Under the pieces are notes generated by a model. The model made no database searches. It worked only from the letters and a program-made list of their open reading frames with translations, and was not told where the DNA came from. Of a stretch of 64,000 nt of DNA, positions 1 through 64,000 are shown piece by piece. How positions within the stretch are numbered: position 1 is the stretch's first letter; the number at the start of each line of letters is the position of its first letter. Location of the stretch: the NCBI RefSeq assembly GCF_011682045.1, contig NZ_VVIW01000002.1:62001-126000 (forward strand), given 5' to 3'. Position numbers and translations under genes: made by a program. The stretch comes from Massilia aquatica. GTDB taxonomy: Bacteria > Pseudomonadota > Gammaproteobacteria > Burkholderiales > Burkholderiaceae_D.

Positions 1-70
1 CCGAGAAGTGATGTTGTTGATTTTGGCAGTGGCGTGACCGTATCGGAATCGCGACTGCTAACCTTAAAAC

Positions 71-151
71 CGTCTTTCCCGCGCAGGCGGGAATCCATAG
101 CACCATCGATGAGCGTAGGTGCTATGGATTCCCGCCTGCGCGGGAACGACG
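71..151. repeat. Long inverted repeat (REP-like hairpin)
   Basis: The two arms, 71-104 and 118-151, are reverse complements over 34 bases with a single mismatch, around a 13-base loop. The core of the arm reads TTCCCGCGCAGGCGGGAATC. A second, less perfect copy lies at 9688-9779 with the same outer sequence, so this is a dispersed element and not a unique terminator. It sits directly upstream of phoR. It could terminate transcription from the left or be a REP/BIME-like mobile hairpin. Confidence 0.8.
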
Positions 152-188
152 GGCTGTACCCTGGATTTACAAGGACACCCCCCGCAAC

Positions 189-1469
189 ATGAACCCCAAA
201 CTGCTGTTCTGGATCCCCGCACTGCTGCGCATGAGTTTCATCCTGCTTGGCGCGGGCGTGTTCTGGTGGCTGTTCGGGCTAGTCTACGGCCTGGCCGTCG
301 CCTTTTTGTCCGTCTTCGTCCTGCTGTTCATCCAGCTTTCCTACCTGCACCAGCTGGGCAACTGGCTGGACGACCCGCATTCCGGCAAACTGCCCGACGG
401 CTGGGGTTCCTGGACCAATATCTTTTCGCGCCTGTACCGCCTGCGCCGCGACGACGAGCGCAACCAGGCCGAATTGACCGAATGGCTGGCCCGCTTCCGC
501 CAGGCCATGCACCTGCTGCCCGACGGCGTGGCCATCATGGACGACGTGCTGTTCCTCGAATGGTGCAACCCGGCCGCCGAACGCCACCTGGGCCTGACCC
601 TGGAGCGCGACAAGGGCATGCGCGTCACCAACCTGATCCGCCATCCGGATTTCATCGACTACATCATTCTCGGCCGCTACGAAAACCCGCTGACCCTGAG
701 TTTCCGCGACCGCAAGCTGATCTGCCAGATCATCCCGTTCGAAAACCGGCGCCAGATCCTGGTCACGCACGACGCCACCGAAACCCAGCGTATCGAGGAA
801 ATGCGGCGCGACTTCATCGCCAACGCCTCGCACGAGCTGCGCACGCCGCTGACGGTGATCGTGGGCTTTCTCGAAATCGCGTCGAGCGAAATGAACCTCG
901 ACCCCGACACCCGCATGTCGCACCTGAAGCTGATGACCGAGCAGGGCCACCGCATGCAGCGCCTGATCGAAGACATGCTGACGTTGTCGCGCCTGGAATC
1001 GATGGATTACCCGCTGCGCAGCGAATCGGTCGATATTGCCGCGCTGATGGAACAGGTGGTGCAGGAGGCGAGGGCGCTGTCTGGCGGCAAGCACCAGATC
1101 ACGTCGAGCGTGAACGGGCCGAACATCATGGGCAATGCGGAAGAGTTGCGCAGCGCCTTCGGCAACCTGGCCTCGAACGCGGTGCGCTACACGCCGCCGG
1201 GCGGCACCGTGCACCTGGCCTGGCAGATGGGGCCGGACGGACCGCAGTTCGTGGCCACCGATACCGGCATTGGCATCGACCAGAAGCACATTGCGCGCCT
1301 GACCGAACGTTTTTATCGGGTCGACAAGAGCCGCTCGCGCGAAACCCAGGGCACCGGGCTGGGCCTGGCGATCGTCAAGCACGTGCTGCTGCGCCATGGC
1401 GGCAGCCTGACCATCAAGTCGGAAGCGGGCAAGGGCAGCAGTTTCATTGCATCGCTGCCGGGGACGTAA
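189..1469 (+). CDS. phoR: Phosphate regulon sensor histidine kinase PhoR
   Basis: This 426-aa protein is an inner-membrane sensor kinase. Two adjoining hydrophobic segments fill residues 14-53, followed by a PAS-like segment at about 95-195. The phosphoacceptor site HELRTPL is at 214-220 (His215), and the C-terminal ATPase domain shows the N box (NLASNAVRYT), DTGIGI and GTGLGLAIV. This short-membrane-anchor plus PAS layout is typical of PhoR, which phosphorylates PhoB when phosphate is scarce. The usual partner phoB would lie left of the window. Other PAS-containing kinases share the layout, so the name rests on domain order and overall similarity. Confidence 0.85.
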   Translation: MNPKLLFWIPALLRMSFILLGAGVFWWLFGLVYGLAVAFLSVFVLLFIQLSYLHQLGNWLDDPHSGKLPDGWGSWTNIFSRLYRLRRDDERNQAELTEWLARFRQAMHLLPDGVAIMDDVLFLEWCNPAAERHLGLTLERDKGMRVTNLIRHPDFIDYIILGRYENPLTLSFRDRKLICQIIPFENRRQILVTHDATETQRIEEMRRDFIANASHELRTPLTVIVGFLEIASSEMNLDPDTRMSHLKLMTEQGHRMQRLIEDMLTLSRLESMDYPLRSESVDIAALMEQVVQEARALSGGKHQITSSVNGPNIMGNAEELRSAFGNLASNAVRYTPPGGTVHLAWQMGPDGPQFVATDTGIGIDQKHIARLTERFYRVDKSRSRETQGTGLGLAIVKHVLLRHGGSLTIKSEAGKGSSFIASLPGT

Positions 1470-1557
1470 GAAATGCGTTGAAACAAGCTTGCCTCACGGC
1501 GGCTCCAGGTTCCCGGGAGCAGGTACAATCGTGGTCTTCGCTTCTTTGACGACCATT

Positions 1558-2469
1558 ATGTTCACCAAACGCCGTTCCCTGATCGCCCTCGCCGTGTTGC
1601 TCGCCGGCTGCGGCACCACCACTCCTCCCGCCCCCAAGCCGGCCGCCGTGCTGCAACCGGCCGCCGCCGCTATTCCCAAGAAAATCCGCATCGGCCTGGC
1701 CCTGGGTGGCGGCGCCGCGCGTGGCTTCGCCCATATCGGCGTGATCAAGGCGCTCGAAGCGCAGGGCATTTATGCCGATGTCGTGGTCGGCACCAGCGCC
1801 GGCAGCGTGGTCGGCGCCATGTATGCCGCCGGCAACGATGGCTTTGCCCTGCAAAAGACTGCCATGGAAATGGACGAGGCCGAAATCTCGGACTGGGCCA
1901 TGCCGCTGTTCGGCAAGTCGTCGGGCGTGCTCAAGGGCGACGCCTTGCAGAATTACGTGAACAAGGCCGTCAAGAACCTGCCGATCGAAAAGCTCAAGAT
2001 TCCGTTCGGCGCCGTCGCGACCGACCTCAACAACGGCCAGCCGATCCTGTTCAGGCGCGGCAACACGGGGCAGGCGGTGCGCGCGTCCTCGTCCGTGCCG
2101 AGCGTGTTCCAGCCGGTGCGCATCGGCGACCGCTCGTACGTCGATGGCGGCCTGGTGGCGCCGGTGCCGGTGCGCTTTGCGCGTGAAATGGGCGCCGATT
2201 TCATTATCGCCGTTAATATTTCGAGCCAGACCGACGCGCAGGCGGCCGTCAGCTCGCTGGAAGTGCTGATGCAGACCTTCGCCATCATGGGCCAGCGCCT
2301 CAATCACTACGAGCTCAAGGATGCCGACATCGTCATCTCGCCCTCCCTGCCCAAGATGGGCAGCAATGATTTTGCCAGCCGCAACCGCGCCATCCTGGCC
2401 GGCGAGCAGGCGGCCGCAGCGGTCATGCCGCAGATCAAGGCCAAGCTCAAGGCGCGCCAGCAGTCATAA
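1558..2469 (+). CDS. Patatin-like phospholipase lipoprotein (RssA family)
   Basis: This 303-aa protein begins with a lipoprotein signal: two Arg after MFTK, a hydrophobic run, then LAGC with the lipidated Cys at 18. A Pro/Ala linker leads to a patatin domain with the oxyanion loop GGGAARG (about 50-56), the nucleophile motif GTSAG (Ser80) and the DGG motif (Asp196), so the Ser-Asp dyad is intact. The start at 1558 was chosen because it places the lipobox correctly; upstream in-frame codons overlap the end of phoR. The likely role is hydrolysis of acyl esters at the membrane; the substrate is unknown. Confidence 0.85.
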   Translation: MFTKRRSLIALAVLLAGCGTTTPPAPKPAAVLQPAAAAIPKKIRIGLALGGGAARGFAHIGVIKALEAQGIYADVVVGTSAGSVVGAMYAAGNDGFALQKTAMEMDEAEISDWAMPLFGKSSGVLKGDALQNYVNKAVKNLPIEKLKIPFGAVATDLNNGQPILFRRGNTGQAVRASSSVPSVFQPVRIGDRSYVDGGLVAPVPVRFAREMGADFIIAVNISSQTDAQAAVSSLEVLMQTFAIMGQRLNHYELKDADIVISPSLPKMGSNDFASRNRAILAGEQAAAAVMPQIKAKLKARQQS

Positions 2470-2546
2470 AGGCTATAGCCATTCCAATATCGGCAGGCGG
2501 CGTGCTTGCCGTAAAATTGCCCGCATTAATCAACTGGGATATCAAC

Positions 2547-2954
2547 ATGCCATCGAAACCGTACCTGAACTTTGCCGACGTCCAGAAAATCGCCACCGCC
2601 GCGCACGCCGAAGCCGTGGCCAACAACTGGGCGGTGACCATCGCCATCTGCGACGATGGCGGCCACCTGCTGTCGCTGCAGCGCCTCGATGGCGCCGCGC
2701 CATTGTCATCGCACATCGCGCCATCGAAAGCCAAGACGGCGGCGTTGGGCCGGCGCGAGAGCAAGGTCTATGAAGACATCATCAACAACGGCCGCACCGC
2801 CTTCCTGACGGTGCCCTTCGTCGAAGGCATGTTGGAGGGCGGCGTGCCGGTGATCGTGGACGGTCACGTGATCGGCGCCGTCGGCGTGTCGGGCGTGAAA
2901 TCGGACCAGGATGCGCAGATCGCCAAGGCCGGTATCGCCGCACTGGCGCAATAA
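2547..2954 (+). CDS. GlcG/HbpS family heme-binding-like protein
   Basis: A 135-aa single-domain protein. The pattern CDDGGHLLSLQRLDGA, followed by SKAKTAA and a Gly-rich GGVPVIVDGHVIGAVGVSG, is characteristic of the GlcG/HbpS (DUF336) fold, whose members bind heme or degradation products or sit in glycolate and other catabolic loci. There is no signal peptide from the chosen start; an upstream in-frame codon would add 15 residues lacking family similarity. The physiological ligand cannot be read from the sequence. Confidence 0.75.
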   Translation: MPSKPYLNFADVQKIATAAHAEAVANNWAVTIAICDDGGHLLSLQRLDGAAPLSSHIAPSKAKTAALGRRESKVYEDIINNGRTAFLTVPFVEGMLEGGVPVIVDGHVIGAVGVSGVKSDQDAQIAKAGIAALAQ

Positions 2955-3049
2955 ATCGGGCGTCAGCCGATCCTATCGGGTTTGCGCGGCCGCTCTGCTC
3001 GCGACAGAAGCGGGCCCGGCACCGGCGCCTGACTATTCAAAGGACTGCA

Positions 3050-3445
3050 ATGAGTGCGATGTGCAAGGTGTCGCTGGCGTCGTTTGCCATGGTTTGCATG
3101 CTCGGCAGTAGCAGCGCCATGGCGACCGGCAACGCCGGCCTCGACCGGCGGGCCGCGGCCGGCGCGAGCAGGCCCGGGGCCGCTGACGAGGCCGGCGCGC
3201 TGGTGCGCGGACGCAAGGTGTACGACGAATCATGCATGGTCTGTCATGCGACCGCGATTGCCAATGCGCCACGCCCGACCGACCGGCCTGCTTGGGAGGC
3301 GCGCAACAAACAAGGTTTCGAGGTGCTGGTACGGCACGCGACCGACGGCTTCCGGGCGCATCCGCCCAAAGGGGGCGCGCCGGCGCTGTCGGGCGACGCG
3401 GTGCGCGACGCGGTGTTTTACATGAGCTCGGGCCGAGCGAAGTGA
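3050..3445 (+). CDS. Small periplasmic cytochrome c (c5-like)
   Basis: This 131-aa protein has an N-terminal signal sequence ending near MATG (about residue 26), one heme-attachment motif CMVCH (Cys62, Cys65, His66) and a C-terminal YMSS whose Met125 is the probable sixth heme ligand. It resembles the single-heme cytochrome c5/c555 class with the short GAPALSGDAVRDAVFYM helix. It would carry electrons in the periplasm. Its partner is not evident from the neighbours, which are unrelated. Confidence 0.82.
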   Translation: MSAMCKVSLASFAMVCMLGSSSAMATGNAGLDRRAAAGASRPGAADEAGALVRGRKVYDESCMVCHATAIANAPRPTDRPAWEARNKQGFEVLVRHATDGFRAHPPKGGAPALSGDAVRDAVFYMSSGRAK

Positions 3446-3497
3446 TCGCCGGCACTCTGCCGCCAAAGCGGCATTCCACTCCGGTCTGAGCCTGCGC

Positions 3498-3911
3498 TCA
3501 GGCGTGAATCAGCGGCCCCGCAGGCGCGGAATCGACCGCATTGGTGCGTTCCAGCCACGCCATCAGCAGGTCCATGTCGCGCACCTCGATTTCGGGTCCC
3601 TGCACGAAGCCTACCTGCGCCAGGTTGCTGGCGTCGCACACCAGCTTGTTAACAGTGGGCGAGAGTTCGACCATTCTGCCGTACGCCTTCCACACCTTGC
3701 TTTCCCATTTGTGCAGGCTTGAATCGTTAAAGCGGTTGTTTTCGAAGTAGACGGTGACCGAGCCGTCGCTGTTGCCGAAGCCGACCATGCCCGAGCCGTT
3801 TTTCAGCATCTCCTTGACTGCGTCTTCCGCGTTAATCTTGGGCACGAATACGGCTGCCCGCCCGCCCGGGTTGGGGCGCTCCATCGGCGTATCTCTTCCA
3901 AACGTAGACAT
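3498..3911 (-). CDS. Hypothetical protein, 137 aa
   Basis: I do not recognise this family. The start at 3911 is preceded by AGGAAAT at suitable spacing, which favours it over an upstream in-frame Met 15 codons earlier. The protein is soluble, with no signal peptide or membrane segment. It contains a Gly-rich GSGMVGFGNSDGSVTVYFEN stretch (roughly 35-54) and a C-terminal acidic helix. It lies convergent to the cytochrome c gene and divergent from carA. Confidence 0.7.
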   Translation of the reverse strand: MSTFGRDTPMERPNPGGRAAVFVPKINAEDAVKEMLKNGSGMVGFGNSDGSVTVYFENNRFNDSSLHKWESKVWKAYGRMVELSPTVNKLVCDASNLAQVGFVQGPEIEVRDMDLLMAWLERTNAVDSAPAGPLIHA

Positions 3912-4024
3912 AATCACATTTCCTGGTAAATGGTTTGCCGGAGGATGCTCTCTCAAATGTATAGAGGACGGTTGGCGATGTCCAGTAAAAGCGCGAAAAG
4001 CGATGCAAATGCGCCCGCCGGCGA

Positions 4025-4053
4025 TTGCCGGAAAGCCCGCGTTGCGCTATAAT
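4025..4053 (+). promoter_or_regulatory. Putative sigma70 promoter of carAB
   Basis: A perfect -10 box TATAAT (4048-4053) is preceded at 17 bases by TTGCCG (4025-4030), which matches four of six -35 positions. Transcription from here would give a leader of about 145 bases before carA, long enough for pyrimidine- or arginine-responsive control. I see no hairpin followed by a T-run in the leader that would mark an attenuator. Confidence 0.6.
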
Positions 4054-4204
4054 TTGGAGGTTTAGCCATTCATACACCTACCGTAGCGACTACCCACACT
4101 CCCTCATTCAAAATGACACCATCCCCCTGAGCGCCAAGCGCACCGGGAACCATGGTCGTCGGTCTGACGTGGCGCAGCTACGGTAACTTTATCAGGAGTT
4201 GCCC

Positions 4205-5368
4205 TTGCCGCCATTTTTTTCTGGCCCCGCCGTTCCAGCCATCCTGGCTCTCGCCGATGGAACGATATTTAAAGGTATTTCCATTGGCGCCGCCGGCCAT
4301 ACTACCGGGGAAGTCGTGTTCAACACGGCCATGACCGGTTATCAGGAAATCCTGACCGATCCAAGCTATTCGCGCCAACTGGTCACGCTGACCTATCCGC
4401 ATATTGGCAATACGGGCGTCAATCCGGAAGATGTCGAGGCAAGCAAGGTCCACGCCGCAGGGCTGATCATCCGTGACCTGCCGCTGCTGGCATCGAACTT
4501 CCGTTCGACCCAGTCGCTGTCCGATTACCTTAAAGCCGAAAACATCGTCGCCATCTCCGGCATCGACACCCGCAAGCTCACCCGCCTGTTGCGCGAAAAG
4601 GGCGCGCAGGGCGGCGCCATTTTGGTCGGCACGCAGGGCAACGAGCCTTCGCAGGTGCAGGCGCTGGAACTGGCGCGTTCGTTCCCGGGCCTGGCCGGCA
4701 TGGACCTGGCCAAGGTGGTCTCGACCAGCGCCGCCTACGAATTCACCGAGACCGAATGGAAACTCGGCCAGGGCTACGGCAAGCTGACCGACCCTACATT
4801 TCATGTCGTCGCCTTCGACTACGGCGTCAAGCGCAACATCCTGCGCATGCTGACCGAACGTGGCTGCAAAGTGACAGTGCTGCCGGCCCAGTCCAGCGCC
4901 GCCGATGCGCTGGCGTTGAACCCGGACGGGATTTTTCTCGCCAACGGCCCGGGCGACCCGGAACCGTGCGACTACGCGATCGCGGCCAGCCGCGAGCTGA
5001 TCGAGCGCGGCATCCCGACCTTCGGCATCTGCCTCGGTCACCAGATCATGGCGCTCGCTTCCGGCGCGCGCACGCTCAAGATGAAGTTCGGCCACCACGG
5101 CGCCAATCACCCGGTGCAGGATCTCGATTCGCGCAAGGTGATGATCACCTCGCAGAACCACGGTTTCGCGGTCGACGCGCAAACCCTGCCTGCCAACTGC
5201 CGCGTGACCCACGTATCGCTGTTCGACGGCTCGCTGCAGGGCTTCGCCCGCCTTGATAAGCCGGCCTTCTGCTTCCAGGGCCACCCTGAAGCGTCGCCGG
5301 GCCCGAACGATGTAGCTTACCTGTTTGACCGCTTCATCAGCCTGATGCAAGCCGCGGAGAAAAATTAA
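4205..5368 (+). CDS. carA: Carbamoyl-phosphate synthase small subunit
   Basis: A 387-aa glutamine amidotransferase subunit that hydrolyses glutamine and passes ammonia to CarB for carbamoyl phosphate, the precursor of arginine and pyrimidines. The N-terminal CarA domain ([14 protein letters not shown]) is followed by a class I amidotransferase domain with the nucleophile in GICLGHQ (Cys276) and the His-Glu pair in GHPEASPGP near the end. The start is a TTG: AGGAG at 4194-4198 is six bases before the TTG at 4205, whereas the TTG at 4199 abuts the ribosome site. One base separates it from carB. Confidence 0.95.
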
Positions 5369-5369
5369 T

Positions 5370-8300
5370 ATGCCAAAGCGTAGTGACATTAAAAGTATTC
5401 TGATTATTGGCGCAGGCCCGATCATCATCGGCCAGGCTTGCGAGTTCGATTATTCCGGCGCCCAGGCGTGCAAGGCGCTGCGCGAGGAGGGCTATAAAGT
5501 CATCCTCGTCAACAGCAACCCGGCGACCATCATGACCGACCCGGAAATGGCGGACGTGACCTACATCGAGCCGATCACGTGGAAGGTCGTCGAGCGCATC
5601 ATCGCCAAGGAGCGTCCCGACGCGATCCTGCCGACCATGGGCGGCCAGACCGCGCTCAACTGCGCGCTCGACCTGCACAACAACGGCGTGCTCAAACAGT
5701 ACAACGTGGAACTGATCGGCGCCTCGCCGGAAGCCATCGACAAGGCCGAAGACCGCTCCAAGTTCAAGGAAGCGATGACCAAGATCGGTCTCGGTTCGGC
5801 GCGTTCCGGCGTGGCCCACTCGATGGAAGAATCGTGGGTCGTGCAGCGCGAGATGGGTTTCCCGACCATCATCCGTCCATCGTTCACCATGGGTGGCACG
5901 GGCGGGGGCATCGCCTACAACGAAGAAGAATTCGAGACCATCTGCAAGCGCGGCCTGGAAGCGTCGCCGACCAAGGAACTGCTGATTGAAGAGTCCCTGA
6001 TCGGCTGGAAAGAGTACGAGATGGAAGTGGTGCGCGACAAGGCGGACAACTGCATCATCATCTGCTCGATCGAAAACCTGGACGCCATGGGCGTGCATAC
6101 CGGCGACTCGATCACCGTGGCGCCGGCCCAGACCCTGACCGACAAGGAATACCAGATCATGCGTAACGCCTCCTTGGCGGTGCTGCGCGAGATCGGCGTC
6201 GACACGGGTGGTTCGAACGTGCAGTTCGCGATCAACCCCGCTGACGGCCGCATGATCGTCATCGAAATGAATCCGCGCGTCTCGCGTTCGTCCGCGCTGG
6301 CCTCGAAAGCGACCGGTTTCCCGATCGCCAAAATCGCGGCCAAGCTGGCGGTGGGCTTCACGCTCGACGAACTGCGCAACGAGATCACCGGCGGCGCCAC
6401 CCCGGCCTCGTTCGAACCGTCGATCGACTACGTCGTGGTCAAGATCCCGCGCTTCACGTTCGAAAAATTCCCCGCTGCCGACCATCACCTGACCACCCAG
6501 ATGAAGTCCGTCGGTGAAGTCATGGCGATCGGCCGCACCTTCCAGGAATCGTTCCAGAAGGCCCTGCGCGGTTTGGAAGTCGGCGTCGATGGCCTGAATG
6601 AAAAAACGCGCGACCGCGAAAAGATCGAAGAAGAACTGGGCGAGCCGGGTCCCGACCGCATCTGGTACGTGGGCGATGCGTTTGCCCAGGGCTTCACGCT
6701 GGAAGAAGTGCATCAGCTGACCCACATCGATCCGTGGTTCCTGGTGCAGATCAAGGAAATCGTCGACATCGAACTGTGGCTCGACAACCAAAAGCTCGAA
6801 GCCATCGACAAGCCGACCCTGTACAAATTGAAGCAAAAAGGCTTCTCGGACCGCCGTCTGGCATTCCTGTTGCACACGACCGACAAAGTCGTGCGCGAGA
6901 CGCGCCATGCGATGGGCATCCGTCCGGTGTACAAGCGGGTTGACACCTGCGCGGCCGAATTTTCGACCGACACCGCGTACATGTACTCGACCTATGACGA
7001 AGAGTGCGAGTCCAACCCGAGCGACAAGAAAAAAATCATGGTGCTGGGCGGTGGCCCGAACCGCATCGGCCAGGGTATCGAATTCGATTACTGCTGCGTG
7101 CACGCGGCGCTGGCAATGCGCGAAGACGGCTACGAGACCATCATGGTCAACTGCAACCCGGAAACCGTGTCGACCGACTACGATACCTCGGACCGCCTGT
7201 ACTTCGAGTCGCTGACCCTGGAAGACGTGCTGGAGATCGTCGCCATCGAAAAACCGGTTGGCGTAATCGTGCAGTACGGCGGCCAGACGCCGTTGAAGCT
7301 CGCGCTCGACCTGGAGGCGAACGGCGTGCCGATCATCGGCACCTCGCCCGACATGATCGACGCGGCCGAAGACCGCGAACGCTTCCAGCAGATGCTGCAA
7401 AAAATGGGCCTGCGCCAGCCGCCTAACCGCACCGCGCGCACCGAGCCTGAAGCACTGGCGCTGGCGCAGGAAATCGGCTATCCGCTGGTGGTGCGTCCAT
7501 CGTATGTGCTGGGCGGGCGGGCGATGGAAATCGTGCACGAGCAGCGCGACCTGGAACGCTACATGCGCGAAGCGGTCAAGGTATCGCACGATTCGCCTGT
7601 GCTGCTGGACCGCTTCCTGAACGACGCGATTGAAGTGGACGTCGACTGCATCTCCGACGGCGAAACCACCTTCATCGGCGGCGTGATGGAGCACATCGAG
7701 CAGGCGGGCGTGCACTCGGGCGACTCGGCCTGTTCGCTGCCGCCGTATTCGCTCTCGCAAGAGACCATCGATGAACTCAAGCGCCAGACCTCGCTGATGG
7801 CCAAGGGACTGAACGTGATCGGCCTGATGAACGTGCAGTTCGCGATCCAGAAGACCGACGTCGATGGCGTGATGACCGACACGGTCTTTGTGCTGGAAGT
7901 GAACCCGCGTGCCTCGCGCACGGTGCCGTTTGTGTCGAAGGCGACCGGCCTGCAGCTGGCCAAGATTGCGGCGCGCTGCATGGTCGGCCAGACCCTCGCA
8001 TCGCAGGGCATCACGACCGAAGTCGTACCGCCGTTCTACAGCGTGAAGGAAGCCGTGTTCCCGTTCGTGAAATTCCCTGGCGTGGATACGATTCTCGGAC
8101 CCGAGATGAAGTCCACCGGTGAAGTCATGGGCGTGGGCATGACCTTCGGCGAAGCGTTCGTCAAGTCGCAGATGGGCGCCGGCGTCAAGCTGCCCGAATC
8201 GGGCAAGGTGTTCCTGTCGGTGAAGGGCTCGGACAAGCCGCGCGCGGTGAAAGTGGCGCGCGACTTGCAGTCGATGGGCTTCCAGGTCGTGGCCACCAAG

Positions 8301-8600
8301 GGCACGGCGGCGGTGATCACCGCGGCGGGCATTCCGTGCCAGGCCGTCAACAAGATGATCGAAGGCCGTCCGCACATTGTCGACATGATCAAGAACCACG
8401 AGATCGCGCTGGTGATCAACACGGTCGAAGAAAAACGCAGTGCGATTGTCGACTCGCGCCAGATCCGGATTTCAGCTTTGGCCGCGCGCGTGACGACATA
8501 CACTACAATAGCGGGTGCGGAGGCTGCGGTCGAAGGCATGCGTCATCTCGACGAGTTGCGGGTCTACGATTTACAAGGCCTGCATAAAACCTTAAACTAA
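5370..8600 (+). CDS. carB: Carbamoyl-phosphate synthase large subunit
   Basis: A 1076-aa protein of the usual family length. It contains the two homologous ATP-grasp halves: the first opens with [21 protein letters not shown], the second near residue 555 with [22 protein letters not shown]-terminal MGS-like allosteric domain (from about 940) includes the segment on aberrant transport of effectors, [12 protein letters not shown]. It is co-transcribed with carA, one base downstream. The protein combines bicarbonate, ammonia from CarA and two ATP. Nothing in the sequence suggests loss of function. Confidence 0.97.
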
Positions 8601-8619
8601 GCGGCACGCAGTACCCCTG

Positions 8620-8668
8620 ACCACAGGGCGCGCGAAGGACATCCTCCATCGCGCGCCCTGTGGTTTTC
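8620..8668. terminator. Hairpin terminator between carB and greA
   Basis: The arms ACCACAGGGCGCGCGA (8620-8635) and TCGCGCGCCCTGTGGT (8649-8664) are perfectly complementary over 16 bases around a 13-base loop, followed by a short T-rich tract (TTTTCACTTTT, overlapping the arm end). It probably ends most carAB transcription before greA. Confidence 0.75.
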
Positions 8669-8695
8669 ACTTTTCAGTAGAAACGCGAATACGAC

Positions 8696-9175
8696 ATGAA
8701 CACATCTGTTCCACTTACCAAATACGGCGCCGAACTGCTCAAGGAAGAGCTGCATCAGCTCAAGACCAAGGAACGCCGCAGTGTGATCGACGCGATCGCC
8801 GAGGCGCGCTCGCATGGCGATTTGTCCGAGAACGCCGAATACGACGCCGCCAAGGAGCGCCAGGCATTCGTCGAAGGCCGCATCGCGGAGCTGGAAGGCA
8901 AATTGGGCGCCGCGCAGATCATCGATCCGACCACCCTGGACGCCGAAGGGCGCGTGGTGTTCGCCTCCACCGTCGACCTGGAAGACCTGGACAATGGCGC
9001 CAGGGTGACCTACCAGATCGTCGGCCTGGACGAAGCGGACCTGAAACTCAATAAAGTCTCGGTCACTTCGCCGATCGCGCGCGCCCTGATCGGCAAGTAC
9101 GCCGGCGACGTGGTCGAGGTGCAGGCGCCGTCCGGCCCGCGCGAATACGAAATCCTCGAAGTCAAGTACATCTAA
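8696..9175 (+). CDS. greA: Transcription elongation factor GreA
   Basis: A 159-aa protein with the canonical two-part structure: an N-terminal coiled coil carrying the [16 protein letters not shown] signature (about 41-56), whose acidic tip enters the RNA polymerase secondary channel to stimulate transcript cleavage, and a C-terminal FKBP-like domain ending [13 protein letters not shown]. The stop codon overlaps the next start by one base (TAATG). The carAB-greA order is common in betaproteobacteria. Confidence 0.97.
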
Positions 9176-9636
9176 TGTTGCTTGCGCGGGCGCTTGGACC
9201 CGCCCGCCTGCTGCTGGTAACGGCATGGGCGGGCAGTTTATGGACGATGGGCTACCTGGTGGCCCCGACCCTGTTCCGCACCCTGTCCGACAGTGTGCTG
9301 GCCGGGACCATTGCGGGCAGCATGTTCAGGACCGAAGCGATCGTGTCGCTGGTGTGCGGCGTGGGTTTGCTGGCCGTGCTGGCGCTGGACAAAGGTATCG
9401 ACGCTAAACGGCGTCGTTTGCTGGTGCTGGTGGTGGCGGGCATGCTGGCGCTACAGGCGGTCAGCAGCCTGGGGCTGGGGCCGATGATGGCGGCGCTCAA
9501 AGAGGCGGCGCCCGGCGGCGTGATGGAAGCGGCTACGCGCAAGCAGTTCGGCATGCTGCACGGGGTGTCGATGGTGTTGTATTTGACGCAGAGCGTGCTT
9601 GCGGCGGTGCTGGTGTTTAAGAACCCAAGGCCATAA
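9175..9636 (+). CDS. DUF4149 family inner-membrane protein
   Basis: A 153-aa hydrophobic protein with four predicted membrane segments (about 9-31, 43-69, 78-98 and 125-147). The N-terminal motif WAGSLWTMGYLVAPTLF and the late GMLHGVSMVLYL resemble the DUF4149 family, which often follows greA in betaproteobacteria. The start overlaps the greA stop by one base, suggesting translational coupling. Its function is unknown. Confidence 0.8.
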   Translation: MLLARALGPARLLLVTAWAGSLWTMGYLVAPTLFRTLSDSVLAGTIAGSMFRTEAIVSLVCGVGLLAVLALDKGIDAKRRRLLVLVVAGMLALQAVSSLGLGPMMAALKEAAPGGVMEAATRKQFGMLHGVSMVLYLTQSVLAAVLVFKNPRP

Positions 9637-9687
9637 GGTCCGGTTCCACTGTTTGCATCAAGACTAATTTGTTCCTGCCACTAACCT

Positions 9688-9779
9688 CGTCGTTCCCGCG
9701 CCAAGGCGGCCCTCGGCGGGAATCCATAGCACGTGTGATTTGAGGCGTGCTATGGGTTCCCGCCTGCGCGGGAACGACG
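9688..9779. repeat. Inverted repeat, second REP-like copy
   Basis: An imperfect hairpin whose right arm (GGGTTCCCGCCTGCGCGGGA and onward to 9779) matches the right arm of the element at 71-151. The left arm is interrupted by extra bases near 9700-9714. It lies between the convergent ends of the DUF4149 gene and yhbY, a typical site for a dispersed hairpin that can also end transcription from both sides. Confidence 0.75.
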
Positions 9780-9817
9780 CTGTAGAGGCAGGAACGGCAG
9801 TGTCGGCAACGCGGGGA

Positions 9818-10288
9818 TTATTTCCCCAGCGCGCCTTTCTTAGGGCTGGTCTGGCGCGGCTTGGCGCGCTTGATGGTGCCGCCTTCCGTCACACGCTCAT
9901 TACCCTTGATCATGACCTTGGTCACGGACGGGCGCTTGGTACCGCTTGCGCTCGCTTTAACAATGGTAACTTCGCGCATTCCTTTACCCGACTTGCCGCT
10001 GCGTTCTTTCACCACTTCCACTTTGGGACGGTAAATGACCAGCAGTTTGCCGATGTGTTGCACCGGAGCCGCATCGAGCTCGGTACAAATGTTCTCGTAG
10101 ATTTCAGCGCGCATGGCGCGGTCGTCGCCGAACACGCGGACCTTGATCAGGCCGTGCGAGTCGAGGCTGGCCGAGATCTCTTTGATCACGGCTGGCGTCA
10201 GACCCGCTTCGCCGATGATGACGACTGGCTTGAGCGCATGCGCTTCAGCGCGCAGTGCGCTGCGCTCGACGGGGGTAAGTTTTTGCAT
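9818..10288 (-). CDS. yhbY: YhbY-type ribosome-associated RNA-binding protein
   Basis: A 156-aa protein. Residues 1-95 form a CRS1-YhbY (CRM) domain, with the LKPVVIIGEAGLTPAVIKEI segment and the later GKLLVIYRP. YhbY binds pre-50S particles and assists ribosome assembly. A basic, low-complexity tail from about residue 96 extends it beyond the roughly 100 aa of the E. coli protein, as is usual in Oxalobacteraceae. It is divergent from rlmE with only 41 bases between starts, the conserved arrangement for these two rRNA-related genes. Confidence 0.9.
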   Translation of the reverse strand: MQKLTPVERSALRAEAHALKPVVIIGEAGLTPAVIKEISASLDSHGLIKVRVFGDDRAMRAEIYENICTELDAAPVQHIGKLLVIYRPKVEVVKERSGKSGKGMREVTIVKASASGTKRPSVTKVMIKGNERVTEGGTIKRAKPRQTSPKKGALGK

Positions 10289-10329
10289 AATATTTTTAGA
10301 TAATCCTTTAAAAGCAGTATTCTACGCGA

Positions 10330-11016
10330 ATGGCAAAGAACAAATTAAACAAAAACTGGTTGCACGACCACATAAACGACCCCTACGTGAAGTTAGCGCA
10401 GAAAGAGGGTTACCGTGCACGCGCCGCCTACAAGCTCAAGGAAATCGACGAGAGCGAAAAGCTGATCAAATCCGGCCAGGTCATCGTCGACCTCGGCTGC
10501 ACCCCGGGCAGCTGGGGCCAGTACGTGCGCCGTAAACTGGCCGGCAAGGATGGCGGCGGCATCAACGGCACCATCATCGGCCTCGACATGCTGCCGATGG
10601 AGCCGATCGCCGACATGCATTTTATCCTGGGCGACTTCCGCGAGGCGCGCATCCTGCGCCAGCTCGACACCATCCTGGCCGGCCGCAAGTGCGACCTGGT
10701 GCTGTCGGACATGGCGCCCAACCTGTCGGGCATCCCCACGGCCGATTCGGCCCGCATGGAGCACCTCATCGACCTGGCGATTGAGTTTTCGCAATTCCAC
10801 ATGAAACCAAGCGGTGCCCTGGTGGTCAAATGTTTCAAGGACATGGGTTTCAGCCAGATCGTGGAGAAGTTCCGGGCCGAGTTCAAGGTCGTCAAGCAGA
10901 TCAAGCCGAAGGCCAGCCGCGACAAATCGTCCGAAATCTTCCTCGTCGGCAAGGGCCTGAAGAATCCTACCGACAAGAATACCGCGCTGGAAGAAGAATC
11001 TCCCCTTGATATTTGA
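10330..11016 (+). CDS. rlmE: 23S rRNA 2'-O-methyltransferase RlmE (FtsJ/RrmJ)
   Basis: A 228-aa Rossmann-fold methyltransferase that methylates U2552 in the 23S A-loop using S-adenosylmethionine. The SAM-binding motif reads [13 protein letters not shown] (about 57-69), and the catalytic K-D-K-E set is supplied by the basic N-terminal region, [20 protein letters not shown] and the [10 protein letters not shown] strand. The N-terminal [20 protein letters not shown] is typical. It precedes ftsH, the classical heat-shock pairing. Confidence 0.95.
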
Positions 11017-11207
11017 TGGGTTTAGCCGCACATCAGCCAAGGAAAGCCGCAAAAGGCATGGAAATTGGGTAAGAGTTGCCTGATTTTCATGGCTTTTCAG
11101 TAGTTTTTCGGCCTGGCAGCGGGGCGTGCGTGGCACCGCCTGCTTATTGCGAGTAAAATCGGCGTTCTAAAATCGGTAAAAGATGCGCCTGCATCGAAGG
11201 AGTTTTC

Positions 11208-13097
<1,890 letters not shown>

Positions 13098-13127
13098 ATC
13101 TCTCCGGTTCTTGCAAGCTTGTATATA

Positions 13128-13160
13128 ATGCCGTTCAGACAAGACTGAGCGGCATTTTTT
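13128..13160 (+). terminator. Rho-independent terminator of ftsH
   Basis: ATGCCG-T-TCAG pairs with CTGA-G-CGGCAT (13128-13138 with 13145-13155), closing a six-base loop, and is followed by an uninterrupted T-run to 13160. It lies 31 bases after the ftsH stop. Confidence 0.85.
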
Positions 13161-13194
13161 ATGGTCGAACGATTAACATCATGATGTAGACGCA

Positions 13195-14055
13195 ATGCGA
13201 CAATATTTTCAATGCGGCCGTTTCGGCTTCGATCTGGTGGCCAAACCCCTGGTCATGGGCATCCTCAACGTCACGCCCGACTCGTTTTCGGACGGCGGGC
13301 GCTTCGGTTCGCTCGAATTCGCACTCTCGCGTGCCGAGGACATGGTGATCGAGGGCGTCGACCTGATCGACATCGGCGGCGAATCGAGCCGTCCGGGGGC
13401 GCCGGCCCTGGCGCTGGACGAGGAACTGCGGCGCGTGATGCCGGTGCTGTACGCGCTGCGCGATCTCGGTAAACCCTTGTCGATCGACACTTACAAGCCC
13501 GAGGTCATGCGCGAAGCGATCCTGGCCGGGGTCGACATGATCAACGACATCAACGCCTTCCGGGCGCCCGGCGCTTTGGCGGCGGTGGCGGGCAGCGACT
13601 GCGCGCTGTGCGTGATGCACATGCAGAGCTCGCCGCAGACCATGCAGCAGGCCCCAAGCTACGATGACGTGGTGCGCGAGGTGACGGATTTTTTGCGCGA
13701 GCGCATCGAGGCCATGCTGGCCATCGGCATCGAGCGCCAGCGCATCTGCATCGATCCCGGATTTGGTTTTGGCAAGACGGTGGAGCACAACTACGCCTTG
13801 CTGCGCAACATCGGCAAGCTACAGCAGGAACTCGGGCTGCCGGTGCTGGCGGGCGTGTCGCGCAAGTCGATGATCGGGGCCGTGACCGGCAAGCCGGTCG
13901 AGCAGCGCCTGGCCGGCAGCCTGGCCGGCGCCCTGGCTGCGGTGGCGCAGGGCGCGCGCATCGTACGCGTGCATGATGTTGTTGAAACGGTCGATGCACT
14001 CACCGTGTGGCAAGCTGGCACGACACATTCATTTATTCATTCATTCATTCACTGA
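13195..14055 (+). CDS. folP: Dihydropteroate synthase
   Basis: A 286-aa TIM-barrel enzyme that condenses 6-hydroxymethyl-dihydropterin diphosphate with p-aminobenzoate in folate synthesis; it is the sulfonamide target. Conserved loops are [17 protein letters not shown] (about 20-36), [11 protein letters not shown] (59-69), the [12 protein letters not shown] segment and GVSRKSMIG. The last nine residues come from a tetranucleotide repeat and look like an accidental tail. The gene precedes glmM, the standard ftsH-folP-glmM order, although a terminator separates it from ftsH. Confidence 0.95.
14027..14050. repeat. ATTC tetranucleotide microsatellite at the folP 3' end
   Basis: Six tandem four-base units, five ATTC and one ATTT (second position), fill 14027-14050 and encode the end of the FolP tail just before its stop. 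Because the unit is not a multiple of three, a change of one unit shifts the folP frame. The frame used by glmM is open through this tract from 14007, so gain of one unit would read through into glmM. Confidence 0.85.
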
Positions 14056-14069
14056 GCAAAAGAGAAAAC

Positions 14070-15407
14070 ATGGCACGTAAATATTTCGGTACGGACGGTG
14101 TGCGTGGGCTGGTGGGCGTGGCGCCGATCACCCCTGATTTCGTGATGCGCCTCGGCTACGCCGCTGGTAACGTCCTGGCCAAGACCAACGCCGCCTCGGG
14201 CCGTCCGACGGTGTTGATTGGCAAGGACACCCGCATCTCGGGTTACATGCTCGAATCCGCGCTGGAAGCGGGCTTCAACGCCGCCGGCGTGGACGTGATG
14301 CTGGCCGGCCCGATGCCGACCCCGGCCGTGGCCTATCTGACGCGCGCGCTGCGCCTGTCCGCCGGTGTCGTGATTTCCGCGTCGCACAACCCGTTCCAGG
14401 ATAACGGCATCAAGTTCTTCTCCGAGCACGGCACCAAGCTGCCGGACGCGGTCGAACAAGAAATCGAAGCCATGATCGACCAGCCGATGCAATGCGTTCC
14501 CGCCGAAAAGCTGGGCCGCGCCAAGCGCCTGGAAGATGCCAAGGGCCGCTACATCGAATTTTGCAAGAGCACCTTCCCGAACGAACTCGACCTGCGCGGT
14601 CTGCGCATCGTGCTCGACTGCGCGCACGGCGCCGCGTACCACATCGCGCCGCACGTGTTCCACGAGCTGGGCGCGGAAGTCATTGCCATCGGCAACAAGC
14701 CGAACGGCTTTAACATCAACGACGGCTTTGGCGCGACCGCACCGAAAGCCATGGCGCAGGCCGTGCTCGAACACCGCGCCGACCTGGGCATTGCGCTCGA
14801 CGGCGACGCCGACCGCCTGGTCATGTGCGACAGCGCCGGCCGCATCTACAACGGCGACGAACTGCTGTACGTCATGGTGCGCGACCGCATGACGACCGGC
14901 CCGGTGGCCGGCGCCGTCGGCACCCTGATGACCAATATGGCGCTGGAAGTGGCGTTCAAGGAACTTGGCGTCGGCTTCGCGCGCGCCAAGGTGGGCGACC
15001 GCTACGTGCTGGAAGTGATGAAAGAGAACGGCTGGCTGTTCGGCGGCGAAGGCTCAGGCCACTTGCTGGCGCTCGACAAGCACACCACCGGCGACGGTAT
15101 CGTGTCGGCGCTGCAGGTGCTGTCTGCGCTCAAGCGTAGCGGCAAGGGCCTGGACAAGTGCTGCAAGGAACTGGTCTTGTATCCGCAGACCTTGATCAAC
15201 GTCAAAGTGCCGTCCGGCTTCGACTGGACCAAGTCTGCCGAGATGGTGGCCGAGAAGGACGCCGTGGAAGCCGAGCTGGGCGATACGGGCCGCGTGCTGA
15301 TCCGCGCATCGGGCACCGAGCCGCTGATCCGCGTGATGGTGGAAGCGAAGAATGCGCAGGTCGCCGAATCGACCGCGCGCCGGATCGCCAGCAAGGTGCC
15401 GGCATAA
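14070..15407 (+). CDS. glmM: Phosphoglucosamine mutase
   Basis: A 445-aa alpha-D-phosphohexomutase that converts glucosamine-6-phosphate to glucosamine-1-phosphate for UDP-GlcNAc synthesis. It shows the N-terminal [10 protein letters not shown], the phosphoserine loop [20 protein letters not shown] (active Ser near 102), the metal loop DGDADR, the sugar-binding GGEGSGH and the phosphate-binding [12 protein letters not shown]. The start at 14070 gives the family-standard [10 protein letters not shown]; the frame stays open upstream only through the folP repeat. Confidence 0.97.
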
Positions 15408-15528
15408 ACAGACCGTAGCGGCGGGGGAGGGCGCGCCGCTTGCATGGGCGTGCCGGTAGGCGGTTTCGTGGTGCTTCGGCATAGTTTTCCTGTTTTCAAC
15501 ATTTCACAGAAAACTTCACGATGTGCCG

Positions 15529-15558
15529 TTGACGTTTGCGATTCCCCCGACGTATAAT
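15529..15558 (+). promoter_or_regulatory. Promoter of tRNA-Pro
   Basis: TTGACG (15529-15534) and TATAAT (15553-15558) are 18 bases apart and end eight bases before the mature tRNA 5' end. Both boxes are close to sigma70 consensus, as expected for a stable RNA gene. Confidence 0.75.
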
Positions 15559-15566
15559 AACGTCTT

Positions 15567-15643
15567 CGGAGTGTGGCGCAGTCCGGTAGCGCACCTGGTT
15601 TGGGACCAGGGGGTCCAAGGTTCGAATCCTTGTACTCCGACCA
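15567..15643 (+). tRNA. tRNA-Pro (UGG)
   Basis: A 77-base cloverleaf with acceptor arms CGGAGTG and TACTCCG, D-loop GGTAGCGCA, anticodon loop TTTGGGA giving anticodon TGG, T-arm GGTTCGAATCC, and an encoded CCA end at 15641-15643. Confidence 0.95.
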
Positions 15644-15651
15644 AGTTAAAG

Positions 15652-15683
15652 AACGGGCTGTCATTCATTTGACAGCCCGTTTT
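15652..15683 (+). terminator. Rho-independent terminator after tRNA-Pro
   Basis: Perfect 12-base arms AACGGGCTGTCA (15652-15663) and TGACAGCCCGTT (15670-15681) with a six-base loop and a short T-run, nine bases after the tRNA. Confidence 0.85.
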
Positions 15684-15751
15684 CATTTCCGCGACGGTTC
15701 TCTTTGCGGAAAATTGCCCTCAGCTCGGGTAAAATAGTGACATCATCAACA

Positions 15752-15826
15752 CCGCCTGTCGTTCAACGGATAGGACCTCGCTCTTCTAAAGCGATCATGG
15801 GGGTTCGATTCCCTCCAGGCGGACCA
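15752..15826 (+). tRNA. tRNA-Arg (UCU)
   Basis: A 75-base cloverleaf with acceptor arms CCGCCTG and CAGGCGG, anticodon loop CTTCTAA giving anticodon TCT, T-arm GGTTCGATTCC and encoded CCA. It marks the left edge of an accessory segment; tRNA-Arg(UCU) genes are frequent integration sites, but I found no second copy of its 3' end in the window. Confidence 0.93.
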
Positions 15827-16131
15827 TCTTCTTTCTCTTTGAAGAAACCAGTGAAGTAATTCCTCACATCGCCTCCGTAAAATATCAGAGCGACATGGTT
15901 CATCGGTGCTGTGGGAAAAACCCATCCTGTTTTATACAGCTCCGCCTGTTGCTCGGTCAGCGCGTAATCGCCAAACGATTCCCAATGCTGCTCCACGCTG
16001 GTTCGTATTTTTTCAACATCGTCGAAGTCGCATTCCAGCCATCCCCGGATTAATGAAAAATGCCCCACTATAGAATCTCCGATCATGTAAAGCAGGCGAA
16101 AAATCCGTGGCTTGGAGGCCGCTATTCTCAT
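15763..16131 (-). CDS. Hypothetical protein running antisense into tRNA-Arg
   Basis: This 122-aa reading frame is not recognised. It is soluble, rich in aromatic residues, and starts 12 bases after the stop of the gene at 16144-16557, so the two look like one operon. The last 20 or so codons are the antisense of tRNA-Arg and its stop is inside the tRNA, so the native C-terminus was probably lost or fortuitously replaced when this DNA came to lie beside the tRNA. Size and pairing recall small immunity proteins of polymorphic toxins, but no motif proves it. Confidence 0.45.
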   Translation of the reverse strand: MRIAASKPRIFRLLYMIGDSIVGHFSLIRGWLECDFDDVEKIRTSVEQHWESFGDYALTEQQAELYKTGWVFPTAPMNHVALIFYGGDVRNYFTGFFKEKEDGPPGGNRTPMIALEERGPIR

Positions 16132-16143
16132 TGCGTGATTTGA

Positions 16144-16557
16144 TCACGAATAATAGTCTTCGTAAAACCCCATTTGCCCGTCAATCGTAAAACCGTCGAA
16201 ATCCCCGGCACTTTCACATTCGGCAATGCGAAGCAGGGCTTGTTGAGCGGAATCAGAATCGGTTTTTTGCAAATATTCTTTGGTCGCGTTCAGCCCCGCG
16301 CCGCATAGGAGTTGAATATCGATGCCGCAGTACGCATCCATGCTGGCGGTTTTGGCATGCCAGATCCTCAGGATATCTTCCAGCATGCCATGACTGAATA
16401 GCTGGACGCAGCACAATTTGGCCAGCTCAGTATCGCCTTTGCCTTGCACGCGCCGTTCCTGTTCAGTCTCCTCGGCCAATCTATTCCTGATTTGATCGAG
16501 CTGCTCCCGAGCGGGCGGGCGCAGCCCATACAACTTGATACTATCTTCCAATGTCAT
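16144..16557 (-). CDS. Hypothetical protein, 137 aa
   Basis: A soluble, mostly helical and acidic protein of unknown family. The start at 16557 has AGGAG seven bases upstream; further in-frame ATGs at 16635 and 16704 would add residues but lack a ribosome site. Features are a DSIKLYGLRPPAREQLDQIR segment near the N-terminus and an acidic Tyr-rich end (FYEDYYS). Base composition is visibly poorer in G/C than the flanking core genes, which suggests acquisition. It is the first gene of a two-gene operon. Confidence 0.6.
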   Translation of the reverse strand: MTLEDSIKLYGLRPPAREQLDQIRNRLAEETEQERRVQGKGDTELAKLCCVQLFSHGMLEDILRIWHAKTASMDAYCGIDIQLLCGAGLNATKEYLQKTDSDSAQQALLRIAECESAGDFDGFTIDGQMGFYEDYYS

Positions 16558-16745
16558 TGATGCGCTCCTGATGTCCCTGGACGAGGTAAAAAATTCCGGC
16601 CATGTCCTGCTAATGCGAGGTGTTTGATCGGTCATGTATAGTTTAATATCATGCCAGAACTTGCAGCCGTTGTTTCCTGGACAGCGGCGGTTCTCATCAC
16701 ACAACGACGAGCACGGCGCCGCGTCCCACGCTGAAGGCGATCAAC

Positions 16746-17633
16746 ATGACAACATTATCGGAAACAGACATCGACAGCTCGATTCTCGATGTCATTCCCG
16801 GAAACAAACCAGACGAGTACTTTGTTCTGGGTAACTGGAGCGACAGGGCCGGTGACGACGAAACAATCTGTTGCATCGTCGCGGTCACATCCCGGCCCGA
16901 GGGACTGGCGTGGCAGGTTCTTTACAGTATCGAAACGTGGGGCATGCAGATGTCGCGCCTGAGTCCGGAGTCGTATTTGATCGGATCGGTGGACGGCGAA
17001 GTCATTCGCGTCACCGGCAGCACGCGTGACGCAATGGATGCGGGCGTTGGGAGCATCCACTGTATCGACGGCGTGAGCGACACCGATTGCTGGCTGGCCT
17101 ACAACGGCGGCGTGTCCCACTGGGATGGCCGGAACATCTCCAGGACGTTTTCGTCCGGATGGCTGCATACGCTGCATGTCCTGCGTGCCGACTTCGGTGT
17201 TGCGGTCGGCGCCAAGGGGATCGTCTTGCTGTTCGATGGCGCCGGGTGGGCCGAGGTGGAGTCGGTTCCGGTCAATACCGAATTGACCCAGGTCTTCTGC
17301 ACGTCGGATCGGGAAATTTATATTGGCGGCTGGCGTGGCGTGTTGTATCGATGGGACGGGCGCGATACATGGGAGCGGATCGAACTCATCACCGATCATG
17401 GCGAGCACGCCGATTGCTGTATTGGCAACGTGGTTTGCTACAATGGCGGGTTGTACGTCTGTGCCAGTCAACTCGGTTTGTTTCGCATCGAGGGCAGCAC
17501 AGCCATCAAAGTACAGGACTTTTCCAGCAGCCGCGCAGCGGTGATCGGCGACAAACTGGTCATCACCTCGTGGAGCACGCTGTGGGAATGCGACGGCCAC
17601 GCCTGGCGCAGCACGGTCATTCCCTTACCCTGA
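16746..17633 (+). CDS. Hypothetical beta-propeller-like protein
   Basis: A 295-aa soluble protein without a signal peptide. Short repeated units ending in patterns such as WDGRNISR, FDGAGWAEV, WDGRDTWERIE and CDGHAWRSTV, each preceded by a hydrophobic strand, recur at about 40-residue intervals. This is how WD/kelch-like or YCF48-type beta-propellers look, so I infer a propeller fold. It is divergent from the 16144-16557 gene with under 200 bases between starts. No catalytic motif is visible and the function is unknown. Confidence 0.6.
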   Translation: MTTLSETDIDSSILDVIPGNKPDEYFVLGNWSDRAGDDETICCIVAVTSRPEGLAWQVLYSIETWGMQMSRLSPESYLIGSVDGEVIRVTGSTRDAMDAGVGSIHCIDGVSDTDCWLAYNGGVSHWDGRNISRTFSSGWLHTLHVLRADFGVAVGAKGIVLLFDGAGWAEVESVPVNTELTQVFCTSDREIYIGGWRGVLYRWDGRDTWERIELITDHGEHADCCIGNVVCYNGGLYVCASQLGLFRIEGSTAIKVQDFSSSRAAVIGDKLVITSWSTLWECDGHAWRSTVIPLP

Positions 17634-17667
17634 AATACTTTGTTTTTCGACCAGACCTGCTTCCTTC

Positions 17668-18318
17668 ATGCCGATCAAATTTGCTGTTTCCTTGTTGCCC
17701 CTTTGCCTGTTGCTATGCTCCGCGGCACCGCTGCCGGCGTGCGCCGCCGTCGAGCACGCGCCGGTCACGGCCGCATTCCTGAAAGCCGAACGGATTGCCG
17801 TGCCGGGCAAGCTGGTCAAGGCGGCGCGCATCCTGGACGCCGGCGGCGAGCATATCCTGGTAGTGAGCATGCGCACTGGTGCATCGACTGCGGACAACGC
17901 CACGCCCGGCGACGACGAGGAGCGCTACGAATTGTTCGCCTCGCTGTACGCGCGTAAGGCCAACCGCTGGGCGCGTGAATGGCTGATCGAGGAGGTGAAC
18001 GATTGTCCGATCATCGATTCATCAGCCAACTTTTTCCCGAAATACATCACCATCACCGATCTCGACCAAAATGGCATCGCCGAAGTCACCGTTCCCTACA
18101 AGTATTTTTGCAACGGAGGGGTCGATTCCAGCACCTTGAAGGTGATCATGCGCCAGGGCGCGCAAAAATTCGCCGCGCGCGGACAGACGCTGGTCGGCAC
18201 AGGAGACAGGCGTTTCGGGGGCGAACTGGTGTTCGATCCATCGCTGTCCAGGAAGGAAAATGCCGTCTTCAAGGCGCATCTGCAATTCATCCGCGACAAG
18301 GTCTACATCGAACGCTGA
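17668..18318 (+). CDS. Exported protein of unknown function, paralogue A
   Basis: A 216-aa protein with a clear signal peptide (KFAVSLLPLCLLLCSAAP, cleavage near ACA-A at about 26). The core contains KYITITDLDQNGIAEVTVPY, an acidic Ca-loop-like stretch (DLDxNGxxE) as seen in FG-GAP/VCBS-type repeats, and a C-terminal KENAVFKAHLQFIRDKVYIE. The gene at 29258-29911 is an obvious paralogue with the same layout. Similar proteins are sometimes annotated as surface polysaccharide-related, which I cannot confirm. Confidence 0.7.
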   Translation: MPIKFAVSLLPLCLLLCSAAPLPACAAVEHAPVTAAFLKAERIAVPGKLVKAARILDAGGEHILVVSMRTGASTADNATPGDDEERYELFASLYARKANRWAREWLIEEVNDCPIIDSSANFFPKYITITDLDQNGIAEVTVPYKYFCNGGVDSSTLKVIMRQGAQKFAARGQTLVGTGDRRFGGELVFDPSLSRKENAVFKAHLQFIRDKVYIER

Positions 18319-18497
18319 GGTCTTGACCGGAACGGTGCTCGTCGGCGCAAGTTGACGGGTTCCTACCGTGCCCGATTGTCCTGCTTGGGTTACGATGTGG
18401 GCGTACGCTCAACCGAAGAGTGAACCTTTTTTTTATGAAGATGTCCAACAACCATAGCTCATGCTTTTTACCCGTTATCAGCGATGAGGGAGTCAGA

Positions 18498-18767
18498 ATG
18501 GACATGAAAATCGTGTTAGCGCCGCAGTTTGAAGAAATGGTTCGCGAAAAGTTGGCTTCGGGATTGTACGCATCGCCGAGCGACGTCGTTCACGATGCGC
18601 TTCGGCTCATGCTTGAGCACGACCAAAAACAACTGGCAACGCTTGCTCGACTTCGCAAGGATATACAGGACGGATTGAGCAGCGGACCTGCAGTTGAATG
18701 GGATGCAGACGATATTATTCGGGCCGGACACCTAAGGCGCGGGGCCAAGGTTGAAAGTGGTGCCTGA
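18498..18767 (+). CDS. ParD-family antitoxin
   Basis: An 89-aa protein. The N-terminus (MDMKIVLAPQFEEMVREKL, then SGLYASPSDVVHDALRLM) has the ribbon-helix-helix pattern of ParD/CopG antitoxins. The C-terminal, less ordered part would wrap the toxin. GAGGGA lies seven bases before the chosen start; an upstream in-frame extension lacks similarity. The stop codon is directly followed by the toxin start, so translation is probably coupled. The complex normally represses its own promoter. Confidence 0.85.
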   Translation: MDMKIVLAPQFEEMVREKLASGLYASPSDVVHDALRLMLEHDQKQLATLARLRKDIQDGLSSGPAVEWDADDIIRAGHLRRGAKVESGA

Positions 18768-19064
18768 ATGTCGACTGTCACTGTCCTCCCGCGCGCCCGT
18801 ATTGACATTGACGAAATATGGGATTTCATCGCGCAGGACAGCTTGATGCAGGCGGACGCTTTTATTGGCAGGCTGAATGCAAAAATGTGTCTTCTGGCTC
18901 AGCAGCCCGATCTTGGCCGCGTGCGGGATGAACTCTGCCTTGGCGTAAGGAGTTTTCCTTTCGAGCGCTATGTTCTTTTCTATCTGCCGACTAAACGTGG
19001 AATAGAACTTGTCCGCGTGCTGCACGGCGCGCGCGACATGGATGCGCTGTTCCATCCCAAGTGA
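18768..19064 (+). CDS. ParE-family toxin (RelE/ParE fold)
   Basis: A 98-aa protein with the ParE pattern: an N-terminal ARIDIDEIWDFIA helix, LAQQPDLGRVRDEL, then the basic core strand RSFPFERYVLFYLPTKRGIEL and VRVLHGARDMDALF. ParE toxins poison DNA gyrase, while RelE relatives cleave mRNA; the sequence favours ParE. It abuts the antitoxin stop. The pair sits in the accessory segment after tRNA-Arg and could stabilise it. Confidence 0.87.
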   Translation: MSTVTVLPRARIDIDEIWDFIAQDSLMQADAFIGRLNAKMCLLAQQPDLGRVRDELCLGVRSFPFERYVLFYLPTKRGIELVRVLHGARDMDALFHPK

Positions 19065-19204
19065 TCCTGGTGAAAAACGCCGCCAGGAGGCGTCAAGGAT
19101 CGACGGAATGATGCCGGTGAGAGGAGTGTTGTCAGCTCACGCTGTGGCTATGGCGTAACACGGCCTAATCTTTGTCGGGAACACGTTACTCCGCATCAGT
19201 TCCT

Positions 19205-20047
19205 TTACTCCACCCGATCAATGTGGCTATAAACAGCATGCTGTCCGTTGCGCACAAACCCGGCCAGGGTCAAGCCAGCCTGCTGCGCCACACGCACGGC
19301 CAGCGCGCTGGGCGCCGACACGGCGGCGACCAGGCCGATGCCAGCCCGCGCCGCCTTCTGCACCATCTCGTAACTGGCGCGGCTGGTGAGTACGCAAAAC
19401 CCTTGTGCTGGCGGCAACCCGCTGCACGCCATCGCGCCGATCAGTTTGTCCAGGGCGTTGTGGCGGCCGATGTCTTCGCGTACCAGCAGCAGTTTGCCGT
19501 CCGCGTCCGCCCAGCCGGCTGCATGCGCGGCCCCGGTCAGCTGATGCAATCGCTGGTGATCCGGCAGCGATGCCATGGCCCGATGCAAAGCCGCCGCGCG
19601 TACGCGCGTGCGATCGGCAACGACCGGACTGGGCGTGGAAAACTGCGCCAGGCTTTCCACCCCGCACAGGCCACAGCCGGTACGCCCGGTGCGCATCTGC
19701 CGAGTCTGCTTGAGGCGATGCAGGGCGCTGCCGGCGATGCGCAGCGCCACTTCCACACCCTGCGCGCGGGCCGCAATGTCAATCTCGAACACGTCGCGCC
19801 GGTCACGCACAATATCTTCACTGAGGCTGAAGCCCAGCGCAAAATCCTCCAGATCCTGCGGCGTGGCCAGCATGACCGCGTGCGTAATGCCGTTGTAGGC
19901 CAGCGCAACCGGCGTTTCTTCCAGCACCCACTGGTCGGCGGTGGTGGCATTGCGGGTGTCATAGACCGGCAAGGCCAGTGCAGTGTCCGGCAACGTCTCT
20001 TGCGCGCAATCGGCCAGCCCCAGTTCCAGCCTGGTGCAGGCGTTCAT
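19205..20047 (-). CDS. fdhD: Formate dehydrogenase accessory sulfurtransferase FdhD
   Basis: A 280-aa protein that transfers sulfur from IscS to the molybdenum cofactor of formate dehydrogenases. The key Cys pair lies in GCGLCG (Cys125, Cys128). Other family segments are EETPVALAYNGITHAVMLATP near 44-64, EDIGRHNALDKLIG and TSRASYEMVQKAARAGI. The start overlaps the stop of the oxidoreductase gene by four bases (ATGA), so FdhD is made together with its client. Confidence 0.95.
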   Translation of the reverse strand: MNACTRLELGLADCAQETLPDTALALPVYDTRNATTADQWVLEETPVALAYNGITHAVMLATPQDLEDFALGFSLSEDIVRDRRDVFEIDIAARAQGVEVALRIAGSALHRLKQTRQMRTGRTGCGLCGVESLAQFSTPSPVVADRTRVRAAALHRAMASLPDHQRLHQLTGAAHAAGWADADGKLLLVREDIGRHNALDKLIGAMACSGLPPAQGFCVLTSRASYEMVQKAARAGIGLVAAVSAPSALAVRVAQQAGLTLAGFVRNGQHAVYSHIDRVE

Positions 20048-22353
20048 GCCGCCGCCGTCGCTGCGGCAACATCGCGCTCCAGGCACACGTCGATCGCCTT
20101 GGCGGCGGGCACCATGCTTTCCTTCGCGTGGTGCCAGAGCGGGATCAACGGATTGCATTCCGGGAAGTACCCCGCGATGCAACCTGCCGGCACCGAGTAC
20201 TCCGTAATGCGCAATCCGCTGACAGAACGCAACACGCCATCGTCGGACGGCGTGCGCGCGGTCACCAGGTCGCCCTCGCCGAAGCCGAGCCGGTCCATGT
20301 CGCTGCGGCACATGAACAGCACCATGCGGGTGCCATACACGCCGCGAAAACGGTCGTCGTTGCTGTAAATCGTGGTATTGAACTGGCCGTCCGAGCGCAC
20401 CGTAAACAGCCGCAAGGTGTTCTCGCCCGACAAGGTCAGGTCCGGATTCGCATCCAGCCCTTCAGGCGCAATGAAATTCGCCTTGCCGTTCGGCGTTTTC
20501 CAGATGCGCTCGGAGGCGGGCACCGGTTTGCGAAAGCCCCCGGGCGTCCACAGGCGCGCGTTGAATTGCCCAAAAATGTCAGGGTAGGTCGCTTCAATCG
20601 CGTCGCGGATGAGCGCATAGTCGGCCACCCAGGCGTCCCAGTCGAGCTTGGGCGAGGCTGGCAACAGCGCCTTGGCAATGCCCGCGATGATGGCCGGTTC
20701 CGACAACAGGCTGCTCGATGCCGGCTCGGCCCGCCCATGGGAACCGTGCATGCAGCCGGTGCTGTCTTCCACCGAGACGGCTTGCTCGACGCCGCCCTGG
20801 CGGTCGATTTCGATCCGCCCCAGGCAGGGCAGCAAGTACGCAACTTTGCCATGGATCAGGTGGCTGCGATTGAGCTTGGTCGCGATCTGCACGCTGAGCG
20901 GCACCCGCCGCCAGGCCGGTTCCATCAGGCCGGTTTCCGGCACTGCGCGCAGGAAATTGCCGCCAAGTCCGATAAAGGCGCTGACCGTTCCGGCCAGCAT
21001 CCCTTGGCAAGCCTCGACCGTATTCATGCCTTTCTGGCGCGGCGGTGCAAAGTCGTATTGCGCGGCAAGTTTGTCGAGCGGCGCCAGTTCCGGTTTTTCG
21101 GTGATGCCGACGGTGCGCTGGCCTTGCACGTTGGAATGGCCCCGCACCGGACAAATGCCCGCGCCCGGCTTGCCGATATTGCCGCGCAGGAGGAGCAGAT
21201 TGCTGACCATGTGCACGTTCTGCACGCCATTGCGGTGCTGGGTCAAGCCCATGCCATACACGCCGATCACCGCCTTGGCCCCGGCATACACGGCCGCCGC
21301 AGTCTCAAGATCGCCCCGCGTCAATCCGGACTCGCGTTCGATGTCGGGCCACCCGCATGCGCGCACGGCCTCGGCAAAGGTGTCGAAGCCGGCGCTGTGC
21401 TGCGCCAGGAAATCGTGGTCGAGCACGCTTGTCAGGCCGCTGGCGCGCGCTGCGTCGTCGGCCGCCAGCAAGGCCTTGCACAAGCCCATGATCGCCGCCG
21501 TGTCGCCGCCCGCCTTGAGCTGGTAATACTGGGTGCTGATGCAGGTTTCGGCGCCGGTCAGCATTTCGAGCGGCGACTGCGGGTTCGTGAAACTGACCAG
21601 CCCGCGCTCGCGCAGGGGATTGAAAGTGATGATCGGCACGCCGCGTTTGCGGGCTTCCTGCAACTGGTGCAGCATGCGCGGGCTGTTGACGCCGACATTC
21701 TGGCCGAAGAAAAAGATGCAGTCGGTCTTGTCGAAATCGTCCAGTACCACGGTGCCGCACGGCACGCCAATGGTCTTCGGCAAGGCTACCGAGGTGCTTT
21801 CGTGGCACATATTGGAACTGTCGGGCAGGTTGTTGCAGCCGTACAGGCGTGCCAGCAACTGATACATATACGACGCTTCCAGCGAGGCGCGGCCCGAGCT
21901 GTAAAAGACCACGCTTTTGGCATCCATGCCGCGCAACCGGCCGCCTATGTCGGCAAACGCTTCGCTCCAGCCGACCGGCAGGTACTTGTCGGTGGCGGCG
22001 TCCCAGCGCAGCGGTTCGGTCAGGCGCCCGGTTTCCTCGAGCGCATGGTCGCTCCAGCTTTCCAGTTCGCTAAGGGTGTGCGTGGCGAAAAAGTCCGGGG
22101 TCGCCGTTTTGCCGGTCAGTTCCCACGCGGTCGCCTTGGCGCCGCTTTCGCAAAATTCGAAAGGATGCGGATTGGCCGGCTTGGCCCAGGCACAGCTGAC
22201 GCAGGCGAAGCCATCCGTTTTGTTCTGGTGCAACAGGACCTTGCCGACTGCGCCAATCGCTTCTTCCTGCCTGAGGATCTGCGCCACTTCCTTGAGCGAT
22301 CCCCAGCCGCCCGCAGGCGCGTTGTCGTGCTTGATTTCTACTTTGTCGCTCAT
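20044..22353 (-). CDS. YdeP/FdhF-family molybdopterin oxidoreductase
   Basis: A 769-aa protein of the DMSO reductase superfamily. The N-terminus carries CVSCAW (Cys51, Cys54) but not the full four-Cys iron-sulfur motif of classical formate dehydrogenases, as in YdeP relatives. NMCHES is the likely molybdenum-ligand region, and GHSNVQGQRTVGI and the C-terminal molydopterin dinucleotide-binding domain (RLFTVRSDGQFNTTIYSND) are present. No separate electron-transfer subunit is encoded nearby. Coupling to fdhD supports a sulfurated Mo cofactor. Formate is a plausible but unproven substrate; YdeP itself is tied to acid resistance. Confidence 0.88.
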   Translation of the reverse strand: MSDKVEIKHDNAPAGGWGSLKEVAQILRQEEAIGAVGKVLLHQNKTDGFACVSCAWAKPANPHPFEFCESGAKATAWELTGKTATPDFFATHTLSELESWSDHALEETGRLTEPLRWDAATDKYLPVGWSEAFADIGGRLRGMDAKSVVFYSSGRASLEASYMYQLLARLYGCNNLPDSSNMCHESTSVALPKTIGVPCGTVVLDDFDKTDCIFFFGQNVGVNSPRMLHQLQEARKRGVPIITFNPLRERGLVSFTNPQSPLEMLTGAETCISTQYYQLKAGGDTAAIMGLCKALLAADDAARASGLTSVLDHDFLAQHSAGFDTFAEAVRACGWPDIERESGLTRGDLETAAAVYAGAKAVIGVYGMGLTQHRNGVQNVHMVSNLLLLRGNIGKPGAGICPVRGHSNVQGQRTVGITEKPELAPLDKLAAQYDFAPPRQKGMNTVEACQGMLAGTVSAFIGLGGNFLRAVPETGLMEPAWRRVPLSVQIATKLNRSHLIHGKVAYLLPCLGRIEIDRQGGVEQAVSVEDSTGCMHGSHGRAEPASSSLLSEPAIIAGIAKALLPASPKLDWDAWVADYALIRDAIEATYPDIFGQFNARLWTPGGFRKPVPASERIWKTPNGKANFIAPEGLDANPDLTLSGENTLRLFTVRSDGQFNTTIYSNDDRFRGVYGTRMVLFMCRSDMDRLGFGEGDLVTARTPSDDGVLRSVSGLRITEYSVPAGCIAGYFPECNPLIPLWHHAKESMVPAAKAIDVCLERDVAAATAAA

Positions 22354-22451
22354 GGCCGCCCCTTACAATGGAGCGTCGAGTGTGACCGGGGCGCGCTCCC
22401 CGGTCTGTTCAATCGCGCACGCTGGACTGAAGACCGCGCCCGCCGGCGTTG

Positions 22452-23576
22452 CTACAGTGCTGTGAGCGGCGCCAGCATGGCCAGGTCGCGCGGCTCCGCA
22501 ATCGGCATGTCGTTGCGTTGCGCGCGAAACTGTTTCGACATCGCATACGCGGCCTTGCGTACCCGCATGATCGATCCGATGGGGCGATGGGCCGCCAGCG
22601 CGTGCCACGGGTTGAACTGCATCCCGTCATCGACCGCTTTCGCCAGCCCTTCGCTCCAGGCCGGCTGGGGCAGGGCGCGCAGGTGCGCCACCGTGACCCA
22701 GGGGCTTTGTTCCTCCGGCCATTCAACCGACGAATCTTCGATCGGCATCGTCTCCAGGTTGGTGCACAGTTGCACCCGCAAGATCCATTCGCCGCCATGC
22801 GTGGCGAAATGCTGCATCACCGCGTCGCGCAGGCCGTCCGGCGTGCCGGACAAGTCGAGCTCCTTGCCGGTCAGGGCGGTCAGTTCGGGCGACACTGGCG
22901 CCAGTGAGATCTTGGCCATGTAGTCGCCGTACAGGATCGGCGCCTGGCTGAAATACGTGTCGCCGAGCGGATGGGTTTCCGGGTGGCCGCCCATCGACTT
23001 GATGGTCCCGCTCTCGCCGCCCACCGCCTCGATGAGTTTTTCGGTGCCGCGCAGCACGGCGGAGAAGGCAAGCTTCAGGTTCGGCACCTTGTCGGTCGTG
23101 GCCGCCAGGGGCTTGAGGCTGCCGGCGAATTTCTTGGCGCTCGGGGCCAGGAAAACCGGGCCATTGACCAGCACGAAGTCCTGCGTCGCGTCGCCTTCGC
23201 TGCCCGCGACCCGCGCGCCAGGCACGCCGACGACTTTCATGCCGATGCCGCGTGGCGTCGATACCTTGTCATCCAGCACGTCGCCGGGGGTGGTCGACAG
23301 CCGCATGGCCACTTGCCAGGTGCCGGGCGCGGCAAACAGTCCCTGGGCATAGACGGCTGGCAACCCTTCGGCCACGCTCAGTGTACCCAGCAGCAAACCG
23401 TGGGATTTGGCATGCACGCTGCGCGTCGCGTGTCCGCTGTGCTCGTAGGTGGTGGAAGAAATGTGCTTGAGGCTGTCCAGCATGCCTTTCGTGGTGTCGG
23501 CCTCGCCTTCTTCCTCGATTTCAAAGGCTGGGTCGTAGCGCAGTGGCGTGATGGCCAGGCCGGGAGTCGTTTGCAT
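22452..23576 (-). CDS. Catalase-fold heme protein (y4iL/SrpA-like)
   Basis: A 374-aa protein shorter than true catalases. Catalase landmarks are visible: RSVHAKSHGLLLGTL with the distal His, RLSTTPGDV, FVLVNGPVFL with the distal Asn, and FNPWHALAAHRPIGSIMRVR followed by a Tyr as probable proximal ligand. The start at 23576 gives MQTTPGLAI; an upstream extension has no similarity. It lies upstream of the YdeP-type gene on the same strand with 98 bases between. It may be a peroxidase or lipid-hydroperoxide-processing enzyme instead of a catalase. Confidence 0.82.
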   Translation of the reverse strand: MQTTPGLAITPLRYDPAFEIEEEGEADTTKGMLDSLKHISSTTYEHSGHATRSVHAKSHGLLLGTLSVAEGLPAVYAQGLFAAPGTWQVAMRLSTTPGDVLDDKVSTPRGIGMKVVGVPGARVAGSEGDATQDFVLVNGPVFLAPSAKKFAGSLKPLAATTDKVPNLKLAFSAVLRGTEKLIEAVGGESGTIKSMGGHPETHPLGDTYFSQAPILYGDYMAKISLAPVSPELTALTGKELDLSGTPDGLRDAVMQHFATHGGEWILRVQLCTNLETMPIEDSSVEWPEEQSPWVTVAHLRALPQPAWSEGLAKAVDDGMQFNPWHALAAHRPIGSIMRVRKAAYAMSKQFRAQRNDMPIAEPRDLAMLAPLTAL

Positions 23577-23722
23577 GTCAGTTCCATGTGGGTTTGCAGA
23601 AGTGCATGTTGCACGGTCTTCGCAGATGCGTCTGTGCAATGGCATACCGATAGTGCAAATGCGATTGTTCCGCTGGGCCGATATAATCGATCAACGCGCC
23701 TTTGCGCTTCTGTCACGCGGCG

Positions 23723-24085
23723 ATGAAAAACACACTGGCAAAACGAACGATCAACTTCCCGATTGATGCGACTGTCATGCTCATCGGCGGCAAATGGAAA
23801 TGCGCCATCCTGTGCCATCTGATGGAAGGCACGACGCGCTCGGGCGAGCTACGCCGCATGATGTTCGGCATCACGCAGAAAGTGCTGACCGAGCAACTCA
23901 GGGACCTGGAAGCCGATGGCCTGATCGCGAAACGCTCCACCCCCGGCAAGGTCCCCATGGTGGAATATGCGGTCACGCCCCTTGGCGCCACGCTTGCGCC
24001 GATTATTGACGCGATGTGCAATTGGGGCCAGGATTACCTGGCAACGCGTGGCGTCAATCCACCGATGCCGCCACCGCAGCCATAG
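23723..24085 (+). CDS. HxlR-family transcriptional regulator
   Basis: A 120-aa winged-helix protein. The hallmark run is DATVMLIGGKWKCAILCHLMEGTTRSGEL (in parts, residues 15-43), then FGITQKVLTEQLRDLEADGLI and VEYAVTPLG. HxlR proteins respond to electrophiles or quinones and usually control a divergent oxidoreductase gene. Here the divergent neighbour is the catalase-fold gene (147 bases between starts) and the convergent neighbour is a flavodoxin-fold reductase; either may be a target. Confidence 0.9.
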   Translation: MKNTLAKRTINFPIDATVMLIGGKWKCAILCHLMEGTTRSGELRRMMFGITQKVLTEQLRDLEADGLIAKRSTPGKVPMVEYAVTPLGATLAPIIDAMCNWGQDYLATRGVNPPMPPPQP

Positions 24086-24124
24086 TCCCCGCGTGGGCTC
24101 GATCCGCCTTCCGCCACGTCCCGC

Positions 24125-24682
24125 TCAGACGCTGCGCAGATACGCCAGATAACCCTGCGCGCTGTGTTCAAGCGCCGGCCGGATATCGGGAATGTCCGGA
24201 TTGGTCGGGTCGTATTCCGCTCCGTAAAATACGAATGGCGGCACACTTGTCGCATGAACATATGAAAACGTCGCCGTCAGCGGTGCGATCAATTCTTCCA
24301 CCGTATGGCGATAACGCCCCTCGCGCTGGTAATCTTTTTGCCGTATGCCGGCCGAAATCGCAAATCCGATGCGCTTGCCCTCCAGCTTGCGATGTTCCGG
24401 TTGGCGCCCGTAGGCAAATCCGGGCAGCAGCACCTCATCGAGCCATTGTTTCAACAGGGGAGGTGTGCTGAACCAGTAGAAGGGAAACTGGAAGATCACG
24501 GCCTCGTGTTCCAGCAATAGCGCCTGTTCCAGCGCCACGTCGAGCGCTTTGCCCGCGCCATAGCGCTGATACAGCTGGTGCACGGTGAATTCGCTGTCCC
24601 GTTGCTGCGCTTCTTGCAGCCAGCGCTTGTTGACGGTGGACGCAGCAAGGTCCGGATGGGTCGCGATAATGAGCTTTTTCAT
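24125..24682 (-). CDS. NAD(P)H-dependent flavin oxidoreductase (KefF/MdaB-like)
   Basis: A 185-aa flavodoxin-fold protein. It begins MKKLIIATHPDLAASTVNKRW, with the FMN-phosphate loop, and continues with HEAVIFQFPFYWFSTPPLLKQWLDEV, the typical family signature, and GKRIGFAISAG. Such enzymes perform two-electron quinone reduction. The start at 24682 was preferred over an upstream Met because the fold begins there. It is convergent with the HxlR gene, forty bases apart. Confidence 0.88.
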   Translation of the reverse strand: MKKLIIATHPDLAASTVNKRWLQEAQQRDSEFTVHQLYQRYGAGKALDVALEQALLLEHEAVIFQFPFYWFSTPPLLKQWLDEVLLPGFAYGRQPEHRKLEGKRIGFAISAGIRQKDYQREGRYRHTVEELIAPLTATFSYVHATSVPPFVFYGAEYDPTNPDIPDIRPALEHSAQGYLAYLRSV

Positions 24683-24867
24683 GGATGCCGATGCAGGAGT
24701 GTCGAAGTGGGCCCATCGTATCGGCGATGCCGGATGCTGTGAAGTAGGTACAAAAATGTGCCTGCCCGGGCCCATGCCGCCACAAGCGACGGCACTGGCG
24801 CGCAGGCCTGAATGTTATAGTACGGTCCGGTGCCTGCCGCCGCCAGCGACGCGGTTCAACTCCTACG

Positions 24868-27800
24868 ATGTACCATCAGCCCGCCATGAGAAAAACCAGC
24901 ACGCCGCCGTTCCCGTCCACCACGCTGCCCGCTGGCGTGCCTGATGCCGAGGCCGTCGATGCGAGCGGCATGCCGCGTGCCATCGTCGGCATCGGCGCCT
25001 CGGCCGGCGGCCTGGAAGCGCTCGAATTGTTTCTCTCCGGCGTGCCGGCCGGCAGCGGCCTGGCGTTCGTGGTCGTGCAGCACCTCGATCCGGTGCACAA
25101 AAGCATCATGGTCGAGCTGCTCCAGCGCAGTACCGCCATGCCCGTGGTGGAGGTCACGGACCGCCTGCGGGTCGAACCGGATCACCTCTACATCATCGCG
25201 CCCGACCGCGACCTGTCGATCCTGCACGGCGTGCTGCACCTGCTCGAACCGGCCGCGCCGCGCGGGCTGCGCTTGCCGATCGACTTCTTCCTGCGCTCGC
25301 TTGCTGCCGACCAACAAGCCAACGGGATCGCTGTCATTCTTTCCGGCATGGGTGCGGATGGCTCGCTGGGCTTGCGGGCGATCAAGGAAAACGCGGGCGC
25401 GGTGTTCGTCCAGGATCCGGACTCGGCCAAGTTCGACGGCATGCCGCGCAGCGCCATCGACGGCGGCCTGGCCGACGTGGTGGCGCCCGCGGAAGAACTG
25501 GCCGCCCGCATCCTCGACTACCGCCGCCAGGCGCCCTTGCAGGTGGCCCCGCCCGAACTGAGCTTTTCCGATGCCGACGGCAGCGCGCTCGAAAAAATCG
25601 TGGTGCTGCTGCGCGCCCAGAGCGGCCATGATTTCTCGTTCTACAAGAAAAGCACCATTTACCGCCGCATCGAACGCCGCATGAGCATGCATCAGCTGGG
25701 CAGCATCGCCGACTATGTGCGCTATGTGCGCGAGAACGCGCACGAAGCCCAGCTGCTGTTCAAGGAATTGCTGATCGGCGTGACCAGTTTCTTCCGCGAT
25801 GCGGCGGTGTGGGAGCAGATCGAAAACGAGGCCATTCCCGCGCTGCTGGCCGCTCATCCGCAAGGCGCCACCCTGCGCGCCTGGACCCCGGCCTGTTCCA
25901 CCGGCGAAGAAGCGTATTCGCTGGCCATGGCGTTTCGCGATACGCTCGAGCGTATCAAGCCGGAAGGGCGCTTCACCCTGCAAATCTTCGCCCCCGACCT
26001 CGACAGCGATGCGATCGACCGCGCGCGCGCCGGCGAGTTCCCCGACAGCATCGCCGCCGACGTCAGCCAGGCGCGCCTGCGCCGCTACTTCGTCGAGCGC
26101 GACGGCGGCTACCGCGTCTGCAAGGAAATCCGTGAAATGGTCACCTTCGCACCGCAAAACCTGGTGATGGACCCGCCGTTCACCAAGCTCGACCTGCTGA
26201 CCTGCCGCAACCTGCTGATCTACCTGGAAGCGGACCTGCAGAAAAAGCTGCTGCCCCTGTTTCACTACAGCCTGCGCCCGGGCGGCATCCTGGTGCTGGG
26301 CAGCGCCGAAACGGTGGGCGCGGCCAGCGACCTGTTTACGGCCTGGCCGGGGAAGACCCGCATTTACCAGCGCCGCGAAAGCAGCCCGCGCACCGAGCCG
26401 GTCGATTTCCCGGCCTCGATTTACGGCCGCGCCCGCAAAGGGCTGGTCGATCCGCCGCCGCCCGCCACCCTGGCCCAGCCGGGCGGCTCCAGCGTGCAAA
26501 CGCTGATCGACTCGCTTCTGCAACAACGGTTTTCGCCGGCTGCGGTGCTAACCACCGACAAGGGCGACCTGATCTACATCAGCGGCAAGACCGGCAAATA
26601 CCTGGAGCCGGCCGCCGGCAAGGCCAACTTGAACATTTTCGCCATGGCGCGTGAAGGGCTGGCCGGCGCCTTGAACGAAGTCTTTGCCCGCGTCGTGCGC
26701 GAGCAGGGCAGCCAGGTGCTCAGGGGTTTACGCGTGGGGAGCAACGACGGCGCGCTGCTGGTCAATGTGGAAGTGCACAGCCTGCAAGAGCCGGCGCCGC
26801 TGCGCGGCATGGTCTTGATCGTGTTCTCCGACCAGCCGGCCGCGCGCGTCAAAACACCGCGCAAGGGTCAGTTGGCCGGCGCCGAGGCCGAGCGCATGGA
26901 TGCAATGACGCAAGAAATCGCCCAGTCGCGCGAGGAGCTGCAACGCGCCCGCGAAGAAATGCAGACCTCGCAGGAAGAGCTGAAGTCGACCAATGAAGAG
27001 CTGCAAAGTACCAACGAGGAATTGCAAAGCACCAACGAGGAATTGACCACCTCCAAGGAAGAGATGCAGTCGATGAATGAAGAGTTGCAGACGGTTAATC
27101 ATGAACTGTCGGCCAAGGTCGACGAATTGTCGCAGGCCAGCGACGACATGAAAAACCTGCTCAACAGCACCGACATCGCCACCTTGTTTCTCGATGAAGA
27201 CATGCGCATCCGGCGCTTTACCAATCGCATCACCGGCATCATCAAGCTCATTCCCAGCGATGCCGGCCGTCCGGTCACCGACCTGGTCAGCACGCTCGAC
27301 TATCCCTCGCTGGCCGAGGATGCCCGCGAAGTGCTGCGTTCGCTGGTATTCCGCGAAGTCCAGGTCAGCGCGCTCGACGGGCGCTGGTTCACCGTGCGCA
27401 TCATGCCTTACCGTACGCAAGACAACCGCATCGATGGCGTAGTCATCACCTTCATCGACATCAGTGCCTCGAAAACGCTGGAACGCGCCTTGCGGCTGAG
27501 CGACGAGCGCTTTCGCATCGCCATCGAACATGCGCCGCTGACCGTGTTCAGCCAGGACCGCGAGCTGCGCTACACCTGGGTCCATAACCTGCAGCCGCAA
27601 CTGCGCGCCGGCGACGCCATCGGCAAGACCGACGCCGACCTGTTGCCGCCGGAAGACGCCGCGCGCCTGACCGCGCTCAAACGCCAGGCGCTCGAGCAAG
27701 GCGTCAGCGTGCACACCGAAACGACCGCGCACTTGCACGGCACGACCCGCTACTACGACTTTTTTGCCGAGCCGGCGCGCGACCAGGCGGGGGCAATTAT

Positions 27801-28326
27801 CGGCGTCTCCGGCATGGCCTGGGAAATCACCGAGCAAAAACGCTCCGAATCGCGTTTCCGGCAACTGCTGGAACATTCGCTGAATGCGGTTGCCTGCCAC
27901 CAGCTGATCCTGGACGACGGCGTGGCGCGCGATTTCCTGGTACTCGAAGTCAATCCAAAGTTCAGGGAACTGACCGGGCTGCAAGATGCGGCCGGCAAGC
28001 GCCAGTCGGAACTGGACAGCGCGATCCATCCCTTCAGTGCGGACCTGTTCGCCGCCTGCGCGCGGGTGGCGACCACCGGCAAGCCGGAGCGCCTGGACGT
28101 CGCCTGCAATGATGGTGCGCAATGGATCAGCTGCGAACTGTATTCGCCCGAGCCGGGCTATTTCATCTCCGTCAAGGAAGATGTTACCGAGCGCAGGCAA
28201 CTGGCCGACACCTTGCGCCAGACGCTGGCGGTATTGAAGCAAGGCAGCGCTTCCGGCGCGGCCTTGCAGCAGATCGTGCAAGAGGCGCAGGCCTTGCTGG
28301 AGCGCCGCATTCATCAGGAAAGCTGA
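24868..28326 (+). CDS. CheB-CheR-PAS hybrid protein
   Basis: A 1152-aa multidomain protein. Domains in order: CheB-type methylesterase (37-220; GIGASAGGLEAL with Ser45, HLDP, SGMGADGSLG), CheR-type methyltransferase (about 235-500; GVTSFFRDAAVW and ACSTGEEAYSLA), a long Glu-rich coiled coil (about 675-755) with tandem STNEELQ heptads, and three PAS-like segments to the end. There is no receiver or histidine kinase domain. CheB and CheR remove and add receptor methyl groups, but no chemoreceptor gene is near. One base separates it from the next PAS gene. Confidence 0.88.
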   Translation: MYHQPAMRKTSTPPFPSTTLPAGVPDAEAVDASGMPRAIVGIGASAGGLEALELFLSGVPAGSGLAFVVVQHLDPVHKSIMVELLQRSTAMPVVEVTDRLRVEPDHLYIIAPDRDLSILHGVLHLLEPAAPRGLRLPIDFFLRSLAADQQANGIAVILSGMGADGSLGLRAIKENAGAVFVQDPDSAKFDGMPRSAIDGGLADVVAPAEELAARILDYRRQAPLQVAPPELSFSDADGSALEKIVVLLRAQSGHDFSFYKKSTIYRRIERRMSMHQLGSIADYVRYVRENAHEAQLLFKELLIGVTSFFRDAAVWEQIENEAIPALLAAHPQGATLRAWTPACSTGEEAYSLAMAFRDTLERIKPEGRFTLQIFAPDLDSDAIDRARAGEFPDSIAADVSQARLRRYFVERDGGYRVCKEIREMVTFAPQNLVMDPPFTKLDLLTCRNLLIYLEADLQKKLLPLFHYSLRPGGILVLGSAETVGAASDLFTAWPGKTRIYQRRESSPRTEPVDFPASIYGRARKGLVDPPPPATLAQPGGSSVQTLIDSLLQQRFSPAAVLTTDKGDLIYISGKTGKYLEPAAGKANLNIFAMAREGLAGALNEVFARVVREQGSQVLRGLRVGSNDGALLVNVEVHSLQEPAPLRGMVLIVFSDQPAARVKTPRKGQLAGAEAERMDAMTQEIAQSREELQRAREEMQTSQEELKSTNEELQSTNEELQSTNEELTTSKEEMQSMNEELQTVNHELSAKVDELSQASDDMKNLLNSTDIATLFLDEDMRIRRFTNRITGIIKLIPSDAGRPVTDLVSTLDYPSLAEDAREVLRSLVFREVQVSALDGRWFTVRIMPYRTQDNRIDGVVITFIDISASKTLERALRLSDERFRIAIEHAPLTVFSQDRELRYTWVHNLQPQLRAGDAIGKTDADLLPPEDAARLTALKRQALEQGVSVHTETTAHLHGTTRYYDFFAEPARDQAGAIIGVSGMAWEITEQKRSESRFRQLLEHSLNAVACHQLILDDGVARDFLVLEVNPKFRELTGLQDAAGKRQSELDSAIHPFSADLFAACARVATTGKPERLDVACNDGAQWISCELYSPEPGYFISVKEDVTERRQLADTLRQTLAVLKQGSASGAALQQIVQEAQALLERRIHQES

Positions 28327-28327
28327 C

Positions 28328-29242
28328 ATGAACCAACAACACAGATTGCCAGGGGCGGCGCCAGCCGACGCCGAACTGCGCCTGCGCGCCCAGGAACGCC
28401 TGCATGAACAGGGGCGGGCACTGGCGGCCAGCACGCGCCACATCGACAACCCGCAGCGCTTGCTGCACGAATTGCAGGTGCATCAGGTCGAACTGGAATT
28501 GCAGAACGAGCAACTGGAAGCGGCGCGCGCCTGGATCGAGGCGGCCCTGGCCAGCTATACCGAATTGTTCGATTTCGCGCCGGTGCCTTACTTCACGCTC
28601 AACCGCAGCGGGACGATTACCGAGCTCAACCTGGCCGGCGCGCGCCTGCTCGGTACCGAGCGCGCCCGCGTGATCGACAAGCGCTTCGCCGTGTTTGTGG
28701 CGGAGCCCGACCGGTCGCGCCTCGCGGCCTGCCTCAAGTCGCTGTTTTCGACCCAGTCCGATGCGCATTGCGAGGTGGTGCTGGTGGCCCGCGATGGCAC
28801 CCGGCGTACGGTGGAAGTGCGCACCACGCTGTCGAACAATGGCGAGACCTGCCGCGCCGTGGTGATCGACGTGAGCGAACGCTGCGCCGCGGAGCACCAG
28901 GCACGGCGGCTGGCGCAGGTGTTCACCCTGGCGCCGCAGGCAATGTTCATCAGCGACCAGAGCGGCGTTATCTCAGACGTGAACGAGGCCTTGAGCGCGG
29001 TCAGCGGCTATGCACCGGCCGAGTTGGTCGGCCAGCATCAGCGCCTGCTGCGCTGCGACAGCCGCTCGCCCGGGCTGGACGACGACATGTCGCGCGCGCT
29101 CGCCCTGCATGGCAGCTGGCGCGGCGAGGTATGGCAGCGCCACCGCGACGGTTCGGTGCTGCAGGTGACGCAGCAGATCGACAGCGTGCTCGACGGCAGC
29201 GGCGCGACCAGCTGGGTGGCGCGCTTTTCGCGCCCCGATTAA
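28328..29242 (+). CDS. PAS-domain protein (truncated sensor-like)
   Basis: A 304-aa protein with an N-terminal helical segment (HELQVHQVELELQNEQLEAA, about 46-65) and two PAS domains (about 75-190 and 200-300; ELFDFAPVPYFTLNRSGTI and MFISDQSGVISDVNEAL). It ends right after the second PAS and has no kinase, GGDEF or output domain. The helical LLHELQVHQVELELQNEQL element is common in PAS proteins linked to CheB/CheR hybrids. It starts one base after the hybrid gene, so the two probably work as one complex. Confidence 0.82.
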   Translation: MNQQHRLPGAAPADAELRLRAQERLHEQGRALAASTRHIDNPQRLLHELQVHQVELELQNEQLEAARAWIEAALASYTELFDFAPVPYFTLNRSGTITELNLAGARLLGTERARVIDKRFAVFVAEPDRSRLAACLKSLFSTQSDAHCEVVLVARDGTRRTVEVRTTLSNNGETCRAVVIDVSERCAAEHQARRLAQVFTLAPQAMFISDQSGVISDVNEALSAVSGYAPAELVGQHQRLLRCDSRSPGLDDDMSRALALHGSWRGEVWQRHRDGSVLQVTQQIDSVLDGSGATSWVARFSRPD

Positions 29243-29257
29243 AGGCGGGCAAAGCAG

Positions 29258-29911
29258 ATGAAATTCAAACGACGTGCGGCAAACGCCGCCATGTGCGCGA
29301 TGCTGGCGCTGGGCGGCGCCGCCGACGCGGCAGACGATATGCCGAAAACCATCCCGGTCGATGCCGCTTTGCTGGCATCCGAACAGATCGGCGTCAAAGG
29401 CGCGCTGGTCATGGCGCGGCGCATCGTCGACCGGGCCGGCGAGCACTTGCTGGTGGTCTCGCGGCTGGCCGGCCCCTCAAGCGCTCCCAGGGCGACGCCC
29501 GGCGCCACCGAGCGCATCGATCTGTTTGCTGCGCTCTACACGCGCAAGGACAATGCCTGGCCGCAGGCATGGATCATCCAGGACAAGGTGGACTGCCCGG
29601 GCCTCGATTCGGGCGCCGAGTTCTTTTCCAAGTACATCACCGTGACCGACCTGGACAAGAACGGCATCGCCGAAGTTACCGTACCCTACAACATGTCGTG
29701 CGGCGGCGGTATTGATGCCAACACCTTGAAAGTGATCCTGCGCCAGGGTGCGCAAAAGCTGGCGCTGCGCGGCACCACCTTGCGCAACAGCAGGATGGAG
29801 GCGCACTACGGCGGCGACATGGCCTTCGACCCCGCGCTTCTGCTGAAAGAAAACGCCGCCTTCAAAGCCCATCTGAAGTTCATCCGCGACAAGGTTTACG
29901 TGGAAGACTAA
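29258..29911 (+). CDS. Exported protein of unknown function, paralogue B
   Basis: A 217-aa protein with a signal peptide (cleavage near ADA-A, residue about 25) and the same core as the protein at 17668-18318: AGEHLLVVS, YTRKDNAW, KYITVTDLDKNGIAEVTVPY, NTLKVILRQGAQKL and KAHLKFIRDKVYVE. The acidic DLDKNGIAE loop could bind calcium. It lies 15 bases after the PAS gene and 82 bases before fecI, whose promoter follows it. Function unknown; the family conservation is certain from the two copies here. Confidence 0.75.
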   Translation: MKFKRRAANAAMCAMLALGGAADAADDMPKTIPVDAALLASEQIGVKGALVMARRIVDRAGEHLLVVSRLAGPSSAPRATPGATERIDLFAALYTRKDNAWPQAWIIQDKVDCPGLDSGAEFFSKYITVTDLDKNGIAEVTVPYNMSCGGGIDANTLKVILRQGAQKLALRGTTLRNSRMEAHYGGDMAFDPALLLKENAAFKAHLKFIRDKVYVED

Positions 29912-29930
29912 AGTTGTTGGCGCAATTAAA

Positions 29931-29959
29931 TTGCCCGCTCACCCAGCAAGCATTACAAT
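29931..29959 (+). promoter_or_regulatory. Putative promoter of the fecI locus
   Basis: TTGCCC (29931-29936) and TACAAT (29954-29959) are spaced by 17 bases and run directly into a Fur-box-like sequence that would cover the start point. Confidence 0.65.
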
Positions 29960-29981
29960 TGAGAATAATTCTCATTCTTAA
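29959..29981. promoter_or_regulatory. Fur box upstream of fecI
   Basis: GAGAATAATTCTCATTCTT (29961-29979) closely resembles the 19-base Fur operator GATAATGATAATCATTATC. It overlaps the end of the -10 box, so Fur-Fe(II) would block transcription of fecI, fecR and the receptor when iron is plentiful. Confidence 0.8.
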
Positions 29982-29993
29982 GCGACCGCTTGC

Positions 29994-30506
29994 ATGTCCA
30001 GTTCCCCACCTCCACTCGCGCTTGAAACGCTGTACACCGACCATCACGGCTGGTTGCGCGGCTGGCTGCGCAAACGGCTGGGCAACGCGTGCGATGCGGC
30101 CGACCTGGCGCACGACACCTATCTGCGCATCATCACCAGCGGCCGCGTGCCGCCCCCCGAACAGTCGCGCCGCCACCTGACCCAGATCGCCAACGGCCTC
30201 GTGGTAGACCTGTACCGGCGCCGCCAGATCGAACTGGCCTATCTGGAGGCCATCGCGCTGCTGCCGCCGGCCCACGTTCCGTCCGAAGAAGCGCGCGCCA
30301 TCACCCTCGAAGCGCTGGTCGAGATCGATGCGCTGCTGCACTGCGTCCCGGCCAAGGCCCGCACGGCGCTGCTGCTGTGCAAGCTCGAAGGCATGAGTTA
30401 TCGCGACATCGCCGAGCGCCTGCAAGTGTCGGTCTCGTCGGTGGAAAAATACATCGCCACGGCCTTGCAGGCGTGCGCCGGCGCACTGCACGCGCCGGCG
30501 CCGTAA
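29994..30506 (+). CDS. FecI-type ECF sigma factor
   Basis: A 170-aa ECF sigma factor. The sigma-2 region reads LRGWLRKRLGNACDAADLAHDTYLRII (in parts, 20-46) and includes the DLxHDTYLR core; the sigma-4 helix-turn-helix is KLEGMSYRDIAERLQVSVSSVEKYI (in parts). Such factors are released by FecR when a siderophore occupies the outer-membrane receptor, and then transcribe the receptor gene. A Fur box precedes it and fecR follows 13 bases later. Confidence 0.9.
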   Translation: MSSSPPPLALETLYTDHHGWLRGWLRKRLGNACDAADLAHDTYLRIITSGRVPPPEQSRRHLTQIANGLVVDLYRRRQIELAYLEAIALLPPAHVPSEEARAITLEALVEIDALLHCVPAKARTALLLCKLEGMSYRDIAERLQVSVSSVEKYIATALQACAGALHAPAP

Positions 30507-30519
30507 GGTACGGCCCGGC

Positions 30520-31500
30520 ATGTCGACGCGCACCCCGCTTCCGGTCCCGCTCGACCCCGCCACCGTCAGCCAGGCCGCCGCCTGGATGGCCCGCCTGTGG
30601 TCGGGCGACGCCAGCGCGGCCGACCACGCAGCCTGCGGCGCGTGGCGCGCGGCCCACCCGGACCACGAACGCGCCTGGCGCCGCCTGCAAGCCGTCGAAG
30701 ACAAGCTGATGAGCGTTCCCCCCGCAATCGCCCAGCACGCCCTGCGCGAGCCGGCCGCTAGTGCCTGGGTCACGCGCCGGCGCGCCCTGCAAGTGCTGGG
30801 CCTGGGCGTGACGGCAGGGACGGTCTGGTCGATGCGCGGCACCCAGGCCTGGGAGGCCGTCGCGTCCGATCACAGCACCGGCACCGGCGCCACGCGGGCA
30901 GTCACCTTGCCGGACGGTACCCACGTGGTGCTGGCAAGCGCCTCGGCGATCGACCTGCGCTTTACCAGCCGCGAGCGCCTTGTCATCGTGCGCGCCGGCG
31001 AAATCCTGGTCGCCACCGCGCCCGACCCGCTGGCCGCGCAGCGCCCGTTCCTGGTGCGCACGCGCGACGGCACGGTACAGGCCATCGGTACCCGCTTTCT
31101 GGTGCGCCAGCATGACGATGAGACGCGCGTCGGCGTGCTGCAAGGCGCTGTCGAGCTGCGTGCGCGCACCCATCCGCACGATGCGCTCCGCATCGGCGCC
31201 GGGCAGGGCGCGGCGCTCTCCCGGGAACGCATCGCGCCGTACGGGCCGGTCCAGGCCAGCGCCGCCGCCTGGGCCGACGGCTTGCTGGTGGCCGAAGACA
31301 TGCGCGTCGCCGACTTTGTCGCCGAACTGGCGCGTTACCGGCCGGGCCTGCTGCGCTGCGACCCGGGCATTGCCGGGATGCGTGTCACCGGCGTGTTTTC
31401 GCTGCGCGACACTGACCGCGCGCTGCGCAACCTGGCGCTGGCCCTGCCGGTCGCCGTGGCCTATCGCACCCGCTACTGGGTCACCGTGCGTGCCCGCTGA
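30520..31500 (+). CDS. FecR-type transmembrane anti-sigma/sensor protein
   Basis: A 326-aa protein. A cytoplasmic N-terminal domain (AAAWMARLWSGDASAADHAACGAWRAAHPDHERAW, in parts) contains the FecR-N Trp-rich pattern. A membrane segment near 90-108 follows, then the periplasmic FecR domain with TLPDGTHVVLASASAIDL and a C-terminal STN-like piece. It binds the receptor signalling domain and controls the upstream sigma factor. The stop is 113 bases before the receptor gene. Confidence 0.9.
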   Translation: MSTRTPLPVPLDPATVSQAAAWMARLWSGDASAADHAACGAWRAAHPDHERAWRRLQAVEDKLMSVPPAIAQHALREPAASAWVTRRRALQVLGLGVTAGTVWSMRGTQAWEAVASDHSTGTGATRAVTLPDGTHVVLASASAIDLRFTSRERLVIVRAGEILVATAPDPLAAQRPFLVRTRDGTVQAIGTRFLVRQHDDETRVGVLQGAVELRARTHPHDALRIGAGQGAALSRERIAPYGPVQASAAAWADGLLVAEDMRVADFVAELARYRPGLLRCDPGIAGMRVTGVFSLRDTDRALRNLALALPVAVAYRTRYWVTVRAR

Positions 31501-31613
31501 CAAGGCGATGTAAAGTTTTTTACGGAAATCATGGAATGCGCTTGAGGGTTTCCGGTTCTCGTTCGGGATACAGGTAAGCACTCCCGCAATCTTCCGGACT
31601 CCAGGACCAGACC

Positions 31614-34103
31614 ATGACGCATCAGCACCCACATTCCTCCCTCACGCCGTCGGCGCGTCAACCGGCTTTTGCGCTCAACTGCGGTGCGGCCGCCGTGCGC
31701 GCCGTCCTGCTGGCCTCGCTGGCGCTGGGTGTGGCAACGCCGGCCCGGGCACAGGGCGCGCCGACGCGCAGCTACCAGATCGCCCCGGGCCCGCTGGACC
31801 GCACCCTGACCAGCTTCGCCAGCGCCGCCGGCATCGAACTGTCCGCCGATGCAACGCTACTGAACGGCAAGACCAGCGCCGGCCTGAACGCCACCACCAC
31901 CGTGCAGGCCGGCTTTGACGAAGTCCTGCGCGGCCACGGCCTGCAAGCGCTGCGCCAGGCCAACGGCAGCTACACCCTGGCCCGGCTGGCCGAACGCCCG
32001 GCCGCCCGTGGGGACGCCCGTCCGGCAGCCGGTCCCGCCGCCGCCGTGCTGCCGATGATCACCGTGCTTGACAATGCCGAGCCCGACACCGCAAGCGGTC
32101 CCATCCGCGGTTACGTGGCCCGGCGCAGCGCCACGGCCACCAAAACCGACACGCCCATCCTGGAGACGCCCCAGTCCCTGAGCGTGGTCGGAGCGGAAGA
32201 AATCGACACGCTCAAGTCGCAAAGCCTGCAAGACGTGCTTGCCTACGTGGCCGGCGTGGCCCGCAACGAAGCGGCCGACCGCACCACCGACCAGTTCTTT
32301 CTGCGCGGCTTCCAGGCCACCTCGGACCTCGGCAACCACTATCGCGACGGCACCCGCTACGGCGTCACCCGCTACGACGGACGCCAGGAACTTTATGGAC
32401 TGGAACGGGTCGAAGTCATCAAGGGTGCCGCCTCGGTGCTGTTCGGCGCGGGCGGCCCCGGCGGCATCATCAACACGGTCAGCAAGCGTCCCACCGCAGA
32501 CCCGGTGCACGAAGTCAATGTGGAAGGAGGTTCATTCAAGCGCAAGCAAATATCGGCCGATCTGGGTGGCCCGCTGACGGACGATGGCGTCTGGTCGTAC
32601 CGCCTCAGCGCGCTCTGGCGCGACAGCGACACGTTTATTGACCACGTACCCGACAACCGCCGTTTCGTCGCGCCCGCGCTCACCTGGAAGCCGAACGCGG
32701 CCACCTCACTGACTTTATTGGGAGACTATCAAAAAGACCGCACAGTCAATGTCTACGGCCTGCCCGCCGAAGGGACGGTGCTGCCCAACGCCAATGGCCG
32801 GATTGCGCGCCAGCGCTTCGTGGGTGAGCCGGGCTTCGATCAGTTCGCGCTGGAACGATATTCCGCCGGATACCTGTTCGAGCATGCCTTCAGCGATCGG
32901 CTCAAGCTCAAGAACAGCCTGCGTTATGCGCACGCGAGCAATGCCTTCGATTACGTGGAGGTCTGGGGCGGCGTCGATGCTACTGAGCGCGTTACCGCCA
33001 TGCGCTGGGCCACCGATCGCGCCGACCGTTCGTCGTCGCTGGTGTCCGACACCTCGCTGCAATATCAGCTGGGCGAGGGCGCCGTCAGGCAGACTATGTT
33101 GGCGGGCCTGGATTACTCGCGCGGGCGCGAAGAAACCGAACGCTACACGCGCTCGCTGGCCAATCTCGACCTGTTCGCGCCGGTCTACGGCAGCGCCGTG
33201 GGTGCCGGGCGGGCGCCGAATACCTTCGCCTACAAGGCCGACGGCAAGCGCATCGGCGTCTACGCTCAGGACCAGATCAAGGTGGGTGAGAAATGGGTAG
33301 CCTCGCTGGGCGGCCGCTACGACATGCTGCGCTACAACGAAACCGGCTTTTTCGGCGGTGTGCGGGCCAACAATGAGAAAAGCCATGCCTTCACCGGCAG
33401 GGCGGGGCTGGTGTACCTGGCCGATAACGGCCTGGCGCCGTTTGCCAGCTACAGCACATCGTTCGAGCCGACCACCGGCGTCGACCGCACCGGCGCGCGC
33501 TTCAAGCCGTCCGAAGGCAAGCAGTTCGAAGCCGGGCTGCGCTACCAGCCCAAGGGCGCCGACGTGCTGCTGTCGGCTGCGGTATATCAACTGACCCGGC
33601 AGAACGTGCAGGTGGAAGACCCGCAGAACGCCAACTTTGCCATGCAGGCAGGCGAAGTGCGTTCGCGCGGCCTGGAGCTCGAAGCGCGCACCCGCATCGG
33701 CAAAAGCGCCAACCTGATCGCCGCCTACGCCTACACCGATGCCCGCACCACCAAGGCGAGCCCCCTGTATCCCGAACGCGAAGGCCAGCGCGTCGACAGC
33801 GTGCCGTACAACCAGTTCTCGATCTGGGGCGACGAAGGCTTCGGTGCCGCCGGCTTGCCCGGTTTGCGCTTCGGCGCGGGTGCGCGCTACGTGGGCAGTA
33901 CGCGTGGCGCCGCGCACGGCACGCCGGTGATCGTGCCGTCCGTCGCGCTGATCGACGCCATGGCCAGCTACAGCACCGGGCCGTGGAAACTCGCGCTCAA
34001 CGTCACCAACCTGGCCGACAAGACGTATATCGGCAGTTGCACCTATGGCTGTTTCTATGGCGAGCCGCGCAAGGTGATCGTCACGGCCAGCTATCGCTGG
34101 TAA
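31614..34103 (+). CDS. TonB-dependent siderophore receptor with signalling domain
   Basis: An 829-aa outer-membrane receptor. It has a signal peptide ending near ARAQG (about 47), an N-terminal STN signalling domain (about 55-125; IAPGPLDRTLTSFASAAGIE), a plug domain (about 185-300; ETPQSLSVVGAEEIDTLK and VEVIKGAASVLFGAGGPGG) and a beta-barrel ending in Trp after ASYR. The STN domain fits control through the upstream FecI/FecR pair. The sequence resembles the ferrichrome/ferric-coprogen FhuA/FhuE class; the ligand is not determinable here. Confidence 0.92.
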   Translation: MTHQHPHSSLTPSARQPAFALNCGAAAVRAVLLASLALGVATPARAQGAPTRSYQIAPGPLDRTLTSFASAAGIELSADATLLNGKTSAGLNATTTVQAGFDEVLRGHGLQALRQANGSYTLARLAERPAARGDARPAAGPAAAVLPMITVLDNAEPDTASGPIRGYVARRSATATKTDTPILETPQSLSVVGAEEIDTLKSQSLQDVLAYVAGVARNEAADRTTDQFFLRGFQATSDLGNHYRDGTRYGVTRYDGRQELYGLERVEVIKGAASVLFGAGGPGGIINTVSKRPTADPVHEVNVEGGSFKRKQISADLGGPLTDDGVWSYRLSALWRDSDTFIDHVPDNRRFVAPALTWKPNAATSLTLLGDYQKDRTVNVYGLPAEGTVLPNANGRIARQRFVGEPGFDQFALERYSAGYLFEHAFSDRLKLKNSLRYAHASNAFDYVEVWGGVDATERVTAMRWATDRADRSSSLVSDTSLQYQLGEGAVRQTMLAGLDYSRGREETERYTRSLANLDLFAPVYGSAVGAGRAPNTFAYKADGKRIGVYAQDQIKVGEKWVASLGGRYDMLRYNETGFFGGVRANNEKSHAFTGRAGLVYLADNGLAPFASYSTSFEPTTGVDRTGARFKPSEGKQFEAGLRYQPKGADVLLSAAVYQLTRQNVQVEDPQNANFAMQAGEVRSRGLELEARTRIGKSANLIAAYAYTDARTTKASPLYPEREGQRVDSVPYNQFSIWGDEGFGAAGLPGLRFGAGARYVGSTRGAAHGTPVIVPSVALIDAMASYSTGPWKLALNVTNLADKTYIGSCTYGCFYGEPRKVIVTASYRW

Positions 34104-34115
34104 GCGCGGAGGCGT

Positions 34116-34164
34116 GCGGCGCGATGCTCTGCTAAGATCGTCACGCCGCAAGCATCCGCGCCGC
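34116..34164. repeat. Imperfect inverted repeat after the receptor gene
   Basis: GCGGCGCGATGCT (34116-34128) pairs with AGCATCCGCGCCGC (34151-34164) with one bulged base and a 22-base loop. There is no T-run, so it is at best a weak or Rho-assisted stop for the receptor transcript. Confidence 0.35.
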
Positions 34165-34196
34165 CTTACAACCCTGCAATCGAAGCGAGACCGTCA

Positions 34197-34634
34197 ATGA
34201 ATATCTGCGTCAGACCAGCTACCGAAGCCGACATTGGCGCGATTTTCGATATCCGCACCAGCGTCCGTGAAAATCACCTCTCGCTTGAGCAATTGGCGGA
34301 CCTGGGCGTGACGCCTGCGGCGATCAGCCAGGCCATTGCCGCAGCGCCGTGCCTCTGGATTGCCGAAGTGGACGGCCAGCCTGCCGCTTTTGCGATGGCC
34401 GACGCCGACGACGCTTGTGTCTTCGCCGCCTTCGTTCGCCCCGGCCTGGAAGGGCGTGGACTGGGCCGCATGCTCATGGCCAAGGCCGAGGCGTATCTGT
34501 TCGCCACCCATCGCACCATCTGGCTGGTCACCGATGGCAATAGCCGCGCCAGTGGATTCTATCGCAAGCTCGGCTGGCTTCCCGTAGCCGCGTTGGACGG
34601 CGGCGACGTCCGCTTCGAAAAGCACACGCCCTGA
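34197..34634 (+). CDS. GNAT-family N-acetyltransferase
   Basis: A 145-aa protein with the GNAT fold: N-terminal VRPATEADIGAIFDIR, a central strand, the acetyl-CoA pyrophosphate loop RPGLEGRGLGRMLM (about 81-94), and a final SRASGFYRKLGWLPV. The acceptor substrate is unknown. It is convergent with the DyP-type peroxidase gene, two bases apart. Confidence 0.88.
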   Translation: MNICVRPATEADIGAIFDIRTSVRENHLSLEQLADLGVTPAAISQAIAAAPCLWIAEVDGQPAAFAMADADDACVFAAFVRPGLEGRGLGRMLMAKAEAYLFATHRTIWLVTDGNSRASGFYRKLGWLPVAALDGGDVRFEKHTP

Positions 34635-34635
34635 G

Positions 34636-36060
34636 TTACGCGGCTGCCGGCAAGGCGGCCAGATACAGCAAGCCCTTGATGCTCGGAAAAAAGCAGTACA
34701 CCGCGCCGCGCGTGGTCACCAGCCGCGCAAAGCCGTCCAGGGTCCGGTTGGCGCTGCCTTTCGGACCTTTGCCGGGCAAGGTGAACGAACTGGTCGCCGG
34801 ATCGTTCACACCTGCAAGAAAATCCTCGCCGCTGATGTTGTAGACGGTATTGCCGGCGGCCGCGCCCTCGGGGCCGGTGGCCGATTTCACGAAATCATCC
34901 CTCCGGTTCCATTCGCTGCTCAGGAATTCGAACTGGTTGCGGATGCTCGCATTGATAAAAAAGCCGATCAGCCCGCGTGCCTGCGTGTCGGGCACGGCGG
35001 GATCATACTGCGGGCCGTACGGCATCGAGCGCCGTAGAAGGCGGTGATGCGTGCTGTCGGTGCCGATCACGGCGGCATCGCGCGGATTGTTGCGCCGGAT
35101 ATGCGCGCCGATCGGGCATGTCAGGCCCAGCGTATCGTCCGTGGCGGCATCGGTGCTGACGAAGTCGAAATTATTCATCTCCCCGTCCGGCAGGGGCGCG
35201 CCTTGCGCCGTTGGCGCCAATGCCAGCGGATTGCCATTGCGCCAGCGCCCCATGAGCTTCGCCGCCAGCATCCCCGTATCGATACCGGTCTCTGCCGCAT
35301 AGCGCGCCAGCATCGCCTCGAACCCGGCCACATCCTGTTCCAGGATACGAAACACCCCATAGCTGCTGTTGCTCGACAATTGTTCCGGCAAGACGCGGTA
35401 GGTGCCGCCCGCCGCATTCAGGTGGCCGAGCAAGAATTCACCTGCGGGCACGGGCGGCTGGGCATCGGGCGCATCCCGCTTGCGCGGCGGCATGCCGATG
35501 ATGGTCGGTTGCGCGATGCCATGGCGATAGCCGAAATGCACGGTGTTGTCCGGAAATTCGCCGCCATCCTGCACAGTCAGCTCGCTTACGCCGCCCACAA
35601 AAGCGGCGCGCAGCTGCGCCGACACGGTCGCCATCACCTCGGCCGAACTGACGACCCACAAGCTCAACACGATATGCACCTGGGCGGCATTGTCCAGGCC
35701 GCCAATCCAGCGCTCCGGCGCACTCGCGCCCGCGTCGCCCACCGTGGCGGCCGTCACAGGATCGGTCGCGCCGCGCTGGAATGCCGGATCGAAGCTGGCC
35801 AGTTGCGCGCCGGTAACGCCGAGCGCAGCCAGGCCAGCGGCACTGAAACCGATATTGACGAACGACGCAGGCTTCGGTTCGATCAGCCTGGCGCTCGTGA
35901 TCATGGGAACACCAGCGCGGCCCCGCACCAGCGCCTCGATCAGCTTGCCGGTCGCCGCCGCATCCGTGATCGTGAGCACGAAATGCCGCGCCAGCCTGAC
36001 GCGGTAGCCGCGCACGATGATGCCCTGTACGTCGTCCAGGTCGATCGCAGAATCGCTCAT
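34636..36060 (-). CDS. DyP-type peroxidase family protein with altered catalytic motif
   Basis: A 474-aa heme peroxidase homologue. The C-terminal domain shows CPIGAHIRRNNPRD with the proximal heme ligand His320 and RRSMPYG with the distal Arg. The usual GXXDG motif, which holds the catalytic Asp, reads GYRHG here (His180), so the proton-relay residue is changed. The start at 36060 follows GGGAG at good spacing. There is no Tat signal, so it is cytoplasmic. The upstream gene 36130-36588 is on the same strand, 69 bases away, and probably co-expressed. Activity may differ from standard dye-decolorising peroxidases. Confidence 0.87.
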   Translation of the reverse strand: MSDSAIDLDDVQGIIVRGYRVRLARHFVLTITDAAATGKLIEALVRGRAGVPMITSARLIEPKPASFVNIGFSAAGLAALGVTGAQLASFDPAFQRGATDPVTAATVGDAGASAPERWIGGLDNAAQVHIVLSLWVVSSAEVMATVSAQLRAAFVGGVSELTVQDGGEFPDNTVHFGYRHGIAQPTIIGMPPRKRDAPDAQPPVPAGEFLLGHLNAAGGTYRVLPEQLSSNSSYGVFRILEQDVAGFEAMLARYAAETGIDTGMLAAKLMGRWRNGNPLALAPTAQGAPLPDGEMNNFDFVSTDAATDDTLGLTCPIGAHIRRNNPRDAAVIGTDSTHHRLLRRSMPYGPQYDPAVPDTQARGLIGFFINASIRNQFEFLSSEWNRRDDFVKSATGPEGAAAGNTVYNISGEDFLAGVNDPATSSFTLPGKGPKGSANRTLDGFARLVTTRGAVYCFFPSIKGLLYLAALPAAA

Positions 36061-36129
36061 TGGCTTCTCCCGTCGCACACGCGGTTGAAAAGCGCACCGG
36101 GATGAACCCCTCCTGGTGCGCGCGGCAGA

Positions 36130-36588
36130 TCAGATCGCGGCCAGGATTTCCTGCACGCTGTGCTCATAGGCGGCATAAAAGTAGGTGTTCGGAACATGTT
36201 CCGAGACATTGTTGCGCCCGATAAACGCTTCGAACTCGGCCACATGATCGACCACCGGCGTCAACGCTGCCCCGCCGACGGTCAGCGACAGCAGCGCGTC
36301 GAACTCGTCGCTCAGCTGGGCGACAAAGTCATGGATATAGGTCTTGAAGTCACCATCGAACGACGTGATGATTCCAATTACCAGGTTGTTTGACGGCAGA
36401 ATCGACAGCAGGTCTGGCCGCAGATTGGCTTTTGACCGGTCCAGCAGGATCAGACGGGCAAAGTGGACAGTGCCGATCGATTCCAGCGCCACATTGATTT
36501 TCGGCAGCAGGACGGCAAGCCTGGCAACGACCGTGGCGGCACTTGTGCCGGGAAGGACCGGCGACAGCAGAGTTAGGGGACGGGTCAT
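36130..36588 (-). CDS. Small DyP-associated protein, ferredoxin-like fold suspected
   Basis: A 152-aa protein with no signal peptide. The segments TVHFARLILLD (about 40-50) and ITSFDGDFKTYIHDFVAQL (about 74-92) recall small alpha/beta-barrel partners found beside heme peroxidases; I infer, without proof, a dimeric ferredoxin-like fold. AGAGG lies six bases before the start. It precedes the DyP-type gene in an apparent two-gene operon and may be a structural or substrate-handling partner. Confidence 0.7.
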   Translation of the reverse strand: MTRPLTLLSPVLPGTSAATVVARLAVLLPKINVALESIGTVHFARLILLDRSKANLRPDLLSILPSNNLVIGIITSFDGDFKTYIHDFVAQLSDEFDALLSLTVGGAALTPVVDHVAEFEAFIGRNNVSEHVPNTYFYAAYEHSVQEILAAI

Positions 36589-36751
36589 GATATGCCTCTT
36601 TCTTGAAGCACAGCTGCGCAGCCGGCAGGTTGGCGGCCGCGTTCTGTGTCAAGAAATGATAAGCACATCCCCGCGCCGGCAAACCCGTCCGGACGGGACG
36701 CCCGCTTGATTCAGCGTAAAGCCAAGCCACCTTGCGCCAGGGCACGCACCG

Positions 36752-38845
36752 TCAGAAGCGCGCCTCCAGCATCGCCCGCACCCAGGTCTTGCCCGGCTGC
36801 GTGGAACGCGTGCCGTAGCTGCCCGCCGCGCCCGCGTAGCTGCGGTTGCTGATCCAGTCATGCCGCAGCGCATTGGTAACGCTCACGCGCAGCTGGAGCT
36901 TGCTGTCCAGTTTCCACAATCCATACATTTCCAGATCGCGCCGGGCCGACGCGTACGTAAATTCATCCTGCGACAGCCGCACGTGGCCGCCGCTGCTGTA
37001 CACGAACGAGGCGCCCGTGGTCAGCGCGCCCACCTTGTAATCGACGCCGGCGGTGGCCGACAAGGGCACTTGCTCGGCCAGTCGGTTGTCCGGCCCCGGC
37101 ACCAGGTCCACGCTCGACCAGTTGCGGCTGACCGACAGGCGCAGGTCCAGCGCGGGAGCGGAAGGTGCCAGCGATTGCAGCGGAAAGCGCGTTTCCACGT
37201 CCAGCGTGCGCACATCGCACTGCCCGCCGTTTTCCGGCCGCAGCAGCCAGCGCCCGCCGGCCAGGTTGAGCGCCTGCACGGTGCAGTCGTCGATGCGGCG
37301 CGCCGCCGCGGCCACCGAAAACAGCGCGCCCTTGGCCCAGTGGTGCTCGTAGGCTGCGTCGATGCCGAGCGCCAGCTCCGGACGCAGGTTCGGATTGCCC
37401 GTGCTGTCGGGGTTCGACGCGCTGTTATTGATGGTCAGGATCGGGCGCGCGATCAGGCGGGCCGCATCTGGCGCCTTGTAGGTGCGGGTGAGCGCCATGC
37501 GCACCTGGTCGCCGCCGGCGCCGGGCAGCTTGTACAGCGTGTGCAAAATGGGGCTCAACACGCTGCTGTCGTTGCGCGCCTCGGTCAATCCACTGCCGCC
37601 GCTGCGCGTGCCGATGCCTTCCCAGCGCGCGCCCAGGTACACCGACCATTGCGGCGTCACGCTCCATTCATCCTGCGTGTACAGCGCCAGCGAACGCAGG
37701 GTGGCCCGATACCGTTCCGGCGCGGCGGCGCTGCCGAAGTCGGACTGTTGCCGGTCGCTCGTATTGCGCGCCACGCTGCCTTCCCAGCCCGCGCCGATGG
37801 TGTGCGCGCCGCCGGAGCGGCCGCTGTACTTGCCGCTGCCACGCAGGGCGCGGTCGCGCGCCAGGCCGTCTGCAACGCGGTCCAGCGTCAGCCAGCCGGA
37901 CGCCGCCTGCGATTGCTGCGCCAGTTCGGTCGCATAGTTGCCCGCGTCGATGCCCAGCTTCGATTCCAGTTTCGCGCTCTCGCCCAGCTTGCGGGTCCAC
38001 ACCACATCGCTGCGCAGCGTGCGCCGGGTGGACGCGGTGACGCTGCCGCTCGCCGGATCGACACGCGGCGCGCCAACAACATAGGTGGTGAGGTGGCGCG
38101 TATCGACATGCAGGCGGTTCGCGTACACGAACGACTGCCAGCTCACGGTATCGCCGTTCCCCAGCGCCCAGTTCAGGCGCGGGGCCAGGTTGAACGTATT
38201 GAAATTGCCCACATCGTCGCCGCGCAGCACGTGCTCGTACAGCGGGCGGCCTTGGGCATCGCCACCCGTTTCGACTGTCGTTACCGGCCGCCGGAAGGTG
38301 TTGCGCGACGCGCTGGCCGCGAGCGAGTACGAAAACGCACCGGCGCGGTCCGAGAGGTTCAGGCTCGCCTTGCCCTCGGCCATGCCGCTCGACGCACCGG
38401 CGCCTGCCTTCCAGTCGCGCTGCGCCTTCGAGACGGCGCGCTTGAGGATCACGTTGATGGTGCCGGCAATGGCGCGCGTGCTGTTGTCGGCGGTGGCCGC
38501 GCGCACCACCTCGATGCGCTCCACCGATTCCGGCGAGACCGAATCGAGCGAAAACCCGGACGGCGCGCGTTCGCCATTGAGCAGGATCTGCGTGTAGCCG
38601 GCGCCCAGGCCGCGCATCTGCGCATTGCCGCCGCTGACGGTCACGCCGGGAACGCGCTTGAGCGTATCGAGCACGCTGGCGTCGCCATAGCGCACCATGT
38701 CGTCGCGGCTGACCACGATCTTGCCCGCCGTGTCGTCGCGCCGCGCGTCGTAGCTTTCGCGGCTGGCGTTCACTTCCACCACCGCAGGCTGGCCATGCGC
38801 CACGCCGGCCGTCAATGCAGGCACGAGCAAAGCCAGCGCCCTCAA
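36752..38845 (-). CDS. TonB-dependent outer-membrane receptor
   Basis: A 697-aa receptor. A short signal peptide (RALALLVPALTAGVAHG) leads into a plug domain (GKIVVSRDDMVRYGDASVLD, VPGVTVSGG, QILLNGERAPSGFSLDSVSP, then INVILKRAV) and a beta-barrel ending in Phe (LEARF). The best start is a TTG whose bases overlap the SDR stop as TTGA; longer in-frame starts would bury the signal peptide. There is no STN signalling domain. Its place as the last gene of the radical SAM-SDR operon suggests it imports or retrieves a compound linked to that pathway. Confidence 0.87.
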   Translation of the reverse strand: MRALALLVPALTAGVAHGQPAVVEVNASRESYDARRDDTAGKIVVSRDDMVRYGDASVLDTLKRVPGVTVSGGNAQMRGLGAGYTQILLNGERAPSGFSLDSVSPESVERIEVVRAATADNSTRAIAGTINVILKRAVSKAQRDWKAGAGASSGMAEGKASLNLSDRAGAFSYSLAASASRNTFRRPVTTVETGGDAQGRPLYEHVLRGDDVGNFNTFNLAPRLNWALGNGDTVSWQSFVYANRLHVDTRHLTTYVVGAPRVDPASGSVTASTRRTLRSDVVWTRKLGESAKLESKLGIDAGNYATELAQQSQAASGWLTLDRVADGLARDRALRGSGKYSGRSGGAHTIGAGWEGSVARNTSDRQQSDFGSAAAPERYRATLRSLALYTQDEWSVTPQWSVYLGARWEGIGTRSGGSGLTEARNDSSVLSPILHTLYKLPGAGGDQVRMALTRTYKAPDAARLIARPILTINNSASNPDSTGNPNLRPELALGIDAAYEHHWAKGALFSVAAAARRIDDCTVQALNLAGGRWLLRPENGGQCDVRTLDVETRFPLQSLAPSAPALDLRLSVSRNWSSVDLVPGPDNRLAEQVPLSATAGVDYKVGALTTGASFVYSSGGHVRLSQDEFTYASARRDLEMYGLWKLDSKLQLRVSVTNALRHDWISNRSYAGAAGSYGTRSTQPGKTWVRAMLEARF

Positions 38846-39582
38846 ACCGCACCGTCGATAACCACCGTCGCTCCGCTCATATAACTGTTCTTGTCCGAGA
38901 CGAAAAACGCCGCCGCTTGCGCCACTTCGTCCACGGTCCCCAGTCGGCCGAGGGCGCAATGGCGCACGTATTCCGTCATCTTCGCCGCCGGCACATTGCC
39001 GCTCACGCCTTCATCGAGCACGCCCGGCGCCAGGCAGTTGACGGTAATGCCATAGCGGCCCACTTCCTTCGCCAGCGCCTCGGTCATGCCCTTGAGCGCC
39101 GCCTTGGCCGCGCTGTAGTGCACCGGCGCCTGCATCATCTTCACGCCCGCCAGCGAGCTGATATTCAGAATCCGCCCGCGCTTCTGGTGGATCATCCCGC
39201 GCAGCACCGCCTGGGTGGTCAAAAAGGCGCCCTTGACGTTGGTGTTCATCATGCGGTCCCAGTCTTCTTCCTCCATCAGCGCGAGCGGCACCACCTGGCC
39301 GATGCCGGCGTTATTGATCAAAATGTCGATCGCCCCAGCATCCTGCTCGATGGCGCGCACCATGCCCTGCAAGCCCGCCTTGTCCAGCACCGACACCTGG
39401 AACGCCCACGCCTTCACGCCCAGTTCCTTGAGCGCCGCCAGGACCGCCTCGGCCTCCGACACCGAACGCGTGTAGTTGAACGCCACGTTGGCGCCTTCGC
39501 GCGCCAGCGCCATGCACAGGGCGCGCCCGAGGCCGCGCGAGCCGCCGGTGACCAATGCGGTCCGTCCGTCGAGCATCCCCAT
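38842..39582 (-). CDS. SDR-family 3-oxoacyl-ACP reductase-like enzyme
   Basis: A 246-aa short-chain dehydrogenase of FabG type. The cofactor loop is TGGSRGLG (about 12-19), NNAGIG follows, and the catalytic Ser-Tyr-Lys set is intact in NISSLAG and VHYSAAKAALKG. The start overlaps the radical SAM stop by one base (TAATG) and its stop overlaps the receptor start. It closely resembles the SDR at 51878-52669, sharing VHYxAAKA, ALAKEVGRYGI and the DENSFMSGA-type end, so the two probably act on related substrates. Confidence 0.9.
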   Translation of the reverse strand: MGMLDGRTALVTGGSRGLGRALCMALAREGANVAFNYTRSVSEAEAVLAALKELGVKAWAFQVSVLDKAGLQGMVRAIEQDAGAIDILINNAGIGQVVPLALMEEEDWDRMMNTNVKGAFLTTQAVLRGMIHQKRGRILNISSLAGVKMMQAPVHYSAAKAALKGMTEALAKEVGRYGITVNCLAPGVLDEGVSGNVPAAKMTEYVRHCALGRLGTVDEVAQAAAFFVSDKNSYMSGATVVIDGAV

Positions 39583-41405
39583 TATTTGAGCACCACTGGT
39601 TTGCCGCCGCCAAGGCCGATCGAATGCGGCGCGCGCGCCGGCGTCTCGTCGACCCCGATCCCGGTCAGCGCCTGGCGCGTGTCGGTGCGGTGGAATTGCA
39701 CGATCTGCACCGGTGCATCCGTGGTCCATGGCTTCTTGCCCCATGCCGCCAGTTCGGTTTCCGGCCCTTTGGCCGCGCCCCGGTGGAACATATTGAAGCC
39801 GCAGGCCGGCATGATGCGCCCGTCCACCTGCGGATAATGGTGGCAGCACTTGCGCAGCCGTTCCAGGTCGAAGTCGTGGCGGTCCATGTAGTGGTGCAAA
39901 AAGATTGACTTGGCCTGCTGCTCGCCGAGGTGGATCGCTTCCTTGGCGCTGACCGGCCGGTTCGGGAACATCACGTCGATGGTGCGGCGCAGGGCGGCCA
40001 GGATGTCGGCCGAGCGCTCGATTTCATCCTGGCGCGCGAATACATCGTGCACCACGTCGCTCATCGCATCGTGAATCTCGGGCGAGGCGCCCAGGGTGGC
40101 CGACGAACGCAGCAAGGTGCCGTGGGTGCGGAAATCGACAAAGCGCCCGAACGGAATGTGGCTGCCGTCGTTCATGCGCAGCAGGTAGCTGAGCGAGACG
40201 CACTGCGGGTGGGAGCAGGGCAGGGGCGCGAAATCGCTCACTTTGAGCTTGCCGTTGGTTTGCTCCTCGATGGCCTTGATCACGCCCGGAATCGTCAGCC
40301 GGTCCATCGGGTCGTGCGCGAACTGCCCGCCACCGGCGCCGGTAAAGGCGACCGGCTGGAAGTTCAGCGACAGGAAGTGGTCTTCGGACAGAAACATCTC
40401 CACCACCTGGCCGATCTGGTGCTCGTTGACGCCGCGCGCGGCCACGAAAATGAGCTGCGTCGGGATGTTGAGGTCCTTGAGCATCTTGAGGGCGGCGCTT
40501 TTCTCGTCGCACAGGTCGCGCCCGCGAATTTTTTCGTGTGTGTCGGCCGTAAAACCGTCGAACTGCAGGGCGATGTAGGCGCCGCTGGCCTTGATTTTCT
40601 CGGCAAAGGCGCGGTCGCGGCCAAGCCGCAAGCCGTTGGTGATGATGACGATGCGGCCGATTTCCTCGCGCGTGGCGATGGCGATCAGTTCCATCAGGCG
40701 CGGGTGGCTGGTCGGCTCGCCGCCGGACAGCGCAATCGACTCCACCTGGCCCTCGTTGCGCACCAGCGTGTCGATCATGCGCGTGAACGCCTCGTTCGAG
40801 AGGTGGTAGGCGTTGGTATTGTTGACGATGCAGACTGGGCATTCGAGGTTGCAGTAGTCGGTGATCTCGATGATCGGCAGGCAGGTATGCTGTTCGTGGT
40901 CGCCGCAGGTGCCGCAGTCGGTCGGGCAGCCTTTGTCCACCTCGGTGGCGAACACCAGCGGCTCGGTGCCGGCGCGCGCGTACGAGTAGGCGTCCACGTA
41001 GTAGGCCGCGTCTTCCGACACCAGCGCCTCGGAGGGGCCGCATTTTTCGCAGTTCTTCACGAAATAGACTTTTCCGTCACGGATTACCACGTCGGCCGGC
41101 AGCAGCGCCAGACACCCCGGACAGGTCGATGTCGTGTGCTTGAAATAGTGGTCGCCTTCTTTTGCCGGGTCCACCTGGCCGCGCGCCAGGAATCCCGCCA
41201 TCCAGCCCTTGGCGTCATCGGACACCACCTGTTCGGAAGGTCCGCACTGGTTGCAGTGGATCAGGCGCACCACGCCATCGTCGCGCAGCACCACGCGCGC
41301 TTCGATCGGCGCGGTGCAGCCGCCGCAAATGGCCATTTCGTGCATGAAGAAAGTGTGCTCGCGATCCTTGCGCACGGTGCTCGTGTCGCAGCTGGTACAT
41401 TCCAT
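39582..41405 (-). CDS. Radical SAM enzyme, Tes/MJ0619-like, with doubled zinc-ribbon-like N-terminus
   Basis: A 607-aa protein. Two Cys pairs make ribbon-like modules at 27-54 (CGGC...CNQC) and 95-122 (CPGC...CEKC). A CPTDCGTC motif (160-167) precedes the radical SAM cluster CNLECPVC (Cys185, Cys189, Cys192), then GGEPTSHP, and a C-terminal RKCCHHYPQVDGRIMPACG. This order matches the family of the tetraether lipid synthase Tes, which joins unactivated lipid carbons; the gene at 57015-58466 is a shorter relative. The reaction here is unknown. AAAGG precedes the start. It is the first gene of a three-gene operon. Confidence 0.85.
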   Translation of the reverse strand: MECTSCDTSTVRKDREHTFFMHEMAICGGCTAPIEARVVLRDDGVVRLIHCNQCGPSEQVVSDDAKGWMAGFLARGQVDPAKEGDHYFKHTTSTCPGCLALLPADVVIRDGKVYFVKNCEKCGPSEALVSEDAAYYVDAYSYARAGTEPLVFATEVDKGCPTDCGTCGDHEQHTCLPIIEITDYCNLECPVCIVNNTNAYHLSNEAFTRMIDTLVRNEGQVESIALSGGEPTSHPRLMELIAIATREEIGRIVIITNGLRLGRDRAFAEKIKASGAYIALQFDGFTADTHEKIRGRDLCDEKSAALKMLKDLNIPTQLIFVAARGVNEHQIGQVVEMFLSEDHFLSLNFQPVAFTGAGGGQFAHDPMDRLTIPGVIKAIEEQTNGKLKVSDFAPLPCSHPQCVSLSYLLRMNDGSHIPFGRFVDFRTHGTLLRSSATLGASPEIHDAMSDVVHDVFARQDEIERSADILAALRRTIDVMFPNRPVSAKEAIHLGEQQAKSIFLHHYMDRHDFDLERLRKCCHHYPQVDGRIMPACGFNMFHRGAAKGPETELAAWGKKPWTTDAPVQIVQFHRTDTRQALTGIGVDETPARAPHSIGLGGGKPVVLK

Positions 41406-41440
41406 GTGAACCTTTCAACGATGATCTACTGGTGTTGGGT

Positions 41441-41462
41441 GTTAGCTTTAGGATATGCTAAC
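41441..41462. promoter_or_regulatory. Dyad in the divergent control region of the biosynthetic cluster
   Basis: GTTAGC (41441-41446) and GCTAAC (41457-41462) form perfect half-sites around ten bases, in the 127-base gap between the divergent radical SAM and FabZ-like genes. The TTAGC/GCTAA half-sites recur in the palindrome next to the ArsR gene at 58954-58969, so this could be an operator for that regulator. Confidence 0.5.
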
Positions 41463-41532
41463 CTGAATTGCATGTGTTGAGTGGCCGTTGAGAGCTACGG
41501 GCGGCAATCGATATGCACAAAGGGCAGCGCGG

Positions 41533-42000
41533 ATGCGATACATACTTCTCGATAAAATTACGGCGCTCCAGCCGCCGCAACTGGCGTCGGGAGTCAAGTG
41601 CGTGTCGCTGTCGGACGATATTTTTGCCGACCATTTTCCGGGTCATCCCATCATGCCCGGCGCGATGATCATCGAATCGATGGCGCAGCTCGGCGGCGTG
41701 CTGGTCGAAGCGAGCATGCGCGAACAGGGCCGGCACGACCTGCACGCGTTGCTGGTCACGGTGGACCGCGCCAAATTCCGCCACCAGGTGCGCGCCGGCG
41801 ACAAGATGGAACTCGAATGCCACGGCATCGTGGTGCACGAAGATGGCGGCCAGGTACGCGCCATGGCGCGCGTGGACGGCAAACTGGTCGCCGAGGCCGA
41901 ACTGGCTTTCGCCTTTGCCCGCGTGACCAATCCCAAGTTGCTGGCGCGGCGCCGCGAGGTGCTCAATATCTGGCTCACCGGCTCGGCCGAGGAGCCATGA
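41533..42000 (+). CDS. FabZ-like 3-hydroxyacyl-ACP dehydratase
   Basis: A 155-aa hotdog-fold protein. The catalytic helix and loop read HFPGHPIMPGAMIIESMAQ, with His34 and Glu48 in the FabZ positions. It would remove water from 3-hydroxyacyl-ACP to give the trans-2-enoyl thioester. The start at 41533 gives the expected N-terminus; an upstream in-frame start adds an unrelated 15 residues. It is the first of 15 tightly packed plus-strand genes, and its stop overlaps the first ketosynthase start as ATGA. There is a housekeeping copy elsewhere in any such genome, so this one is pathway-specific. Confidence 0.9.
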   Translation: MRYILLDKITALQPPQLASGVKCVSLSDDIFADHFPGHPIMPGAMIIESMAQLGGVLVEASMREQGRHDLHALLVTVDRAKFRHQVRAGDKMELECHGIVVHEDGGQVRAMARVDGKLVAEAELAFAFARVTNPKLLARRREVLNIWLTGSAEEP

Positions 42001-43199
42001 CGCAGCCAAGGGTGTTCGTACGTGGCGTCGGCGCCATCACGGCCTTGGGCGCCAACTGGCCCGCCTCGCTGGCGGCGCTGGCCGCCGGGCGCAGCGCCAT
42101 CGGCTCTGTACGCGGCTTCGACGTGACCGGTTTTCCATCCACGGCGGGCGCTGAAATCGACGGCTTTACCCACACCGGCGACCGTCGCCTTGCTCTGTCA
42201 CGGGTCGCTGCGCGCGAGGCGTGGCAGGGCGCCGGCATCGATGTCGCGCCTGAACGCCTCGGTATCTTCCTCGGCGCGGAATCGGGCCGCGCGCCATTTT
42301 CCACCTTGCATGGGCTCACCCGCGGCGCCGGCGGCGGGGCGCGCTTCGACCATGCGCGGTTCGGCGTCGAGGCGGCGGCGCTGGTGGCCGAATTCGACGC
42401 GTCCATCATCTCGCCGGCCGCCGTCACCTCGGCGCTCGCGCTCGAATACGGCGCGCATGGCCCGGCGGTGACGATTTCGCTGGCCTGCGCCTCGGGCGCG
42501 AGCGCGATTGCGGAAGCGGCGCGGGCGATCCGGCTCGGCGTGTGCGATGTCGCCCTGTGCGGTGGCGTGGGCGCCGATGTCGATCCGATGATGCTGGCCG
42601 GTTTCGGCCGCGTCGGCGCATTGAGCGCGCGCGGCGTGTCGTGTCCGTTCGATGTGCGGCGCGACGGTTTTGTGGTGGGCGAGGGCGCCGCCATGGTGGT
42701 GCTGTCGCTTGAGCGCGGGAGTGCGACGGTAGAACTGGCCGGCGAAGGCCGCAGCCTGGATGCGCACCACCTCACAGCACCGGACCCGCAGGGGGATGGC
42801 GCCATCCGTGCCATGCGCACCGCGCTTGCCGCCGCTGGACTCGATGCGGTCGATTACATCCAGGCGCACGGCACCTCGACGCCGCTCAACGACGCCGTTG
42901 AATCAATGGCGCTGCGGCGCGTGCTCGGTGCAAGCCTGGACGCTGCCCATGTCAGCTCGGTCAAAGGGGCGCTTGGTCACTGGATCGCCGGGGCGGGCGC
43001 GCTGGGTTTTCTGTGCGCGCACGCGGCGCTGGTGCAGGGCATTGTGCTGCCGACCGCGAACCTTGTTCAACCCGATCCGGCCTGCGCGCTCCCGCATGTG
43101 ATCGGCGAAGCAGTCCGCGCAAACGTCAATGCGGCCCTGGTCAACGCGTTCGCCTTCGGCGGCGCCAATTGCAGCCTGGTGGCGGGGCGCTGCGCGTGA
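41997..43199 (+). CDS. Beta-ketoacyl-ACP synthase, KS1
   Basis: A 400-aa FabF-type condensing enzyme with the complete triad: nucleophile in SLACASGA (Cys164), QAHGTSTPLND (His291) and VKGALGHW (His328). It also has FDVRRDGFVVGEGAA before the first His. It extends acyl-ACP by decarboxylative condensation with malonyl-ACP. It overlaps its neighbours by ATGA and GTGA. The next gene is a ketosynthase-like protein without the Cys, the layout of a KS/chain-length-factor pair. Confidence 0.92.
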   Translation: MTQPRVFVRGVGAITALGANWPASLAALAAGRSAIGSVRGFDVTGFPSTAGAEIDGFTHTGDRRLALSRVAAREAWQGAGIDVAPERLGIFLGAESGRAPFSTLHGLTRGAGGGARFDHARFGVEAAALVAEFDASIISPAAVTSALALEYGAHGPAVTISLACASGASAIAEAARAIRLGVCDVALCGGVGADVDPMMLAGFGRVGALSARGVSCPFDVRRDGFVVGEGAAMVVLSLERGSATVELAGEGRSLDAHHLTAPDPQGDGAIRAMRTALAAAGLDAVDYIQAHGTSTPLNDAVESMALRRVLGASLDAAHVSSVKGALGHWIAGAGALGFLCAHAALVQGIVLPTANLVQPDPACALPHVIGEAVRANVNAALVNAFAFGGANCSLVAGRCA

Positions 43200-44212
43200 G
43201 GCAGGTATATATATCCGGTGCGGCGGCCGTCGGGGCATTCGGTTTCGACTGGCGCACACTGGCCTGCTTCGAGGGGTTTGCCCCCAGCCGCCAGCTTCTT
43301 GCGACCCATGGCAGCGTGCCGGCGGCCGAAGTGCCGTTGATCCCTGCTGCTATCGATGTCGATGCGCGTGCCCGCAAGCTGATGGCGCATCCGGCGCGGT
43401 TGGCCGCAGTGGCCCTGCGCCTGGCGCTGGAAGACGCGCGCTGGACGGCGCAGCAGCGCGAGCAGGCGGCCCTGTACCTCGGCGTGGGCGCTTCCGGCTG
43501 CGCCATGGATGAACTGACGCGCATGCTGGCCGCCAGCATCGTCGATCATGCATTTTCGCTGGAGAGCTTCGGCGGCGCCGGTCTGGCGGCCTGCAATCCC
43601 TTGTTCGCCTTCCAGCTGATGAACAACTTCACGCTCTGCCACGGCGCGATCCTCAATGGCACCGGTGGCCCCAACGGCGCGTTTTACTCGCGCGGCACGG
43701 GCACGGTGGCGGCGTTAAGCGAGGCGCACTGGCTGGTCGCCTCGGGCGAATGCGCGTCGGCGCTGGCCGGCGGCGCCGACTCGGCCCTCCATCCGGTCAC
43801 ATGGACGCAACTCGACGCTGCCGGCTACCCCGCGCGCGGCTTCGTTCCGGCGGAAGGCGCTGGCCTGCTCGCCTTGTCCGCATCGGCCGATGGCGCGCTG
43901 GCGACGCTGGACGCGGTCAGCTTCCACAGCGCGCGCGCCTGGCAGCGCAATCCGGACCTGACCATCAATGAAACGCGCGATGACACCCTGGTCGTGCTTG
44001 CGCCGTGGGGCGCCGGGGTGCGCAATCGCCTTGGCAACCCGGATGCGCTCGACGCCAGCCTGCGCCTCGGCGATGCGCTGGCGGCCGCGCCCGCGCTGGC
44101 CTGGTGCATGGCGCTTGACCTGATACGCCAGGGCCGCTGCCGGCGCGTGATCGTCTTGAGCGCCGGTATCGACGGCGGCCTCGGTGTCGTCCATGTCGGG
44201 AGCCTGCTATGA
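43196..44212 (+). CDS. Ketosynthase-like protein without active-site Cys, CLF1
   Basis: A 338-aa thiolase-fold protein, shorter than KS1. At the nucleophile position it has NGTGGPNGAFYSRG in place of a Cys motif, and neither the HGT nor the GH motif is recognisable. Such degenerate partners form heterodimers with an active KS and set chain length in type II polyketide and aryl-polyene systems. The start is GTG, overlapping the KS1 stop as GTGA; the product begins VRQVYISG. The pairing with KS1 is inferred from order. Confidence 0.82.
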   Translation: MRQVYISGAAAVGAFGFDWRTLACFEGFAPSRQLLATHGSVPAAEVPLIPAAIDVDARARKLMAHPARLAAVALRLALEDARWTAQQREQAALYLGVGASGCAMDELTRMLAASIVDHAFSLESFGGAGLAACNPLFAFQLMNNFTLCHGAILNGTGGPNGAFYSRGTGTVAALSEAHWLVASGECASALAGGADSALHPVTWTQLDAAGYPARGFVPAEGAGLLALSASADGALATLDAVSFHSARAWQRNPDLTINETRDDTLVVLAPWGAGVRNRLGNPDALDASLRLGDALAAAPALAWCMALDLIRQGRCRRVIVLSAGIDGGLGVVHVGSLL

Positions 44213-45477
44213 AGCGCGCCGTGATCACAGGTGTTGGCGCGGTCAGCGCATTCGGCGTCGGTGTGCCTGCCTTGTTCGATGGCCTGGCCGGCGGACGCTC
44301 TCGCATCGCCCCGGTCCGTTCCTTCGATGCGTCGGCCTTCGATACCCGCGTGGCCTGCGAAGTGGCCGGCGCCGGCATCGGGCGTGACTGGCTGCGCGCC
44401 CATCTCGGCAGCCCTGGGCACGCCGAAGCGGTGCTGGACGAGTATGAGCGCGCCGGCGCATGGCGCGACCGCAAATGCATGTTCGCCCTGCTGGCCGCCG
44501 TCGAAGCGTGGCGCATGGCGGGTTGCGGGCAGGGCGACGACGAGGCGGCGCTGGTAATGGCGCTTGGACTCGAACAGGCGTTCCTCGACGACTTCGGCCC
44601 CATGTTCAGCGGCCAGGCGATCGACTGGGCGGCCGGCGGGCACGAGGGCATTCGCTTGCGCTCCGACGTCGACCTGGGTGCGCGCCTGGTCGGCGACGTG
44701 TTCGGCCTGCACGGCCAAATGATCGTCAACGCCTCGGCCTGCGCCGCCGGTGGCCTGGCGATTGCCCATGCGGCATCGCTGATCGAGCGCGGCGCCGCGT
44801 CCATCGTGTTGTGCGGCGGCGCCGATTCCATGGTCAATCCGTTCGGCCTTGGCGGCATGTCGCGCCTCGGCGCACCGTCGCCGCGCAACGAGCCCGACGC
44901 CTGCCGCCCGTTCGACCTGCGGCGCGACGGGCTGGTGATCGGCGAGGGCGCCGCCATGTTCGTGATCGAATCCGAGCAGCGGGCCGCCCGCCGTGGCGCC
45001 CGCGTGCTGGCACGCGTGCTCGGATATGGCAGCACCCAGGACGCCTACCGCGTCACGGCGCCGCGTCCGGATGGCGCGGCCGCGAAGCGGGCAATGGAGC
45101 TGGCATTGCTGCGCGCGCGGCTGGCGCCCGCCGGCGTCGGCTACCTCAACGCGCACGGCACCGGCACGCCGCTCAACGACGTGGCCGAAGCGCGCGCGAT
45201 TGCCGCCGTCTTCGGCGCCGGCGCGGTGCCAGTGAGCTCTGTCAAGGGCGCCATCGGACATCTGATGGCGGCATCGGGAGCGATCGAAGCGGCCGCGTGC
45301 CTGCTCGCATTCGAGCGTAATCTGCTGCCGGGAACGGCCAACCACCGCGACCCGGACCCGCAATGCGAGGTGGATGTCATCAAGGCGCCGCGTGCGGCCA
45401 AGGTCGACGCGGTGCTGAGTAATTCATTCGGCTTCGGCGGCCAGAACGTGTCCCTGATTCTCGGCAGGTCCGCATGA
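44209..45477 (+). CDS. Beta-ketoacyl-ACP synthase, KS2
   Basis: A 422-aa FabF-type enzyme with the complete triad: NASACAAGG (Cys178), NAHGTGTPLND (His316) and VKGAIGHLMAASG (His351), plus FDLRRDGLVIGEGAA. It contains a longer N-terminal half than KS1. It overlaps the preceding and following genes by ATGA. With the Cys-less protein that follows, it forms a second KS/chain-length-factor-like pair, so two chain-building steps or a starter and an elongation synthase are possible. Confidence 0.93.
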   Translation: MKRAVITGVGAVSAFGVGVPALFDGLAGGRSRIAPVRSFDASAFDTRVACEVAGAGIGRDWLRAHLGSPGHAEAVLDEYERAGAWRDRKCMFALLAAVEAWRMAGCGQGDDEAALVMALGLEQAFLDDFGPMFSGQAIDWAAGGHEGIRLRSDVDLGARLVGDVFGLHGQMIVNASACAAGGLAIAHAASLIERGAASIVLCGGADSMVNPFGLGGMSRLGAPSPRNEPDACRPFDLRRDGLVIGEGAAMFVIESEQRAARRGARVLARVLGYGSTQDAYRVTAPRPDGAAAKRAMELALLRARLAPAGVGYLNAHGTGTPLNDVAEARAIAAVFGAGAVPVSSVKGAIGHLMAASGAIEAAACLLAFERNLLPGTANHRDPDPQCEVDVIKAPRAAKVDAVLSNSFGFGGQNVSLILGRSA

Positions 45478-46619
45478 AGGCGGCACTGACAGGCCGCGCA
45501 TGGCGCACGCCGCTCGGTTCGGGCATCGACGAAGTCATCGAGCGCCTGCTTGCCGGCGAATGCGCGGCGCAGCCCAACGCGCGCTTCGATGCGCGCAGCT
45601 ACGCCTGTACGCTGGCCGCCACCATCGCCACGCCGCCGGCGCCGTCGCGCCATGCGCGCTTTCTGCGCCGTATGGGCCTGTACGCGGTGGAAGTGGCGGC
45701 CGAGGCGATGGTTGATGCCGGCGTGACCGGCGGCGACAGGGTAGGGCTGTTCTTCGGCTACGGCGGCCTGCGCGCGCACTGGGACGACCTGATGCCCGCA
45801 TTCGAGCATCAACAGGCCGATGGTGAAGGAGCGTGGGAACGCGGCCTCTCGCTGCTGCACCCGTTCTGGATCTTGCAGCACCTGTCGAACAATGCGCACG
45901 CCATCGCCGCGCAGGAACTGGGCGCGCGCGGCGAAGGCGCGACTTACGGCGGCGCCAATGCGGGCGCGCAGGCGCTGGCCGGTGCGATCCGCGCGCTGGC
46001 AGCTGGCGCCGTCGACGTGGCGCTGGTGGTGGGCTACGACAGCCTGGTCGAGCCGGAAACGCTGGTCGAACTGGCCGCGCGCGGTTCCTGCGTATCGACT
46101 GGGCTGGCGGCGCCGTACGATATCGACGCGCAGGGCTTCGTGCCCGGCGAAGCCGCCGCCGCCCTCGTTTTGCAGCGAAGCGGCCCTGCGCGTGCCTTTA
46201 TCGAAGCACTTGACGGCGCCGATGGCGACAAGGGCGAGCCGCAAGCGGCGCTGCTGGCGCGCCTTGTGCGCATGCTCGCGCGCCACGGCGACGCGGTCGA
46301 TGGCTGCGGCCTGGCGCTGCCCGGCTTCGACGCGGCCGAGCGCGAGGTGGTGGCCCGGATCACCGGCGCCGGCGCGCCCCTGTGTTGTATCATGAGCGCC
46401 ATGGGACAAATCGGCGCCGCCACCTCAGTTGTTCAAGCCATCGCGCTGGCAGAGCTGCTGCAACGCCAGCAATTGCCACCCGTGGCGCTCTTGCGCGCCG
46501 CCGCGCCCGGCCCCTTGCGCCCGATTCTGCGGGCCGAAGCATCCAATCACCGTTCGGCCATTGGCCTGGCCGCCAGCGCGCCCGGCCTCGCCGGCATTGT
46601 CCGCGTGGAGCTGCCATGA
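45474..46619 (+). CDS. Ketosynthase-like protein without active-site Cys, CLF2
   Basis: A 381-aa thiolase-fold protein. At the nucleophile position it reads ATYGGANAGAQAL, without Cys, and the usual GH motif is replaced by SAMGQIGAAT, so the second catalytic His is Gln. DIDAQGFVPGEAAAALVL marks the family. It is the likely partner of KS2. It overlaps both neighbours by ATGA. It could still act as a decarboxylase or scaffold. Confidence 0.82.
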   Translation: MKAALTGRAWRTPLGSGIDEVIERLLAGECAAQPNARFDARSYACTLAATIATPPAPSRHARFLRRMGLYAVEVAAEAMVDAGVTGGDRVGLFFGYGGLRAHWDDLMPAFEHQQADGEGAWERGLSLLHPFWILQHLSNNAHAIAAQELGARGEGATYGGANAGAQALAGAIRALAAGAVDVALVVGYDSLVEPETLVELAARGSCVSTGLAAPYDIDAQGFVPGEAAAALVLQRSGPARAFIEALDGADGDKGEPQAALLARLVRMLARHGDAVDGCGLALPGFDAAEREVVARITGAGAPLCCIMSAMGQIGAATSVVQAIALAELLQRQQLPPVALLRAAAPGPLRPILRAEASNHRSAIGLAASAPGLAGIVRVELP

Positions 46620-47350
46620 AAACCGCACTCGTTACCGGTGGCTCGCGCGGCATCGGCGCCGCCATTGTGCTCGCACTGGCGGGCAAGGGCTTTACCGTCA
46701 TTCTCAACTACCGCAGCGACGAAGCGGCCGCCGCCAGGGTGGCCGAACAGGTGGCGGCTATCGGCGGCGAATGTCATCTCGCACGCGCCGACGTGTCCGA
46801 CGTGGCGCAGGTCGACGCGCTGTTCGCCGATATCGACAGCCGCTTCGGCCAGCTCGATGCCCTCGTCTGCAACGCCGGCGTGCTGCGCGACACGCTGCTC
46901 GGCGCCAGCGAGCCGGCTGATTTCGACGATGTCTTCTCGGTGAACATCTCGGGCGTGGTCAATTGCTGCCGCCAGGCCTCGCGCCGCATGGTGTCGCGCC
47001 GGTGCGGGGTGATCGTCAACATGTCGTCGGTGGCGGCCACGCGTCCGGGTCGGGGCCAGAGCAATTACGCCGCGTCCAAAGGCGCCGTCGAAGCGTTCAC
47101 CAAAGCGCTTGCGGTCGAACTGGCCCCGCGCGGCATTCGCGTCAACGCGGTGGCGCCGGGCGTGATCGAGACCGACATGACGCGCGATATCCGGGCGCTG
47201 GCTCAAGAAGAACTGAACAAGCGCATCCTGCTCAAGCGCGTCGGCAGCGCGCAGGAAGTCGCCGCCGTCGTCGCCTTCCTGTGCAGCGACGAGGCCAGCT
47301 ACGTCACCGCGCAGGTATGGAATGTGGATGGAGGATTCAAGGCAGAATGA
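46616..47350 (+). CDS. FabG-like 3-oxoacyl-ACP reductase
   Basis: A 244-aa SDR with the full FabG set: [11 protein letters not shown] at the N-terminus, [15 protein letters not shown], the Tyr-Lys pair in [21 protein letters not shown] and a late [14 protein letters not shown]. It would reduce the 3-oxo group made by the ketosynthases, using NADPH, before dehydration by the FabZ-like enzyme. It overlaps CLF2 and the nitroreductase gene by ATGA. Confidence 0.94.
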
Positions 47351-48021
47351 ACGAACAGACCACCCTGGACTGGTTCCTCTCGCGCCGCAGCACGCGCCAA
47401 TTTACCGACCGCCCGGTCGCGCGAGAGACGATCGAGCGACTGCTGCTGGCCGCCACCAGCGCGCCCTCGGCCAGCAACCGCCAGCCCTGGCAGTTCGCCG
47501 TGGTGCGCTCGCGCAGCCTGCGCGCGGCCATCGTTGACGCGGTGCGCGAGCGCGCCGACGAGATGAAGGCCATTATCGCGCGCGGTCACCACGCCGACGA
47601 TTACGGCAGCTACGGCGATTTTTTCCACGAGCCTTTGATGACTGCCGCCGTCATCATCATCCCGCAGTACCGCGAATTTCCCGACCTGATCGCCAACCTG
47701 CTCGCCTCGGGTGGCGCCGATCCGGCGGCGTACCACACCGCCGGCGCCATGCAGGCCGAACTCTGTTCCACCAGCGCCGCCGTCATGAACCTGCTGCTGC
47801 AGGCGCACGCCAGTGGCATTGGCGGATGCTGGATGGCGGGCCCGATGATCGCGCGCGACCGCATCTGCGCGCTGCTCGGGATTGCCGCGCCGTGGCAAAT
47901 GGTGGGCGCAATCGCGCTGGGCTACCCGGCGGGTCCCGCACCCGAACAAAAACCGCGCAAACCGCTGGGCCGCGTGGCCCGCTGGTTTGAAGATGAACAT
48001 ACCGACGAGGATACGCAATAA
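47347..48021 (+). CDS. Nitroreductase-family flavoenzyme
   Basis: A 224-aa FMN-dependent oxidoreductase. [39 protein letters not shown] (in parts, 13-51) has the phosphate-binding Arg-Ser and the NRQPW substrate loop, and [11 protein letters not shown] and ALGYPAG follow. Family members reduce nitro groups, quinones, enones or act as azoline dehydrogenases. In this cluster it may set the oxidation state of the chain or its amine; no substrate can be read off. The stop is directly followed by the ACP start. Confidence 0.9.
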
Positions 48022-48435
48022 ATGATTACCACCACGCCCCAGGAAATCGAAGACACCGTGCGCGCCATCGTGGCCGAATCGCTGGCCATTCCCGCCGGCG
48101 ACGTGCCGCCCACGGTCAGCCTGATCGGGGAACTGGGCGCCGAGTCGCTCGACTTTCTCGATATCGTGTTCAAGCTCGAACGCACCTACGGCATCCAGGT
48201 AACGCGCGGCGAGCTGGAACGCGCCGCGCGCGGCGACATGTCCGACGACGAATTCGCCCCCGGCGGCGTGATGTCGGACGCCGGCCTGGCGCGCCTGCGC
48301 GAGCTGATGCCCGAAGTGGCCGACCAGATCAAGCCGGGCCTGCATCCGGGCCAGATTCTCAGCCTGTTCACGGTGCAGACCTTCGTGCACCTGGTCGTCG
48401 GCAAACTCGCGCAGCGCACCAGCAACGTCGCCTGA
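48022..48435 (+). CDS. Unusually long acyl carrier protein
   Basis: A 137-aa protein. The first half is an ACP: SLIGELGAESLDFLDIVFKLE has the phosphopantetheine Ser at 42 (the common DSL is ESL here), followed by YGIQVTRGEL. Standard ACPs are about 80 aa; this one has about 45 extra residues between helix II and the end, including an acidic segment DMSDDEF, before a closing TVQTFVHLVV helix. It must be loaded by a phosphopantetheinyl transferase encoded elsewhere, as none is in the cluster. It probably carries the growing chain. Confidence 0.88.
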   Translation: MITTTPQEIEDTVRAIVAESLAIPAGDVPPTVSLIGELGAESLDFLDIVFKLERTYGIQVTRGELERAARGDMSDDEFAPGGVMSDAGLARLRELMPEVADQIKPGLHPGQILSLFTVQTFVHLVVGKLAQRTSNVA

Positions 48436-48439
48436 CGCC

Positions 48440-49492
48440 ATGACACGCTGGATCGGCGGCCCGCTGTTCGACGCCTGCTTCTTTTTCGGAAGCGGCGTCG
48501 TCGCGCTGGCGGCCGGCCTGCTGATGCTGGCCGCGCCAGGCACCGTACTACCCCTGTGGTTCGCCTGGATCTGGCTGGTGGAAGGCCCGCACCTGTGCGC
48601 CACCTGGCAGCGCACCTACCTCGACGCCGGTTTCAGGCGCGAGCGCGGCCGCCTGCTGTGGACCAGCCTTGCCTGGCTGCTGCCCGGTCCTATCCTTTTG
48701 GGTGCGACGTGGATCAGCGGCCGTCCGGAACCGTTCCTGCTGTTCCTCGGCTTTGTGGCGCTGTGGTCCTTTCATCATGCGGTGCGCCAGCATCACGGCA
48801 TTTTGTCGGTCTACCAGCGCCTGGGCGAGGCCGATGCCGGCGCGCGCAAGGCCGATACGCGCCTCCTGCACAGCATCTTGTGGGTCGCCTTTGGGCTGCT
48901 CGCGCTGGCGCATCCCGCCAACCTGGACCTGGCGGGACGCGCAGCATGGGGCGCGCATGCCATCGCTGCGGTGGGCGCGCTGCTGGCAGCGGCGATGCTG
49001 CTGTGGGCCGCACTGCTGGTGCGGCGCTGGCGCCGGGGCGGCCCGGTCAGGCCCGGCGTGTTCGGCCTGGTGGTTGCGGTGGGCACGACCCTGTTCTCGC
49101 TGTTCGCGGTCGGCATGCGCGAACCGCTGCTGGTCAATCCGCTCACCACCGAGCAGGTGTTCATGGCGGCGACCATTGTCGGCGGCACCCTGCACGGCTT
49201 GCAGTACATCGGCATCGTCATCGCCACCGAACGCCGCCGCGTCAAACCGGCGCGGGCGGCCGGGCCGCTGCTGGCGTATGCCCTCATGCTGGCGGCGTCG
49301 CTGCTGTATGTGGCCCTGAACGTAGCGCGTGGCGGGGCGCCAGTCGGCGCTGCGCCCGGATCTGCGTCCGCCCAGGTGTTCCTGGCGCTGTACTGGGGCC
49401 TGTTCTGCCACCACTTCTGGCTCGACCAGAAAATCTGGCGGCCATCGTCGGATGCGCGCCTGCGCGCCGAACTCGGACTGGGAGCCGCATGA
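48440..49492 (+). CDS. Polytopic membrane protein with His clusters
   Basis: A 350-aa protein with about eight membrane segments. Conserved-looking polar sites sit beside membrane helices: EGPHLCATWQRTYLD (about 48-62), FHHAVRQHHGI (about 111-121), GTLHGLQYIG (about 251-260) and FCHHFWLDQKIWR (about 321-333). Spaced His pairs of this kind occur in membrane di-iron or other metal-dependent oxygenases and desaturases, so I infer a metal-dependent membrane enzyme; no family is recognised. It starts four bases after the ACP stop. Confidence 0.7.
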   Translation: MTRWIGGPLFDACFFFGSGVVALAAGLLMLAAPGTVLPLWFAWIWLVEGPHLCATWQRTYLDAGFRRERGRLLWTSLAWLLPGPILLGATWISGRPEPFLLFLGFVALWSFHHAVRQHHGILSVYQRLGEADAGARKADTRLLHSILWVAFGLLALAHPANLDLAGRAAWGAHAIAAVGALLAAAMLLWAALLVRRWRRGGPVRPGVFGLVVAVGTTLFSLFAVGMREPLLVNPLTTEQVFMAATIVGGTLHGLQYIGIVIATERRRVKPARAAGPLLAYALMLAASLLYVALNVARGGAPVGAAPGSASAQVFLALYWGLFCHHFWLDQKIWRPSSDARLRAELGLGAA

Positions 49493-50856
49493 AGCAAAGC
49501 GAACACCCGGTCTCGCAAACCTACGCGAAGTACATCAATCCCTCGTTCATCCAGTTGCTTGGGGTGCTCGGCTACGGACGCGTGTTCGTGCGCGCCAGCG
49601 ATGTGTGGCTGTGGGACAGCGAAGGACGGCGCTACCTCGATTGCCTGGCCGGTTTCGGTTCGGTCAACCTGGGCCACAATCATCCGGCCCTGATCGCCCG
49701 CCTGCACCAGCTGCTTGACGAACAGGTGCTGCACTTTTGCCACACCGGGCCGGCCGCCGGGGCGGCGGCGCTGGCCGAGGCGCTGGCCAAGCGGCTGGCC
49801 GCCCCGCTGGAAATGAGCCTGTTCGCCAGCAGCGGGGCCGAAGCGGTGGAGGCGGGCCTCAAGCTGGCGCGCGCCGCCACCGGCCGCAGCGACTTTGTGT
49901 CGTGCGACGGCGGCTTTCACGGCACCACCTTGGGCACTTTGTCGGTGATGGGCGCCGAACGCCTGCGCCAGCCATTCGAGCCGCTGCTGGCCGGATGCCA
50001 TCGCGTTCCCTTCGGCGACCTCGATGCGCTCGACCGCGCTCTCAAGGCCCACAAGCCGGCCGCCTTTCTGGTCGAGCCGCTGCAAGCCGAAGGTGGTGTC
50101 ATCCTGCCGCCGCCCGGCTACCTGCGTGCGGCGCAGGAGCTGTGCCGTGCGCGCGGCACGCTGCTGGTGCTCGACGAAATCCAGACCGGCCTTGGCCGCA
50201 CCGGAACGCTGTTCGCGCATGAGGCAGAGGGTTTCGTGCCCGATGTGCTGTGCCTCGCCAAGGCATTGTCCGGCGGACTGGCCGCCATGTCGGTGGCGGT
50301 GACCTCGCGCGCCCTGTTCGACAAGGCGTACGGCGGCGCCGGGCGCTTCGACCTGCACAGCTCCACCTACCAGGGCAACGCGTTCGCTTGCGCCGCCGCC
50401 CTCAGGACCCTGGAGCTGATCGACGAAGAAGACCTGGTTGCCCGTAGTGCGCGGCAAGGCGCGCGCCTGCTGGACGGCCTGCGCGCACGCCTGCGCGGCC
50501 ACCCGCTGGTCAAGGAGGTACGCGGACGCGGGCTGCTGGTCGGGATCGAGTTCGGCCCGACCGGCAGTTCCTGGCTGGGCAAGCTGGCGCCGTCGCTGGT
50601 GGACAAGGTTTCGGAAGGCATGTTCGGCCAGTGGGTCGCGGTCCGACTTTTGGAGGCGGGCATCCTGGCGCAACCCGCGTCGTCGCGCTGGAACGTGCTG
50701 CGGCTTGAACCACCACTGACGATCAGCGATGAAGACATCGATACGGTGGTGGACGCGGTCGGCGCGATTCTTGACGACTATCGCTCAATCGCGCCCATCG
50801 TGGCGGATGTGACGCGCCGCGCAGGCGCGCAATGGAGGGGTGGATGGCAATACTGA
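49489..50856 (+). CDS. Class III PLP-dependent aminotransferase, AT1
   Basis: A 455-aa fold type I aminotransferase. It has LDCLAGFGSVNLGHNHP, ASSGAEAVEAGLKLAR, GGFHGTTLG, VLDEIQTGLGRTG with the PLP-ring Asp, and the Schiff-base Lys258 in LAKALSGG. Class III enzymes move amino groups to omega-amino or ketone/aldehyde substrates, often using ornithine- or GABA-like donors. A terminal aldehyde or ketone released from the chain is a plausible acceptor. It overlaps the membrane protein stop by ATGA and runs 13 bases into the next gene. Confidence 0.9.
   Translation: MKQSEHPVSQTYAKYINPSFIQLLGVLGYGRVFVRASDVWLWDSEGRRYLDCLAGFGSVNLGHNHPALIARLHQLLDEQVLHFCHTGPAAGAAALAEALAKRLAAPLEMSLFASSGAEAVEAGLKLARAATGRSDFVSCDGGFHGTTLGTLSVMGAERLRQPFEPLLAGCHRVPFGDLDALDRALKAHKPAAFLVEPLQAEGGVILPPPGYLRAAQELCRARGTLLVLDEIQTGLGRTGTLFAHEAEGFVPDVLCLAKALSGGLAAMSVAVTSRALFDKAYGGAGRFDLHSSTYQGNAFACAAALRTLELIDEEDLVARSARQGARLLDGLRARLRGHPLVKEVRGRGLLVGIEFGPTGSSWLGKLAPSLVDKVSEGMFGQWVAVRLLEAGILAQPASSRWNVLRLEPPLTISDEDIDTVVDAVGAILDDYRSIAPIVADVTRRAGAQWRGGWQY
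50834..50838 (+). promoter_or_regulatory. Ribosome binding site that fixes the start of the third radical SAM gene
   Basis: GGAGG inside the end of the aminotransferase gene lies five bases before the ATG at 50844. The alternative ATG at 50832 would put this site inside the gene, so 50844 is preferred. Confidence 0.7.
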
Positions 50857-51881
50857 AAGGCCCTGGCTTGCTGGCCCGCACCAGCCGCGACCTGCGCTTC
50901 ATGGGCGGCATCTTGCGCAAGCATCCGTTCCAGGTGCTGGTGCAGGTGACCAACCGCTGCAATATGCGCTGTTCGTTCTGCGGCTTCTGGCCCAACGGCG
51001 TGGCGCCGCGCCTTGAATTGACCGTGGCCGACTACCAGCGCGTGGCGGCCGAACTGGCGCGGATTGGCACCTTCCTGGTATCGGTCGAAGGGGGCGAACC
51101 GCTGCTGCGGCCCGACATCATCGAGATCGTGCGCGCTTTCGGCAAGCGCCATGCGCCGGTCCTGTATACCAACGGCTGGTTTGTCGACGACGCCAAGGCG
51201 CAAGGGCTGTTCGCGGCCGGGGTGGCGCAGGTCGGCGTGTCGATCGACTTTGCCGATTGCGCGCGCCACGACCAGAAACGCCGGCTCGACGGTGCTTTCG
51301 ACCAGGCCTGGCGCGCCGTGGACACCTTGCTGGCGCACGCGCCCCACGGCGGCGCCCAGGTGCATGTGATGACGATCCTGATGAAGGAAAACCAGGACGA
51401 CATCGAAAAGCTGCTGCAAATGAGCGCGGCGCGCGGCGTCGGCCACTGCGTCACCTTGCTCTCGACCGACGGCTTCAGGCGCGGCAAGAGCGACCAGGAC
51501 CAGCTGCCGGATGCCTCGCTCAGCGCCAGAATGCTCGACCTGTGGCAGCGCTACCCGCACTTGCGCACCTTCCGCGATTACCTTGAGCGCATGGATGCCT
51601 TTGTCGAACGCGGCCCCATGCCGGCCTGCCACGCCGGGGAACAGTCATTCAATATCGACCATCTCGGTAACGTCTCGCCCTGCATCGAGCGCATCGATTC
51701 AGTGGTCGGCAATGTGCGCGACGAAGCGCTGGCGCAGATCATTAAGCGCATGCAGGGGCTCGACTCCGTGGCGCGCTGCCAGGACTGCTGGACCCTGTGC
51801 CGCGGCTTTACCCAGGCGCTGGGGCAGGGCGCGACCCTGCGTTCGCTGTCGGACCTCTCCACGCGCATGCGCTCCCAATGA
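50844..51881 (+). CDS. Radical SAM/SPASM-like enzyme
   Basis: A 345-aa radical SAM protein. The cluster motif is CNMRCSFC (Cys39, Cys43, Cys46), followed by EGGEPLLRPDI. The C-terminal part carries further Cys in ACHAGEQSF, GNVSPCIERID and RCQDCWTLCRG, a SPASM/twitch-like auxiliary cluster site. Such enzymes modify peptides, aminosugars or small molecules by hydrogen abstraction. It is not the Tes-like type. It lies between the two aminotransferase genes and overlaps the first by 13 bases and the following SDR by four. Confidence 0.9.
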   Translation: MAILKGPGLLARTSRDLRFMGGILRKHPFQVLVQVTNRCNMRCSFCGFWPNGVAPRLELTVADYQRVAAELARIGTFLVSVEGGEPLLRPDIIEIVRAFGKRHAPVLYTNGWFVDDAKAQGLFAAGVAQVGVSIDFADCARHDQKRRLDGAFDQAWRAVDTLLAHAPHGGAQVHVMTILMKENQDDIEKLLQMSAARGVGHCVTLLSTDGFRRGKSDQDQLPDASLSARMLDLWQRYPHLRTFRDYLERMDAFVERGPMPACHAGEQSFNIDHLGNVSPCIERIDSVVGNVRDEALAQIIKRMQGLDSVARCQDCWTLCRGFTQALGQGATLRSLSDLSTRMRSQ

Positions 51882-52669
51882 ACCATGAAACGGACCACCC
51901 TGTGACTGACTTCGACACCTCCGCGCCGCCATTGCGGCTGGCGGGAAAACGCTGCCTGGTGACTGGCGGCTCGCGCAACCTGGGCCGCGCCATCTGCCTG
52001 GCCTTCGCCGCCGCCGGTGCGCGCGTGGCGTTCACCTATATAAAAGACGACGAGCAGGTCGAAGTCACCCGCGCCATGCTGCGCGAACTCGGCGCCGAGC
52101 CGCTGGTGTTCAAGGGATCGGTGACCGATGCGGCCCACGCCCGCAGCGCGGTCAACGCCATCGTCGCCGAATGGGAAGGGCTCGACATCCTCGTCAACAA
52201 CGCCGGCGTGATGCAGGTGCTCCCGATCGCCTTGCTGGAAGAAGACGACTGGGACCTGGTGCTCGATACCTGCCTGAAAGGCGCTTACATTTTTTCGCGC
52301 GCCGCGCTGCGGCCCATGCTGCGGGCAAAAAAAGGGCATATCCTGAACATCGGCTCGATTGCCGGCGAGCGGATAGTGGAGTCGCCCGTGCATTACGCGG
52401 CAGCCAAAGCCGGCCTGCAGGGCTTCACGCGGGCGCTGGCCAAGGAAGTGGGGCGCTACGGGATCGCAGTCAACGACCTGTCGGCCGGCCTGCTGGAGGC
52501 GGGCATGGGCCAGCAGGCGCCCCAGTACCGGCTGGACGACTACACCACGCACTGCCCGCTGGGGCGTACCGCCACGCTGGAGGAAACCGCCGCTTTCGTC
52601 ACCTGGCTGGTGTCGGACGAGAACAGCTTCATGAGCGGCGCGCGCCTGACCTTCGACGGAGGCCTGTAA
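51878..52669 (+). CDS. SDR-family oxidoreductase
   Basis: A 263-aa short-chain dehydrogenase with TGGSRNLGRAI, NNAGVM, the Ser in NIGSIAG and the Tyr-Lys pair in VHYAAAKAGLQG, then ALAKEVGRYGI. It is closely similar to the SDR at 38842-39582, sharing this block and the closing DENSFMSGA. The first 15 residues before the fold look variable; the ATGA overlap with the radical SAM stop supports the chosen start. A 3-oxoacyl or related ketone is the likely substrate. Confidence 0.9.
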   Translation: MNHETDHPVTDFDTSAPPLRLAGKRCLVTGGSRNLGRAICLAFAAAGARVAFTYIKDDEQVEVTRAMLRELGAEPLVFKGSVTDAAHARSAVNAIVAEWEGLDILVNNAGVMQVLPIALLEEDDWDLVLDTCLKGAYIFSRAALRPMLRAKKGHILNIGSIAGERIVESPVHYAAAKAGLQGFTRALAKEVGRYGIAVNDLSAGLLEAGMGQQAPQYRLDDYTTHCPLGRTATLEETAAFVTWLVSDENSFMSGARLTFDGGL

Positions 52670-53967
52670 TGGACCCGCTCCTGCACGAGGGATACGATGG
52701 TTTTCGCGCTTTCGTCAATCCGCTGGTGGCAATGCGCGCGCGCCTGAGCAGCGAACCATATCTGCTCGAGCGCGTGGAGCACGGCCACCTGATCGACAAC
52801 GACGGCAAAGCGTACATCGACCTGCTGGCCGGCTGGGGCACGCAGGCGTTCGGCCATCGTCCGCCGGCCATCGAGGCGGCGCTGATGAACTTCCTCAAAG
52901 GCCGCGCGCCGTCGTTCTACCCATCCGGCATCAGCCCGCACGCTGGGTTACTGGCCGGCCGCTTGTACGAACGGACTGGCTACGACGCGGCCTTTTTCGC
53001 CAGTGGAGGCACCGAAGCGGTGGAGGCGGCGCTCAAGCTGGTGCGCGGCGCCAGCGGCAGGCCGCGCATCGCCTGCGTCCAGGGCGCGTACCACGGCTGC
53101 ACCTTCGGCAGCGTGGCGATGATGCAGGCCGGCCCGTACCGCGACATCTTCGGCCCGCATTTGCCGATGGTCGACGCGCTGCCGTTCGGCGAGATGGAGG
53201 CGCTCGACAATGCGCTGGCCGATCCGTCGCTGGCCGCCATCGTGCTCGAACCGATCCAGGTCGAAGCCGGCGTGCGCCTGCATGACGCGGCGTATCTGGC
53301 GCGCCTGTGCCACGGCACGGGTGAGCGCGGCGTTCTGCTGGTGGCCGACGAAATCCAGACCGGCCTCGGACGCACCGGGCGCTTTTTGTCGAGCGAGGCA
53401 TGGCCTCGCCGGCCCGACGTGGTCACCCTGGGCAAAGCGCTGGGCGGCGGCTTGATGCCGCTGTCGGTGATGCTGACGCGCCGCCCGATTTTTGACGGCG
53501 TGTACGGCAAATTCGCGCTGGCCGAGGCGCATGCGTCCACCTTCAGCGGCAACGCGCTCGCCTGCGTGGCCGGCCTGGCGGCACTCGACCTGCTGGACGA
53601 CGCCATGCTGGCCGATGTGGAACGCAAGGGCCGCCTGCTGCGCGATGCGCTGGACGACGTCGTCCTGCCGTCGCCACTGGTCAGGGCGATTCGCGGCGAA
53701 GGCCTGATGCTGGGCATCGAGCTGGAAGCGCCGGATCATCCGTGCTACCAGTTCGACTACCTGGGCGTGCCCGAACTGGCGGCGCAGCCGGCCATCGGGA
53801 TGCTGCTGGTGCACCGGCTGTACAAGGCCGGCTACATCTCGCAGATTTGCGGGCACGCGTGGCAGGTGCTGCGCGTGCAGCCATCTTTTACGATCTCCGA
53901 CGACGAACTGCTGGCGTGCGTGCACGCGCTGCGCGATGCACTCGACTTCTTGTGGGACCTTCAATGA
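52669..53967 (+). CDS. Class III PLP-dependent aminotransferase, AT2
   Basis: A 432-aa aminotransferase with IDLLAGWGTQAFGHRPP, ASGGTEAVEAALKLVRG, YHGCTFGS, VADEIQTGLGRTG and the Schiff-base Lys256 in LGKALGGG. It differs from AT1 in length and N-terminus, so the two may act at opposite ends of the molecule or form a heteromeric pair. The start overlaps the SDR stop by one base (TAATG), and its stop overlaps the next gene by ATGA. Confidence 0.9.
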   Translation: MDPLLHEGYDGFRAFVNPLVAMRARLSSEPYLLERVEHGHLIDNDGKAYIDLLAGWGTQAFGHRPPAIEAALMNFLKGRAPSFYPSGISPHAGLLAGRLYERTGYDAAFFASGGTEAVEAALKLVRGASGRPRIACVQGAYHGCTFGSVAMMQAGPYRDIFGPHLPMVDALPFGEMEALDNALADPSLAAIVLEPIQVEAGVRLHDAAYLARLCHGTGERGVLLVADEIQTGLGRTGRFLSSEAWPRRPDVVTLGKALGGGLMPLSVMLTRRPIFDGVYGKFALAEAHASTFSGNALACVAGLAALDLLDDAMLADVERKGRLLRDALDDVVLPSPLVRAIRGEGLMLGIELEAPDHPCYQFDYLGVPELAAQPAIGMLLVHRLYKAGYISQICGHAWQVLRVQPSFTISDDELLACVHALRDALDFLWDLQ

Positions 53968-54665
53968 AACGCGTTCTTGTACTGGGCGGCAGCGGCGCCC
54001 TCGGCTCGGCCCTGCTGCGCGAACTGAAACGCAGCGGCGCCGATGTGGCCTTTACCTACTGCCGCCGCGCGGAGCTTGCCGCCGCCCTCGGCGAGGAACT
54101 TGGCTTCCCGGCTTACGCCGCCGATTTCGAGCAGGCCGACGCGGTCGATTTGCTGTTCGATGCGCTCGCGCGCGACGAGCGCCTGCCGGACGTCGTGATT
54201 CACTGCGCCGGCGTGGCGCCGGTCGCCTTGCTCGGTGCGGTGACGGCGGCGTCGTGGGACGCCGTGCATGCGGTGCACGGACGCGCCGCGCTGCTGTGCG
54301 CGCAGCAGATGGCGCGGCGCGGCCTGCGCGGTGCGCTGGTGCTGGTCGCCGCCCTCGATGGTGTGCAGCCGGTACCCGCGCCCGCGCATTACGCAGCCAG
54401 TCAGGCCGCCATGTGGGGCCTGACCATGGCGCTGGCCAAGGAACTCGGCCCCAAGGGCATCCTGGTCAATCTGGCGGTGGTGGGCGTGCTCGATGGCGGC
54501 ATTGCGCAAGCGCTCGACCCGAAGCTGCGCGAATCCTACCGGCGCTATGCCGCGCTGGGCCGCACCGGCACCTGCCTTGAGGCCGCGCGCGGCCTGCGCT
54601 GGCTCGCGCTGGAGAATACCTACCTGAACGGCGCCCAGTTCCCGCTCACGGGCGGCTTGGGATGA
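53964..54665 (+). CDS. Degenerate SDR-family protein (catalytic residues missing)
   Basis: A 233-aa Rossmann protein with GGSGALGSALL at the N-terminus and an SDR outline, including HCAGVAP and LALENTYLNGAQFPLTGGLG at the end. The active-site pattern is changed: the Ser strand reads LVLVAALDG, and the Tyr-Lys motif reads HYAASQAA, so Tyr143 remains but Lys is Gln147 and Ser is Ala. It is probably not a normal dehydrogenase and may bind cofactor or partner with the active SDR upstream. It overlaps AT2 and the next gene by ATGA. Confidence 0.83.
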   Translation: MKRVLVLGGSGALGSALLRELKRSGADVAFTYCRRAELAAALGEELGFPAYAADFEQADAVDLLFDALARDERLPDVVIHCAGVAPVALLGAVTAASWDAVHAVHGRAALLCAQQMARRGLRGALVLVAALDGVQPVPAPAHYAASQAAMWGLTMALAKELGPKGILVNLAVVGVLDGGIAQALDPKLRESYRRYAALGRTGTCLEAARGLRWLALENTYLNGAQFPLTGGLG

Positions 54666-55198
54666 AGCGAGCCGGCGGTGTCTGTATGCTGCTGTTGCTG
54701 GCCGTCCTGGCGGTGCAGAAGACGCAGGACGGGCTGGCGCCCGAACTGCTGTGGATGTGCCACGTCACCAGCACCATGCTGGCACTGGGCCTGCTCGCCA
54801 ATGCCGCGCCGCTGATCGTCACCGGTTTCCTGTGCCAGGGTGCGATCGCCTTGCCGGCCTACGTGCTGCATGTGGCGGCCGGCGGCCATACCTCGGTCGC
54901 CTCGTTCCTGCTGCATGCATCGGCCCCGGTGCTGGGGGCGCTGGCATGGCGCGGCAAGCGCATTCCCGCCGCGATTCCGTGGGTCGCGCTGGCGCTCTAC
55001 CAGCTGCTTGTTGTGCTCAGCCAGGATTTCACGCCAGAGAGCATGAACGTCAACCTGGCGTTTCGCCCGTGGGACCCGCTGTCAGGCTTTCTTCCCTCTG
55101 GCTGGCCGGTACGGCTATTGAACCTGGCGCTGATGCTGGCGCAGTTGCAGGCGGCGCGCTGGCTCTGGAACCGCAGCGTGCCTGCCACCGCTAGCTGA
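54662..55198 (+). CDS. Small polytopic membrane protein
   Basis: A 178-aa protein with about five hydrophobic segments (7-19, 30-58, 64-74, 81-96 and 105-120), a less hydrophobic loop containing QDFTPESMNVNLAF, and a final segment near 150-165. No family is recognised. It overlaps the preceding gene by ATGA and ends the 15-gene operon. Its end overlaps the convergent flippase-like gene by eight bases. Confidence 0.72.
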   Translation: MKRAGGVCMLLLLAVLAVQKTQDGLAPELLWMCHVTSTMLALGLLANAAPLIVTGFLCQGAIALPAYVLHVAAGGHTSVASFLLHASAPVLGALAWRGKRIPAAIPWVALALYQLLVVLSQDFTPESMNVNLAFRPWDPLSGFLPSGWPVRLLNLALMLAQLQAARWLWNRSVPATAS

Positions 55199-56195
55199 AC
55201 ACCTTGGGCAGCTTCCACGCGCCCGCCAGGCGGAACTCGCGCGCCAGCACCACTGCGCCGGGAACGGCCACCAGATACCAGCACAAGACGCGCAAGGTCA
55301 CCGCCACGGCCATGCCCTGCGGCGTGAGCGCGGGGTCGAGCATGTAGCTGGTCGCCACCTCGGCCACGCCGATCGCGCCCGGCACCGGCGCCAGGTAGGC
55401 AATCATCAGGCTGGTCGAGAAGATGGTCAGCGCTTGCAGCCAGGTCAGCGCAAAGCCGAAGTGGGTGGCGAGCAGCCAGCCGATCGCCACGTAGGTCAGC
55501 AAAAAAACCACCGACGCCAGATGGCACACCAGATGCTGCACGTCGGTCGACTTGCCGATGGCGGATATGGCATGCGCGCTCTGGCCGACGCCGAGCAGGG
55601 TCTTTTGCCACAAGCCGCCATTTTTCATTGCGCCGGCGCGCCGTTCGGTCCAGCGCATCACCGGTCCCGGAAAAAACGCCATCAGCGCGAGCAGCAGCGC
55701 AATGCCCAGCAACGGCGCGGTGAGCAGCGGCAAGCCGGCCTGCAACGGTGCCGGCAGGGGAACGGCGTGGCCGAAGGTGAGGGTGACGCACGAGACCAGG
55801 CAAATCCACAAGGTCATGTAGATGCTCTTGCTGACCGACGCCGCCAGCGCATGCGGCATCGGCACGCCCTGGCGCCCGAGCACGAACATCATGGCGGGGG
55901 TGTGCAGTTCGGCGCTGGGCGTGATGCTGGTGACGAAGTAGCTCACGCAGGTCAGGCGCAGGCCCTGCGCAAAGCGCAGCGGGTGGCCGAGCACCGCGAG
56001 CATGCTGCGCAGGCGGATCCAGTCCAGCATGTAGAACAGGCAGGTCAGGACGGCAAGGCCGAGCCACAGGGGCAGTGGAATGGTGCCGATCAGGGCCACC
56101 ACGCCACCCAGGCTGGCGCCGCTGGCATGCGAGAAAAAGCGCGCGGTCAGGTAGACGGTCAGCGCGAACAAGACGGCGAACAGGATTTTTTTCAA
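55191..56195 (-). CDS. Flippase-like membrane protein (LPG synthase TM family)
   Basis: A 334-aa protein with about eight membrane segments. The region SITPSAELHTPAMMFVLGR and the later YLAPVPGAIGVAEVATSYML match the UPF0104/LPG_synthase_TM pattern, whose members are linked to lipid or polyprenol transport. The start is a TTG that overlaps the phospholipase C-like stop as TTGA. It is the last gene of the right-hand operon and implies that the product or its precursor is membrane-bound. Confidence 0.83.
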   Translation of the reverse strand: MKKILFAVLFALTVYLTARFFSHASGASLGGVVALIGTIPLPLWLGLAVLTCLFYMLDWIRLRSMLAVLGHPLRFAQGLRLTCVSYFVTSITPSAELHTPAMMFVLGRQGVPMPHALAASVSKSIYMTLWICLVSCVTLTFGHAVPLPAPLQAGLPLLTAPLLGIALLLALMAFFPGPVMRWTERRAGAMKNGGLWQKTLLGVGQSAHAISAIGKSTDVQHLVCHLASVVFLLTYVAIGWLLATHFGFALTWLQALTIFSTSLMIAYLAPVPGAIGVAEVATSYMLDPALTPQGMAVAVTLRVLCWYLVAVPGAVVLAREFRLAGAWKLPKVFS

Positions 56196-56857
56196 GAGGG
56201 TCGGGTCGCTTCGATGAAGGTCAGGTAGACCGCCGCCAGGTGGCCGGCGGCGGTGGGGATGATCTGTTCGGCCTGGGCGGCGAATTCGGCGCGCGTGAGC
56301 GAGCGGCGCAGGCCCAGTCGCTTGAGCAGGCGCCCCCAGTGGTGGTTGGTGCGGTCGGGCGCGAAGCGCTGCGTGAAGGCGGCCAGGCCGGCGGCGGCAT
56401 CGTGCGCGCTGGCATACTGGCGCGGCACGTCGAAGGGCAGTGCCGCCAGTTGCGCGCCATTGGCTTCGACGTACCATTCGTAGCCGTCGGTCAGGTGCGC
56501 CACGCGGCTGGCGTGGACCGGGCATGCCATGTCGATGACGAGGTGCGATGCCATCCCCAGTTGCACGAAGGCGCGCGCATGCTGGCCGGCGCGCCATGCC
56601 GTCACTGCGCTGTCGACATAGTCCTGCGTCCTGGCCGGTGCGCTGGCCGTCAGGAAGGGAATGAAGCCGCCGGCGAGATGGCGGCCGGCGAAGTGGCTGA
56701 GCGACCAGTGCTCCCAGATTTTGCCGCGGCGCGGCAGGTACGTTACGTCTTCGCGGATCGCGCCCAGCACCAGCGCATCGTGGAAGCGGTTGAACCACGC
56801 GTCGTCGAGTTTACCCACGGCCAGGCCGATCACCAGCTGCAAACCGTTGTATCTCAC
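56192..56857 (-). CDS. Zinc-dependent phospholipase C-like protein
   Basis: A 221-aa mostly helical protein. The metal-binding pattern of zinc phospholipase C/S1-P1 nucleases is visible: HDALVLGAIREDV near 26-38, HWSLSHF near 50-56, and ASHLVIDMACPVHASRV near 103-119 (His, Asp, His). There is no evident signal peptide, unlike secreted phospholipases. The start is GTG, overlapping the 54-aa gene's stop as GTGA, and its stop overlaps the flippase-like start. A role in releasing or trimming a lipid product is plausible. Confidence 0.78.
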   Translation of the reverse strand: MRYNGLQLVIGLAVGKLDDAWFNRFHDALVLGAIREDVTYLPRRGKIWEHWSLSHFAGRHLAGGFIPFLTASAPARTQDYVDSAVTAWRAGQHARAFVQLGMASHLVIDMACPVHASRVAHLTDGYEWYVEANGAQLAALPFDVPRQYASAHDAAAGLAAFTQRFAPDRTNHHWGRLLKRLGLRRSLTRAEFAAQAEQIIPTAAGHLAAVYLTFIEATRPS

Positions 56858-57018
56858 TGTTCGACCGGCGTCTGGTAGCGCGCCAGCAGGGCAAGCAGCT
56901 CACCGTAGTGGCGCCGGCCGCCATGGTCCTGGCAGAACTGCGCGATATGGGCGAGGAACAGGGGAATGGCTTCCTCGGGCAGGTCGAGCGCGCGCAGGAT
57001 GTCGTGCCGGTCGTTCAT
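56854..57018 (-). CDS. 54-aa small protein between a radical SAM and a phospholipase-like gene
   Basis: This small gene has a start overlapping the radical SAM stop as ATGA and a stop overlapping the next start as GTGA, which makes it very likely translated. The product starts MNDRHDILRALDLP and is acidic to neutral and helical, with ALDLPEEAIPLFLAHIAQF as an amphipathic segment. It has a single Cys and no leader or core-peptide look, so a RiPP precursor is less likely than a small partner protein. Family unknown. Confidence 0.72.
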   Translation of the reverse strand: MNDRHDILRALDLPEEAIPLFLAHIAQFCQDHGGRRHYGELLALLARYQTPVEQ

Positions 57019-58466
57019 GCGACCGTCAGCCTGCCGCTGCCCAGGGTGGCCACCGGTGCACCCGGCGCCACCGAAAAGCGGGTGTCGCGGTCGCGGTACA
57101 GGATGTTGTAGGCGCAGGAAGGCACATTGCGCCCGTCCGGCTCGCGAATGCCCACGCAGCACTGGCGTATACGGTCGGTATCGAAGGTTTCTTCATCCAT
57201 GTGCGAGTGCACGTAGATCGCTTTGGAACTCTGCTCGCCGATGCGCATGCGCTGCTCGGTCGAGAGGCCCGGTGCGAACATGCGCGCCAGCAGGCCTTTA
57301 AGGGTGGCCAGGATCATGTCGCTGTCGGGGCTTTCCATCTCACCGGCCCACAGGCGCGTGATCACGTCCTGCAGGCGCAGTTCCACCTGCGGCGTCGGTT
57401 CCAGGTACAAGGTGCCGGTCAGCAGGGCGCGCAGGTCGGCGCGTTCCATGAAGCGGGTGAACGGGAGCCAGCGGCCGTCGTCCAGGCGCAGCATGTAGGT
57501 GATCAGGTAGCACATCGGATGGCTCGACGGCGACGGCACGAAGTCGCTGATGCGCAGCGCGCCCCCGGTCTGCTGTTCCAGGTCGGCCAGCACGTCGTAG
57601 GTGGTGTAGCGCCCGCGCCGGTCGAAGCGCGAGCCGCCCTGGCCGGTGAAGGTCATCGTGTGCAGTTCGACGCTGCGGATGAAGTCCTTTTCCAGCGCCA
57701 GTCTGACAAAGGCGCCCACTTCATGGTCGTTGCTGCCGCGCGCCAGCACCGGCAGCAGGGTGGTGTCGACCTTGTGCTTTTCGAGCAGGGCCAGCACCCG
57801 CATCTTCGCCTGGTAGAAATTCCCGCCCAACATGTCGATATTCGTTCCCGGCGTGAACGAGTCAAACGACAGCACGATGCGCGCGTCCAGCGCGGCCAAC
57901 CGTTCGAGCAGCCATTCATCCTTGAGAAAACGCAGGCCGTGGGTGGAGATGGTGATGCGGTTGATGCCTTCGGCGTGGCACAGTTCCACCAGCCGCTCGA
58001 AGTCGGGGTGCTGGGTCGGTTCGCCGCCGGTCAGGTTGATCATGCGGTTGCTCGGGTCGGCCCGCCGCATGTGCCCGAGGATGGCGCGCAGCTGGTCCTG
58101 CGACATGTGGAACGCGCCTTCGTTGCGGTTGTGCGTGTAGCAGATCGGGCAATCGAGGTTGCAGGCCGAGGTAATCGGCACGATCGGCAGCAGGACCTGC
58201 TGTTCGTGGCTGGTGCATGGGCCGCAGTCGAACGGGCAGCCCTGGCTGGCCGGCGCGGCGCCGGAAGGCGGCGTGAGAATCGGCGCCTCATTCATCGTGG
58301 CGTCGTACCAGGCGGCGTTGGACGAGACGATGACTTCTTCGGAGCCGTGCTGCGGGCAGCGCTTGCGCATGACCACGCGGCCCTCGCTGCGCCAGATGGC
58401 GGCGTCCACGCTGCGTTTGCAGGTCGAACACAGGCTTGTCGTTGCACGTACCAGTTCGTCGCTCAT
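57015..58466 (-). CDS. Radical SAM enzyme, Tes/MJ0619-like
   Basis: A 483-aa protein built like the one at 39582-41405 but with one ribbon module: CSTC (13-16) with CPQH (37-40), then CPFDCGPC (77-84), the radical SAM cluster CNLDCPIC (Cys102, Cys106, Cys109), NLTGGEPTQHP, and a C-terminal RQCCVGIREPDGRNVPSCAY. The shared C-terminal CC...DGR..P.C pattern makes the two paralogues. It heads the right-hand operon with the 54-aa protein, the phospholipase C-like and the flippase-like genes. The substrate is likely a lipid or acyl chain by family analogy. Confidence 0.87.
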   Translation of the reverse strand: MSDELVRATTSLCSTCKRSVDAAIWRSEGRVVMRKRCPQHGSEEVIVSSNAAWYDATMNEAPILTPPSGAAPASQGCPFDCGPCTSHEQQVLLPIVPITSACNLDCPICYTHNRNEGAFHMSQDQLRAILGHMRRADPSNRMINLTGGEPTQHPDFERLVELCHAEGINRITISTHGLRFLKDEWLLERLAALDARIVLSFDSFTPGTNIDMLGGNFYQAKMRVLALLEKHKVDTTLLPVLARGSNDHEVGAFVRLALEKDFIRSVELHTMTFTGQGGSRFDRRGRYTTYDVLADLEQQTGGALRISDFVPSPSSHPMCYLITYMLRLDDGRWLPFTRFMERADLRALLTGTLYLEPTPQVELRLQDVITRLWAGEMESPDSDMILATLKGLLARMFAPGLSTEQRMRIGEQSSKAIYVHSHMDEETFDTDRIRQCCVGIREPDGRNVPSCAYNILYRDRDTRFSVAPGAPVATLGSGRLTVA

Positions 58467-58571
58467 TGAGATCCACTTGGCAAATGCCGGACCAATCCGG
58501 CGGTGTGCTGTGATTGTAATGGCAACGCTCTCAATCGCAAAGCGGCGATCGCGGAAGGTTTATTCCTTTGC

Positions 58572-58925
58572 TTACTCCTTGACCGCCTTCTTGCGCGCCA
58601 GTGCGCGGCTTTCTTGCTTGAGCTCTTGCGATACCGGACATACCGCCTGCATGAACGAGGCGAGTGTATTTGCCAGGTTGTCGCCCTGCAGGCGGTAGAA
58701 CACGAACTGCCCGCGCTTGTCGCTGGCGATCAGGCCTGCCGATTCGAGAATGCGCAGGTGCTTCGACAGCGATGGCTTGGTCATCTCGAAGCGCGTCGCG
58801 ATGTCGCCCGCCGACAGCTCCGTTTCGGACAGGTAGGCCAGGATTTTGCGGCGCGGCGCCGATGCCAGGGCGGCGAAGATTTGATCCATGATGTACGGTG
58901 CGCCTGCTGGACGGTAAAGCGCCAT
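58572..58925 (-). CDS. ArsR-family transcriptional regulator
   Basis: A 117-aa winged-helix repressor. The region QIFAALASAPRRKILAYL (in parts), ELSAGDIATRFEMTKPSLSKHLRILE and RGQFVFYRLQ is the ArsR core. No Cys metal-site pair is apparent in the recognition helix, so the effector is probably not arsenite. The start could also be the Met at 58889. A palindrome at 58954-58969 lies upstream, between this gene and the divergent DCC-family gene, and is its likely own operator. Confidence 0.87.
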   Translation of the reverse strand: MALYRPAGAPYIMDQIFAALASAPRRKILAYLSETELSAGDIATRFEMTKPSLSKHLRILESAGLIASDKRGQFVFYRLQGDNLANTLASFMQAVCPVSQELKQESRALARKKAVKE

Positions 58926-58953
58926 GATACACCATGCTTTCCTAATTAGATAA

Positions 58954-58969
58954 TTAGCTAGTTAGCTAA
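58954..58969. promoter_or_regulatory. Palindromic operator candidate of the ArsR regulator
   Basis: TTAGCTA-GT-TAGCTAA is a perfect inverted repeat around two bases. It is the most symmetrical part of an AT-rich stretch (58942-58970) in otherwise GC-rich DNA, between the divergent ArsR and DCC-family genes. Confidence 0.65.
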
Positions 58970-59019
58970 ATGTAGTGCATAATAGCCGCATCGACCCACT
59001 TTGCGATTGCGAGATCACC

Positions 59020-59397
59020 ATGCAAACTCCCGAGCCAGCGGCCCCCGAGGCTATCGTCTATTACAACAGCGCCTGCCCGGTGTGCGACGCCGGCGTGCGT
59101 GGCCAGCGCGAACGCATGCAGGGCTGCGCCATCGAGTGGCGCGATGTGAATGCGGAACCGGAACTGGCGGCGCAACTGGGCATCGATCTCGAAGCGCTGC
59201 GCGAGCGCCTGCATGTGCGCGACGCCAGCGGACGCATGCTGGTCGGCGACCAGGCCTTTGCCGCACTGTGGGCACGCACGCCGGGACAGCGTTGGCTGGC
59301 GCGCCTGGTGCGTTCGCTGCACTGGCTGGCGGGACCGCTGTACAAGGTTGTGGCGCGCCTGCTGTACCGCTGGAACCGCTGGCGCGGCAACTGGTAA
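59020..59397 (+). CDS. DCC-family thiol-disulfide oxidoreductase-like protein (DUF393)
   Basis: A 125-aa protein with YYNSACPVCDAGVRG near the N-terminus (Cys19, Cys22), the DCC motif region that gives the family its name, followed by IEWRDVNAEPE and a C-terminal amphipathic stretch. The start at 59020 puts the motif where it usually lies; an upstream in-frame start adds unrelated residues. It is divergent from the ArsR gene and 34 bases before ubiG. Confidence 0.85.
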   Translation: MQTPEPAAPEAIVYYNSACPVCDAGVRGQRERMQGCAIEWRDVNAEPELAAQLGIDLEALRERLHVRDASGRMLVGDQAFAALWARTPGQRWLARLVRSLHWLAGPLYKVVARLLYRWNRWRGNW

Positions 59398-59431
59398 TGC
59401 CCCTTTCTAAAATACTTCACGGACCACGACC

Positions 59432-60154
59432 ATGCACACACCAACTTCCGAGCGTCACCCGAATGCCGACCCGGCCGAACTGGCCCGTTTTAACAGTCTC
59501 GCCGCGCGCTGGTGGGACGAGCAGTCCGAGTTCAAGCCGCTCCACCGCATCAACCCGCACCGGCTGGACTGGATCGCTTCGCTGTGCTCACTGGCGGGCA
59601 GGCAGGTGCTCGATGTGGGCTGCGGCGGCGGCATCCTGGCCGAATCGATGGCGCGCCGCGGCGCCAGCGTCACCGGCATCGACCTGGCCGACAAGCCCTT
59701 GCAGATCGCGCGCTGGCATGCGCAGGACCAGGAGGTCGATGTGAACTACGCCTACAGCAGCGCCGAAGCTTGGGCGGACGGACACGCGGCGCAGTACGAC
59801 GTGGTCACTTGCATGGAGATGCTGGAGCACGTGCCGCAGCCGGCGGCGGTGGTCGACGCCTGCGCCGCCATGGTCAAGCCGGGCGGCTGGGTGTTCTTTT
59901 CGACGATCAACCGCAACGCGCTCAGTTATTTGATGGCGATCGTCGGGGTGGAGTATGTGCTGCGCATCCTGCCGGTCGGTACGCATCAATACAGCCGCCT
60001 GATCAAACCGGCGGAACTGGCCGGCATGGCGCGCGAGGCTGGCCTGGTGCTGGCCGATCAGCGCGGCCTCGGCTACAACCCGCTGACGCAGCGCTTTCGC
60101 CTGCACCGCTTCATGGGCGTGGGTTATCTGCTTGCCATGCAAAAGGCCGCATAA
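59432..60154 (+). CDS. ubiG: Ubiquinone biosynthesis O-methyltransferase UbiG
   Basis: A 240-aa class I SAM methyltransferase that performs both O-methylations of ubiquinone synthesis. ARFNSLAARWWDEQSEFKPLH (in parts) is the UbiG N-terminus, VLDVGCGGGILAESMA the SAM site (about 58-73), and CMEMLEHVPQP and FFSTINRN follow. The helical HQYSRLIKPAEL insertion that binds membranes is present. Confidence 0.95.
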   Translation: MHTPTSERHPNADPAELARFNSLAARWWDEQSEFKPLHRINPHRLDWIASLCSLAGRQVLDVGCGGGILAESMARRGASVTGIDLADKPLQIARWHAQDQEVDVNYAYSSAEAWADGHAAQYDVVTCMEMLEHVPQPAAVVDACAAMVKPGGWVFFSTINRNALSYLMAIVGVEYVLRILPVGTHQYSRLIKPAELAGMAREAGLVLADQRGLGYNPLTQRFRLHRFMGVGYLLAMQKAA

Positions 60155-60158
60155 GTTT

Positions 60159-60791
60159 TCATTGCGCCAGAAGCGGGTGTACCTTCAGTGCCGTTAAAAA
60201 GTCCAGGTTCCTGTTGCGTGCTATCCGTTTGTTGCGGGCGTACGGCGCCAGGGCGGCGTCGACATCCTGGCAGCCGTTCTGGATCAGGCAAATGGCGATG
60301 ATTGGCAGCGGATACGCGTAATGATCGGGATAAGCGACGACGTCGTCGATCAAGCCCTCGCTGGCCGCGATCAGGCGCTCCATCTTCGGAATATGCCATT
60401 TGCTCAGGCGCTCGATGATCTCGCCACAGGTCCGGTCGATATCCATGCCGTCGTGTACCCGCACCACGCCGCCGATATCCGGACTGAATTCCTTGCGATC
60501 TTCCGACAACGAATTAAAGCTCATGGTGGCGGGAATGAGCAGATTGCTCTCGTACGGCAGCACCAGGCCGGCCAGCACGTCGTGCACGACGCCGCCGGTG
60601 ACCTCGCACGCCACATACACGCCGCCGGCGTTGCGCAGATAGTCGAACGTCAGACCGCCCAGATGCTGTTTCGTGGCCTTGTCCAGCACCTTGATACCGT
60701 TCTTGAGTGGCTTGAGCAGCACGATGTCGGAACGCGGTTCGCCGAGCCGCGCGGCCAGTGCAGCCTTGAATTGCAGTTTGGTGGTATTCAA
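60159..60791 (-). CDS. Hypothetical protein, 210 aa
   Basis: I do not recognise this family. The reading frame starts with a TTG with AAGGGA upstream; no ATG is available near it. The protein is soluble and mixed alpha/beta, with NGIKVLDKATKQHLGGLTFDYL near the N-terminus and IPKMERLIAASEGLIDDVVA later. It is convergent with ubiG, four bases apart. Confidence 0.62.
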   Translation of the reverse strand: MNTTKLQFKAALAARLGEPRSDIVLLKPLKNGIKVLDKATKQHLGGLTFDYLRNAGGVYVACEVTGGVVHDVLAGLVLPYESNLLIPATMSFNSLSEDRKEFSPDIGGVVRVHDGMDIDRTCGEIIERLSKWHIPKMERLIAASEGLIDDVVAYPDHYAYPLPIIAICLIQNGCQDVDAALAPYARNKRIARNRNLDFLTALKVHPLLAQ

Positions 60792-60904
60792 TGAAGTGTG
60801 ATCCCTTGCAGTAAATAGAGTCCATCGTCATGCTGCCGCACGCGTGCCAGTAGTATGGCGTAAGCGGCCGGTATATACATCGGCGCTGTTTGCCCGCATA
60901 CCCG

Positions 60905-61102
60905 ATGGGCACGAGGCGCATGCGCGGGCGAGTGCAGATGGTATTCACCGGCGCATTTTATGGCTTGCTGATGTCGGCCGCAAGCTGGTGGCCGGACAAT
61001 GTTGCGGCCATGCTGGGCATCAGTGGCCTTGTTCTGACGGCGGCGGGGGCGTGGCTGGTGCGCGTGCCGCAGCGGGCGCTGGCCGGGACCGGCCGCCCGT
61101 GA
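60905..61102 (+). CDS. Possible small membrane protein, 65 aa
   Basis: A short reading frame with a basic N-terminus (RRMRGRVQ) and two hydrophobic segments (VFTGAFYGLLMSAASWW and MLGISGLVLTAAGAWLV). No ribosome site is clear and a TTG start 15 bases upstream is possible. It sits in the gap between a minus-strand gene and the first of the tandem paralogues. Support is only the membrane-like composition. Confidence 0.35.
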   Translation: MGTRRMRGRVQMVFTGAFYGLLMSAASWWPDNVAAMLGISGLVLTAAGAWLVRVPQRALAGTGRP

Positions 61103-61112
61103 CAAGCGCGCA

Positions 61113-62441
61113 TCAAGGCGTGGCGCCGAACAGTGCGCGTAGCTCTTCCGATGCGTCGTAGCGGGATTCGGCTGCGATGTGTGCCGGAAGAGAGTCCCAT
61201 TCCAGCAGCATGTTCACCGCCTTGCAGCGCGAAACCGCGCTCGGGCTGGTACGGTAAACCCACAGCGCCACCCCCGCCAGTGCAGGCGACCTGACGCTGG
61301 TGCAGATCCCCATCGTGTAGGAACAGAGGTCGTACGCGTCTTCGCCGTCGACTGTCTGTCGTTCCAGCGCGGACAGGATCAGCGATTCATCTCCTGGCTC
61401 GAAATTGAGTTCGAACAGACCCAGTTCCCATGCCTTTTTGCTCGAGAATGCGGGATCGCTGACGCGTTGGCGCGCCATGTCGCGCACGCGCGGGTCGCTC
61501 AGGTTGAACAGGATGCCTTCCGCAGCATCGCGCACTTCGGGCGCACTGTGGCTTGTCAGTTTCCAGATACGCTCGTCCACGTGCGTCACTGTCGCGAAGC
61601 TAAACACGCGCAACAGTTTTTTGCACGCTTCCGTCTCGTTTTCGACGCGCAGGCGTTCAAGAACGCGCTCCAGGTCCTCCTTGCCTGCCCAGCGGCCGAA
61701 CTGCTGGAACAGGTAAAGGTCGCTCGACTTGCATGATGCCGCCGCCAGGATGGACTCGACTGGATTTTTGCGCAGGAACCTCTCACCGCGTTTCTGCTCT
61801 CCCGCAGCCCGCTGCTCTCTCATGTAATCGTATCTGGCGATGACGGTATCGAAATCCGCGTCCGCGGCAAGGTAGGCCGCCACTTCCCTGTCGCTGGCCG
61901 CAACCCGTTTCAGTTCAGCCAGCGCTGCCTCGACAGGAATGGCGTATCCGGCCAGGCATCCTAATGTATCGACGCATTCATGCGGGTTTTGCAGGATGAA
62001 CCTTCCCAGTCGTCGCGCCATCTCGACCACGGCCGCAAGTCCATCGACTGCGGAGAGATCGGCGGCGCCGATAATGCGCTTGCTGGAAAAGGGTTGCGTC
62101 CAGACCAGGTCGCGCAGGGCGCTTGTGGCTTGCAGGTCGCCATCGCGGCCCATCAGGCTCGCCAGTTCGCGCAGTTGGCTGCCGTCGGTATCATCTTGGC
62201 TGTGGGGGATTGCCGCGACGATTGCATCGACGAAGCGCGGATAAGCTGGGGAGTCTTTGAACAGGCTGTAGATCCATGGGGCTCGATAGTCTCCGTACTG
62301 GCTGTCGATGCACTGGTCTTCGAGACAGGCGGCCAGCACCAGGTCCTCGACGCCATCCATGCCGTGCTCGCGCAAGTGCATCACGACGCAGCCGCGGCCA
62401 TGCCGCAGGGCGACGGCGAAATCTTCGCGCGAGAGCTTCAT
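61113..62441 (-). CDS. Tandem paralogue 2 of an unknown helical family
   Basis: A 442-aa soluble protein, probably all-helical and HEAT-like in overall look. Landmarks shared with its upstream neighbour: the N-terminal LSREDFAVALRHGRGCVVMH, then EDLVLAACLEDQC, ELASLMGRDGDL, FGRWAGKEDLERVLE, VRSPALAGVALWVYRT and the closing YDASEELRALFG. The start overlaps the upstream gene's stop as ATGA. No catalytic motif is seen. It is the second of at least three copies in a row. Confidence 0.72.
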   Translation of the reverse strand: MKLSREDFAVALRHGRGCVVMHLREHGMDGVEDLVLAACLEDQCIDSQYGDYRAPWIYSLFKDSPAYPRFVDAIVAAIPHSQDDTDGSQLRELASLMGRDGDLQATSALRDLVWTQPFSSKRIIGAADLSAVDGLAAVVEMARRLGRFILQNPHECVDTLGCLAGYAIPVEAALAELKRVAASDREVAAYLAADADFDTVIARYDYMREQRAAGEQKRGERFLRKNPVESILAAASCKSSDLYLFQQFGRWAGKEDLERVLERLRVENETEACKKLLRVFSFATVTHVDERIWKLTSHSAPEVRDAAEGILFNLSDPRVRDMARQRVSDPAFSSKKAWELGLFELNFEPGDESLILSALERQTVDGEDAYDLCSYTMGICTSVRSPALAGVALWVYRTSPSAVSRCKAVNMLLEWDSLPAHIAAESRYDASEELRALFGATP

Positions 62442-63820
62442 GGGGCTTGGCCGATCAGCGCCCGTAGCTCTTCCGAGGCATCGTAGCGGCATTCGTCGGC
62501 GATATGGGCGGGCAGGCAGTCCCATTCCTGCAGCAGTTCGACGGCCTGACGGCGGCATACGCTGCATGGGTTGGTGCGACAGACCCATAGCGCCACCCCG
62601 GCCAGCGCGGGCGACCTGACGCTGATGCACACGTCGATTGCGCGGCTTCCGAGGGCGTGCGCTTCGTCGCCATCGACCGACTGGCGTTCCAGGGCGGCCA
62701 GGATCAGCGTTTCGTCGCCTGGCTGGAAGCTGTTTTTGAATAGTTCGATTTCCTCGGAAAATGCGCTCGAAAACTTTGGATCGCCGAGACGTGCATGTCC
62801 CAGTGCGCGCACGCGCGGGTGGCTCAGGTTCGACAGTGCCATCACTGCCGCATTGCGCACGCCGATATCACTGTGGCTGGCCAGTTCCCATACGTGTTCG
62901 TCAAGGTACGGCAGGGTCGCCCGTCTGAATATCCAAAGCAGCTTTGTTGCTACTTTGGGATCGGGTTCAACACGCAGATGGTCGAGGATGCGGATCAGGT
63001 CTTCCTCGCCCGCCCAGCGGCCGAACAGCAGAAAGTACCCGCGTCCAGCCGACTCGCGTGTGGCGGCAGCGAGGATGGCGTCGCACGGGTTCTGCTTCAT
63101 GAACTCCTCGCCGCGCCGCTTGGTGCGCGCAGCCTGGCTTTCGGGCGGCCGGTCGTGCGCGGCGTCGCTGGCGATCCGCGCGTCCTCCCTGGCGACATAG
63201 GCGGCGACTGCCTCATCGCCGGCAGCGACGCGTTTCAGTTCTGCGAACACGGCGTCGAAGGGGAGTGCGTAACCGGTCAAGCGATCCACGGTATCGACCC
63301 ACGCATCGGGGTCTTGCTGGACGACTTCCCCCAGGCGCCGGGCCATCTCGAGCACGGCAGGCATGCCATCGAGCGCGCACAGGGCGGCGGCGCCGAGAAC
63401 CGTGTCGGCTGAAAAGGACTGCGCCCAGACGAAGCTGCGCAGCGCGCATGCAGCCTCAAGGTCGCCATCGCGCCCCATCAGGCTGGCCAGTTCGCGCAGC
63501 TGATCGCCATCGTAGTCATCCACACTGCTGGCCAGCGCCGTTAAAATCGGTCCGGCAAATCGCGGGTATGCCGGCGTCCCCTTGAACAGGCTGTACATCC
63601 ATTCGGCGCGGTTGCCCTCGCACTGGCGGTCGTAGCATTGGTCTTCGATGCAGGCGGCCAGCACCAGATCCTCGACGTCGTCCATGCCGTGATCGCGCAC
63701 GTGCATCACGACGGCGCCGCGTCCATGTTTGAGCGCAGCGGCGAAAGCCTCGCGCGGGAGTTTGGTCGATTGAATGGGGACTCCAAAAAGTTCATCGGGC
63801 GAGGGGCCATTGTAAGCCAC
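62438..63820 (-). CDS. Tandem paralogue 1 of an unknown helical family
   Basis: A 460-aa soluble protein with an extra 16-residue N-terminus compared with paralogue 2, then the same order: AFAAALKHGRGAVVMHVRDHG, EDLVLAACIEDQC, ELASLMGRDGDL, FGRWAGEEDLIRILD, VRSPALAGVALWVCRT and YDASEELRALIG. It lies 22 bases after the stop of a third, partial copy. Cys-rich patches (CRTNPCSVCRR) are variable among the copies. The function is unknown. Confidence 0.72.
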   Translation of the reverse strand: MAYNGPSPDELFGVPIQSTKLPREAFAAALKHGRGAVVMHVRDHGMDDVEDLVLAACIEDQCYDRQCEGNRAEWMYSLFKGTPAYPRFAGPILTALASSVDDYDGDQLRELASLMGRDGDLEAACALRSFVWAQSFSADTVLGAAALCALDGMPAVLEMARRLGEVVQQDPDAWVDTVDRLTGYALPFDAVFAELKRVAAGDEAVAAYVAREDARIASDAAHDRPPESQAARTKRRGEEFMKQNPCDAILAAATRESAGRGYFLLFGRWAGEEDLIRILDHLRVEPDPKVATKLLWIFRRATLPYLDEHVWELASHSDIGVRNAAVMALSNLSHPRVRALGHARLGDPKFSSAFSEEIELFKNSFQPGDETLILAALERQSVDGDEAHALGSRAIDVCISVRSPALAGVALWVCRTNPCSVCRRQAVELLQEWDCLPAHIADECRYDASEELRALIGQAP

Positions 63821-63842
63821 GGCAGGCGGGCGGTAATGCGTG

Positions 63843-64000
63843 TCAGGATCTGGCGTGCATCAGCGCGCGTAGCTGGTCCGAGGCGTCGTAGCGGCATTCG
63901 GCCGCGATGTGCGCAGGCAGGCAGTCCCACTCCAGCAGCATTTCGACAGCCAGGCGACGGCAAATGGTGCAGGGGCAGGTGTGGTAAACCCACAGCGCTA
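63843..64000 (-). CDS. Tandem paralogue 3, C-terminal end only (runs off window)
   Basis: The last 51 codons of a third family member are readable on the minus strand, up to the stop at 63843-63845. They match the ends of the other two copies: ALWVYHTCPCTICRR, LLEWDCLPAHIAAECRYDAS and a closing LRALMHARS. The rest lies right of the window. It would be the first gene of the tandem array. Confidence 0.72.
   Translation of the reverse strand, partial: ALWVYHTCPCTICRRLAVEMLLEWDCLPAHIAAECRYDASDQLRALMHARS

What the first reader, a model, noticed from the sequence alone, without database searches (positions are those of the whole stretch)
36752..58925. Unfamiliar chain-building cluster that couples type II KS/CLF pairs with three radical SAM enzymes
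Three operons hold two KS/CLF-like pairs, dehydratase, reductase, long ACP, nitroreductase, two class III aminotransferases, several SDRs, two Tes-like and one SPASM-like radical SAM enzyme, a phospholipase C-like and a flippase-like membrane protein, with an ArsR gene at the edge. Almost all junctions overlap by 1-4 bases, so it is one functional unit. Aryl polyene marker genes (ammonia-lyase, AMP ligase, exporter) are absent, as is any visible phosphopantetheinyl transferase. The combination suggests a new nitrogen-containing, membrane-associated lipid or polyene.
Basis: partly seen in the sequence, partly recalled or inferred. Interest (0 to 1): 0.87.

Follow-up and report, generated by a model that had tools for sequence, protein, structure and literature searches.

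The report
Undescribed radical-SAM lipid-like biosynthesis gene cluster
A set of twenty genes shared by cold-loving Massilia and soil myxobacteria seems to build a fatty-acid-like chain, add nitrogen to it and join carbons with enzymes related to the archaeal tetraether-lipid maker; the product is unknown and can now be tested.

Summary
Twenty genes (38842-58466) encode two ketosynthase/chain-length-factor pairs, a dehydratase, four SDRs (one the likely ketoreductase), a nitroreductase, a long ACP, two class III aminotransferases, two Tes-like and one SPASM radical SAM enzyme, a flippase-like protein, a zinc-PLC-fold protein and two membrane proteins. The flanking TonB and ArsR genes do not belong. 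All five fetched Massilia relatives with the cluster keep all twenty genes in order. Much of the set, rearranged or split, recurs in Polyangium, a Sorangium MAG, other deltaproteobacterial MAGs, a gammaproteobacterial MAG and betaproteobacterium GR16-43. In 240 genomes of Polyangium's class, CLF2 occurs only with close rS1 (14 within 17) and rS2 only with rS1-like genes (24 within 33), though 5 of the 17 lack rS2. So the genes are co-inherited, with AT1-rS2 optional. Best reading: a type II acyl-chain builder feeds aminotransferases and Tes-like enzymes that couple unactivated carbons, giving an amine-bearing, lipid-like product. Shown: parts, active sites, co-inheritance. Inferred: every reaction and the product. 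rS1 and rS3 have His where Tes has Met439; rS3 also lacks Tyr459. No description appeared in the open-access paper listings seen.

The parts
38842..39582 (-). SDR1, FabG-like short-chain dehydrogenase, directly downstream of rS1
   Evidence: adh_short 1.1e-58; rS1->SDR1 adjacent in 29 of 31 stretches holding both; YxxxK kept in the window copy
39582..41405 (-). rS1, Tes-like radical SAM enzyme with a doubled N-terminal rubredoxin/zinc-ribbon knuckle
   Evidence: PF04055 5.7e-22, Zn_ribbon_HMPTM 8.7e-18; solved Tes 7tol 1.9e-65; NCBIfam Tes 272.0 bits, below cut-off 450; doubled knuckle
41406..41532 (.). 127-base divergent region between rS1 and DH; presumed promoters
   Evidence: spacing; promoter role inferred
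41533..42000 (+). DH, FabZ-like dehydratase
   Evidence: NF000582 115.3 bits, cut-off 113
41997..43199 (+). KS1, ketosynthase with Cys-His-His
   Evidence: ketoacyl-synt 1.7e-29; Cys, His, His in 16 of 16 rows
43196..44212 (+). CLF1, chain-length-factor-like partner without catalytic Cys
   Evidence: ketoacyl-synt 1.8e-08; no Cys in 18 rows
44209..45477 (+). KS2, second ketosynthase with Cys-His-His
   Evidence: Ketoacyl-synt_C 3.1e-34
45474..46619 (+). CLF2, second chain-length-factor-like partner without Cys
   Evidence: ketoacyl-synt 1.2e-21; no Cys in 17 rows
46616..47350 (+). KR, FabG-like ketoreductase
   Evidence: adh_short_C2 1.3e-66
47347..48021 (+). NTR, nitroreductase-family flavoprotein, candidate enoyl/enone reductase
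   Evidence: PF00881 8.7e-34; weak match to enone reductase CLA-ER 4qlx 1.9e-5, other nitroreductases better
48022..48435 (+). ACP, 137-aa acyl carrier protein with Ser motif GAESLDFLD
   Evidence: PF00550 4.5e-09
48440..49492 (+). MEM1, multi-helix membrane protein with conserved His pairs
   Evidence: no Pfam match; alignment of 12; AF2 pLDDT 73, no PDB fold match at E 0.001
49489..50856 (+). AT1, class III aminotransferase nearest the PigE family model
   Evidence: PF00202 1.9e-90; PigE model 430.4 bits, cut-off 850
50844..51881 (+). rS2, radical SAM/SPASM enzyme paired with AT1 (start may be 50832)
   Evidence: PF04055 8.7e-21, PF13186 1.7e-06; AT1->rS2 adjacent in 13 of 14 stretches holding both
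51878..52669 (+). SDR2, FabG-like SDR
   Evidence: adh_short_C2 7.4e-55
52669..53967 (+). AT2, second class III aminotransferase
   Evidence: PF00202 3.3e-74
53964..54665 (+). SDR3, degenerate SDR; catalytic Lys lost in 23 of 27 rows
54662..55198 (+). MEM2, small membrane protein
   Evidence: no Pfam match; 16 rows including one duplicate
55191..56195 (-). LPGTM, flippase-like LPG-synthase TM protein
   Evidence: PF03706 3.3e-21; TIGR00374 46.9 bits, cut-off 43.2
56192..56857 (-). PLC, zinc phospholipase C fold protein
   Evidence: phmmer 8cqm 2.7e-4; AF2 pLDDT 86, best PDB fold match 2fgn E 4.2e-4, TM 0.69
57015..58466 (-). rS3, second Tes-like radical SAM enzyme, without the Tes tyrosine
   Evidence: 7tol 2.7e-60; NCBIfam Tes 241.6 bits, cut-off 450

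Best explanation
A horizontally spread biosynthetic unit of 20 genes. Two KS/CLF pairs with KR, DH and one ACP build acyl chains; NTR may act as enoyl/enone reductase. The class III aminotransferases put nitrogen on the chain, probably at an ACP-bound beta-keto or an aldehyde position, with SDR1 and SDR2 as reductases. The Tes-like rS1 (with SDR1) and rS3 make C-C bonds at unactivated carbons; rS2 makes a further radical change linked to AT1. MEM1, MEM2, the flippase-like and PLC-like proteins handle a membrane-bound product. The product is most likely an amine-bearing, lipid-like molecule with C-C-coupled alkyl carbons. Shown here: parts, active sites, most cofactor ligands, co-inheritance. 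Inferred: every reaction, the order of steps, and the product.
For: Families. All 20 genes in one order in 5 of 5 fetched carrier relatives; 6 of 17 genus genomes carry both rS1 and rS3. Order kept across phyla: KS1->CLF1 15 of 15, CLF2->KR 16 of 16, KR->NTR 19 of 19, rS1->SDR1 29 of 31, AT1->rS2 13 of 14. Co-occurrence: CLF2 in 14 of 240, all within the 17 with close rS1; rS2 in 24 of 240, all within the 33 with rS1-like. rS1 distances track 14 other cluster proteins, r 0.40-0.92. KS1, CLF1 and CLF2 are separate groups, KS2 in 22 of 24 rows. KS1's best solved matches are FabF enzymes (1j3n 1.3e-59), ahead of actinorhodin KS (1.1e-41), which fits a fatty-acid-like chain. Tes radical SAM and N-auxiliary ligands kept in the window's rS1 and rS3. 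Precedents: Tes joins sp3 carbons of lipid chains (PMC9433317, passages); class III AmcC aminates a keto group on ACP (PMC10698177, passages). Lipid hints: flippase-like protein, PLC fold, FA_hydroxylase/AGMO-C gene in the gammaproteobacterial cluster with similar ORFs near five others.
Against: No thioesterase, ligase or acyltransferase in the Massilia copy, so release and head-group steps are unexplained. rS2 is missing (E 1e-60) from 9 of the 33 rS1-like genomes, 5 of them among the 17 with close rS1, so AT1-rS2 is optional. Outside Massilia, PLC was found in only 3 fetched sets, so a membrane role may not be general. rS1 and rS3 fall below NCBIfam's Tes cut-off and have His for Met439, so another radical reaction is possible. 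rS1-AT1 distance correlation is weak (r 0.40; 39 of 999 permutations as high), and shared species history alone would give some correlation.
Confidence: 0.5

Rival explanations
1. A soluble specialised metabolite (antibiotic-like or cispentacin-like cyclic amino acid): KS/CLF makes a short chain, aminotransferases make amino groups, radical SAM enzymes close rings.
For: Matches to the cispentacin models AmcF (KS2 205.4 bits, KS1 157.6), AmcE (DH 43.6) and AmcB (ACP 20.0); class III aminotransferase precedent AmcC; patchy distribution typical of specialised metabolism.
Against: All these matches lie far below curated cut-offs (325, 140, 80); no adenylating enzyme or thioesterase among the 19 proteins scanned with Pfam; Tes-like radical SAM enzymes; membrane proteins.
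Confidence: 0.25
2. A polyene or polycyclic hydrocarbon lipid (aryl-polyene-like or ladderane-like), the radical SAM enzymes cyclising an unsaturated chain.
For: KS/CLF, DH, KR, ACP content; anammox ladderane candidates also combine many FabF paralogues with radical SAM genes (PMC2649909, passages); antiSMASH gave an APE-Ec match of 36% in M. frigida DJPM01 (PMC10213415, passages; which locus is not stated in the passages seen).
Against: No ammonia-lyase, AMP ligase or phytoene-desaturase-like family among the 19 proteins scanned with Pfam; a nitroreductase that may reduce double bonds; two aminotransferases.
Confidence: 0.15
3. The nearby genes are unrelated operons brought together by chance.
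For: In single-contig genome G527 the rS1, rS2 and AT2 modules lie near 3.26, 9.02 and 10.29 Mb; rS2 is missing from 5 of 17 genomes with close rS1.
Against: Even where split they co-occur; 20 of 20 genes kept in all five Massilia relatives fetched.
Confidence: 0.03

Closest known systems
Archaeal tetraether lipid synthase Tes (GDGT-MAS, PDB 7TOL)
   Same: Aligned over rubredoxin, N-auxiliary, radical SAM and C-auxiliary regions; radical SAM Cys, N-auxiliary Cys and His, and the SHxxC, CC and PxC cysteines of the C-terminal region kept in the window's rS1 and rS3 (which C-terminal Cys are ligands was not in the passages seen)
   Different: His at the Met439 place; Tyr459 absent in rS3; fourth rubredoxin ligand Cys instead of His in close rS1 orthologues; second N-terminal knuckle; sits with a type II chain builder
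Cispentacin type II PKS-like cluster (amcB-H)
   Same: KS with Cys-less partner, hot-dog protein, ACP, class III aminotransferase
   Different: No AmcH-like ligase or AmcD-like thioesterase found; two KS/CLF pairs; three radical SAM enzymes; scores below AmcB/E/F cut-offs
Aryl polyene clusters
   Same: KS/CLF-like pairs, DH, KR, ACP (recalled)
   Different: No ammonia-lyase, AMP ligase or exporter family found; radical SAM enzymes and aminotransferases instead (marker list from the finding and recall)
Anammox ladderane candidate clusters (PMC2649909, passages)
   Same: FabF paralogues, some with altered active sites, beside radical SAM genes
   Different: No phytoene-desaturase-like family found; Tes-like radical SAM plus aminotransferases; sequences not compared
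Prodigiosin aminotransferase PigE (NF053554)
   Same: Best NCBIfam match of AT1 and AT2; best PDB match of both is 4ppm, listed only as 'Aminotransferase' (that it is PigE is recalled)
   Different: Only the C-terminal half of the model is matched; 430 and 295 bits against a cut-off of 850

Membership tests
Tes (NF045702) | Score over NCBIfam equivalog cut-off 450 | tested here: not met
   rS1 272.0, rS3 241.6 bits
Tes (NF045702) | Radical SAM CX3CX2C cysteines | tested here: met
   34 of 34 rS1 rows and 33 of 33 rS3 rows, each set with one duplicate row
Tes (NF045702) | N-auxiliary cluster Cys x3 and His | tested here: met
   34 of 34 rS1 rows; 32 of 33 rS3 rows (one has Tyr for the third Cys)
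Tes (NF045702) | C-terminal auxiliary cluster cysteines | tested here: inconclusive
   SHxxC, first Cys of CC and PxC kept in 34 of 34 rS1 rows; second Cys of CC lost in several rS3 rows; which Cys ligate was not in the passages seen
Tes (NF045702) | Labile Met439 ligand | tested here: not met
   His at the aligned place in 32 of 34 rS1 rows and 33 of 33 rS3 rows; its loss (M439A) left Tes active (PMC9433317, passage)
Tes (NF045702) | Tyr459 | tested here: inconclusive
   kept in 32 of 34 rS1 rows; absent in all 32 readable of 33 rS3 rows
Tes (NF045702) | Joins two alkyl chain ends | not testable with these tools
   needs enzyme assay
Type II KS/CLF synthase | Catalytic KS paired with Cys-less partner | tested here: met
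   KS1->CLF1 15 of 15, KS2->CLF2 16 of 17
Aryl polyene cluster | Ammonia-lyase, AMP ligase, exporter | tested here: not met
   none among the 19 proteins scanned with Pfam
Cispentacin cluster | AmcB, AmcE, AmcF models over cut-off | tested here: not met
Cispentacin cluster | Adenylating AmcH and thioesterase AmcD | tested here: not met
   no such Pfam family among 19 scanned
Ladderane candidate cluster | Phytoene-desaturase-like enzymes | tested here: not met
   none among 19 scanned
Ladderane candidate cluster | Orthology to the Kuenenia genes | not tested
   no anammox sequence fetched

The most novel reading that the evidence does not exclude
A dedicated bacterial route to amino-headed, membrane-spanning or C-C-stapled lipids: KS/CLF pairs build the two halves, aminotransferases make amino ends, and Tes-like enzymes join the alkyl chains. 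It would be a lipid class shared by psychrophilic Massilia and myxobacteria and passed between phyla as a set.
Probability: 0.25. Interest if true: 0.9.

Novelty: new variant of a known kind. Interest (0 to 1): 0.72.

Why it matters
Hundreds of bacterial Tes homologues are known (456 reported in PMC8941075, passages) and were proposed there to serve bacterial tetraether lipids. Here Tes-like enzymes sit in a compact, conserved unit with their own chain builder and aminotransferases, in cultured strains, which suggests another use for part of that family and makes it testable by one deletion and mass spectrometry. Two Tes-like subfamilies that differ at Tyr459, a residue discussed in the Tes mechanism paper, are also useful for enzymology.

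Tried and rejected
MEM1: the AlphaFold2 model (pLDDT 73) gave no PDB match better than E 0.37; function left open. Plasmid-borne spread: only two distant matches (33% and 29% identity) at E 1e-40 in 72,556 plasmid records; no support. ArsR as cluster regulator: beside the cluster in 3 of 5 relatives; rejected as a conserved part. TonB receptor: matched in 1 of 5; rejected. A RiPP pathway was not searched for; the carrier protein and KS/CLF genes make it unlikely. Paper searches listed no description of this cluster; several listings were cut (15 of 22 shown, 12 of 21, 12 of 30, 8 of 108), and subscription papers and cluster databases were not searched. Literature seen: listings and abstract starts for those shown; passages only of PMC8941075, PMC2649909, PMC9433317, PMC10213415, PMC9028926, PMC10698177 and PMC8436480.

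The hypergeometric values (4e-20, 6e-26) ignore relatedness of genomes and are not used as probabilities. The trees are quick trees with long-branch warnings and many open forks; the rS1 group has support 25 only. Rows dropped: hits covering under 60% of the query; under 35%; the duplicate Gam0 row (it is still); rS1/rS3 rows under 380 residues; KS/CLF rows under 250. One search kept one row per taxon and left out the five other Massilia. Two of the 24 KS2 rows (a type I PKS piece of G013 and a second Baikal row) fall outside the KS2 group.

Full report
Observation. The window lies in a 7.47 Mb, 99-contig genome. The 20 genes from SDR1 to rS3 were identified by Pfam (19 of 20) and NCBIfam (19 of 20). 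Junctions on the + strand are tight: 11 of 14 overlap by 1-4 bases. The cluster's G+C is 67.7% against 62.9% for the rest of the window.

Boundaries. The five Massilia relatives fetched hold the same 20 genes in the same order. TonB was matched in one of them and ArsR in three. Of 17 genus genomes, 6 (own included) have rS1 and rS3; the other 11 have neither, though G010 has one distant solo-type match and G006 is only 48% complete. The six are also those with a close CLF2.

Relatives elsewhere. A scan of genome contigs with rS1 gave 31 loci, 27 of them at 51% identity or more in the best segment: four Massilia, four Polyangium, a Sorangium MAG, deltaproteobacterial, myxococcal and Pseudomonadota MAGs, a gammaproteobacterial MAG and GR16-43; four weak ones (25-32%) were set aside. 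The gammaproteobacterial MAG is nearly collinear: DH-KS1-CLF1-KS2-CLF2-KR-NTR, then ACP-MEM1-AT1, then rS2-SDR2-AT2-SDR3-MEM2-rS1-SDR1-rS3, with a type I restriction-modification system between NTR and ACP and no LPGTM or PLC found. In Polyangium 15x6 the chain builder, rS1 and rS3 lie within about 25 kb, AT1-rS2 on another contig and AT2 on two others; in single-contig G527 the three modules lie near 3.26, 9.02 and 10.29 Mb. More distant sets in the same class have rS1 at 39-43%: in G395 and G503 one KS2-like gene was seen (with a CLF1-like gene in G395), in G432, G509, G549 and G568 no KS in the stretch fetched.

Unit test. In the 240 genomes drawn from the class of Polyangium, 33 have an rS1-like match at 1e-90 and 17 of these at 57% or more. 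CLF2 (1e-30) is in 14, all inside the 17; the three without it are G456, G342 and G504. rS2 (1e-60) is in 24, all inside the 33; nine lack it, five of them among the 17 (G337, G338, G344, G456, G500). So the AT1-rS2 module is optional or lost in some. Several genomes are MAGs, so absences are soft. Adjacency over stretches holding both genes: DH->KS1 16 of 16, KS1->CLF1 15 of 15, CLF1->KS2 17 of 18, KS2->CLF2 16 of 17, CLF2->KR 16 of 16, KR->NTR 19 of 19, NTR->ACP 16 of 20, rS1->SDR1 29 of 31, AT1->rS2 13 of 14, SDR2->AT2 14 of 15, AT2->SDR3 18 of 19, rS3->SDR2 12 of 19 (in none of the six Massilia). Massilia rS1 and rS3 both sit next to the gammaproteobacterial MAG and then near Sorangium or other myxobacteria, against species relationships, which suggests transfer as a set (quick tree; inference).

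Enzymes. KS1 keeps Cys, His, His in 16 of 16 rows and KS2 in 24 of 24. CLF1 (18 rows) and CLF2 (17 rows) have no Cys at the site. The four proteins form separate groups, so the two pairs are not a recent duplication. KS1's best solved matches are FabF enzymes. rS1 and rS3 are separate from each other and from a third, solo Tes-like group found in Burkholderiales, including one copy in this genome (support for the rS1 group is only 25). Against the Tes structure paper (PMC9433317, passages) the radical SAM cysteines are kept in all rows, the N-auxiliary Cys and His in 34 of 34 rS1 and 32 of 33 rS3 rows. At the place of Met439 stands His in 32 of 34 rS1 and 33 of 33 rS3 rows; the paper found M439A still active. 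Tyr459 is kept in 32 of 34 rS1 rows and absent from all 32 readable rS3 rows. Places were read by hand from the alignments. Close rS1 orthologues have a second upstream knuckle: by pattern in 20 of 21 distinct close rows, three of them starting at other cysteines, against 0 of 12 others. SDR3 has lost the YxxxK lysine in 23 of 27 rows, so it may be a non-catalytic partner.

Mechanism. The type II set can make reduced or partly reduced chains; NTR resembles flavin reductases, among them the enone reductase CLA-ER at 1.9e-5, though other nitroreductases score better. Class III aminotransferase AmcC aminates a keto group on ACP (PMC10698177, passages), a direct precedent for AT1 and AT2. Tes joins sp3 carbons of lipid chains, the precedent for rS1 and rS3. 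rS2 belongs to the SPASM group and its best solved match is cytosylglucuronate decarboxylase (3.2e-11), so decarboxylation is one candidate. PLC has the zinc phospholipase C fold, as in Bacillus cereus PLC and clostridial alpha-toxin; no toxin role is suggested. M. antarctica polar lipids include an unidentified aminolipid and nine unidentified lipids (PMC9028926, passages): compatible, not specific.

Limits. No reaction or product is shown. No release enzyme is visible in the Massilia copy. The cluster was not compared with a curated cluster collection. The most novel reading, stapled amino lipids, stands at about one in four.

Noticed in passing
G000:C3:66943-68295 (L056): A third, solo Tes-like radical SAM gene in the same genome, about 32% identical to rS1; with nine Burkholderiales homologues it forms its own group and no other cluster gene was matched within the 20 kb fetched.
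   Followed up: partly
L097:1657-9093: Type I restriction-modification genes with a BRO-N and an AAA protein between NTR and ACP in the gammaproteobacterial MAG.
   Followed up: no
L097:15888-17057; similar ORFs in L103, L102, L101, L106, L088: FA_hydroxylase with an alkylglycerol-monooxygenase C-terminal domain beside non-Massilia cluster genes (similarity; Pfam run on the L097 copy only).
   Followed up: partly
L103, L102, L061, L122, L112, L090, L096, L100: A second rS3-like paralogue (46-48% identity), with SDR2, AT2 and SDR3 beside it in most of these stretches; not seen in the Massilia clusters.
   Followed up: partly
window 53964-54665: SDR3 is a conserved SDR without the catalytic lysine in 23 of 27 rows.
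   Followed up: partly
G000:C21:14518-24616: An ACPS-family match and a class III aminotransferase match in an 856-residue frame within about 10 kb, possibly a prodigiosin cluster (recalled; not examined).
   Followed up: no
window 20044-22353, 24868-28326, 31614-34103, 34636-36078: Molybdopterin oxidoreductase, CheB/CheR-PAS fusion, TonB receptor and a DyP_N-type protein upstream of the cluster.
   Followed up: no
window 15567-15826: tRNA-Pro(tgg) and tRNA-Arg(tct) genes.
   Followed up: no
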